42,896 nucleotides of DNA from Planctomycetaceae bacterium. Lineage in GTDB: Bacteria > Planctomycetota > Planctomycetia > Planctomycetales > Planctomycetaceae. Under the pieces are notes generated by a model. The model was given only the letters and a program-made list of their open reading frames with translations, did not search any database and was not told where the DNA came from. This document shows positions 1 through 42,896 of the stretch, piece after piece (position 1 is the stretch's first letter; each line of letters opens with the position of its first letter). The translations under genes were made by a program, and so were the position numbers. The stretch is from positions 1 to 42,896 of the forward strand of contig JAKFVC010000071.1 of assembly GCA_021732415.1 (NCBI GenBank). The letters run 5' to 3'.

Positions 1-352
1 TCGTCCGATGTCAGCTTCCATGCTGCCATGATAAACTCCTTGGCAAATACCCCATTCAACAACTCCATAAAGATGGGGTATATCTGAAAATCTCAAACTG
101 CTGAAGTTCTTTTGAACTCCTACTTAGGAAGCAGATCGCCATCGACAGACGGACCAACTGACTCAATGATGTCTACTGCGAGACTCGACTAATTGCCGTA
201 TTGAATAAGTATCCCCGAGAACCCGCGTGAGACTATTGTGAATCTCACATCCTTTGATGATTTGAGTTCGGCGCTCGCCATGCGCGTGTTACACGAGGAT
301 TGAATCTACAATGCGGTTACGCGACTGCGGGTCGAAAACTCCGTATCATTTG
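1..352. other. Intergenic region downstream of the giant RHS gene
   Basis: I see no convincing gene here. The only structure I can point to is a 9-bp inverted repeat (47-55 with 73-81, 17-nt loop). It lies about 270 nt past the stop of the minus-strand RHS gene and has no T-run, so it is a poor terminator candidate. Confidence 0.5.
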
Positions 353-3300
353 TTAAGGAATTGCCTGAATCTGACGAGTGGCCTTGCTTGTATTCATGCC
401 ACCAAGATTCGTGATCTGGAATTCCAACGTACGGTTTCCCGTTGCCTTACCGGCGGCTTTAAAACCAATGCTGCGGAGCAACTTCTCCACCGAGTCATGC
501 GTTGCCGCACCGTTCAACGTCACGGACAGAGGGGCACCCTTCTTTCCAATCGAGAGTGTTCCAATCACCGTTTGGCCAAACAAGACGTTTTTCCCCTTAG
601 TACTGATGTCATTCTGTTTCAGAATCGACAACTTGTCCTTTGCCGAGTGACCGGACACTTTCAAGATTGAGTGGTCAAATGACGTTGCTGGCGGGCTGAG
701 GTTCGAGATCGTCGCGGTGCTGTCGATTGCCGCTACGCCCTTACCCGAGATATGAAACACGAGCGGTGCTGAATTCAACGTGATGATTGCGGAAAACTCT
801 GCGACATCCGTGATATTAATCGTTACGCTGGCTACGTCAGTGGCGCCGTCGTTGTCCGCGACTTGAATGGACAGATGGAATGACGGAGACGATTCGAAAT
901 CGATTCGCGCCGAATTGGCGACCGCAATTGCACCCGTCGACGAGTCGATCTTAAACGCACCCGAGGAATTGCCAGAGATGATGCTGTACGTCAACGTGTC
1001 ACCGAGATCTACGTCAGTTCCGACTACTGACCCGACGGCTGTGTCGAGCACAGAATTCTCCGTCAAACTGAACACGGCATCCAGAATACTCGGTGCATGG
1101 TTGATTGGAATGTTGACGGCCGTCTGAGTGTCCGCGGTGAGCGGTGCGGCCTCCACATGGCCGACGTTGTCCGTTGCGACGGAATAGAAGCGATAGGTGT
1201 GCTCGAACTCGCCGACGTAGTTGGAGGAGATTGCCGTCGTGTCATCGAGCCACAGAGTGAACGAGCCACCATTGTCCGAGACGAAGAGATCATAGGTCGC
1301 GAGTCCCGAACCTCTGACTTCGTCGATACCGGACCAGGCGACAGCGAATGTCTCGGTGATGGTGTCGGCAGGCAACGCCGTCACCTGGCTGGTCGGAGCG
1401 TGCGCGTCGATCGTAACGAGGGCTTCTTTGTCAGGGTCCGTTCCCGCTGCCGGGTTGTGCGGATCGAGTTGATTCGTGGCGATCGCGGAATTCGTATCGA
1501 ACACGATACTCGCGACAGACCGGATTGCCGTGCCACTCGTGAGACCGGCCAGCGGACGGATCACAAATTCAACGAAGCCCTCACCGCGATGTTGCTCATC
1601 GTTCGGCGGCAGGAATCCAGCCAATGCGGCTTCAGGCAGTTCGCCGGTTGCCGGATCGACCGAGCGGAGAATCCAGGTCACGACACGCGTCGCGGGATTC
1701 AATGCCGCAGAGAAATCCACGAACAAGGGCGAGTTATCTGGATTCATAAATTCCACACGAGTCGAGTAAGACTGCAATCCGGCAGGAACATGAATCATCA
1801 GCGGACCAAAGCCCACGTCGCCCAATTCGAACGTGGCGAGATCGAGGTTGGCATTCAGCGTGTGAGTAACGAATACTTCCTGAGCCGGTGCGGTCGCGGC
1901 CGATTCATTTTCAAAGTCGATCACGAATGGCAACGGGGCATCTTCCGCCAGGAAGTTTTGCGGACCAAATCCCGCAGGACCAATGATGTCATTGGGATCC
2001 AGCGCATGGACGCCTGGAATTCCCTTCATCGGACCCGATATCCGCGGTCCCACTTGGGGTGGCACGGGGCGAGGTAAGGCTGGATTGGTACAACCGGAAC
2101 CACTGGATCCACCGGGACCGGCGTTTGGCGGATCTCCATACTTATTGGGAGCCAGAACTTTCTGAAAATCACCCGATAGCTGTTTCAACTTAAAGTCTCG
2201 GTAGTTCTCGCTGCCCAACCTTGAAGGGTCAATTGCTTTCAGATCCTTGATCAGCTTATCGACATCACGCTTGTATTCCGGGTCGTATTCCTGCCTGATG
2301 TCGAAGGCCGGTTTGAGTGTCAGATCGAGTGGGTTCGGTGCCAGCTTTAATTTAAGTGGGTTAGGGCAGAGCTTCCCGATATCAATTTTCTGTAGTCCAC
2401 TGGGATCAATCGCATTAGTCGGATCGTTTCCGACATATGCCCGCAGATTGGTATCCCCGCCGCTGAGGTTGAGCGGGTCGTCGCTGACGAACTGCCCCGT
2501 CAGCGAACTGTAGTTCCGGAAGTGCATCAACTTCAATCCGTCACCGGCCGTTTGGACTCCAAATTGGCCAACGAATTGGAATCGATTCGACACCGTCGAC
2601 TGAATCGTGGTCGTCTCACCAAATGGAAGATACGTGTAGCGGTTCACATAACCGCCATTCGACGCGGTAAGTCCCACTGTGTTCCCAGTGGCATCAAAGT
2701 CGAAGTACGTCGCTGACCCGTTGGCGGCCACCCGGCTGGTCAGCCCCAATCCATCCGTATAATGTGCGATCAGCGCTCCACCTGGGCCGTATTCAGCGGC
2801 GATATTCACCAAGTGCGTGGGATCGATCAGGAATTCGGTGCGGACTCCATTCTGGCTGCTGGCACGGCGGTTTCCGAAGGCATCGTATTCGTAGGCAAAA
2901 GTGCCTGTCGGACCGTCTACAGACAGCAACTGGTTCTGATCGTCATAGGCGTAATTCGTGACGTCGGTCGGATCGCTAGTTCGCACTAAATTCCCGTCCG
3001 GATCGTAATAGAAGCTGGTGTCTCCGGCACGAATTATCTGATTCAGATTGTTCACTTCGTAGATCGTGGTCCCGAGCTGGCTGTCGGCCACCTGCGTGCG
3101 ATTCCCGTTTGCATCATACGAGTAGGCAATGGTCCTGCCGCCCGGTAATGCGACTGACACCAGCTGCCCGATCGCGTCGTATCCGTAGGTCGTCGTCCCG
3201 TCTGCCGTCGCCAGATTGGAATCGGTGAGCGTCATCGTGCTCCGGCGGCCTTCTGCATCGTAAGTGTATTCAAACTTCGAGTTCACGACTCCGGCCGATG

Positions 3301-6300
3301 CGAAGTTGATGAGAGTCAGCAGTTGCCCCAACGCGTCATATTGATACGTCGTGAACGTCGCGTTCCCGTTGTCTCGCCGCACCAGTCGGCCGGCCGCATC
3401 CAATTCGTAATCCACAATCAACGCCGACGTCCCATCGGTCAACTTGTCCAGCCGCCCCAGGGTGTCGTAATGGTAGTTGACGATGAAGCCGTCCTGATCG
3501 GTGCTCTGCGTTCGCTGATTAATGGCATTATAAGTGTACTCCAGAAAGCGTCCGCTGGGATAACTGATCTTGGTCAGTGCATCAGTAACCGGGTCATGCG
3601 TGAAAATCGTATCGCCGGATGCGTCCGTGACTTTCGCGAGGTTATCATGGGAATCGTAGGTAAACGTCTGGGATGTTCCATCCGCAAACGTCGTGGAGGT
3701 CACTCGTCCGCGTGTATCGTATTCAATATCAATCTCGTGTCCGCGACGGTTGGTGATTTCTTCGAGATTACCGGCGGAGTCGTAGCTGCCCTGCTGGTGA
3801 CTGCCGTCGGCGTAGGTAATTGACTCCAGATTTCCCAGGGAATCGTAATCATAGTGAGTCGCGACCCCCTTCGCGTCGGTGTATTCGACAAGCTTTCGGA
3901 ATGGATCCTCATACTTGAAAGTCACCGTGTGTCCGAGGGGATCTGTGGTGCTTAGCGGCGAGCCACAGGCACAGAACTGGTAGCTATAAATTAGCCCGGT
4001 GGGTGTCACGACTCGTGAAAGCTGGTTATTCAAGTCATAGTCATACTGCGTCGTCTGCCCCAGTGAGTTCCGAGCGAGCTCGGACCTGCCTGCATCGTTG
4101 AACAAAACCGTGGTCGATCCACCGCTGGCGGCCGTCACCGTAATGCCCGCAGCGCTATCGTAATCGAACGTCAAGCGTTCCTGATCATCGTCACGTTTTC
4201 GCTCAATCTGTCGGCCCTGCGAGTCATACGCATACCGGATGTGAGTCCCGTCAGAGTAGGCGATTTCGGCCAAGCCGTGCTCACGTTGTGCACCCTGTCC
4301 GGTGACATAACTGTAGACGTGGCTCCCGTAGCGATCGGTATATCCAATCAATTGTTCTCCGGCCACATCGTAGGTGTAGGTAACTGTTCCGCCATTGGAG
4401 TCGGTCAGAGTCGAGATCCGTCCGGCAGCGTTGTAAGTCAGCGCGACGTTGACACCGCCAGCATTGGTAGACAGCGTTTGCAGTCGGCCGCTGCCGTCAT
4501 AGGCAGCCGAAATTCGGTTTCCGTTGCGATCTTCGACAAAACTGATCTTGCCATCCGATCTAAACTGTTGGATGGCACCGCCAAGTTCTTGCAGCCGATA
4601 GGCACCAGAGACCAGCGTCAGTGTCCCCATCTCACCAGTTCCGCCCGCGTAGCTGCCGTCCGCCTGCAGGGTGAAATAGCGAAAGGCCCCCCCCCCTTTA
4701 AGGATGACATTACCGGCGTTGTCGACTGTGGCCGAGATATCCCAGTTATCAGACCACCCACGGCCGAAGGGCCCCATTCGATAGCGGCCGGCGATGTCAT
4801 TGTTAAATTGCCGGGCAAATACCAGGTCTGCACCAGACGCGGTCAGGGCGGCGTCTGTCACACCCGGATTATCGTTCGCGGCGTAGGCTCCGGACGCCTG
4901 CTGGACCTCGAACCCCAACAGCCTGGAAACATCCGGAGTGCGGATGCCGAGTTGGCTCAAATAGGTCGCATTGTCTCCCAGCAAACGGACGTAATCGCCG
5001 GTCGTCGTGCCGACCTGAGTCAGGAACGTGGCGAAAATGGCATCCCAGGCATCGTCAGGAACTGCTGGCGATCGCATCTCGGACTTATAGAGACTCCAGT
5101 CAATTGCTGTCGTGCCGCCGGGATCGAGAACATTCACCTGGAAGTTGGCCGTGAATCCCTGTTCGCCGGGTTGAGTCAGGAAGATGACTCGTTGTGATCC
5201 GGTCTGGCCCGGCCGCAGGATGCCTGCCGGGCCGTCCGGGGCAATGCCGAGGAAGTCGATCCCCGTGTCGACGTTGAAATCTCCGACTAGAACTTGTTGC
5301 TGTTCCAATCGCATGCGGGTATTGCTGACGACTTCCAGGAGCGGTGCGGGTTGATCCACATTGCTGGTGTTTGTGTATTGGATCAGGATCGAACTCTGTC
5401 GTGCCTGTCGCAGAGCATCGGGCGTAATGACGTTAATGAGGTACGGGTTGACCAGCGACACACCCGGTGAGGGAACGATCTGGAATGCGGCAGGCAACGT
5501 GTCACTATTCGCACCGTCAACTGCTACGACGTCGTACGAGCCAGCACCCCGTCCGGTCAGATCAAACGTCGCGAAGAGCGATCCGGAATCGCGAAAGTTA
5601 ATCGACATCGCGGGAATGGTGATCCCACCGCTGACGAGACTAAATGTAGTCGCCTCGGTAAATCGGGAACCATCGATTTCGAGTGTGACTCGCCCGGTGT
5701 TTTCACCGAGAGAATGATCGATTCCCGTCAGTTCAAATCCAACTGTCTTGGCGGTGAGAGTAAAGCCCGGCGTGGCCCCGCTCAACCGGCTGCATGCCAG
5801 CACATAGTATACACCAGGGGCTGTCGTGGTCTCGACGATAACTTCCTGGTCGGGCTGAAAGGCCACTGCAGCGTAGTCATAGTCGCCGGGCGTAGGCAGA
5901 TGCAGGCGGCTCACATAAAGTTCAGTGGCGCCATCGGCTGCGGCGCTATCGACCACGACGGAAAGTGTCTGACCGGCGGCGACGTTGACTTGGTAGTAGT
6001 GGTTCTCGCCGACCGAGGAAAACTGGCTGGCCGTGGGGGTCGCCAATGGCAAGACCGGTAGCGTGACTGTCGTCGGGGAGAGGGATGTCAGGACGTTGTT
6101 TGCCCGGTTCGTTTCATGGGGGACCTGATAGCGACGGTCCGTTTGCACGATCACGAAATAGTCGCCGGACGTCACTGCTGGCAACGTGACGTCAGCGTGG
6201 CCAGCATAGAGGCTACCGGCGGCCAATGAGCCGACATGCGGGACCGTCGCGAGCAAAGTATCGCTCGCATCTAAGGTCTGATCGGCGGACAAAAAGAGGG

Positions 6301-9300
6301 CATCCTGGAAGTCGTTGCTGATCGAGTTCGCCCCCACGTTGCGAACGATCCAGGAGACTTCGACGTTCTGGCCCGTTTTCGCGGTGGGATCGACAGTCAC
6401 TAATGACACATTCAGGTCGGCGACTGCAGGCAGAGCTCCAAAACTCAGACCCGTGACACTCGACGTATCTGTGGCGAGGGTCGCCGAATAAGTTGCGGCA
6501 ATCCCCGCGGGAACAGTCCGCACGAAACCGTCATCAATCACTGTCGAAACGGAATAGGTCCCGGCAGCAAGTCCGGTGAAAACATAGTTGCCGCTGAGAT
6601 CAGTCTGTACCGAAATCTCACCGGCATCGAAGCGTCGATTATTATTCGCGTCGAGGAAGACGGTCCGGAATGGAATCCCATCCTCGTTACCATCCTTGCT
6701 GCCGTCTCCGTCGGTGTCTTCGAATAAGGTTCCGCTGATTCGACCGTCGCCCTGGTATGTGAAGGCAAACAGATCAGGCGAATTGTTGCGATCACCTGGA
6801 ATCATGTCGCTGGATTTCGTGTCAAACACCACTGTGGGACCGGTGGCGGCGAGGAAGTAGCTGCTACCGTGCCCTGCGATTCCGTCGGACACCCCCTTGT
6901 CGACACTCGCCGTTCCCGAATAGTTGTAGCTCACCAGGGAAGTACGCCCCGTTTGGAGATCGCGCAGGTAGAGGTCGTATCCAAACGTGCTGCCATCAAC
7001 GTAGCCGGAAACAAGATCTGTCGACCGGCTGAGGAAGATGACATAGCGACCGTCAGCCGTGAAGCGAGTGCCTGTGGGGTAGTCAGGCTGAATCAGCGAT
7101 GTGTTGTTACCGCCTGCGGTCCCGCTACTATTGATGCTGACGATGGTCGTGGTCGGAGTCTGCCCGGAAAAGTCGCGTAGAAAGACCTGTATCTGGCTGT
7201 TGGTTGAGAGGGAAGGCAGATTTGTGGACGAAGATTGGAACAGAACTTTCTGTCCGTCAGCGCTAATGAATGGCGCAATCGAACCGAGATTCCCGCCGGC
7301 CAGACCCGTGGAATTGATGCTGACCAGATCGGTCGTCCCGCTGAGCAGATCACGGCGGTAAACTTGTGTGCCGTTCCCCGCTGGAACTGTCAAGTTCGAG
7401 GCGTCAGAGCCAAATGCAACATAGCGACCATCCGCACTGATGGTGGGCCGACCGTGACCTTGATCCAGGCCTCCTCCAGAGCCTCGTCCGGATCCAAAGT
7501 TGCCGGTCAGATTCGCTGTTGTGCTACTGCTCACCAGTTGCTTCGTACCGTCGGACAGCTTGTAGACGAACACGTCGTCAGTACCATTCGTATCGGTTAC
7601 TCCAGCAACCAGGTCACTTGAGTTCGTAGTGAACACGAGCGTGCTGCCGTCAGCGCTGAAGCTGGGCCAGTACAGATTGTGACTCGAAACTGAGCCCGTA
7701 TTTCCAGCTGCGGTCCCGGCGGCATTCACGTCGACCATGCGGGTGGTGCCGGTGACACGGTCCCACACGTAAAGATCGTATTCGCCTGCGGAAGCCACGC
7801 CACTTACCAGATCTGTGGCAACACTGGTGTAGACGATGTAGCGACCATCAGGGCTGATTGCAAGTTCGCTGCGCACGCTGGAACTCGACGTCGTATTTCC
7901 ACCTGGTATGGCGCTGACGAGAGTGGTGACTCCGGTCAGCCGATCGCGAACAAACAGATCTGCTCCACCATTTGTATCGACCGTACCTGGATCAAAGGCG
8001 GCCGAATTGACACTCGACCGGAAAGCGACAAACCGACCATCCGCGCTGATTCGCACAACGCCGCTGGTCGTTCCCGCATCGGTACCATTGGCGGCGACTG
8101 ATACTTGTTCGACAACGCCCGTAAGCCGATCGCGTACGTAGGCATGGTAACTGAACTGACTGCTGCTGATCTCCGGTGTCAGATATGCGGAGTTCGTCAC
8201 GAAGGCAACATAGCGACCATCGGGCGTAACATCATCCAGCGACAATGTGACACCTTGTGGAATGAGGACCTCATCAGGCATGAACGGGCTATGGGCCGAG
8301 ACCAATTCCGTAAATTGGACGGACAGGTCTCGGACGAAGACATCTTTCTGGCCGTTGCCGTCCACATTGCCGGGAGCCAGGTCCGTGGCGTTGCTGACAA
8401 ATGCAATCACTCGTGCATCGCTGCTGATTGTCGGCAGGTACGAACCGCTGTTGCCGGTATGGAGTCCATCTGGAGCAAGGCTGATCACCTGCGTGACATT
8501 GGACTGCATATCTCGCAGAAACACGTCGCGACGAAGATTCGGCGTGTTCTCGTCGGTGATTCCCGTGACCAGATTAGTCGCCAGGCTGCCGAATGCCACG
8601 TAACGCCCGTCCGCCGTAATCTGCGGATAGCCGTTGGCAAACGTAAATCCGCCGAGATTGTCCCCGTTACCGGAATCGGCATTGCCACCATTAGTTCCCG
8701 CTGTGTTGACGCTCACCATGCGGCGGCTGATGTGATCCAGGTCACGAATATCGGCGAGAAAGACATCGTAGTTTCCGTTGGTATCTTGCGCGACATCACT
8801 CGCCAGAGTACTGGCATTAGTCAGGAGGCCTACAAAATGACCGTTCGGGGTAATGACCACATTGATGGCCGACACCGTGCCGTTTCCCAATTTGTTGGGG
8901 CTGAGTACGTACGTCGTGTCAGTCTGCGTATCACGCAGGAATGCCGCGTTGGTAAAGCCGCTACTGTTTGCCGCCAGGTTCGTGGCGCTGCTGATAAACG
9001 CGACGAAACGACCGTCCGCACTGATGGATTGCGGAGATAATGTTTGACCACCGCTATTAGCCGAGCCATCGTGGGTGATATTCTCGGTAATCAATTTGAC
9101 GTTGCCGGTGACGCGATTGAACAAAAAGAGATCACCCGCCGTATTGGCGTCAGTTGGAACCAGGTCGTCGGCGGTACTATAAAAGGCGACAAACTGCCCG
9201 TTGCCGCTGATCACCGCCTGCTCACCGCTCTCATTGGCGGAACCGCCCGATGGGGTGTGATTCACGAGTGTAGTCGTATTGTTCAACAGATCTCGCAAAT

Positions 9301-10063
9301 AGACATCGACGTGGCCATTACTGTTGTTGGGCACGAGGTTGGTCGCACCGCTTTGAAATACCACAAATCGACCGTCATCACTGATCGAAGGAACTCCAGT
9401 GGTAGGACCGTTAGTCGCGCCGTTGTCTCCTGTCATGTTGACACTAACGAGATGCGTCACTCCAGTGATCAAATCTCGAACGAAGACCTCAGGGTGTTCG
9501 GCGAATCCGATCGACACATCGATGTTGGCGTCCAGATTTGTCGCCTTGCTGTAAAAGACAACAAAGTGGCCATCAGGAGTCACATGGGCGTCTGTGCTGG
9601 CTCGATTTCCGCTCCCCGTGCCCTGCGCATTCTCACTGACCAGACTGACCTGCCCGGTGCCTCGGTTGTAGACGAAGATGTCTGGCAGACTGTTGAAGTC
9701 ATTCGGGACCAGGTTGTTAGCCTGGCTTTCAAAGACGATGATTTGACCGTCAGCACTAATGGAAGGGCTGTCTGAGGCCCAGGGATTGGAGTAGGTGTCG
9801 GCACCGAAACCGGAATCACCCCACACACTGGGATCTGCGAGCGTGATGGGATCCACCGTCAGCAACGTGCGGGCTTCCAGCGATTCTACCGAGCCTCGGA
9901 GGTCGTGGCACTTCCAGAATGACCGGGCGTTGCCGGCAGATTGCTGGCGTCCCTTTCGCGGACGTGTGGCAGCGTTTAGATAATTAAGCCACGCCGTCCA
10001 GTTGAAGCATTTCATCACGGGAGCCATTCTAGAAGTACGAGTTCTAAGCGATTGCAGTCGCAT
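353..10063 (-). CDS. Giant secreted PD40/SdrD-B/CARDB/RHS-YD repeat protein
   Basis: This 3236-aa protein is probably exported or surface-attached. The N-terminus carries LEARTLLT (residues 62-69), resembling the planctomycete LEPR-XLL motif. Next come 16 TolB/PD40-like repeats with cores like SADGRFVAF (about 70-1095), an SdrD B-like domain with DTDGDG (about 1106-1200), a CARDB-like domain (about 1213-1330), a PPC-like domain and a TIG-like segment. The RHS/YD core runs from about 1755 to 2556 and ends in the classical DPLNLSGGDTN / NAIDPSGL region. A 127-residue variable segment follows, then a conserved DPNDIIGPAGFGPQN domain, Fn3-like and cadherin-like domains, and a C-terminal domain shared with the second giant gene. 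ATG at 10063 has a weak GGGAA upstream; Met17 is an alternative start. It follows the kinase gene after 389 nt. Substrate and partner are unknown. A ten-G run lies in the coding strand at 4687-4696. Confidence 0.9.
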   Translation of the reverse strand: MRLQSLRTRTSRMAPVMKCFNWTAWLNYLNAATRPRKGRQQSAGNARSFWKCHDLRGSVESLEARTLLTVDPITLADPSVWGDSGFGADTYSNPWASDSPSISADGQIIVFESQANNLVPNDFNSLPDIFVYNRGTGQVSLVSENAQGTGSGNRASTDAHVTPDGHFVVFYSKATNLDANIDVSIGFAEHPEVFVRDLITGVTHLVSVNMTGDNGATNGPTTGVPSISDDGRFVVFQSGATNLVPNNSNGHVDVYLRDLLNNTTTLVNHTPSGGSANESGEQAVISGNGQFVAFYSTADDLVPTDANTAGDLFLFNRVTGNVKLITENITHDGSANSGGQTLSPQSISADGRFVAFISSATNLAANSSGFTNAAFLRDTQTDTTYVLSPNKLGNGTVSAINVVITPNGHFVGLLTNASTLASDVAQDTNGNYDVFLADIRDLDHISRRMVSVNTAGTNGGNADSGNGDNLGGFTFANGYPQITADGRYVAFGSLATNLVTGITDENTPNLRRDVFLRDMQSNVTQVISLAPDGLHTGNSGSYLPTISSDARVIAFVSNATDLAPGNVDGNGQKDVFVRDLSVQFTELVSAHSPFMPDEVLIPQGVTLSLDDVTPDGRYVAFVTNSAYLTPEISSSQFSYHAYVRDRLTGVVEQVSVAANGTDAGTTSGVVRISADGRFVAFRSSVNSAAFDPGTVDTNGGADLFVRDRLTGVTTLVSAIPGGNTTSSSSVRSELAISPDGRYIVYTSVATDLVSGVASAGEYDLYVWDRVTGTTRMVDVNAAGTAAGNTGSVSSHNLYWPSFSADGSTLVFTTNSSDLVAGVTDTNGTDDVFVYKLSDGTKQLVSSSTTANLTGNFGSGRGSGGGLDQGHGRPTISADGRYVAFGSDASNLTVPAGNGTQVYRRDLLSGTTDLVSINSTGLAGGNLGSIAPFISADGQKVLFQSSSTNLPSLSTNSQIQVFLRDFSGQTPTTTIVSINSSGTAGGNNTSLIQPDYPTGTRFTADGRYVIFLSRSTDLVSGYVDGSTFGYDLYLRDLQTGRTSLVSYNYSGTASVDKGVSDGIAGHGSSYFLAATGPTVVFDTKSSDMIPGDRNNSPDLFAFTYQGDGRISGTLFEDTDGDGSKDGNEDGIPFRTVFLDANNNRRFDAGEISVQTDLSGNYVFTGLAAGTYSVSTVIDDGFVRTVPAGIAATYSATLATDTSSVTGLSFGALPAVADLNVSLVTVDPTAKTGQNVEVSWIVRNVGANSISNDFQDALFLSADQTLDASDTLLATVPHVGSLAAGSLYAGHADVTLPAVTSGDYFVIVQTDRRYQVPHETNRANNVLTSLSPTTVTLPVLPLATPTASQFSSVGENHYYQVNVAAGQTLSVVVDSAAADGATELYVSRLHLPTPGDYDYAAVAFQPDQEVIVETTTAPGVYYVLACSRLSGATPGFTLTAKTVGFELTGIDHSLGENTGRVTLEIDGSRFTEATTFSLVSGGITIPAMSINFRDSGSLFATFDLTGRGAGSYDVVAVDGANSDTLPAAFQIVPSPGVSLVNPYLINVITPDALRQARQSSILIQYTNTSNVDQPAPLLEVVSNTRMRLEQQQVLVGDFNVDTGIDFLGIAPDGPAGILRPGQTGSQRVIFLTQPGEQGFTANFQVNVLDPGGTTAIDWSLYKSEMRSPAVPDDAWDAIFATFLTQVGTTTGDYVRLLGDNATYLSQLGIRTPDVSRLLGFEVQQASGAYAANDNPGVTDAALTASGADLVFARQFNNDIAGRYRMGPFGRGWSDNWDISATVDNAGNVILKGGGAFRYFTLQADGSYAGGTGEMGTLTLVSGAYRLQELGGAIQQFRSDGKISFVEDRNGNRISAAYDGSGRLQTLSTNAGGVNVALTYNAAGRISTLTDSNGGTVTYTYDVAGEQLIGYTDRYGSHVYSYVTGQGAQREHGLAEIAYSDGTHIRYAYDSQGRQIERKRDDDQERLTFDYDSAAGITVTAASGGSTTVLFNDAGRSELARNSLGQTTQYDYDLNNQLSRVVTPTGLIYSYQFCACGSPLSTTDPLGHTVTFKYEDPFRKLVEYTDAKGVATHYDYDSLGNLESITYADGSHQQGSYDSAGNLEEITNRRGHEIDIEYDTRGRVTSTTFADGTSQTFTYDSHDNLAKVTDASGDTIFTHDPVTDALTKISYPSGRFLEYTYNAINQRTQSTDQDGFIVNYHYDTLGRLDKLTDGTSALIVDYELDAAGRLVRRDNGNATFTTYQYDALGQLLTLINFASAGVVNSKFEYTYDAEGRRSTMTLTDSNLATADGTTTYGYDAIGQLVSVALPGGRTIAYSYDANGNRTQVADSQLGTTIYEVNNLNQIIRAGDTSFYYDPDGNLVRTSDPTDVTNYAYDDQNQLLSVDGPTGTFAYEYDAFGNRRASSQNGVRTEFLIDPTHLVNIAAEYGPGGALIAHYTDGLGLTSRVAANGSATYFDFDATGNTVGLTASNGGYVNRYTYLPFGETTTIQSTVSNRFQFVGQFGVQTAGDGLKLMHFRNYSSLTGQFVSDDPLNLSGGDTNLRAYVGNDPTNAIDPSGLQKIDIGKLCPNPLKLKLAPNPLDLTLKPAFDIRQEYDPEYKRDVDKLIKDLKAIDPSRLGSENYRDFKLKQLSGDFQKVLAPNKYGDPPNAGPGGSSGSGCTNPALPRPVPPQVGPRISGPMKGIPGVHALDPNDIIGPAGFGPQNFLAEDAPLPFVIDFENESAATAPAQEVFVTHTLNANLDLATFELGDVGFGPLMIHVPAGLQSYSTRVEFMNPDNSPLFVDFSAALNPATRVVTWILRSVDPATGELPEAALAGFLPPNDEQHRGEGFVEFVIRPLAGLTSGTAIRSVASIVFDTNSAIATNQLDPHNPAAGTDPDKEALVTIDAHAPTSQVTALPADTITETFAVAWSGIDEVRGSGLATYDLFVSDNGGSFTLWLDDTTAISSNYVGEFEHTYRFYSVATDNVGHVEAAPLTADTQTAVNIPINHAPSILDAVFSLTENSVLDTAVGSVVGTDVDLGDTLTYSIISGNSSGAFKIDSSTGAIAVANSARIDFESSPSFHLSIQVADNDGATDVASVTINITDVAEFSAIITLNSAPLVFHISGKGVAAIDSTATISNLSPPATSFDHSILKVSGHSAKDKLSILKQNDISTKGKNVLFGQTVIGTLSIGKKGAPLSVTLNGAATHDSVEKLLRSIGFKAAGKATGNRTLEFQITNLGGMNTSKATRQIQAIP
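4687..4696 (-). repeat. G10 homopolymer tract inside the RHS gene
   Basis: Ten consecutive C on the plus strand read as G10 in the coding strand. They encode three glycines and the first base of an alanine codon (residues 1790-1793) near the start of the RHS core. Gain or loss of one base would shift the frame and remove the RHS core and everything after it. The second giant gene has no such run at the equivalent place. Confidence 0.9.
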
Positions 10064-10452
10064 GAGGTTCCCGTAATAAAGACATCAGTACAATTGCTCA
10101 GAAATAACTCGGTGTACATATTCTGTTGTTCGCAAAGTATCCACGCTGGATACCCCTGTCGCTCCCAAATCGTGGAAAAGCTCCGTCTGCGGTTCCCTGC
10201 GTCGACAACCTGGGGGACTAAAGGTATGGAAACTTGGAAGTGATCTCGGGCCAGATCGATAATGCTTGGCCGTCAGCGCACACAACGTAACTTACATGAC
10301 CTGCTAGGCTTGCCACCCATGGCCCATCTAATCTGCGTACCATTGACTGACGCCGGGCAGGGAGGGCAGCTTGAATGACTGGCGAGCAGTCCAAATCTCT
10401 CAAAAAAACCAAGTCACTTCGTCTTCCATTAGTGGGAGCGTTCAGGACGACC
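10064..10452. other. Intergenic region between kinase and giant RHS gene
   Basis: No gene is visible in these 389 nt. Two small signals stand out. A perfect 7-bp hairpin (10137-10143 with 10147-10153, 3-nt loop) lies about 75 nt upstream of the RHS start and could be an operator or leader structure. A run of seven T on the minus strand (10408-10402) lies about 45 nt past the kinase stop, without a convincing stem. The space suggests that the RHS gene may have its own promoter. Confidence 0.4.
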
Positions 10453-13400
10453 TTATCGCGTTGATTCCGCGAATCGTGTCAGATCGGCTCCCAGATCTTT
10501 TCCGTCCTCACTCGCTTTGAGGCCGGGGCTGCCAGGTAAGAGGCTATAGAAGTGTGGATCTACGTAGGCCGCAGCGCCGCTGGTTGAATGTGCGTCGCTT
10601 TTCCAGCGCGCTTGCCACGTGTTGAGGTTAAAGATTAAGTCTGGAATTTGCTCAGCATTGATCCAACGAGATGGACCGTGACAATAGACGTTGTGGTCAC
10701 CCTGCCATTGAAATTCTGCATTCCCGCCGAGCAGCAGATATCCGAACTCGAACCAGCAACGTGTGGCTGTTACGGACAGCGGAACCTTCCCGGCGTAGAT
10801 CATATGATTGTCGTCGCAATAGATTGCACATCGCTCGAGATCGAACTCGCGTGCCACCTTTGTTTTGAAGCCGCCATCTACAAAGCCGCAGATCGCCGAA
10901 TTGACGATCTTGAGTCGCCGCGTCGCAAAGGTCAGGTAGTTGGGCAGCACCGAGTTGATGACTTCACAAGTTGGTCCGTCATCAGCTCCCTCTAGTAAAC
11001 ACAATGATGGTCCCTGATTGAGTTGCCAATCTGCGCCAGGTGCGAAGCTGCAGTTGGCCAACCGCAGCGAGGAGACGACTTTTTCGTCAGCCTGAAGTTT
11101 CGAGCAAATCACAGAGACATCGCCGGTGAAATGTAAGCCTTCAATGGACCAGACATCGCCCGGCGCCAATCCGAGCGCCCCGACAGTCGGACGATAACCA
11201 TATCCGGCACGCAGCGTCAGTCGTTTGCCTTGTCGTGCGCCCTTCTGCTGGGTCCACACGTCGCCAGCGACTGCTCCCCCAGTATGGATTGCCACAACAT
11301 CGCCATCGCCGGCGGCGGTAATGGCCGCGGACAGGTTGGGGAATCCCTGGGGCGCACGTCCCTCGTGAAACAACATAATGGTGCCCTCTTCACTGGCCTC
11401 GGGCGAGAGCTGGTCCTCGGGGACCGCGTGGCCGGTAGCAGCAAGTGCTCGCAGGTATCCCTGGCCGGGACCGACAATGTTCCAATCGGGACCGACGTCG
11501 CGATGGGGGACCGCGTTATCGGCGCCCTTAACCAGATTAGGGGACGCCTGCGCTAAGATATCTGTTTTCGGCGGCTGCTCGGCAACGGGTGATTCATGCT
11601 CCAAGGGGCGATTCACCCAATGGCGCAACCGAGGCAGCGTATCGTCAGCTGGGTCCGGCAACCAGGCCGCTTGATATAGCAATGTCGGCTCATCCGGGGA
11701 AAAGGAGTGGCGTTCTTGATCACCCCAGTGTTTCTGCCAATCGACTAATTTTCCGGCGATCAGCGGTTTTGTTGACATCTCATTATAATATTGAGCGTAA
11801 CTTCCCAGCGGATTAAAGCTGATACCCAAATCGTAGAGATTGTAATCTCCATTCCAATGTATCTGTGCCTTCGCTCGATCCAGATCCTTCGTAGCACTGC
11901 GAAAGAGCGAGGCTCCTCTGCGTTGCGAGAAAATATTGTTGTGACTGTGAATCGTCACGTCGGCATCGGGATCCAGGCCGAAGCCGATGGAGATACCGTC
12001 AATCGTGTTGCGAGAAAAGTTTAGTTTTACATTCCCCTTAGCCGGTATATGAAAGTGTTCGAATGCAGAGCTCCAGTAGAAATTGTTCTGGAACTCCAGC
12101 TCGGCATTTTCGGTCAGAAAAATTCCTCCGTAGCTGAACCCACAAATCAGGACACTATCGCTAATGTGAAGCTTGGGCCCCGTATAGTAAATCAGGCCCT
12201 GGGTATGGTTGGCATCCGGTTGATAGAGCCGACAGCGTGTAATCCTCCACGGCCCCCCGCTACCGATCGCCATGTGTCCCGCGTTGCCGACGAAATCAAA
12301 GTCACAGCCATCGAGGGTGACGGCTCCGCCTTGCACATGCAGCCAGGGACTATGAGCTGGGGACGCGGCTTGCTCAGCGGCCGATGGGGAAGGAATAAAC
12401 CGCGGACGATAACCGGGTGCAGCACGCAGGGTGAATCCCTTATCAGTCAAATAGACCTGCGGTAGCACAAAGGGACCGTTGCCGTGAACTTGGATTTCGT
12501 CACCAGCAGTCAATTCAGCCAAGACCCCGGCGACCGTCTTGAAGTCACGGACTTGCTTCCCGTCGCGGATTAATACGAAGGGCTTGTCGAGATCTGCCGC
12601 GCGTGATAGCTGTCCCGGTTTGGCTCGATCACTCGGTTTCGCAACTGCAGCCACCGCGACCTGAGTGGGCTTGGCGGGTACCGTCACTGGAGTGGATTTC
12701 GGTAAAGGATGTGAGTCCAGCTCCGTATTATCCATCGAAACCAGTACTTTGCCGGGCAACAGTTCAATCTTCAGCGTCACATCATCAGTGCGATTTTTCA
12801 GGACGAATTGCTTCGTATCAAACTCCAGGTCCCCGACCTTTACGGTCAGCTTGTGCGGACCCGTTTGCAACCGGACGACCTTCTGGTCGGCCTGAGTAAT
12901 TTCAGGTCCCTGTTGATCGAAGGCGATCTTGATTGCGGGATCGTTGATTTCAATGCGGACAGTTCCATGCGGCGTCGGCCAGTAGAAAATAACACCAGCC
13001 AGCGCCATGAGGAAACTGGCACCACAGGCCACCGTCCAGCGAATGGTCTTGCTCCAGTTCGAACTGTTCCCGGTGCGCAGGCTGTCTCCGATATGGGAAG
13101 GACCGGGTACTGTGCTGGGCGGAATCGAGTTAGAATTCAGGACAGTCACATCGTCCTGCGTTTCCGCGATGATCGCAGCGGACGACTCACCGCTGTGACC
13201 GCGAGCGACCAGAACTTGGAGATTGGCCCCCGCCACGAAGGGCTGCAGGGCCTTTGCCACTTCGATCGGTGAGACAAATCGCCGACTCGGCTCTTTGGCC
13301 AGCATTTGTTGAATGATCCTCACCAGGGCGTCCGGAATGTCGCCTCGTCGGAGTTGAATCGGTACCGGTTGCTGGGTCGCCAATGCCGTCAATTTCTGCA

Positions 13401-14376
13401 TCGTCGTGACGTGCTTAGGATTGGCATGTGGGGCCTGTCCTGTCAGCAATTTGTAGAAGGTCGCCCCCAGCGAGTAGATGTCCGCACGAATGTCGACTCC
13501 ATGCGTGTCACCCCCTTGTTCGGGGGCCATATAGTCGACCGTACCCATAATCTGGCCAGACGACGTCAGCGCGAGATCCGCATCTTCGGTCTGTCCGAGT
13601 AGCGCCAGGCCCATGTCAAGCACTTTGACCTGGCCGTCAGTCGTCAGCATCAGATTGGAAGGCTTGATATCACGATGTACCAGGCTTCGCTGATGAGCAT
13701 ATTCCAATCCCAGCGCCGCTTGACGAATCACTTCACAAGCATCGGCGACCGCCAATTGGCCAACCGACTTACTGAGCACCGCCAGATCAACACCATCGAT
13801 GTATTCCATCACCAGGTAGTGCTGATTGTCGATTTCACCCGCATCGAAGGCGCGGATCAAATGGGGGTGATCGAGACTACCAATGGCCTTCATTTCTCGC
13901 TCAAAGCGACTGATGGCGAGCGGGTTAGATCCTTGATTCACGGGCAAGACCTTGATGGCCACGATCTTGCCGAGCCGAGTGTGGACTGCTTGATAAACAG
14001 ACCCCATTCCACCTTCCCCCAGCTTCCTCAAGAACCGGTATTCTCCCATTTGGGGTGCGGACTCGGTTAGATCGACAGGGGGATGGATTTGCCCTGAGGC
14101 CGGCGTCGATGGGATTTCTCCAATGGCTTGAGCTGCTAAAAGTCCCCGCTGCAGTTCTGCCTCGTCGGCGAAGGGGGCCGTGAGCGAGGCTTGCCGCAGT
14201 TGCAGCACGACTGTGTCGACCGCAGCATCGAGGTTACAGAGCGTGGCATTGCATTCGGTACAGTGCTCAATATGTTCCGCAAGCTCGAGCACGAATGATT
14301 CTTCGAGCGTGCCAAGGGCAAATGACGAGAGTTGCTCTTTGTTGAAACAGTGCGCGTCGGCCATTTTGACATCCAT
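10453..14376 (-). CDS. Membrane Ser/Thr protein kinase with N-terminal zinc anti-sigma motif and two beta-helix modules
   Basis: 1307 aa. Residues 10-60 resemble a zinc anti-sigma domain: H35-x3-C39-x2-C42 in an ALG...EHIEHCTEC context. A Hanks-type kinase domain spans about 112-380, with the glycine loop GEGGMG, catalytic Lys142 in VAIK, HRD at 234-236, DMG instead of DFG at 254-256, and APE at 284-286, so it should be active. One membrane segment lies near 446-466, putting the kinase in the cytoplasm and the rest outside. The outer part has a PEGA-like stretch and two related right-handed beta-helix-like modules (about 600-900 and 1010-1300), each with an APGYRPR/AGYGYRP motif. It lies 119 nt downstream of an ECF sigma gene on the same strand, so it may control that sigma factor (inference). 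ATG 14376 is used; Met5 (14364) is also possible. Confidence 0.9.
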   Translation of the reverse strand: MDVKMADAHCFNKEQLSSFALGTLEESFVLELAEHIEHCTECNATLCNLDAAVDTVVLQLRQASLTAPFADEAELQRGLLAAQAIGEIPSTPASGQIHPPVDLTESAPQMGEYRFLRKLGEGGMGSVYQAVHTRLGKIVAIKVLPVNQGSNPLAISRFEREMKAIGSLDHPHLIRAFDAGEIDNQHYLVMEYIDGVDLAVLSKSVGQLAVADACEVIRQAALGLEYAHQRSLVHRDIKPSNLMLTTDGQVKVLDMGLALLGQTEDADLALTSSGQIMGTVDYMAPEQGGDTHGVDIRADIYSLGATFYKLLTGQAPHANPKHVTTMQKLTALATQQPVPIQLRRGDIPDALVRIIQQMLAKEPSRRFVSPIEVAKALQPFVAGANLQVLVARGHSGESSAAIIAETQDDVTVLNSNSIPPSTVPGPSHIGDSLRTGNSSNWSKTIRWTVACGASFLMALAGVIFYWPTPHGTVRIEINDPAIKIAFDQQGPEITQADQKVVRLQTGPHKLTVKVGDLEFDTKQFVLKNRTDDVTLKIELLPGKVLVSMDNTELDSHPLPKSTPVTVPAKPTQVAVAAVAKPSDRAKPGQLSRAADLDKPFVLIRDGKQVRDFKTVAGVLAELTAGDEIQVHGNGPFVLPQVYLTDKGFTLRAAPGYRPRFIPSPSAAEQAASPAHSPWLHVQGGAVTLDGCDFDFVGNAGHMAIGSGGPWRITRCRLYQPDANHTQGLIYYTGPKLHISDSVLICGFSYGGIFLTENAELEFQNNFYWSSAFEHFHIPAKGNVKLNFSRNTIDGISIGFGLDPDADVTIHSHNNIFSQRRGASLFRSATKDLDRAKAQIHWNGDYNLYDLGISFNPLGSYAQYYNEMSTKPLIAGKLVDWQKHWGDQERHSFSPDEPTLLYQAAWLPDPADDTLPRLRHWVNRPLEHESPVAEQPPKTDILAQASPNLVKGADNAVPHRDVGPDWNIVGPGQGYLRALAATGHAVPEDQLSPEASEEGTIMLFHEGRAPQGFPNLSAAITAAGDGDVVAIHTGGAVAGDVWTQQKGARQGKRLTLRAGYGYRPTVGALGLAPGDVWSIEGLHFTGDVSVICSKLQADEKVVSSLRLANCSFAPGADWQLNQGPSLCLLEGADDGPTCEVINSVLPNYLTFATRRLKIVNSAICGFVDGGFKTKVAREFDLERCAIYCDDNHMIYAGKVPLSVTATRCWFEFGYLLLGGNAEFQWQGDHNVYCHGPSRWINAEQIPDLIFNLNTWQARWKSDAHSTSGAAAYVDPHFYSLLPGSPGLKASEDGKDLGADLTRFAESTR

Positions 14377-14495
14377 TCGCGTCGCTTGAATCCGCAGGAA
14401 TGGCCGCGCAGCACCTGCCGGCCCAAGGATCCGCGTCTGCCTGAGCAGGAAAATCTGGAACCTTCTGCAGGAATAACGAGAGCGTATAACGCCAA

Positions 14496-15092
14496 TTACA
14501 GAAAATCTTGAAAATAGATGCGTAAGTGCCGCAGCACACGGTACTTCGCTTGGCGGACGGCCCCTGCTGACATCTGCAGATCCAGTGCGACATCGAAAGG
14601 ACTCTGCCCCTCGATCACTAGTCTCTCAAAGCAAGTCCAAGACTTCGGGTCGAAGTCCTCGCGAATCAAATTTGCGGCTTGTTTCAGCAGCTGTCCTTGA
14701 GACTTCACCAAGTCGGGACAGAACTCTTCTTCCAGCAGGTCCGGCACTTCCAAGAGCCGCCGTTGAATCGCTTCCCCTCCGGGAACCTGCGGTCGCCTGT
14801 CACGCGCACGGATAAGATCTCGTGTCTTGTTAAGGGTAATGATCCACAACCATCCACGAAAAGTCCCGTTTTCCTCTGGTCGGTAACGAGGTAACGCACG
14901 ATGTACGACTTGAAAGACCTCCTGCATCACGTCAGCGGAATCGTCATTTTGCAGTCGAAATCCGCGCGCCCATCCATACACAACTCCTCCATAGAGTTGT
15001 ACCAGCCGTCGCCAGGCAGCAGGATCGTTGCTGCTAACGAGTTGCAACAGGCTTAAAGAAGTCGTCGACGGCTCATGAGAAGGCGGTGTCAT
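14496..15092 (-). CDS. RNA polymerase ECF-type sigma factor
   Basis: 198 aa, the usual ECF length. Region 2 is recognisable at residues 20-90, with the core-binding motif DSADVMQEVF (51-60) and the aromatic -10-melting part ending in FRGWLWIITLNKTRD. Region 4 (about 150-192) is a helix-turn-helix around FDVALDLQMSAGAVRQAKYR. Region 3 is absent, as is typical. It is the first gene of a minus-strand set that continues with the zinc-motif kinase and the giant RHS gene. In planctomycetes such sigma factors are often found beside Ser/Thr kinases. The regulon is unknown; the two downstream genes are the obvious candidates (inference). No strong Shine-Dalgarno sequence precedes the ATG. Confidence 0.9.
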   Translation of the reverse strand: MTPPSHEPSTTSLSLLQLVSSNDPAAWRRLVQLYGGVVYGWARGFRLQNDDSADVMQEVFQVVHRALPRYRPEENGTFRGWLWIITLNKTRDLIRARDRRPQVPGGEAIQRRLLEVPDLLEEEFCPDLVKSQGQLLKQAANLIREDFDPKSWTCFERLVIEGQSPFDVALDLQMSAGAVRQAKYRVLRHLRIYFQDFL

Positions 15093-16026
15093 TCAGGAGA
15101 AGTTCGCCTCAAAGCAATATCTGGCATGACTGGTCACTCGGGATTGGACCTCGAACATGGACTGAAACGAAGAATTCGACGGCATCACTATCAACCGAAT
15201 AAGGCAGACGTAGCCGGTTCGAAGAACGATCAGTTCACTCAGCATATCCAAGTTGCACGCAGTCTGCGAGCGTCACTTCCAGCACGGTGCAGCAGGTACT
15301 CAAGATTTGTGTCGCCTGCATATTGTCTTGATATCTGTGTCGCGGCGGATAACTGCCATGGACCGCACGGAATCAGTGCGAGGTTCTCTCCTACAACACT
15401 GGAGATGACAGCTTAAAGCGAAGTGACCTATGACGTTGTCAACGACGATTATGTGAACGGTCGCCATTTTTCCAGCACCGGCAATCCATGTCGAGGAGCC
15501 ATTTACTTCGCAAACAGCGCTGGATGTCATGCCGCACCTGAGGTACCCGAGTCGAATGGGATAACCTCAAGGACGCAGTATCCGCAACCAAAAAATAACC
15601 CGTTTCACGCGAGCCTAGACGCCCGACGGTCTAACGTACGGGCGTTTCGGTCGTTCATGCCGGTACGATGCTCATCACCTCCCAGGTGGCGCATTACCGC
15701 AACGTCGACGCCACTGTTCGCGCGTGGTGCCCGAGGTCGGCCCGGCCTACCCACGACTTTCCGATCGTCCGATCGACGCGACGTGGGCCAACTTGGGCGG
15801 TTTGCGGACGGTTCCCTTGGATACCTTCGCAACCCTTGGCTGACGCGGCTATTCTCATGGTGGCGTTTGCCGACACGGCACATGCACCATAAATCGAAGA
15901 GACCCTGCATGAAGTTTTCGATGGTACCGGAAATACCTCATTGGCGAGGATAAGCACAGCCCTCCCGGCCGGAACGACGATTCGGCCTCAAAGCGGGCGA
16001 TTGCAGCGGGTGGAGCGATCGCCGTG
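15093..16026. other. 934-nt intergenic region without a recognisable gene
   Basis: Reading frames here give no familiar protein. The part from about 15600 to 15900 is richer in GC and contains imperfect palindromes: a 7-bp arm pair around 15620-15645, and CCCACG/CGTGGG at 15750-15755 and 15782-15787 enclosing a doubled CGATCG core. This could be a decayed dispersed repeat. On the minus strand a T-rich run follows the 15620-15645 hairpin after a gap of about 20 nt, so it could weakly terminate transcripts coming from the LamG kinase. The segment also carries the promoter region of the ECF gene ending at 15092. Confidence 0.35.
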
Positions 16027-19000
16027 TCAATCGAGCTTGACCCACTTCGCGCCGACGATCTGGCCGTGATGGTTGTTGCCGGAGGAATCCGTGAGTTGGT
16101 TTCCATTTCCCTCTGAGAAGTCGAAGAAAGCCAAAGTGTCTCGGTCTGACTTCAATCGGTCAGGGGGCGCAAAATCTTCTTGGTAGCGGGCTGTTTGAGA
16201 AATCCGCACGTTATCGATCAAACCTTGGAACGCAGAACCAATGAACAGACCGGAGAGTTCTTCGTGGCCAGTCTGACCTTCGAACTTCAGCGGCATCGCG
16301 GTGGACGCCTTGCCGTCCACGAACAGATGACATTTCCCCTCTGCGACGACTCCAGCAACGTGAATTCTCCGACCCTTGACCAATGGCGTTCCCTGGCACA
16401 CAGTGCTCGTTCTGTCTCCATGCTGCCATACAAACTGCCAATTCTGGGTTTCAGGAGAGATAAAAAGCGAATTGAACCCGAAGCCGAGCAACTGATTGAC
16501 GTTCGTGATCCGATCGACGGTCGGCGTGAAATAGGCTTCCAGGGTCAACGGCCCACCATGACGGAGACGCACGGAGGGAACCTCGACCTTCACTTCGGCC
16601 CCGCCGTCAAACTCCAATGCATTGCGAGTCGGCGCGATTGACTCCACCTTCACCCACTTCGCGCCGACGATCTTGCCTTGGTGGTTGTTGCCGGACAAGT
16701 CGGTGAGTCTCTCTCCTTGGCCCTCATCGAAGGCGTACAAGAGCAGCGTATCGTCGTCTGTCTCAAATCGACTTGGTGGCGCAAAGGGTTTGTCATAGCG
16801 AGCTACTCGCGAGACGCGAAAGCCCCACATACTCCCTTGAAAGTACCGCGCCGGCGGTCCGTTTGCAAATTCTCGGACGGCCCCCAGCATGTGGACGTCC
16901 GGTCTACCGGGGTAGACACCTTGTCGAGAGGCCTGGAACATTGTGCCGTTGACGAACAACCGTGGGCCAGCCGGAGTCCAGACACCGGCCAGATGTAAAG
17001 GCTGGCCGGGAGGTGAAGCATTTAGGTCGTTCTCTACAACAAAGTTGAAGGTCTGGCCGACCCCTGAATAATGCCCAAAATGCCAATGTTGGTTAGCAAG
17101 ATAGAGTTCCAAGCCAACGGGATTCTCCAGGTGGGCTACATCGAAGGCGAAGCTACGATTTTCATCTTTGCATAGCGCGAGCACTTCAATGGTCACGTCG
17201 CCTTTCCCCTCGTATTTCCACGTGGGAATTTCAACGATGTCGTCAACGCCGTCGAATTCCAGTGCAGATGTTGAGTTGCCAGGTGCAGGGTCATTCGCCG
17301 TTTTGACCCAGTTCGCCCCGACAATCTTGCCGTGATGATTGTTGCCGGAGGAATCCTTGAGCACGTCGCCCTCGCCCTCGTCGAAGTGATAGAGGGCGAG
17401 CGTAGACGCGTCCTTCGTCATGCGCGGCGGCGGAGTGAAGGCTCCCCGATAGCGCTCTCCGCGGGAGTAGCGGAGCTGATGGAACTGCCCATCGAAGAAG
17501 TAACCTGGCGGGCCGACACCGGGTGCCCCGACATAGGCGCCCAGGACGATGTCTGCCAATTGATTGGTGTCTCGCGGCGTTTCACGGAACTCAGATTGAG
17601 GCACGCCGTCAACATACAACACAAACTTCTCGCCGTTCCAAACCCCCGTCAGGTGGGCGCGTTTGCCTGAAACGACCGAGCCAGGCGATGCGTGGCATTC
17701 ATGGCCGTTGCGCCGACCAGCCCAGCGGCCCGCGGAGTTAAAGAGCGCGCCGTCGGCATGATCGTGTGAATGGACCAAAGTCTGGGCCGCTTCGACGGTA
17801 CCCGGCGTGACCACGGCCTCCACGGTGAAGGGCGCGTCCGGGACGCGGAGGCCCTGCAATTGGACATAGGACGATTTGCCGTCGAACTCCAGCGCGAACG
17901 ACGAGGGAGCAGGCCCGGCAGCATCGGAACTGGCCGAGGCCCGCACCCACCTCGCGCCGGCGATCTTGCCGTGATGGTTGTTGCCGGATGAGTCAATGAG
18001 CTTGTCGCCTTGGCCTTCGTCGAAGTGGTAGAGTGCGAGCGTGTCGCCGTCGCTTGGTAGTCGCTCGGACGGAACAAAATCGTTCGTGTATCGGACGGTC
18101 TTCGAAATCCGCACTTCATCCATTTGCCCGGCATAGAACTGGACACGTCCTTTAGGAGTGAAACTTGCCCCCAGCAGACTCTCCAGATTCGGTGCCGCAT
18201 CACCCGATATGGACTGTGGATTGATGCCCTGAGATTTGCCATTTACGAACAGGACGGGGTCGTTGCTCCCCGCACGCCAAACCCCAGCGAGGTGTATCTT
18301 TTTCGGGCCCCGTACGCCATTAGCATGTGCTCCGCGAGCGCCGCCGCTGGCGAAGTTCTTGCCCAGGACAGGGATGGGATCTTGTGCGTGTCCATGCAGT
18401 GTCAAATAGTTTGCATTTTCAGCGCTATCGGCAATATGCAGCGCGCAGGGGTACGGTTCGGGGATTTTCCGCGGTTGCAGCCACGCTTCGAGCGTCACAT
18501 CCCCCTCGGCCGAAACGTCGAGTTTGGGAAGCAGCACATAGTCATCGACGCCATCGAAATCCAATTCGAAGTTTGCCGTCGGCGTCGGTTCAACCTTGAC
18601 CCACTTCGCCCCGACGATCTTGCCGTGATGGTTGTTGCCGGACGAGTCCTTCAGAACGTCTCCACGGCCTTCGTCAAAACGGTAGACCGCGAGCGTGTCG
18701 GCATCGGAAATGAGTGGAATCGAGGCATCAGAGTCAGCGAGATTACGAGCGACTTTCGAAATTCGGACACTGCGAATTTGCCCCGGAAATGGGGTTAGCG
18801 TTCCGTCCGGAGTATGGTGGCTACCGATTCGCATTCCGAGTTGACCAGAAACCAAGTTCTTTTCGCTATGCGAAGTTTGGCTGATCAGCTTCCCATTTAC
18901 GAAAAACGACTGCTTGCGATCCCGATCGATGACGCCCGCTAGCCGAAGCTCGGCTGCAGCGTCCAATACGCTTCCATCGGTTGTCACGTTCGTGTTCGTA

Positions 19001-20766
19001 TCACCTTCTGACCAGGCGAATCCCGCGACATTTGAGGCTCCCCACAAACAGAAGGCGCGCTCGGGTGAAAAAATCTCCACGATGACGCGTCCCGCTGAGC
19101 CCAGTCCGCGCGGGAGGCGGACCGTTGCTTCAATGGTCAGCGGCGCTTCGATCGCCGAAAGCGAGGGGATATCCACACGGTCTTCTGGATTTGCAAACTC
19201 GAGTGCGAATTCGCCAGTCATTGCCTCGGCTGGTGCGATTGGCTCCGGGGCTGGCGCGCTCTTTCCAATTTGACGGCGATCGGGCGGCCGTTCTGGCTTG
19301 CCACGAACGGCCCACTGAATCCCCAGCAGGACTACCACAACCGCACCCGCCGAGACCAGAATCGCCGTTCGAGTTATCTTCCTGTGGCCCGCGCTCGCTT
19401 TCGATAACCGCGGCCGCTTCGAGTGTTCCAGCGTCACGGACGGTTCCGTATTGGACTCAGCTCCCACCAGGCCGGCGGACGAGATTACCGTCTCACCTTC
19501 GGCCCCTCCCTGCGAGACCGCGGCTCCCTTCGAACCACTCGCGACCTGCTTCGTTCCCGACTCGCCAGCTGCTCCATTGAGATGCTTCAAAAACTTCTGC
19601 AACTCGGCATTGGTTTCACTATTGCTGCCAGAGGGTGCGCTCGAGTTCCCCTCAAAGTGAATCGTGGGCGTGCTGCCCCCGACGCAGCGCTGCAACTCCG
19701 CGATCACGTGCGTCATCGTCTGCGGTCGATCCTCCGGCCGCTTCGCCACCATGCGTTGAAAGACTTGCTGCAACTGGTTGACGTCCGCTGGAACCCCGCC
19801 GCTGGAATCGATTGTTGCCTGAAGTTGGAACGCCGACAGCGATGGAATCGGCGCGTTCTGGTGCGCCATCAGCTTCTTCATCATCGTGTCGCCGTCGTAA
19901 GCAACCCTGCCCGTCAGCAGATAGAACAGCGACATTCCCAGACTGTAGATATCGCTACGGGCGTCGGCGTGTTTGGTGTCCATCGCCTGTTCGGGCGACA
20001 TGTAATCGACCGTCCCCATGATCGTGCCGGTATTTGTCAGGCCCGCTCCCTCGGAGCTGCCGCCCACGCCGCCGTCGATCCGGGCCAAACCCATATCGAG
20101 GATCTTAACCACGCCCTTCTGGTCGATCAGCAGATTGGCGGGTTTGATATCGCGATGGATGACCCCCTGCTCATGAGCATATTCCAACCCGCGTGCCACT
20201 TGCAGGATGCAGTTGACAGCACGCTCGACGAGCAGCGGTCCTTCCTTCTTCACCAGGACCGCCAGATCGGTCCCCTCGACGTACTGCATGACCAGAAAAT
20301 GAGTGCCGTTCGCTTCGTCAGCATCGTGAGCGGTGACGATGTTTGGGTGTTCCAGCTTTGCTGCCGCTTCGACTTCCCGCTGAAAGCGCCTCGCCAAGTC
20401 GGGATTTTTAGTAACAGCGGGAGACAGCATCTTCAAGGCGACGGTTCGTTTCATTCGACGATGCTCAGCCTTGAGCACCATCCCCATGCCACCTTGGCCT
20501 AACTTGTCTAGAATAATATAGTTTCCGAGGACCAGCGACTTGCCGTTGCCTGCGTATATCTGCTGCGCCTGGAATGCGGTTAGCTTCTTCTGCTTGACCA
20601 ACAGTCGTGCGAGTTGCTCACCATCAACAGGCCGCCGTTCAGCCGGCACGCTTGCCGCCACCGCACTCACGTCATCGGCCAACATGAGACTGGAGTCGAC
20701 GACTTGCTGTACAAACTGTTCAAGTGAAACGGCCAAGAGCAGAAATCCCAGCAGAAAAAAGTACAA
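16027..20766 (-). CDS. Membrane Ser/Thr protein kinase with five LamG-like domains
   Basis: 1579 aa. The N-terminal 80 residues are the helical lead-in typical of planctomycete kinases (SLEQFVQQ...KKLTAFQAQQIYAGNGKSL). The kinase domain (about 83-360) has GQGGMG, Lys112 in VALK, HRD at 204-206, DMG at 224-226 and SPE at 257-259, so it looks catalytically complete. A linker and one membrane helix (about 468-486) lead to an outer part with five concanavalin/LamG-like domains. Each opens with a variant of LEFDGVDDYV, and each ends with a near-identical SSGNNHHGKIVGAKWV linker. LamG domains commonly bind sugars or proteins; the ligand here is unknown. The open frame starts at TTG 20766 without a Shine-Dalgarno sequence. 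TTG 20736, giving an N-terminus like family members, is equally likely. The nearest upstream gene on the strand is a tyrosine recombinase; there is no partner sigma gene. Confidence 0.9.
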   Translation of the reverse strand: MYFFLLGFLLLAVSLEQFVQQVVDSSLMLADDVSAVAASVPAERRPVDGEQLARLLVKQKKLTAFQAQQIYAGNGKSLVLGNYIILDKLGQGGMGMVLKAEHRRMKRTVALKMLSPAVTKNPDLARRFQREVEAAAKLEHPNIVTAHDADEANGTHFLVMQYVEGTDLAVLVKKEGPLLVERAVNCILQVARGLEYAHEQGVIHRDIKPANLLIDQKGVVKILDMGLARIDGGVGGSSEGAGLTNTGTIMGTVDYMSPEQAMDTKHADARSDIYSLGMSLFYLLTGRVAYDGDTMMKKLMAHQNAPIPSLSAFQLQATIDSSGGVPADVNQLQQVFQRMVAKRPEDRPQTMTHVIAELQRCVGGSTPTIHFEGNSSAPSGSNSETNAELQKFLKHLNGAAGESGTKQVASGSKGAAVSQGGAEGETVISSAGLVGAESNTEPSVTLEHSKRPRLSKASAGHRKITRTAILVSAGAVVVVLLGIQWAVRGKPERPPDRRQIGKSAPAPEPIAPAEAMTGEFALEFANPEDRVDIPSLSAIEAPLTIEATVRLPRGLGSAGRVIVEIFSPERAFCLWGASNVAGFAWSEGDTNTNVTTDGSVLDAAAELRLAGVIDRDRKQSFFVNGKLISQTSHSEKNLVSGQLGMRIGSHHTPDGTLTPFPGQIRSVRISKVARNLADSDASIPLISDADTLAVYRFDEGRGDVLKDSSGNNHHGKIVGAKWVKVEPTPTANFELDFDGVDDYVLLPKLDVSAEGDVTLEAWLQPRKIPEPYPCALHIADSAENANYLTLHGHAQDPIPVLGKNFASGGARGAHANGVRGPKKIHLAGVWRAGSNDPVLFVNGKSQGINPQSISGDAAPNLESLLGASFTPKGRVQFYAGQMDEVRISKTVRYTNDFVPSERLPSDGDTLALYHFDEGQGDKLIDSSGNNHHGKIAGARWVRASASSDAAGPAPSSFALEFDGKSSYVQLQGLRVPDAPFTVEAVVTPGTVEAAQTLVHSHDHADGALFNSAGRWAGRRNGHECHASPGSVVSGKRAHLTGVWNGEKFVLYVDGVPQSEFRETPRDTNQLADIVLGAYVGAPGVGPPGYFFDGQFHQLRYSRGERYRGAFTPPPRMTKDASTLALYHFDEGEGDVLKDSSGNNHHGKIVGANWVKTANDPAPGNSTSALEFDGVDDIVEIPTWKYEGKGDVTIEVLALCKDENRSFAFDVAHLENPVGLELYLANQHWHFGHYSGVGQTFNFVVENDLNASPPGQPLHLAGVWTPAGPRLFVNGTMFQASRQGVYPGRPDVHMLGAVREFANGPPARYFQGSMWGFRVSRVARYDKPFAPPSRFETDDDTLLLYAFDEGQGERLTDLSGNNHQGKIVGAKWVKVESIAPTRNALEFDGGAEVKVEVPSVRLRHGGPLTLEAYFTPTVDRITNVNQLLGFGFNSLFISPETQNWQFVWQHGDRTSTVCQGTPLVKGRRIHVAGVVAEGKCHLFVDGKASTAMPLKFEGQTGHEELSGLFIGSAFQGLIDNVRISQTARYQEDFAPPDRLKSDRDTLAFFDFSEGNGNQLTDSSGNNHHGQIVGAKWVKLD
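16036..18654 (-). repeat. Five direct repeats of about 60 bp coding the LamG linker
   Basis: Near-identical 60-bp units lie at 16036-16095, 16648-16707, 17302-17361, 17941-18000 and 18595-18654. The spacing is 612 to 654 bp, one LamG domain per unit. They encode the DSSGNNHHGKIVGAKWVK linker. They are much more conserved than the domains between them and could support gain or loss of whole domains by recombination. Confidence 0.85.
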
Positions 20767-20885
20767 CCGGCGGCGAGATCAAAGGTTAGGACAGTCTAAT
20801 CCGCATGCCAAATAGATTACTGCCGTCACGCCATCAAGTCCATTGAGTTCAGTCCTTCCGAGTTCAGGTGAAGGGGTGGGGACTT

Positions 20886-21533
20886 TTAGATGCCCCCCAG
20901 GCGCCCAAACAAATCGCCGACTGTTTCCTCATCATCCACCAGAACATGCACGTACGTCGAAGTGATCGACACGTTCGCGTGTCCGGCGGCATCCCGCACA
21001 TCCGCCAAGGTCCGGCTGCCAGCCAACGCATGCGATATGAAAGTGTGACGCCCGTGGTGGATCGTCAGTGTCTCCAGCCGTGCCAATCCCAGCACCTTGC
21101 AGGCGGTCCGGAACCGCTTCCTCAATGTATGGCGCGACATCCGGATTCCGATTCTGCCGTCTCGCAGTGATGCCACAAACGGCAGCTCGGCGTTCTGGTT
21201 AATCGCCCGTTTGTCTTTCTTCCAGGCGGCCAGATCGGCGAGCGTGCCCGCGTCCCACCAGAGCGGTACGTTTCGTGGACGACCGCCCTTGGCCGCACCA
21301 CGGCGGATCCTCACGTGCGGACGGGCCGCTTCCACCCGAACGTCGGACACGTGCAGACTGACGATCTCCGACGCACGGAGGCCGCAACACGTCGCCAAGC
21401 GGAAGATGATCAGATTCAACCGAGTGTTGGGCGAACGGCCGGCCTTCCGGCGCAGATCGGCCAGCACCGCGGCCAGTTCTTTTCGCAGGAGGATCTTGGT
21501 GGCATCGGCTCCCGGGAAACGATAGGGTTGCAT
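20886..21533 (-). CDS. Tyrosine recombinase / site-specific integrase, catalytic domain only
   Basis: 215 aa. Only the catalytic domain of the phage-integrase family is present; the usual N-terminal core-binding domain is missing, as in other short planctomycete members. The active-site set is visible: Arg53 in GLRASE, Lys82 in a beta-hairpin position (AKGGRPR), His159-x-x-Arg162 in HHGRHTF, His185 in AGH, and the nucleophile Tyr194 in STYVHV. It should cut and rejoin DNA through a 3'-phosphotyrosine. It lies at the edge of a recombination island, divergent from the plus-strand serine-recombinase cassette. Whether it moves this region or is a resident enzyme cannot be told, because no att sites were recognised. 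Start ATG 21533. Confidence 0.88.
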   Translation of the reverse strand: MQPYRFPGADATKILLRKELAAVLADLRRKAGRSPNTRLNLIIFRLATCCGLRASEIVSLHVSDVRVEAARPHVRIRRGAAKGGRPRNVPLWWDAGTLADLAAWKKDKRAINQNAELPFVASLRDGRIGIRMSRHTLRKRFRTACKVLGLARLETLTIHHGRHTFISHALAGSRTLADVRDAAGHANVSITSTYVHVLVDDEETVGDLFGRLGGI

Positions 21534-21985
21534 GCTGCTTCCTGGTGGTTTGGTAGCATCGCTTGCCGAACGTTTTCAAGTGCGTTGGAGACTAATACGG
21601 CGCCTGTTGTTCGATCTAGGAATTCGCCCGGGGAGATCATTTCACCATCCATCGCCAATCCGTTCGCCATTATCCCAATACTCCTAACGTTTGCTTCTGA
21701 CCGAAGCGGTCGAGCAACGAACTGGAAATCGTCAGTTCTGGGTCCCAGTGTCCAGATGTGGATCTGTATTTCGCAGGATGGGGTCTCAGACCCGACAATT
21801 CTACATCATGCCTCGACTAAGCTCAAAACTGCTGCGGCGCTCGTGAAATCCGTATTCTCGGCCCGCTATCCAGAATTGAGTTCGGACGAACGGTCGGAAA
21901 ATACCAATTTCGGGCAAATTGTATCGTGGACGCGAGTGGCAGCCGGAAGGTTACAGGTAGGAGAACACCAACGAAGGATTCGTCC
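21534..21985. other. Divergent intergenic region between the recombinase genes
   Basis: This region should hold the promoters of the minus-strand integrase and the plus-strand cassette. A minus-strand frame starting at ATG 21670 gives a protein-like N-terminus but runs into the integrase gene in another frame, so I do not call it. I see no clear att-like repeat. Confidence 0.35.
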
Positions 21986-22186
21986 ATGCCTAGCGTCATC
22001 ACCCCGCTCCATCTTCAATCCACAGACAACCCCATCGCCGAGCTCGCCGAGCTTTTCGCTACCGGGATTCTCCGTCTCCGGGCACGCCCAGGCCTCGTCA
22101 CGGAACTCTCTCCAAAACTCTCTGAATCGACTGGGCAGGGCCTTGAGTTTCAGGCCACGAAACGGCTCAGTGTCCACAGCGGTTAA
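21986..22186 (+). CDS. Small conserved-type protein of the recombinase cassette, 66 aa
   Basis: A short frame begins at ATG 21986, preceded by GAAGGA at a good distance (21973-21978). The product contains IAELAELFATGILRLRAR, a predicted amphipathic helix. Small proteins of this kind recur ahead of DUF2924/serine-recombinase pairs in planctomycetes, to my knowledge. Function is unknown. An in-frame upstream ATG at 21926 would add 20 residues but lacks a ribosome binding site. The DUF2924 gene follows after 49 nt on the same strand, suggesting co-transcription. Confidence 0.55.
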   Translation: MPSVITPLHLQSTDNPIAELAELFATGILRLRARPGLVTELSPKLSESTGQGLEFQATKRLSVHSG

Positions 22187-22235
22187 CGGACTTTCCGATT
22201 GCCCCCTGTGGAACTCAAAGAAGAGGTAGAAAAAC

Positions 22236-22760
22236 ATGCCCCCTGCCAAAGAGACCAAGATCAACATTCCGAAGGAGCTGGCCGCTCTCAGACGAATGAC
22301 TTCCACCCAACTTCGGGTGAAGTACGCCGAGGTGTTTGGGGAGGAGAGTCGTTCCGGACACAAAGAATGGCTCGTCAAACGAATCGCATGGCGCATCCAA
22401 GCCAATGTCGAAGGCGACCTGTCAGTGCGGGCCAAGCGCCGGGCCGCGGAACTGGCCAACGACGCCGACCTGCGATTGAAGGCCCCCGCGACGTTGAAGC
22501 TGGTGGCCGAACCGCAACCCGCGAAGAAGCAGGTCACGCGGTCGGTTCCGCAGTCGTCGGACAAACGGCTGCCGCCACCGGGGACCGTCATCACGCGTGA
22601 CTATAAGGAGAGAAAGGTGAAGGTAACGGTGCGGGCCAAAGGGCTCGAATACGAAGGGGAACTCTACAACACGCTCAGCGCCGTCGCGAAAGCGGTCACC
22701 GGAACGCATACCAACGGGTATCTCTTCTTTAAGATCGGCCAGTATGGAGGTGCCAAGTGA
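22236..22760 (+). CDS. DUF2924 family protein
   Basis: 174 aa. The N-terminal part (residues 12-60) is helical, with [23 protein letters not shown] and [14 protein letters not shown]. The C-terminal part (about 118-170) carries the DUF2924 signature [13 protein letters not shown]...[28 protein letters not shown]. The family has no established biochemical role, but it is regularly encoded just before a large serine recombinase, as here, so it is probably an accessory DNA-binding factor of the cassette (inference). The gene is preceded by a purine-rich stretch (AAGAAGAGG), and its TGA overlaps the GTG start of the recombinase. Confidence 0.85.
22746..22750 (+). promoter_or_regulatory. Ribosome binding site of the serine recombinase
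   Basis: GGAGG lies six bases before GTG 22757, inside the end of the DUF2924 gene. It supports GTG 22757 as the true start of the recombinase, and so shows that the TAA at 22922 is a real interruption rather than upstream noncoding sequence. Confidence 0.7.
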
Positions 22761-24313
22761 ATCGCAAGCCTGCTCCCCAAACACGGACCACCGTCAGGTG
22801 CGGAATCTACACACGCAAATCCACCGAAGAGGGTCTTCAGCAAGAGTTCAACAGCCTCGACGCCCAGCGTGAATCGGCCGAAGCCTTCATCAAGAGCCAA
22901 GCCCAGGAAGGCTGGGAGTGCTAATCTAATAGGTTTGACGACGGCGGGTTCAGCGGTGGCAACACCGACCGGCCGGCGTTGAAACGACTTCTCGCTGACA
23001 TCGAGTCCGGGAACGTCGACTGCGTTGTGGTCTACAAGGTCGACCGCCTCAGTCGCTCGCTTCTGGACTTCTCCAAGATGATGGAGGTGTTCGACAAGCA
23101 GAACGTCTCGTTCGTCAGCGTCACCCAGCAGTTCAACACCACGCATTCGATGGGCCGCTTAACGCTCAACATCCTCTTGTCGTTCGCCCAGTTCGAACGC
23201 GAGATCATCTCGGAACGGACCCGCGACAAGATCGCCGCCACGAGGAAGAAGGGAAAATGGACTGGCGGACGCCCCATTCTCGGGTACGACATCGACCCCA
23301 AGGGTTCCAAATTGGTCGTCAACGAACTCGAAGCCATCCGGGTGCGGCAAATCTTTGACCTGTACCTGCAACACCAATCGCTCTTGGCGACGGCCCGCGA
23401 AATGGGATCACGAGGCTGGCACTCCAAGGCCTGGGTGACGAAAGCAGGACGTGCCAAAGGGGGCCAGCCATTTCAGAAGACTATGCTACATCAACTGCTG
23501 ACGAACGTGCTGTATGCAGGGCAGGTCCGGCACAAGGACCAGGTTTACCACGGTGAGCATACCGGCATCGTCGACCCAGGAGTCTTTCAGAAGGTGCAGG
23601 TCCAACTCCAGCAGAACGGCCGTAGTGGCGGGACAGAAGTCCGGAACAAACATGGGGCACTGTTGAAAGGGTTGCTGCATTGCACTCATTGCAACAGTTC
23701 GATGGTCCATCACTACTCCCAGAAAAACGGGAGGCGGTACCAATACTACGTCTGCCTTTCGGCCCAGAAACTCGGCTGGGACAGCTGCGTGGAGCCGTCG
23801 CTGCCCGCGGGGGAAATCGAGCAGTTCATCGTCGACCAGATCCGGCATGTCGGACAAGACCCAAATCTGGTTAGTGAGACGCTTGAGAAAGCCCGACAGC
23901 ACGTCACAGCGAGGGCAGGGCAGTTGCAGGCCGAACTCGCCGCCGTCCACCGCCAGCGGCACCGTGACGAAGCGGAGCTGAAGAAAGTGGCCGGCGCCGT
24001 TGATGGCGATTCATCTCTGGCTCGCCTGGCCGATCTGCAGGAACGCCTCCGTATTGCGAATGAGCGGTCAACTGAGATCCTCACAGAGCTGGACCAACTG
24101 CAGACGGAACGAATCAACGACGCCGAGGTGGCGAGTGCGCTGGCCGAGTTCGAGAAGGTCTGGCACGTCTTGTCGCCGAAAGAGCAAGCTCGAGTCCTGC
24201 AACTGTTGATCGAGCGAGTCGACTACCACGGGGACACCGGCGATGTCACGCTAACCATTCACCCCACCGGCCTCTCTGCACTGCCTGAAACCCTTGAGGA
24301 ATCCGCCGCATGA
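22757..24313 (+). pseudogene. Large serine recombinase interrupted by an in-frame TAA
   Basis: The frame from GTG 22757 to TGA 24313 encodes a large serine recombinase of about 518 residues, but codon 56 (22922-22924) is TAA. Before the stop lies the catalytic start, YTRKSTEE with Ser22 and [12 protein letters not shown]. After it, with no frame change, come RFDDGGFSGGNTDRPALKRL, YKVDRLSRSLLDF, the GRLTLNILLSFAQFERE helix, the recombinase DNA-binding domain, a zinc ribbon (CTHCNSSM...C...C) and a coiled coil near the end. A restart at TTG 22979 would lack the catalytic serine. The gene is therefore probably inactive, unless the stop is read through or is a sequencing error. It overlaps the DUF2924 gene upstream and the HTH gene downstream by 4 nt each, so the three form one operon. 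Confidence 0.82.
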
Positions 24314-24771
24314 AACCTGCCATCCAACATACTGCCCGAGTCCACTTCCGACGCGCCAGCCACGGCCAGAAACAGGTCCACGCCGGCGAGGCACCCAAGA
24401 ATCCCGTCGGGCGGGTTCCCCGTGTCGCACGGTTGCTAGCCCTGGCGCACCGGTTCCAGCGGTTGATCGAAACTGGGGTCGCGGCGGACTACGCGGACCT
24501 GGCGCGGCTGGGGCACGTCACTCGGGCGCGCGTCACACAGATCATGAATCTGCTGTCATTGGCGCCTGATCTGCAAGAGAAAATCCTGTGCTGGCCGCCG
24601 GTGACGAGCGGGAAAGACTCAATCTCTGAGCGTGGACTGAGGTTCGTGGTAGCGGAGTTGGATTGGCAGACGCAGAGAGTGTTGTGGAATAGGTGTCCGC
24701 ATTCAATTGAGTGCTTCTTCAACGCATTTCAAATCGATCAACCAAGGCTACTAACAAATGGCGAATATTGA
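24310..24771 (+). CDS. Small helix-turn-helix protein of the recombinase cassette
   Basis: 153 aa, starting at ATG 24310, which overlaps the TGA of the serine recombinase. Residues 43-80 form a ParB-like helix-turn-helix: RFQRLIETGVAADYADLARL followed by GHVTRARVTQIMNLL. The N-terminus is basic (HFRRASHGQK), fitting DNA binding. It is probably a regulator or accessory DNA-binding protein of the recombinase cassette (inference). The C-terminal 50 residues are not recognised. A 63-aa protein at 41078-41269 has a closely similar HTH. Confidence 0.72.
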   Translation: MKPAIQHTARVHFRRASHGQKQVHAGEAPKNPVGRVPRVARLLALAHRFQRLIETGVAADYADLARLGHVTRARVTQIMNLLSLAPDLQEKILCWPPVTSGKDSISERGLRFVVAELDWQTQRVLWNRCPHSIECFFNAFQIDQPRLLTNGEY

Positions 24772-24863
24772 TTCACGGGATTGGTACACCACTACACTGT
24801 CGTGACGTGTTTTCGTAGGTTATAGTGTTTCAACACTCACAAATTGCTCACCCGGTATGCGCA

Positions 24864-25427
24864 ATGGAACAGACTCCCGCCAGTTTGCTTTATCAGTTAC
24901 GGGGTGACTCGAACGAGGAAGCATGGGCTCGATTCGTCCGACTCTACACTCCTATGCTCTATCGGTGGGCCGAACGGACCAGCCAGAGCAAGGTCGACGC
25001 CGCGGACTTAGTTCAGGAAGTCTTCGTGGTCTTATTGAGATCGCTTCCCACCTTCAACTACGATGGTTCTCGTAGCTTTCGTGCCTGGTTGCACACTGTA
25101 TTGCGCACGAAATGGTGTGACTGGCGCCGGCGACACGGGCGCCTGCCCCCTAACGATGCCGGACTCTCTGGTGCGGTGGACGACATGTCGAATTCCGTAG
25201 AAATCGAAGAGGCGGAGTTTCGGTCACAGCTTATTAGTCGTGCATTGGAACTTTTGACGGCAGAGTTTGGTGAGACCACAATTCTGGCGTTTCGCGGCAC
25301 GGCGATTGAATCCCGGCCCACGGCTGAAGTGGCCGCGGAACTTGGCCTGACGACCAACGCCGTCTATCTGGCCCGCGGTCGCGTCATGCGCCGACTGAGG
25401 ATCGAACTAGAAGGAATGTGGGATTGA
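24864..25427 (+). CDS. RNA polymerase ECF-type sigma factor
   Basis: 187 aa from ATG 24864. The N-terminus MEQTPASLLYQLRGD matches where such planctomycete sigma factors usually begin; a GTG at 24825 would add 13 residues. Region 2 is clear (WARFVRLYTPMLYRWA, then DAADLVQEVFVVLLRSLPTF and SFRAWLHTVLRTKWCDWRRR). Region 4 is a helix-turn-helix, RPTAEVAAELGLTTNAVYLA then RGRVMRRLR. It is followed after 196 nt by a Ser/Thr kinase and then by a giant RHS gene on the same strand. This mirrors the left arm, although the two sigma factors are only distant relatives. Targets are unknown; control of the two downstream genes is inference. Confidence 0.9.
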   Translation: MEQTPASLLYQLRGDSNEEAWARFVRLYTPMLYRWAERTSQSKVDAADLVQEVFVVLLRSLPTFNYDGSRSFRAWLHTVLRTKWCDWRRRHGRLPPNDAGLSGAVDDMSNSVEIEEAEFRSQLISRALELLTAEFGETTILAFRGTAIESRPTAEVAAELGLTTNAVYLARGRVMRRLRIELEGMWD

Positions 25428-25623
25428 TGGAGGATCGAGAGGCGGCCGCAGTTGGAAGCTCCAGACCGTTATTGAGTTGCGGGAATCTCTTTCGTTAATC
25501 CCGGCTCGAGATTTCACAAAAACATTGACCACGTGACAGAATTCGGAAACGACCTGCGTACTGATTAACGGAGAGACAGACAATCCATCGTAAGTTCCGC
25601 TCGACACAATTCCCCCACGAAGA

Positions 25624-28600
25624 TTGAGTCACAGCGTGCAAGCCAAACCCACTGACGAACAAATGCGGCAGTTCCTGCAAGGGACGCTGACGGGTGCCGA
25701 CTTGGCATACGTCGAAGCCTATTTGCAGGTTCATGCCAACTCGGCTCAGATGTCTGAAGTGACCGTAGTTGCGGATCCCCTGCTGATGCCGGGGCGGGAA
25801 TCTCCCCTCGACAAGAAGGAGGGAAGCAACGGGACGGTCGAGCAACTGATGCAACGGTTGACTCAGTTGCCGTCCGAACCTGGGGCGATTGTCGGGACCC
25901 GCGTCAGGTACTTCGGCGACTTCGAATTGTTCGAAGAGCTGGGACGCGGCGGAATGGGTGTGGTGCTGCGCGCAAAGCAGGTCACCCTGCAACGCGAAGT
26001 CGCGCTCAAGATGATCCTGGCCGGCCAGTTGGCATCACCCGAAGCCGTGGAGCGATTTCGGTCTGAAGCCCAAGCCGCGGCGCATCTGGATCATCCCAAT
26101 ATCGTCCCCATCTACGAGGTGGGGAAATCGGATAACTACCACTATTTCAGCATGAAGCTGATCTCGGGACGCAGTCTGGCCGAAATGCACCAGGAGTCGT
26201 GTGTCATCCGACCGGGCGTGGCTGCCGACAGTATTTCCGTCGGACAGATCCGGGCTCGCGAGCGTAAAGTTGCGAACCTGGTGAAGCTCCTGGCCAACGC
26301 CATTCACTACGCCCATCAGCGCGGCGTGCTGCATCGCGATCTCAAACCGAGCAACGTGCTGGTCGATCACAGCGGCAAGCCGTTCATCACCGACTTCGGT
26401 CTAGCGAAACGACTGGACGTCGATACGACGCTGACCGCTTCAAACGCGATCGTGGGCACGCCCAGCTACATGTCACCGGAACAGGCCGCCGGAGCAAAGG
26501 GCATTACGATCGCCGCCGACATTTATGGCTTGGGTACGATCCTCTATGAGCTGATCACCGGGCGCAGGGTCTTTACCTCGGACTCGGCGTTGCAATTGTT
26601 GAAGCTGGTCCAGAATGCGGAGCCGACTCACCCGCGGGCCATCGATCCGCGAATTCATCAGGACCTGGAAACCATCTGCCTGAAGTGCCTGCAAAAAGAT
26701 CCCGAACAGCGCTATGCCAACGCGGACGCATTGCAACAGGATCTGCAGCGTTTTCTGAATGGTGAGCCGATTGTCGCTCGGAAGGTCAGTGTCATTGAGC
26801 GGTTGCGGTCATGGTGTCGGCGCAATCCGTTGATTGCCAGTTTGACGGCCGGGGTGTTTCTGTCTTTGGCCCTCGGCACGGGGGTCTCGAGCTATTTTGC
26901 GATCAAGGCGTCCGAACGGGCGGAATCCGAGCGGACACAACGCGGCATCGCTGAACGCAAAGAGCAAGAAGCGCGGCTGGCCACTGCGGCGGAGACTGTG
27001 GCCAAGAAGCTGGCTCAAACCAAGGGAACGGAAGCCGAGGCCGCCCGACAACTGGCCTTGAAACGTGAGCAGGAAGCTAAAGATCTGGCCGTGCGCGAGA
27101 AAGATGCGCGCGGCCAGGCGGAGCGTCACGAGAAGGAGGCGCGGACGGCAGAGGCGGAGGTCGTCAAGAAAGCTGACGCGCTGCGGCACCAGGTCTATCG
27201 GAACACGCTGTCCCTCGCGTACCGCGAATGGCTGTCCAACAATGGTCCTCAGGCAGTCTCCTTGCTGAACGGTTGCGAAAAAGAGTTTCGCGGTTGGGAA
27301 TGGAACTACCTGTCGAGACTGACCAACCTGCACCTGCTGGAAATGAAAAAAGATCCGAATGAAGAGTTCAGTGGTGCGGCCTTTAGTCCGGACGGGACAC
27401 GGATCGCAGCCGCCGGTGAATTGGGTACGGTGATCGTCTGGAATGCCGTGACCGGCCAGGAATTTTTCAGCGTGAAGTTTCTCAAGCCGGCGAATGCGCC
27501 TTTCACGCGCCGCGTTGGCACACTGAAATACAGTCCCGACGGAACCAAACTTCTGGTGTCGTGTCCCGATAGCAAGGTGAGATTGCTGGATGCTGAAAAC
27601 GGCAAAGAATTGGCCAACTATCCGGGCTTCGATTGGGGGGTGGGCAACGTTGCATTCAGCCCGGACGGTCGGCGCATCGCAGCCTGCGGAGGTCACGAGG
27701 GTGTCGTCCACTCGTATACAACAAGAATCTGGGACACCGAGTCACGAGAACTCCTGCTGAATCTGGTGGGACACTCTCATAGCGTGAATGGAATTGCCTT
27801 CAGTCCAGATGGAGAGCAACTGGCGTCTGCCGGTCAGGACCGTTGTGTGCGAGTTTGGGATTTGAGGTCGGGACGAACAGTCCTGGAATTGCCCGCCGAA
27901 GCTTCTGAACTCCTTGGTGTGAGCTACAGTTCGGACGGCAGACGAATCCTGGTCGGTGGAACCGATAGCATGATTCACGTCTGGGACGCGAAAACCGGCG
28001 AACCATTGAGATCGATGCCGGGACATCGCGAGATGGTGCGAACCATCGCCAGTTCCCGCGATGGCAGGCGTTATGTGACGGCGTCGGTCGATGCCACGGC
28101 GGCGGTTTGGAATGCAGACACGGGCGAACGACTGTGGACCCTTCAAGGGCATGGCTGGAACGTGAACTCGGCCGCGTTCAGTCCCGATGGACGCCGGATC
28201 GTCACCGCGGGAGCCGATCGGCGAGTCAAAGTGTGGGATGCCACTAGTGACCGTCAGTTTCAGCGTTTAACCGCACATCGCGGTGCGGTCACGGCAATGG
28301 CACTCAGTCGTGACGGCCGCTACGCCGCGAGTCTGGTCATGCAAGGCGGCAGTGTGACCAACGAATATGCTCTGTGGGATCTGGCCACCGGAGAACTGAT
28401 CCGTTGCGATGCACTGTTCGGCGTCGGGTTCGACAACTACCTGCCCTATTTCGTGCTCGATTTTGGACCGGATCTCCAGCTTGCCGCGGGCGGATCCAAC
28501 CCAGGGGGGCAGCATGAGTGCAGGGTCTGGGATGCGCTGACGGGCCGGACCATCAGCAATTTCCCAGTGGAGTCACATGTGCATGCGACGGCTCTCAGCC

Positions 28601-30645
28601 CGGATGGACGGCTGTTAGCCGTGGGCGGAAAGGACGGGACGGTACGAATTCACGATCCCCTCACCGGAGAATTGAAACACAAATGGTCCGGAGGTCTCGG
28701 CGAGGTGAGGCATTTGCGGTTCAGTCCGGATGGCCAGATGTTGGTCTCGTGCGGGACCGAGAAGTGCTTGATCTGGGATTTGCAAGGCAATATCAAGCGG
28801 ACGATCACGGCGAAAAGTGGTAACTGGCGCGGCCGCCCCGTCGAATTCAGCGGCGACAGTCAGCGGCTCGCCATTAACGGTTATCATGATGCGCAAGGGA
28901 AGCGGGTCTGGCATGCCGTGACCGTCATCGATGTCGCGTCTGGGGATGTCGTCGCGACACTTCAAGGCCACACTCGCCCCGTCAATTCCATTCATTTCAC
29001 TCCTGATGGCTCTCGAATCGCTACTGGGTCGGAAGACAATCTCATCAAAATCTGGGATGTCGACAAGGCCTCGGAACTGCTTACCTTGCGCGGGCATTCG
29101 GGGGCCGTCACGGACGTCAAATTTACCCCGGATGGAGTCAAACTGGTTTCCGCGAGCACCGATGCCTCGGTCATCATCTGGGACACGGCCCCGGTCAAGG
29201 CCCCGGCGGGACTGTTTGCGGCTCAATTGCCCAAAGATGCTGGTGCACTCCTCTATCAGTTGAAGTCCAAGGTTCCGCGCTACAATGGTGGGGTCACTGA
29301 CCTTCAGGTAGAACAAGGGCAGACAATCCACCTGAGCTTTGATGGACAGTTCGACCTGAAGGACATCAGTCCGATTTTTGAACTACGCCAACTCTCCTCG
29401 CTCAACTTGCGAGACACCGGTGTTGCCGATCTGGCGCCATTAGTCTACCTGCCGTTGAAACGCTTGAACCTGCGGAACACCCGCGTGACAGACCTGCAGC
29501 CGTTACGCAGGATGCCTCTGGAACAGCTTGATCTACGAGGCACACCTGTCACAGATCTATCGCCCCTGTCAGGCCTGCCGGTGGTCCGTCTGTGGATTGA
29601 TGCGCATGTCAAATACGACGACGCGTTCGTCGCGACACTGCCAAAGCTGGAAACAATCAACGGATTACCACCCAATACATCCATTTCGAATCGGCAAACG
29701 GAACGCGTTTTGGCGGGACACGTGGGCGAAGTGCTGGGAGTTGCCTTACAGCCGAAGGGACGATTCGTGGTGTCAGGAGGCATCGACGGCACGCTGCGCC
29801 GCTGGGACATGGATCACCTCGATGTCGCACCGCTCGTCCTGCAGCACCCAGTCGCGGTGACGTGTGTCGGCTACTCACCCGATGGCCGCTGGGTTGCTTG
29901 GTGTACGGGAGACAGTCGTCAGGGGACATTGTCGGGTTCTGTCTGGATCGCTCCGGCCGACGACCTCGAGGCGAAACGAGAATTACTTCGCGACCAGGCG
30001 AGTATCGAATGTTTGACCTTTGATCACACGGGACGTCGTCTGGCCGTCGGAAGTGGCGACGGGATCGTCCGCTTGTGGGAGTCCGAATCGGGCAAGTTGA
30101 TCTCAACCTGGACGGGGCACAAAGACCAAGTGTTGACACTGGCGTTTTCTCCCGATGATCAGGTACTGGCAGCAGGAACAGGAAGTTGGTCCGATCAGCA
30201 CAAGCCTGCGGAAATCACACTGCGGGAAATCTCAACTGGGAAAGTCACCAAGACATTTGGCGAATTTGGTGCAGTCAGGTCCCTCCAATTCAGCAAGACT
30301 GCCCAACAACTGATCGCGGCGATATCTGATCAGTATCGAGGTACTCATCTGCTTGACATTGAAACGGGAGTCTCGAAATTCCAGTTCCGCGGCCATGACG
30401 GACACAGCACAGATGAGGTCATACTCAATCAGGGCAAGCTTCTCGTGACAGTCGGCGAAGACCCGAATATCGTCTTCTGGGATCTGGCCACCCAGACCAA
30501 ACTGCTTTCCTTAAGCGGCCCCTCCGGTAAATTGCTGGCCATCTCCGCGTCAGCCGACTCCCGCCTCATCACGACCGCCGGAAGTGACGGCAAAGTGCGT
30601 CTGTGGACGGTTCCCGAATCAGTTCGGCCGAACAAGGCACCGTAG
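25624..30645 (+). CDS. Membrane Ser/Thr protein kinase with WD40 propellers and a leucine-rich insert
   Basis: 1673 aa. Residues 10-45 resemble an anti-sigma-like helix pair (DEQMRQFLQGTLTGADLAYV) without the zinc ligands. The kinase domain (about 98-380) has GRGGMG, Lys129 in VALK, HRD at 237-239, DFG at 257-259 and SPE at 284-286, all intact. A membrane helix (about 403-427) is followed by a coiled coil rich in Glu, Ala and Arg (about 430-525). WD40 repeats then fill about 580-1195, several ending in VWDA/IWDT. A short leucine-rich stretch follows (about 1255-1350, LNLRDTGVADLAPL-like units), and WD40 repeats resume to the C-terminus. It probably signals from the envelope; the bound partner is unknown. 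The open frame begins at TTG 25624; GTG 25636 is an alternative, and neither has a good Shine-Dalgarno sequence. The stop codon lies inside the left end of the element at 30642. Confidence 0.9.
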   Translation: MSHSVQAKPTDEQMRQFLQGTLTGADLAYVEAYLQVHANSAQMSEVTVVADPLLMPGRESPLDKKEGSNGTVEQLMQRLTQLPSEPGAIVGTRVRYFGDFELFEELGRGGMGVVLRAKQVTLQREVALKMILAGQLASPEAVERFRSEAQAAAHLDHPNIVPIYEVGKSDNYHYFSMKLISGRSLAEMHQESCVIRPGVAADSISVGQIRARERKVANLVKLLANAIHYAHQRGVLHRDLKPSNVLVDHSGKPFITDFGLAKRLDVDTTLTASNAIVGTPSYMSPEQAAGAKGITIAADIYGLGTILYELITGRRVFTSDSALQLLKLVQNAEPTHPRAIDPRIHQDLETICLKCLQKDPEQRYANADALQQDLQRFLNGEPIVARKVSVIERLRSWCRRNPLIASLTAGVFLSLALGTGVSSYFAIKASERAESERTQRGIAERKEQEARLATAAETVAKKLAQTKGTEAEAARQLALKREQEAKDLAVREKDARGQAERHEKEARTAEAEVVKKADALRHQVYRNTLSLAYREWLSNNGPQAVSLLNGCEKEFRGWEWNYLSRLTNLHLLEMKKDPNEEFSGAAFSPDGTRIAAAGELGTVIVWNAVTGQEFFSVKFLKPANAPFTRRVGTLKYSPDGTKLLVSCPDSKVRLLDAENGKELANYPGFDWGVGNVAFSPDGRRIAACGGHEGVVHSYTTRIWDTESRELLLNLVGHSHSVNGIAFSPDGEQLASAGQDRCVRVWDLRSGRTVLELPAEASELLGVSYSSDGRRILVGGTDSMIHVWDAKTGEPLRSMPGHREMVRTIASSRDGRRYVTASVDATAAVWNADTGERLWTLQGHGWNVNSAAFSPDGRRIVTAGADRRVKVWDATSDRQFQRLTAHRGAVTAMALSRDGRYAASLVMQGGSVTNEYALWDLATGELIRCDALFGVGFDNYLPYFVLDFGPDLQLAAGGSNPGGQHECRVWDALTGRTISNFPVESHVHATALSPDGRLLAVGGKDGTVRIHDPLTGELKHKWSGGLGEVRHLRFSPDGQMLVSCGTEKCLIWDLQGNIKRTITAKSGNWRGRPVEFSGDSQRLAINGYHDAQGKRVWHAVTVIDVASGDVVATLQGHTRPVNSIHFTPDGSRIATGSEDNLIKIWDVDKASELLTLRGHSGAVTDVKFTPDGVKLVSASTDASVIIWDTAPVKAPAGLFAAQLPKDAGALLYQLKSKVPRYNGGVTDLQVEQGQTIHLSFDGQFDLKDISPIFELRQLSSLNLRDTGVADLAPLVYLPLKRLNLRNTRVTDLQPLRRMPLEQLDLRGTPVTDLSPLSGLPVVRLWIDAHVKYDDAFVATLPKLETINGLPPNTSISNRQTERVLAGHVGEVLGVALQPKGRFVVSGGIDGTLRRWDMDHLDVAPLVLQHPVAVTCVGYSPDGRWVAWCTGDSRQGTLSGSVWIAPADDLEAKRELLRDQASIECLTFDHTGRRLAVGSGDGIVRLWESESGKLISTWTGHKDQVLTLAFSPDDQVLAAGTGSWSDQHKPAEITLREISTGKVTKTFGEFGAVRSLQFSKTAQQLIAAISDQYRGTHLLDIETGVSKFQFRGHDGHSTDEVILNQGKLLVTVGEDPNIVFWDLATQTKLLSLSGPSGKLLAISASADSRLITTAGSDGKVRLWTVPESVRPNKAP

Positions 30646-30972
30646 CCTGACTCTCTGAGTGGGTCCAACTCTGGCTGTCGACAAATCAGCCGCTCGGCAC
30701 TAGCTATAGCGGTTTAACTTGACGTTTTCGTGTCCATTGGATGATTCGAGTTCATCATTGCGGTCGATGGGAGGGCGAGGCTCCCGCCGAGCCGCTTGGT
30801 CTTTCGATTCCCACCAGACTTAGCGGCTCGGCGGGAGCCTCGCCCTCCCATCAGCCCGGTCCTGCCTTCAATCGAAGACTTTAAGCCCCCTTTGACAGCA
30901 CCGGGAGCGATTCTCAGCCACGCCTCCCGCTCCGCGGTCGGCTTTTAGTCACGACTCAGAAAGTCAGGCTAC
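30642..30972. mobile_element. 331-bp MITE-like element with terminal inverted repeats
   Basis: The ends are 19-bp inverted repeats, 30642-30660 and 30954-30972, matching at 18 of 19 positions. Inside lies a perfect 31-bp palindrome. No coding frame is present. The TAG stop of the kinase gene (30643-30645) falls in the left repeat, so the element reaches the very end of that gene. No target-site duplication is obvious. It could be a non-autonomous element or a dispersed structured repeat. Confidence 0.6.
30766..30852. repeat. Perfect 31-bp inverted repeat with 25-nt loop
   Basis: The left arm (30766-30796) and right arm (30822-30852) are exact reverse complements over all 31 bases, GC-rich, with a 25-nt spacer. 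The transcript would form a very stable hairpin between the kinase and the giant RHS gene. It has no T-run right after it, so it is not a classical terminator, but it could protect or attenuate mRNA. It lies inside the element bounded by the 19-bp inverted repeats. Confidence 0.95.
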
Positions 30973-31224
30973 AGGCGAGAGTCGGGCTTCGGGCTGCTCG
31001 AATTTTTCTTTTTCACCACGACAGATCCGCACTTTCTGCTGCGTACTCTCTTCACGTCTGTGTGGAACCCCCAGAAACGGCCCCCTCGTCTACCTTCAGA
31101 CAGATTGTCGCACTCCGAAAGTCTCGGTTGTATCGATTAGACTGGTGAAAGTCGGTTTCTCGGAGTCGCGTCGGTGAATTGATCAAGACGAATCCCACCA
31201 TTGATAAATTGCAGGAAAGCGCCC
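30973..31224 (+). promoter_or_regulatory. Leader region of the second giant RHS gene
   Basis: 252 nt between the MITE-like element and the RHS start, without a gene. AGGA (31213-31216) lies eight bases before ATG 31225 and fits a ribosome binding site for that start. I could not fix a promoter. Confidence 0.4.
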
Positions 31225-34200
31225 ATGAAGATCTCAGCCTGGCTCCAAGATCTGAAATCTCGGTTGGACTGTGGGTTCTCAACCGCGTCGCGGATCAGTC
31301 GCAGCATGGTCCAGCGTCGTCCTCGGCGACTCACTCGCCAACGGCTGGCCGCACGCGTTGAAGCCTGCGAAGACCGGGTCATGCTGACAGTGGAACCGAT
31401 CACGCTGACGGATCCTCAGCATTGGGGGGACAGTGCGTCCGGCGTGTCGGGGGTGGTCAGCATCAGCGCCGACGGACAGCGGGTTGTGTTCGAGAGTGCC
31501 GCGTCGAACCTCGTGCCCAATGATTTTAACGGCACGGCGGATGTGTTCCTGTATGAGCGTGGCACCGGCCAGGTCAGCCTGATCAGCATTAATTCCGATG
31601 GCAGCGGCAGTGGGGACGAGGGAGGTTTCGGCCCCAAAATCAGTCCCGATGGACGCTACGTCGTGTTTCAGAGTGACGCTGGTGATCTCGTCACATCGCC
31701 GCCAATCAACAACGTGTTCGCGGGTCAGGTCGACGTCTATGTGCGCGATCTGGACACAGATCGGACGGTGTTGATCAGTTCGTACTTCGACGGCTCGCGC
31801 GACAGCAATAACTACAGCGACACACCGTCCATCGCGACCACGAGCGATGGTGGCTTGATGGTCGCCTGGGCCACGGTATCGGCCTTCATGACGCCCGGTG
31901 ACACGAATGGATTTCAAGACATCTTCGTCCGCAAGTTGAACTCGAATGGTACGCTGGAGCCGACGCAACGAGTCAGCGTGGGACCGGGAGGAGTTCAGGC
32001 AAATGATAATTCTTCCAATCCGGTCCTCAGTGGCAATGGCCAGGTTGTCGTGTTCGTCAGCACGGCCAACAACCTGGTACCCAACGACGACAATACCGCG
32101 CGAGACATCTTCGTGCACGACATTGCGACGGGCGTCACGGAGTTGGTCACGGTCGACACCACAGGTCTGCAGTCGGCCAACAACGAGGTTTGGACCACCG
32201 ATCACCCGATCAACTTCGACGGGTCGCGGATCGTCTTTCATAGTGCGGCCACCAATCTTTCGAGTCTGCCAACGGGAGGACAAACCCAGGTCTTTGTACG
32301 GGATCGCGTGACTGACGAGACTCGCATGGTGAGTGTCAATGCCGCCGGGACGGCCGGGATTCAGGGATATGACGCGGGAATCACCAGCAACGGCCGTTTT
32401 GTCGTCTTCACCAGCGACAACGATAACCTCGACCCGACCACGCCGGACATCAACTTTAGCACCGACATCTACCTGCGCGACTTGAACGACCAGACGACAC
32501 GGCTGGTCAGCGTCAACGCGGCGGGAACAGCGGCCGGAAATGACGATTCCGGTGCTCGGATTGGATTTGGTTTGGTGGGCTCGTTGATCTCGGCCGTTGC
32601 CAGTGACGACGGCCGGTATGTCGCTTTCCAGAGCCGCGCGAGCGACCTGACGGCCACCCTCGACACCAACGGCATGAAGGAGACATTCGTCCGGGATCGA
32701 CAACTGGGAGTCACCCGGGCTGTCGCTGTCAGTCCGACGTCAAGTGCCGGAAATGCAACGATCGATGCCTTCTTCCCCTCCGCCGTCAGTGCCGATTTTC
32801 GCTTTGTCGCGGTCGCCAGCAATGCCACGGATCTGATCAACGACGACGCGAACGGCAAACAGGACGTCTTCGTGCGCGACCTGTCGCAAGGCATCGTGGA
32901 ATTGGCCTCGCGCCGCAGTCCGTTGCTCCCGGCCGAGCAACTCGCGACAGCCGGCGGAACGTTGGCCGCCGCCACTCCGGACGGAAAATTCGTCGCGTTT
33001 ATCAGCTTCAACGCCTCTCAGTTTGATCCCGATGTCAGCAGCCATGTGGACGCAAGCTTGTTCGTCCGGAATACCCAGACTGGTGAAATCTCCGTCGCCA
33101 CGGTTCTGCCCAACGGCATCCAGGCCCCCAACGGTAGTGTTTTTCAGGCATCCTTCAGCAACGATGGCCGGTACCTTGCGTTCAACACCACGAAGGTTGG
33201 TCTGGATGCCACTTCCTCCGCGTTTGGCGGCGTCTACCTCCGCGACCTGCACACAGGAACGTCCAAACTGATCAGCCGCAATACGACCACGGGAACCACT
33301 GCGAATGCATTCAGCGGAAATAACGACGTCGTCGTCAGTCCGGATGGACGCTGGGTCGCGTTCGTCAACACTTCGACAAATCTGGTCAGCGGTGTCACAG
33401 TCTCCGGCGGGCAACCCAACCTCTATGTTTATGACCGCGTGAATGAAGAACTGCGACTGGTGACCATCGCGACGAGCGGCACGGCCAGCGGCGATGGATC
33501 GTCGCTTCAGAGCGAATATCGCCCCGTCTTCAGCGAGGATTCTTCGCGGCTGGTGTACGTCAGCAAGTCGAGCGACCTGGTGGCGGGTGTGACTGATGAC
33601 AACGGTTGGGCTGATGTTTTCGCCTACGATTTGACCGGGGCGAATGCCTTCCAAAACCGGTTGGTCAGCCAAAGTACTACCGCGAACGTGCCAGGGAACT
33701 TCATCTCGGGCGGTTCGGAAGGTCAATGGGCACCCTCGGTCAGTGCGGACGGTCGCTTTGTGGCATTTGCGTCAAATTCGACAAATATGGCCCCTGAATC
33801 AACAACCTTTGGTGTTCAAGTCTACGTTCGAGACTTGGTGAACAACACAACCCGGCTCGTGAGTTTAAACCAGTCCAATACGTCCGGCGGCAACGGTCCA
33901 TCGATGTTTCCGAAGATCAGCGCAGATGGCACCCGGGTATTATTTCAAAGTGGTTCGACAAACATCAGTCCGATCGCTGGCAATACAATCGCCCAACTTT
34001 ACGTTCGGAATCTGATCGACAATACCACGCAACTCGTCAGTGTCAGTTCCACGGGAACCTCGGGGAACCATCTCACTGGCGCTCTGTCGCAAGGCCAATC
34101 CGACCGCCCTGTTCTCAGTGCGAACGGTCGATATGTGGCCTTCAACAGCAGGGCGACAAATCTTGTCGCGGGACAAGTGCAGGTGGCGCAGTGGGACCTG

Positions 34201-37200
34201 TTTGTCCGAGACCTGGCAACGGGCATCACCGTGCTGGCGAGTGCCAATCATACCGGATTGGCGGGCGGTAATAGTCGGTCCTCGCCGAATTCGAATGCCG
34301 CGCAAGTTTACCTGACGAATGAGGGACGGGTGACTTTCGCCAGTGAAGCCAGTGACCTGTTCAATGGCGATCGCAACCTGCAGACCGATGTGTTCGCCTA
34401 CACCTACGCGGGCGGCGGACAGATCAGCGGCAAACTCTTCCGGGACGATGATGGATCGGGGGCTCAGAACGGCGCCGAACCCGGCGTGGTTTATCACACA
34501 GTATTCCTGGACGCGAACGGCAATCGCCGCTTCGATCAGGGTGAAGTCAACGTGCAGACCGACAGCAGCGGCAATTACCGATTCACAGGATTGGCGGCCG
34601 GGAGCTACACGGTTGCCACGGAGTTCGATACTGGTACTCAACCGACTGTCCCCGCCGCTCCCCACACGCGCTCCGTCACACTCGCCACAGCGACATCCAG
34701 TGTGACCGGGCAGGATTTTGGAGCTCAACCCGCGGTACTCGACCTGGCAGTTGATTCGGTGACGCTGACACCGGCGACACAACCCGGACAGCAAGTGACT
34801 GTCACCTGGATCGGAAGGAATGCCGGAGCGAATGCGATCACAACGTCGTGGCAGGATGCCGTCTATCTGTCTAAGGACGGTGAAGTGGATGAATCGGATC
34901 TGTTGCTGACAACCGTCGCGCAGATCGACTCACTCGGGGCGAATTCTGCTTACGTAGAGACAGCAACCATTACGTTGCCCGCTGTTCCTGAGGGAAGTTA
35001 TTTCATCCTGGTGCGAGCAGACCGGCGCTTCCAGATTGACGAACCGATTCGAACCAACAACCTGGCGGTGTCGTCCACAACCTTGAACCTGAACGTACCC
35101 AGCCTCTCCGTGGGCAGTGCCACGAATGTCCCGTTCGCCGCGACTCATCCCGACCACTACTTCCAGTTCACAGTCACTCCTGGTGAAGCATTGCGATTGG
35201 TTCTCAACAGTGCGGCAGCATCAGGACTGAGCGAGTTACTGATTGCCCGTGGTCGCTTACCCACGCCAGCGGATTTTGACTTTGCCGCGTCTGCGCAACA
35301 ACCGGACCAGGAACTTTTGATTCCGACAACACAAGACGGGACATACTATGTCCTGGCTCGAGCAATCGGAGGTGCCGCCGCAACAGCCAGCTTCAGTTTG
35401 ATGCCAACGCTCGTCCCATTCGGCATTGACGGCGTCGATGTCTCGATTGGCGGCAACACCGGGCGCGTGACTGTCGGCATCCAGGGGCAACGATTCAATT
35501 CAGAAACGCTCTTTCGACTTGAAGGTAACGGCACGACGATCAACACAGTATCGACGGTATTTCGGGATAGCCAAATGGTGTTTGTGACATTCGATCTGTC
35601 GGGACAACCGACTGGAGTTTTTGACGTGGTTGCAGTCAACGGCTCGACCACGGTGACGTTGCCTGCCGCGTTTACCATCTCCGAAACCCAGGAAAATCCG
35701 GTTGAAATCAACTTAATTACGCCAGGAATCATTCGGTCCGGCGCCGGGTCCACAACAGTCGTTGTGGAATACACCAACACCAGCAACGTCGATATAGCTG
35801 CCCCATTCATCGAACTGGCGAGCACATTTGCCAGACTAAGACTATCAGACGACGGTGACTATTCTGGCGACTTCGCCCAAAGTTCAATCCAGTTCCTGGG
35901 CATTTCCCAGGATGGCCCTGCGGGGATCTTGCGTGCGGGACAACGCAATCAGATGCGCGTGTTTTTGGAGCCAGCTTCGGGCATAGCGGAATTCCGGCTC
36001 GATCTAGAGGTCAGCATACTCGGGAACGACGACGAATCCATTGACTGGCAGGCAGCCAAGAGTGACCTGCGTCCTCAGGCTATGTCAACCCAGGCTTGGG
36101 ATGTGGTGTTCTCCAACTTTCTGTCGAGCGTCGGTTCCACGCCCGATCAGTTTCACGATGTCCTTGCCGAAAACGCAACTTATCTCAGCAATCTTGGCGT
36201 TCGAACGGGAAACATTGCTCGGTTGATGCAGTTCGAGTTTTCTCAATCCGCCGCGGAACTTCCCTTCTCGATCCTGGCCAGTGCTACGGATGTTGAGGTT
36301 CCGACACCAGGACTCACATTATCGATGGACCGATACTATGACGCCTCGCTCGAGGGTCGCAATCGTCCTGGCACGCTGGGATTTGGTTGGAGCAACCCCT
36401 GGGACATCACCATGAACGTGGAGTCCATATTCCAACCTGAAAGTATTGTGCGGGTCACTCAGGGAGGAATCGAACGAACCTTTTTCCGCGATACAAACGA
36501 TATTTTCACGTATCACGGAGCGCCTGGCGATCTCGCCACTGTGACTTTGAATATGAACAGCGACGTCTCTCGTGCGGTCGAGTTGCGAGAACCGGATGGA
36601 ACGCTGTTCGTCTTCAGCAGAGACATTCTCGACGGAATCCGTGCCGGTTTAGCCCGTATCGAAGATCCAGCCGGAAACCGAATCACTTTCTCGGGACGTA
36701 TCGAGCCCACCGGTCAGATTCTCGTAATAACACACACTTCGGGACCGCAACTGGAGCTGCAATTCAATCTCAATGGCAAGCTGAATCAGGTACACGAATT
36801 CATTGGCAATCAGCCAACCGATCGGGTCGTGACCTATGGATACGATACAACGTTTGAGCATCTGACAAGCGTCACAACCACGGAAGGCACGACACTGTAT
36901 AATTATGTCACGGGTCAGGGACCGGCGCGCGAGAATGCTCTCGCCTCGATCACCAGTCCCGATGGCACGCATGTTTTCTATGATTACGACGATCAGGGTC
37001 GGCTGGTCCGCGTGCGCCGTGATAATGACGTCGAAGAGGTGACTCTGGGCTATGACAGCGTCGCTGGTGTGACCTTCACAGATGCCGCTGGCTCCATGAC
37101 CATTCTCTATAACGATCTGGGACTGCCGGAACTTGTTCGCGATGCGCTTGGCCGTACGTCGCAATTCGATTACGACTCACACGGCAATCTGCTGCAGTCG

Positions 37201-40200
37201 ATTAGTCCGCTGGGGGCGACGGCCCAGTTCCGTTATGACGGGCGCGCTAATGTGATCGGTGCTACCGATCCGCTCGGCAACCAATTGTCCTACACCTACG
37301 AGACTCAGTTCAATCAACTGACCAGCCTCACCGATGCTCGCGGCAATATCACCCGCTACGAGCGTGATGCGAATGGTTCATTGGTCGCCATCACGTACGC
37401 CAATGGCAGCCGTGAGGTATTTAGCCGGGATGCCGAGGGCAGTCTGATCGAAACGGTCAATCGGCGAGGCCAGGCAACGCAGATTGTGCGCGATGCCCAA
37501 ACGGGCCTCGTTACCCGTGAGGACTTCGCTGACGGCTCGCATGTGGACTACTTGTATGATGCCGCGCGGCGACTGTTGACCGCGGCCCAGCAGATTCCCA
37601 CAGACAGCTTTCCGCTGACGCGCGTCACGACGTTCATCTACAACGACGCCGATTTTCCGGATCTGATCACACGCATCAATTCCTTTGGCGGGCGATTTCT
37701 GGAGTTCACCTACGATGATGGCGGCCGCCGCGTGCAGAGCGTCGATCAGGATGGCTTCACCGTGAAGTACACTTACGACACGGTAGGTCGCTTGTTTGAG
37801 GTGCGTGACGGCTCGGACGGGCTGATCACTCGTTACAGTTATGATGCCTTAAGCCGGATGACCCTGAAGGAGAACGGCAACGGGACATACACCACCTACG
37901 AATACGACGCAGTCGGGCAACTGTTGCACTTGGTCAATCGCGGTCCGCGACCGACTCTTGAGACGGAAGGACCCGTCAACTCGCGATTCGACTATACCTA
38001 CGACGCCGATGGACGACGGACGAGCATGGGAACTGTGGACGGAGTCACTCAGTACAAATACGACGCAGCCGGCCAACTGATTCTGGTCACTCTGCCCGAC
38101 GCACGCACCATCCAGTACGAATACGATCCCGCCGGGAACAGGACCCGCGTCATCGACAGCCTGCTCGGCACAACCGAGTACGCTGCGAATGAACTGAACC
38201 AGATCACCAGTGCCGGGGATACGACGTTCGCCTACGATGCCGACGGAAACCTGATCAGCGAGAGCGATTCGACCGGAACGACGATCTACACGTGGGACGG
38301 CCGCAATCAACTGCTGGGCGTCATCGGCCCCGATGGCACGTTTCGCTACGAGTACGACGCGTTCCTGGACCGGATCGCTGCCGACCGGAATGGAGTGCGA
38401 ACGGAGTACCTGATAGACCCCGTCGGTTTGGGAAACATCGTCGGCGAATATAGCGGGGCGGGACGAGTCAACTACGCCTATGGTTATGGACTCCTCGATC
38501 GCGTAGCGGGCGGCATTGCATCCTATTTCGACTTCGATGCACTCGGCTCGACGGTCGGCATTACGAACTCGGCTGGCACGTATGTGAACCGCTACAGCTA
38601 CCTCCCCTTCGGCGAGACCACGACTCACTCGGCAGTGCTCACCAACATCTTCCAGTTTGTCGGTGAGTATGGAGTGACAGCCGACGGTAATGGGCTGACC
38701 CACATGCGTCTGAGGAATTTCAGCACCGTCACCGGACAGTTTACTTCGGATGATCCGATTGGCTTGGCGGCAGGTGACCCGAATATTCGGCGCTACGTGT
38801 TTAACTCGCCGACGAACGGCATTGACCCGCTCGGTCTCTATGGATCCATTGGCGCGGGCGAGGTATTCACAACCTTCTTTATGGGCACGGGAACTTATGC
38901 TCAAGTGGGCGTCGCCCTCGCAGAAAAGGGACGAATTGGAGCAGAGCAGTATCGCGAAAAGGCAGTGGATCAGTTTCATAAAGCCAAGGACATAGACGAA
39001 GCTCGCAGGGCGCTCAATGAGATCGACTATGCGGATCGGAAAATCACGGACTACACCAGGAATCGAGACTACTACGTCAATCAAATAAATAATAAGCATA
39101 CTCATAAACCAAACACCGTACCGAAACAGTTTCCCGCGGCAAAGCGACGAGCGGACCTTGACAAGGCTCGAAAGAAGCGGCTGCGAGACTTCGTGCACAA
39201 TCTGCCTGGCGACCCCGCCGTAAAGGGAATCATTGAATACATCTTTTCCTTTGACCCCAACGACATCCAGGGCCCGAAAGGCTTCGGTCCGCAAAACTAC
39301 ATCCGGCGCGATTCGACGCTGCCCTACACGATTCATTTCGAGAATCTGGCCGCCGCTTCCGCACCGGCTTTGGAAGTCTTCATAACTCAACCGCTTGATG
39401 ATGACCTGGATCTGGATTCATTCGAGTTGGGCAATTTTGGATGGGGTTTATTCGAGATGGATGTTCCAGCCGGTATGCAGGCGTTTCATGAAGTTGTCGA
39501 CTGGACAAACCCGGATGGCAGCCCATTGACTGTGACCGTCGACGCGAGACTTGATAAAGCCACGCGAACTGTGACCTGGGCGTTTCGTTCCTCTGATCCC
39601 GCCACAGGTGAGTTCCCGGCAGACCCATTCGCTGGGTTCCTTCCACCGAATGACGAAGAGAATCGCGGACAAGGATTTGTGGACTATCTCGTGCGGGCGA
39701 AAACTAACGTGACTACGGGAACCGAAATCCGCGGTATCGCCACAATCATCTTCGATACCAACGATCCCATCACCACGAATCAGATCGACCCCGAAGACCC
39801 CAGTCAGGGGATTGATCACAACAAAGAGGCACTCGTCACGATTGACTCGGGAGCACCCGTCAGTCAAGTCGGCAGTTTGCCGGCGACATCGCCTCTCAGT
39901 TTTCCGGTCAGTTGGAGTGGCCAGGACGACGTGGGTGGATCGGGAATTGCGACGTACGACATCTACGTTTCGGACAATAACGGCTCCTACACCTTGTGGC
40001 TGGATGATACCGTCCTCGCAACATCCAACTTCTCGGGCGAGAACGGTCACACCTACAGGTTCTACAGCGTGGCCACCGACAACGTTGGCTTAAGTCAATC
40101 CACACCGGCTAGCGCGCAAGCCATAACGCTGGCCTTTGTCAACTCGGCCCCTGTGATTAGCGGTCAGTCCACAGTGACATACGTCAAGGGTCAACCGGCA

Positions 40201-40587
40201 ACGCTTGTCGCTCCCAACGTGGAGGTAAATGATGCCCAGGAAAATCTGGGCGGTGGAACGTTGAAGTTCACGATTACCGATGTCAAGTTTGGAAAGAAGC
40301 AGGTTCGTCCGGATGTGATTTCGACAACCTCGCTCAATGCCATCGGAGTTGTTTCGACACGCGAATTCGTCGGCGGAGTTGTTTCGATAACGGTTCAACT
40401 CGGGGCCAATGTCACGGCCACACAGGTGCGAAACGCGCTGAGATCCATCCAGTTTTCCACATCCGGCAAAGGACTAAAGGTAACAACGCGAGCGATCGCC
40501 GCTCAAATCACCGACAACAGGGGGGCTGTCAGTAATACACTTACGCAGACGATCCAGGTTCTGAAGAAAGTTCCAAGGCCACGATAG
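31225..40587 (+). CDS. Giant secreted PD40/SdrD-B/CARDB/RHS-YD repeat protein, paralogue of the left one
   Basis: About 3120 aa from ATG 31225 (MKISAWLQ), chosen because AGGA precedes it; the frame stays open to TTG 31201. A basic N-terminus is followed by VEACEDRVMLT, a LEPR-XLL-like motif (about 45-55). Sixteen PD40-like repeats (about 60-1058) lead to an SdrD B-like domain, CARDB (about 1171-1288), PPC-like and TIG-like segments, and an RHS/YD core (about 1706-2538) ending in SPTNGIDPLGL. A 138-residue variable segment follows (38839-39252), then DPNDIQGPKGFGPQN, an Fn3-like domain, and a C-terminal domain related to that of the left giant protein. The order of domains matches the left giant protein throughout; only the segment after the RHS core and the cadherin-like domain differ. 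It is probably exported and surface-bound. No immunity-like gene follows it, so a toxin role is unproven. Confidence 0.9.
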   Translation: MKISAWLQDLKSRLDCGFSTASRISRSMVQRRPRRLTRQRLAARVEACEDRVMLTVEPITLTDPQHWGDSASGVSGVVSISADGQRVVFESAASNLVPNDFNGTADVFLYERGTGQVSLISINSDGSGSGDEGGFGPKISPDGRYVVFQSDAGDLVTSPPINNVFAGQVDVYVRDLDTDRTVLISSYFDGSRDSNNYSDTPSIATTSDGGLMVAWATVSAFMTPGDTNGFQDIFVRKLNSNGTLEPTQRVSVGPGGVQANDNSSNPVLSGNGQVVVFVSTANNLVPNDDNTARDIFVHDIATGVTELVTVDTTGLQSANNEVWTTDHPINFDGSRIVFHSAATNLSSLPTGGQTQVFVRDRVTDETRMVSVNAAGTAGIQGYDAGITSNGRFVVFTSDNDNLDPTTPDINFSTDIYLRDLNDQTTRLVSVNAAGTAAGNDDSGARIGFGLVGSLISAVASDDGRYVAFQSRASDLTATLDTNGMKETFVRDRQLGVTRAVAVSPTSSAGNATIDAFFPSAVSADFRFVAVASNATDLINDDANGKQDVFVRDLSQGIVELASRRSPLLPAEQLATAGGTLAAATPDGKFVAFISFNASQFDPDVSSHVDASLFVRNTQTGEISVATVLPNGIQAPNGSVFQASFSNDGRYLAFNTTKVGLDATSSAFGGVYLRDLHTGTSKLISRNTTTGTTANAFSGNNDVVVSPDGRWVAFVNTSTNLVSGVTVSGGQPNLYVYDRVNEELRLVTIATSGTASGDGSSLQSEYRPVFSEDSSRLVYVSKSSDLVAGVTDDNGWADVFAYDLTGANAFQNRLVSQSTTANVPGNFISGGSEGQWAPSVSADGRFVAFASNSTNMAPESTTFGVQVYVRDLVNNTTRLVSLNQSNTSGGNGPSMFPKISADGTRVLFQSGSTNISPIAGNTIAQLYVRNLIDNTTQLVSVSSTGTSGNHLTGALSQGQSDRPVLSANGRYVAFNSRATNLVAGQVQVAQWDLFVRDLATGITVLASANHTGLAGGNSRSSPNSNAAQVYLTNEGRVTFASEASDLFNGDRNLQTDVFAYTYAGGGQISGKLFRDDDGSGAQNGAEPGVVYHTVFLDANGNRRFDQGEVNVQTDSSGNYRFTGLAAGSYTVATEFDTGTQPTVPAAPHTRSVTLATATSSVTGQDFGAQPAVLDLAVDSVTLTPATQPGQQVTVTWIGRNAGANAITTSWQDAVYLSKDGEVDESDLLLTTVAQIDSLGANSAYVETATITLPAVPEGSYFILVRADRRFQIDEPIRTNNLAVSSTTLNLNVPSLSVGSATNVPFAATHPDHYFQFTVTPGEALRLVLNSAAASGLSELLIARGRLPTPADFDFAASAQQPDQELLIPTTQDGTYYVLARAIGGAAATASFSLMPTLVPFGIDGVDVSIGGNTGRVTVGIQGQRFNSETLFRLEGNGTTINTVSTVFRDSQMVFVTFDLSGQPTGVFDVVAVNGSTTVTLPAAFTISETQENPVEINLITPGIIRSGAGSTTVVVEYTNTSNVDIAAPFIELASTFARLRLSDDGDYSGDFAQSSIQFLGISQDGPAGILRAGQRNQMRVFLEPASGIAEFRLDLEVSILGNDDESIDWQAAKSDLRPQAMSTQAWDVVFSNFLSSVGSTPDQFHDVLAENATYLSNLGVRTGNIARLMQFEFSQSAAELPFSILASATDVEVPTPGLTLSMDRYYDASLEGRNRPGTLGFGWSNPWDITMNVESIFQPESIVRVTQGGIERTFFRDTNDIFTYHGAPGDLATVTLNMNSDVSRAVELREPDGTLFVFSRDILDGIRAGLARIEDPAGNRITFSGRIEPTGQILVITHTSGPQLELQFNLNGKLNQVHEFIGNQPTDRVVTYGYDTTFEHLTSVTTTEGTTLYNYVTGQGPARENALASITSPDGTHVFYDYDDQGRLVRVRRDNDVEEVTLGYDSVAGVTFTDAAGSMTILYNDLGLPELVRDALGRTSQFDYDSHGNLLQSISPLGATAQFRYDGRANVIGATDPLGNQLSYTYETQFNQLTSLTDARGNITRYERDANGSLVAITYANGSREVFSRDAEGSLIETVNRRGQATQIVRDAQTGLVTREDFADGSHVDYLYDAARRLLTAAQQIPTDSFPLTRVTTFIYNDADFPDLITRINSFGGRFLEFTYDDGGRRVQSVDQDGFTVKYTYDTVGRLFEVRDGSDGLITRYSYDALSRMTLKENGNGTYTTYEYDAVGQLLHLVNRGPRPTLETEGPVNSRFDYTYDADGRRTSMGTVDGVTQYKYDAAGQLILVTLPDARTIQYEYDPAGNRTRVIDSLLGTTEYAANELNQITSAGDTTFAYDADGNLISESDSTGTTIYTWDGRNQLLGVIGPDGTFRYEYDAFLDRIAADRNGVRTEYLIDPVGLGNIVGEYSGAGRVNYAYGYGLLDRVAGGIASYFDFDALGSTVGITNSAGTYVNRYSYLPFGETTTHSAVLTNIFQFVGEYGVTADGNGLTHMRLRNFSTVTGQFTSDDPIGLAAGDPNIRRYVFNSPTNGIDPLGLYGSIGAGEVFTTFFMGTGTYAQVGVALAEKGRIGAEQYREKAVDQFHKAKDIDEARRALNEIDYADRKITDYTRNRDYYVNQINNKHTHKPNTVPKQFPAAKRRADLDKARKKRLRDFVHNLPGDPAVKGIIEYIFSFDPNDIQGPKGFGPQNYIRRDSTLPYTIHFENLAAASAPALEVFITQPLDDDLDLDSFELGNFGWGLFEMDVPAGMQAFHEVVDWTNPDGSPLTVTVDARLDKATRTVTWAFRSSDPATGEFPADPFAGFLPPNDEENRGQGFVDYLVRAKTNVTTGTEIRGIATIIFDTNDPITTNQIDPEDPSQGIDHNKEALVTIDSGAPVSQVGSLPATSPLSFPVSWSGQDDVGGSGIATYDIYVSDNNGSYTLWLDDTVLATSNFSGENGHTYRFYSVATDNVGLSQSTPASAQAITLAFVNSAPVISGQSTVTYVKGQPATLVAPNVEVNDAQENLGGGTLKFTITDVKFGKKQVRPDVISTTSLNAIGVVSTREFVGGVVSITVQLGANVTATQVRNALRSIQFSTSGKGLKVTTRAIAAQITDNRGAVSNTLTQTIQVLKKVPRPR

Positions 40588-41077
40588 TCCAAAAGTGACT
40601 CAATCGCTGGGGCCGAATGCACACTCAATCGAGGCACGCCGGAGCAGGTGAAAGTAATTGATGGAAGCGAATCATCTATCTCCGAATTGTCCTATTAACC
40701 ACTGGGTTCTGTTAACCAAGAGAGTCCGAGAGTGCGCTACCGTATTGTTCGGGGTGCGAACCGAATGCTAGGGGTTGTGTTCGGACCCCGAATATTCAAA
40801 TACGGAACAGAGAGTTTCGCGAGAGACGCCCAAACGGGCGCAAACCCTTTGAGAGTCACGGTAAAAGCAAAAACGCCGGGAGGAAAATCCTCTCGGCGTT
40901 CGCGTTAACCAGTGGGGTAACGAAGACTCGCTACCTTTTTGTTGAGCTCCCCGACCCGGACACTCTGCGAACCATGAATTTCTGGAGCTAGGTGCTTGGC
41001 AGATAAGCAAGTTAGGTCGTCGCACACATCTCGAATTCTACCCTTGGGGATCACCTGATTCCATTCCCACGAGACAG
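40588..41077. other. Intergenic region after the second giant gene
   Basis: No protein gene is convincing in these 490 nt. Visible structures are an 8-bp inverted repeat (40748-40755 with 40785-40792), a 5-bp GC hairpin near 40827-40840, a strong 13-bp hairpin at 40872-40900, and recurring TTAACC/GTTAAC-like words. I looked for a tRNA on both strands and found none. The stretch may mark the boundary between the RHS module and the mobile region to the right. Confidence 0.4.
40872..40900 (-). terminator. Strong hairpin, terminator-like on the minus strand
   Basis: Two 13-nt arms (40872-40884 and 40888-40900) pair with one G-U wobble around a 3-nt loop. On the minus strand the stem runs into TTTTT-GC-TTTT, as in a rho-independent terminator. 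On the plus strand the T-run is missing. No minus-strand gene was found just upstream, so what it terminates is unclear. Confidence 0.6.
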
Positions 41078-41269
41078 GTGAAAACGGCGGGTGTTAACCG
41101 CGACGCGATGGCTCTGCCGCGATTCTATCAGAGCCTTCTGGATACCGGAGTTGTGGAAAATCGAGCCGCGCTCGCCCGCTATCTCGGCGTCAGCCGCGCT
41201 CGGGTGACCCAAGTTCTTCGACGACTTGAACGAAGTCCTTCTGTCGGCTCAGAAAGGACTCCTCAATGA
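41078..41269 (+). CDS. Small helix-turn-helix DNA-binding protein
   Basis: 63 aa from GTG 41078. Almost the whole protein is one helix-turn-helix: RFYQSLLDTGVVENRAALAR followed by YLGVSRARVTQVLRRL. It resembles the HTH of the 153-aa protein at 24310-24771. An internal ATG at 41108 would keep the HTH. The TGA overlaps the ATG of the next gene by 4 nt, so it is probably the first gene of a three-gene operon and may regulate it (inference). Confidence 0.6.
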   Translation: MKTAGVNRDAMALPRFYQSLLDTGVVENRAALARYLGVSRARVTQVLRRLERSPSVGSERTPQ

Positions 41270-42129
41270 GCAACCCGCCAGTTTTGTCAACAACGGGCCT
41301 TTCTCGCGATATCCGCAAAGTCGATTGCGAAGAACAACCACCAGACGCCATTGAGAAGAGCCCAGCAGCTACTGCAAATGACGACAGCGGAAGCAGCGGT
41401 GACGCGGATGACATCGTTGCCGTACGACGACCCGCACGCACATTAGAACTGATTCTTGCTACCCGACCAATTCTGTACATCAACATCGTCGGCCAACCCA
41501 CGATTACATTGCCGTCTAACAAGGCGCCAAAACGTGCCGAAACTTGGCCGCTGCGATCTGATCGAGTCAAAGCCTGGATTGCCGAATTCATTTGGGACGA
41601 GACTGGCATCGTCCTCGCTGAGCGGGAGATCGACCGACTAATAATGGTCCTTGTCGGTAAGGCCTGGCACGATGTTCGTCACGACGTCGAGTTGACCGAA
41701 GCGATCGACGAAGATCCGCTGTTAGAGGCGCTACTGATCTTCATGCACGAACACGCGGTCTTCGACAAGTCGTGTACAGCGCTCATGACCGCACTCGATC
41801 AGGTGGCACGTTCGTCAGGCCTCGATACGAAGGACCGATTGTGGCCTAAGGCGGCTCCCCAGCTCAGTAACCGAATTGAGCAGCTCAAGCCACTCCTGCA
41901 ACGGGCCGACATCGCGGTCGAAATCGGTCGCCGATCTGGCGGCCTCCGTTTTGTCCGACTCACGCTGGAGAAGCAACGTGGCGGCGATGCCGCGGCACCG
42001 CCCCTGCCACCGTCTCTCGATAACTCCCATCACCCCACGGAGATTCGCTGTCGTGACGACTGTGACAGCGATTCCCGCACGAAGCTGTTTGACTTATTAC
42101 GCCCCACTCAACTAGGAGACAAACAATGA
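41266..42129 (+). CDS. Protein with a primase/DUF-type C-terminal region found on mobile elements
   Basis: 287 aa. The first 50 residues are acidic and low in complexity. Residues 100-180 are helical. Residues 192-232 (LWPKAAPQLSNRIEQLKPLL...RRSGGLRFVRL) resemble the C-terminal end seen in primase-like or ATPase proteins of plasmids and prophages, where a WPK...L..RL motif is common. I cannot name a precise function. AAAGGA upstream supports ATG 41266. It overlaps both neighbouring genes by 4 nt, which indicates translational coupling with the HTH protein and the AAA+ ATPase. Confidence 0.6.
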   Translation: MSNPPVLSTTGLSRDIRKVDCEEQPPDAIEKSPAATANDDSGSSGDADDIVAVRRPARTLELILATRPILYINIVGQPTITLPSNKAPKRAETWPLRSDRVKAWIAEFIWDETGIVLAEREIDRLIMVLVGKAWHDVRHDVELTEAIDEDPLLEALLIFMHEHAVFDKSCTALMTALDQVARSSGLDTKDRLWPKAAPQLSNRIEQLKPLLQRADIAVEIGRRSGGLRFVRLTLEKQRGGDAAAPPLPPSLDNSHHPTEIRCRDDCDSDSRTKLFDLLRPTQLGDKQ

Positions 42130-42791
42130 AGGACATTGAACGCTGGATCCCGCAACGCTGGGATCAGATCGTCGGGAACCGCGCGCTAAAAGAATATTTT
42201 TGGGACATGATTTGGTGTGTCCGCAAGGACGGGCACCGGAGTGGCTTCAATCTGCTAACCACGGGACCATCGCGCACCGGCAAGACTTCGGCGATCAGTT
42301 TCGGCATCAAGTGCCTGGGATGTCTAAATTTCAATTTCGACACGATGAACCCCTGCAGCACCTGCAAATCCTGCACGCTAAATCATCACCTCTACGGCAA
42401 CGAAGGGTGGGAGAACATCGTGGACTTCGTCGACGAGCGCGATGTGCCGACACCTGTCCGTTACCATTACCACCCAATCGACTGCACGAGGCTTTCCGAG
42501 GCCGATCTGGAATCGAAGCTTGCCAGGATTCGGGTCTGCAACGAGGACTTGCGGATCATCTACCTCGACGAGGTGCATCGCCTGTCGCGCCGATTCATGG
42601 ACGAACGTCTGCTCAAACCGCTGGAAGACTTTCCGGCCATCTGGATCGCTTCATCGGCCTACGTGAAACACGACGGCGATGACAAGCAGTCTCTCGACAA
42701 GATGTTCCAGAACCGCTTCACCTTCCGCATAACCACAGAACTACCCGGCCTTGATCAACTAGTGATCTGTACGGTGGACCCCATTGTCTAG
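42126..42791 (+). CDS. DnaX-like AAA+ ATPase, C-terminally truncated
   Basis: 221 aa. It looks like the ATPase domain of a clamp-loader (DNA polymerase III gamma/tau or RFC-like) protein: Walker A GPSRTGKT (47-54), a cysteine cluster (C63, C66, C77, C80, C83) as in the DnaX zinc module, Walker B IIYLDEVHRL (144-153), a sensor-1-like IWIASSAY, and an FQNRF near 195-199. It should bind ATP. After about residue 209 (LPGLDQL) the family-like sequence stops and a short unrelated tail (VICTVDPIV) ends it, close to an insertion-sequence-like end at 42763. The lid and C-terminal domains are missing. TAGGAG before ATG 42126 is a good ribosome binding site. It was probably part of a mobile replication module. 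Confidence 0.75.
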   Translation: MKDIERWIPQRWDQIVGNRALKEYFWDMIWCVRKDGHRSGFNLLTTGPSRTGKTSAISFGIKCLGCLNFNFDTMNPCSTCKSCTLNHHLYGNEGWENIVDFVDERDVPTPVRYHYHPIDCTRLSEADLESKLARIRVCNEDLRIIYLDEVHRLSRRFMDERLLKPLEDFPAIWIASSAYVKHDGDDKQSLDKMFQNRFTFRITTELPGLDQLVICTVDPIV

Positions 42792-42896
42792 ACCAGAAAA
42801 CGGATTTTATTAGAGAGACTGGCAACGCCAGTTTCTCCCCCCTTTCGCGAGTGGGGCCGTCGGCGCAGCGCAGGCGAGCGCTAGCGAGACGAAGCG
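42763..42896. mobile_element. Probable end of an insertion sequence, cut by the window edge
   Basis: From 42763 the sequence TGATCTGTACGGTGGACCCC followed by a TCTAGACC word resembles an IS3-type terminal repeat. The AAA+ gene loses its expected sequence exactly here. A hairpin (42813-42823 with 42827-42837, one G-U) and a GC-rich tail follow. No transposase is visible inside the window, so the family is only a guess. Confidence 0.4.
42813..42837 (+). terminator. Short hairpin inside the IS-like end
   Basis: An 11-bp stem with one wobble and a 3-nt loop lies 22 nt after the truncated ATPase stop. It could terminate that transcript, or insulate the insertion element from outside transcription. 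Pyrimidine-rich sequence follows, mostly C, so termination would be weak. Confidence 0.35.

Follow-up and report, generated by a model that had tools for sequence, protein, structure and literature searches.

ECF sigma factors paired with membrane kinases bearing a predicted class I anti-sigma domain recur in planctomycetes and are often followed by a putative exported protein

In cell-surface signalling of the FecI/FecR/FecA type, an ECF sigma factor, a membrane anti-sigma factor and a large outer protein are encoded in one row. Pairs of neighbouring sigma factor and kinase genes are also already known in planctomycetes (PMC8999054, PMC8103513), and a review names ECF43, ECF59, ECF61, ECF62, ECF217 and ECF283 as kinase-adjacent groups, several of them with planctomycete members (PMC8999054). 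According to section 3.4 of this review, the kinase stands in the place of the anti-sigma factor in such groups, the latter being usually absent, and the ECF43 sigma factors are without the acidic motif of region 2.2. A survey of planctomycete WD40 Ser/Thr kinases predicts, for its part, a cytoplasmic kinase domain and a periplasmic WD40 part (PMC11032199).

We analysed a stretch of 42,896 nucleotides (the window), which is an entire contig (C61) of a 9.87-Mb planctomycete assembly that is 98% complete. As the original prediction had described, it carries two mirror-image rows of an ECF sigma factor, a membrane Ser/Thr kinase and a giant protein of more than 3,100 aa, module A on the minus strand (15092 to 353) and module B on the plus strand (24825 to 40587). 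Module A is made up of sigma factor A (14496..15092, minus strand; Pfam Sigma70_r2, 4.5e-13), kinase A (10453..14376, minus strand; Pkinase, 3.8e-48) and giant A (353..10063, minus strand; 3236 aa), and module B of sigma factor B (24825..25427, plus strand; Sigma70_r2, 3.9e-17), kinase B (25624..30645, plus strand) and giant B (31201..40587, plus strand; 3128 aa). The open reading frame of sigma factor B begins with a GTG at 24825, the start used in the original prediction being an inner ATG at 24864. That prediction also saw the two giants as paralogues, and they share Pfam families and 43.7% identity across 3,025 aligned positions; the outer parts of the kinases differ as it proposed (a weak beta-helix match in A, WD40 in B), and the sigma factors are indeed distant (29% identity). 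The row of sigma factor, membrane kinase with a predicted anti-sigma domain and large outer protein is like that of FecI/FecR/FecA, with the differences that here the anti-sigma protein is a kinase and that the cargo varies; Pfam scans of the giants and of the third genes examined gave no TonB-dependent receptor. The modules are separated by a LamG kinase, a tyrosine recombinase, a DUF2924 gene and a serine recombinase. The first of these, with five LamG stretches, is the third kinase of the window (16027-20766, minus strand); it lies 934 bases upstream of sigma factor A on the same strand and is without the anti-sigma domain. The DUF2924 gene precedes the serine recombinase, whose open reading frame (22979-24313, plus strand) is without the start of the catalytic domain; as the missing start is found further upstream, in frame but beyond a TAA codon (region 22742-24313), this gene is interrupted.

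With a sigma factor gene adjoining a membrane Ser/Thr kinase gene, both modules of the window and at least 106 further pairs (see below) are like ECF43, ECF59, ECF61, ECF62, ECF217 and ECF283. They are unlike the kinase-linked ECF sigma factors of the review in that here an anti-sigma domain is predicted on the kinase, the DxxD motif is kept and a large putative exported protein often comes next. Kinase A has its kinase domain at residues 113-367, a single hydrophobic segment at 448-466 (1.75 on the Kyte-Doolittle scale) and the beta-helix match outside; kinase B has its kinase domain at 101-372, a hydrophobic segment at 403-421 (1.89) and WD40 repeats outside, and in this combination of kinase, one membrane span and external WD40 it is like the planctomycete WD40 kinases of the survey (PMC11032199).

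By homology, the sigma-linked kinases carry at their N-terminus an anti-sigma domain of class I, some 85 residues long. The sequence of kinase A opens with C-x24-H-x3-C-x2-C, the putative zinc ligands being C10, H35, C39 and C42, within a domain delimited at residues 1-95 (14092..14376, minus strand) by alignment, profile matches to PDB, a model with fold search, and the whole-genome search described below. In an alignment of 41 kinase N-termini, the histidine and the last two cysteines had served to choose the rows; the first cysteine, which had not, is invariant in 41/41. The profile of these 41 rows, compared with PDB, matched DdvA (8rlz, 2.9e-9), a CHAT-domain protein that shares the DdvA-type N-terminus (8rot, 2.5e-7), ChrR (3.8e-7 and 4.2e-7), RsiW (1.9e-6) and RslA (3hug, 7.8e-6), and nothing beyond such anti-sigma matches fell under 0.05, the next match being at 0.05. 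Pfam zf-HC2 was matched in 31 of the 41 N-termini at E<=1 (best 7.1e-7); the match of kinase A reaches 17.9 bits, below the cut-off of 22.2. An AF2 model of the domain (pLDDT 81, pTM 0.54) returned anti-sigma structures as rows 1-17 of 29 in Foldseek, as weak matches (best E 0.097), and re-examination of these rows with VIA gave Z scores of 7.6 for ChrR and 6.4 for RslA. The profile, the Hx3Cx2C motif, the weak fold match and the neighbouring ECF sigma factor are thus like those of class I anti-sigma factors (ChrR, RsiW, RslA, DdvA); unlike in these, the domain is here fused to a Hanks-type kinase that has a single membrane segment and, outside it, a large further domain.

Among the kinases of this genome, the domain is, as judged from motif and profile, restricted to sigma-adjacent ones. 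The HxxxCxxC motif occurs within the first 140 residues in 91 of the 106 sigma-linked kinases listed outside the window; it is missing from all 44 other kinases examined in this genome, namely 43 from the fetched loci and the LamG kinase of the window. A whole-genome profile search at E<=0.001 gave 13 places, which correspond to 8 sigma-adjacent kinases, a cut-off open reading frame after the sigma factor of C71, and 4 short open reading frames of 91-282 residues outside the set of kinase matches; in this genome with 92 Pkinase matches, no kinase away from a sigma factor was matched. The motif is present in kinase A and absent from kinase B and from the kinases of C54 and C78, and this search at E<=0.001 did not recover these last three either. 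The N-terminus of kinase B nevertheless scores 12.3 bits against the domain profile, with 44 control kinases at 2.1 or less, which makes it anti-sigma-like without zinc ligands. The 15 motif-less kinases among the 106 listed pairs score from 1.0 to 46.2, three of them at 5.0 or less; since 41 of the sigma-linked kinases had served to train the profile, only the remaining rows are informative for such scores. Zinc-free members are known in the class I anti-sigma domain class (PMC7406223). The distances between sigma factors and those between kinases are correlated (Mantel r 0.66, 0/2000 permutations), as is expected for partners. The main text of the WD40-kinase survey mentions neither zinc, zf-HC2 nor anti-sigma (PMC11032199), and an anti-sigma domain on these kinases goes unmentioned in the literature searched; priority is not established by this, and the ECF classification papers may already note it.

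The kinase could also act in the manner of EcfP/PknT (ECF43), the sigma factor needing phosphorylation by the kinase to become active and the N-terminal domain of the kinase being a mere docking site. In other ECF groups, too, sigma factors encoded beside kinases are predicted to be under control by phosphorylation (PMC8999054, section 3.4). The ECF43 hallmark, replacement of the acidic DAED-type motif by uncharged residues, is however absent from both sigma factors of the window, which keep an acidic DxxD in region 2.2 (DSAD in A, DAAD in B) and should therefore need no phosphate there. By a simple pattern, DxxD is present in 41 of 57 sigma factors of this genome and its relatives; 8/57 have no acidic residue in the stretch read, as would suit an ECF43-like control; the pattern misreads some sequences, probably some of these 8 among them. 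The acidic motif in both window sigma factors argues against ECF43-type activation, and so does the fact that the kinases begin with a homologue of anti-sigma factors; we regard such a mechanism as unlikely.

Both giants match PD40, SdrD_B, CARDB, DUF6531, RHS repeat and DUF7619 in Pfam (CARDB of giant B under the curated cut-off) and contain an RHS-associated core, with PPC and cadherin in addition in giant A. They are predicted to be exported. Near their N-termini they bear a LEPR-type motif like that of the planctomycete exported proteins of PF07595, LEARTLLT in giant A (9857..9880, minus strand) and CEDRVMLT in giant B (31366..31389, plus strand). PF07595 is a planctomycete cell-surface signal peptide according to PMC8567305, which cites Studholme 2004. 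Giant A matches it under its cut-off (E 0.047; 13.9 against 25.5 bits), and of 15 aligned N-termini with the export motif it matches 4 at E<=10 (best 1.4e-6); the motif residues E33 and R35 are invariant in 15/15. A C-terminal domain of about 119 residues in giant B (40207-40572, plus strand) is common to the third genes of C54, C7 and C131; its 29 genome matches at E<1e-15 indicate that it is not exclusive to such trios.

Between the RHS core and DUF7619, comparison of the two giants delimits a variable cassette (2000..2392, minus strand, in giant A; 38839..39252, plus strand, in giant B). The cassettes, of 131 and 138 residues, are little alike (25% identity over 55 positions, E 0.063), and the 180 residues before and after them are 60% and 56% identical. 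Such a divergent stretch after an RHS core between conserved flanks is what one would look for in polymorphic RHS toxins, in which case the sigma-kinase pair would control a weapon. The cassette is however internal, with some 440-550 residues still to follow, none of the Pfam families listed has a match inside it at E<=0.01, and an RHS match is absent from the other third genes, so that we hold this reading to be highly improbable.

Outside the window, sequence similarity led to further pairs in the same genome. Sigma factor B has 20 matches in it at E<=0.001, two of them inside the window, and gene calls in the neighbourhoods of the other 18 yielded nine sigma-then-kinase pairs. In C307 the kinase precedes the sigma factor, in C71 the kinase is cut off at the contig end, and in C3 a sigma factor, a kinase and a second kinase are followed about 10 kb further on by a third PD40/RHS giant. 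The protein next to the pair has the export motif, scored here by a fixed pattern within residues 1-175, in four of the nine (C54, C37, C7 and C131). The control consisted of 40 regions with other kinases, picked among the 92 Pkinase matches; in these, 36 next-gene positions were readable, and one has the motif (4/9 vs 1/36, p = 0.004; 6/11 vs 1/36, p = 0.0003, with the two pairs of the window included). If gaps of up to about 760 bases are allowed, the control rises to 3/36 (4/9 vs 3/36, p = 0.02).

The original prediction proposed a recurring three-gene system and suggested a search for the same order in other planctomycete genomes. We scanned a genome-contig database with 12 aligned sigma factors (at least 80 loci, the pattern stage demanding a DxxD sigma factor) and searched 17 relatives (81 places, of which 80 were taken in and G025:C15:50075 was left out). 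After removal of five duplicate sigma factors (L174, two of L188, L219 and L239), at least 106 distinct sigma-kinase pairs were counted outside the window, nine in the genome itself, at least 47 on database contigs and 50 in the relatives. In the 106 listed pairs, the next gene is on the same strand with the export motif in 11 and without it in 44, on the opposite strand in 29, on the same strand more than 700 bases off in 6, and not visible in 16. For next genes on the same strand of at least 250 aa, the motif is found in 11/41 listed pairs, the other 30 being without it, vs 28/989 other genes of the same loci, a background in which some matches look accidental and which includes the L174 copy of the L141 third gene (odds ratio 12.6, p = 7e-8, pairs being treated as independent). 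The excess persists with the genome itself and the L174 copy left out (7/36 vs 17/861, p = 2e-5) and among genes of at least 500 aa (10/28 vs 21/323, p = 3e-5), again among the pairs listed and with pairs treated as independent. Some pairs are kin (C7, C131 and L141 form one lineage, C37, L187, L191 and L192 another). Genes were called by a codon-usage score, a choice by length alone hiding the sigma factor of C3 behind an antisense open reading frame. Some starts remain wrong (L040, L093), and as the L093 giant was scored as motif-less through its wrong start, with the motif present at residue 243, the true number may be 12 rather than 11. These comparisons support a sigma-kinase order with an export-motif protein beyond chance.

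The closest listed match to the modules of the window is L138, from a Pirellulales MAG. Here the gene after the sigma factor and the kinase with the predicted anti-sigma domain codes for a PD40 protein with the export motif; the part encoded before the contig breaks off aligns with giant A over 883 positions at 47% identity. In L093, from a Singulisphaera MAG, the giant has CARDB and DUF7619 (46.6% identity to giant B over 292 positions) and no RHS match within the 2,232 residues read. L133, from a Planctomyces MAG, is a trio with an export-motif third gene, and L141, from Planctomycetaceae bacterium RYN_440, a trio with an A-type kinase, its sigma factor being identical in sequence to that of G001:C467, from a genome listed as the same genus. 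The recurrent third part is, on the evidence of motifs and families, an exported protein of varying architecture, PD40, cadherin, Calx-beta and DJ-1/PfpI all being represented. Even within one sigma-kinase lineage it changes from PD40/RHS in giant A to cadherin in C7 and to FG-GAP, Calx-beta and GEVED in C131. So the part of the original prediction that concerned a recurring order stood, and the RHS giant as its fixed third member did not. We compared 29 loci with giant-like matches, of which 26 are from other genomes and 3 from the contigs C50, C107 and C214 of this one. A same-strand kinase is seen beside the giant or one open reading frame away in two of them (L066, where a 340-residue frame intervenes, and L077), many contigs ending too soon to show one; in L072 a sigma-kinase pair lies some kilobases off behind opposite-strand genes. 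Given these 2/29 loci and the other cargo found after pairs, we reject an RHS giant as the constant third part.

Other arrangements were seen beside these. In the lineage of C37, L187, L191 and L192 (loci also listed: L047, L187, L191, L192), the third gene codes for a DJ-1/PfpI protein with the export motif in four genomes of three families. In L207, L208, L213, L220 and L234, a sigma factor and a short kinase of about 480-525 residues with the predicted anti-sigma domain are followed by a protein of 1,000-1,650 residues; these third proteins are without the strict export motif and several are weakly alike. In L042, a protein that combines WD40 with a caspase-like domain (Peptidase_C14; 10987-14082, minus strand) is encoded two genes after the sigma-kinase pair.

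The variety of the cargo also bears on the idea that the giant is itself a sensor or a co-receptor and acts back on the kinase, in a role like that of FecA towards FecR and FecI. The order of sigma factor, membrane anti-sigma protein and large outer protein is that of cell-surface signalling, and large repeat-rich exported proteins could bind ligands. A fixed co-receptor would however hardly differ inside one lineage, as the cargo of module A, C7 and C131 does, and by hydropathy no transmembrane stretch was found in the giants (best 1.52 and 1.40). We find this feedback very unlikely.

It may further be asked whether the sigma-kinase pair is real and the giant merely a neighbour under its own control. 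Gaps of 389 and 555 bases precede giants A and B, other genes follow many pairs (in G004, G007, G021 and G035, with several pairs each, no export-motif next gene was found among those listed), and most RHS giants seen elsewhere show no pair beside them. A search for a common promoter gave no signal either: in the upstream regions of the sigma factors and third genes, exact 5+4 bipartite words did not exceed dinucleotide shuffles, in sets of 8 (A group) and 7 (B group) regions that are small and diverged enough for a promoter to be missed. Against a mere neighbourhood stand the enrichment of export-motif next genes in three separate comparisons and the lineage of C37, which keeps its exported protein next in four genomes. 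It is thus rather unlikely, in our view, that the giant is independent of the pair. The literature searched makes no mention of export-motif or PF07595 proteins as third genes of sigma-kinase pairs, which does not establish priority.

The mirror image itself did not arise from a single duplicated block, an origin ruled out by comparison of distances and trees, since sigma factor A and kinase A are not sisters of sigma factor B and kinase B. Sigma factor A clusters with L141, C7 and C131, and so does kinase A. Sigma factor B is nearest to L093 and C54, whereas kinase B is nearest to L225 and L226; kinase B, an exception to the matched descent of sigma factors and kinases, may have been replaced at some point.

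On balance, the genes and their order make it somewhat probable that the membrane kinase is an anti-sigma factor which frees its sigma factor on a signal, and that the sigma factor then switches on the exported protein; we infer that the two bind, that phosphorylation brings about the release and that the exported protein is under the control of the sigma factor. The N-terminal class I anti-sigma domain of the kinase would hold the neighbouring ECF sigma factor in the cytoplasm, and being on the same side of the membrane as the kinase domain it could hold it at the membrane. The outer part, beta-helix-like in A and WD40 in B, would read a signal beyond the inner membrane. This signal would alter the kinase, in the simplest case so that it phosphorylates the anti-sigma domain or the sigma factor, which would then be freed; release of an ECF sigma factor upon phosphorylation of its anti-sigma factor by PknB has been reported (PMC8999054). 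The freed sigma factor would transcribe its own genes and that of the following exported protein. One might see in the sigma-kinase pair a conserved core whose exported cargo has been swapped.

The kinase-linked ECF sigma factors of planctomycetes are so far described, in the sources cited above, as controlled by phosphorylation and usually without an anti-sigma factor. If our reading is true, the kinase would act as an inhibitor as well as an activator. Many sigma factors would be given their partner at once, their possible targets could be read from the next gene, and the giant exported proteins of planctomycetes would have candidate regulators. Similar trios in other planctomycetes suggest a common control of surface or exported proteins.
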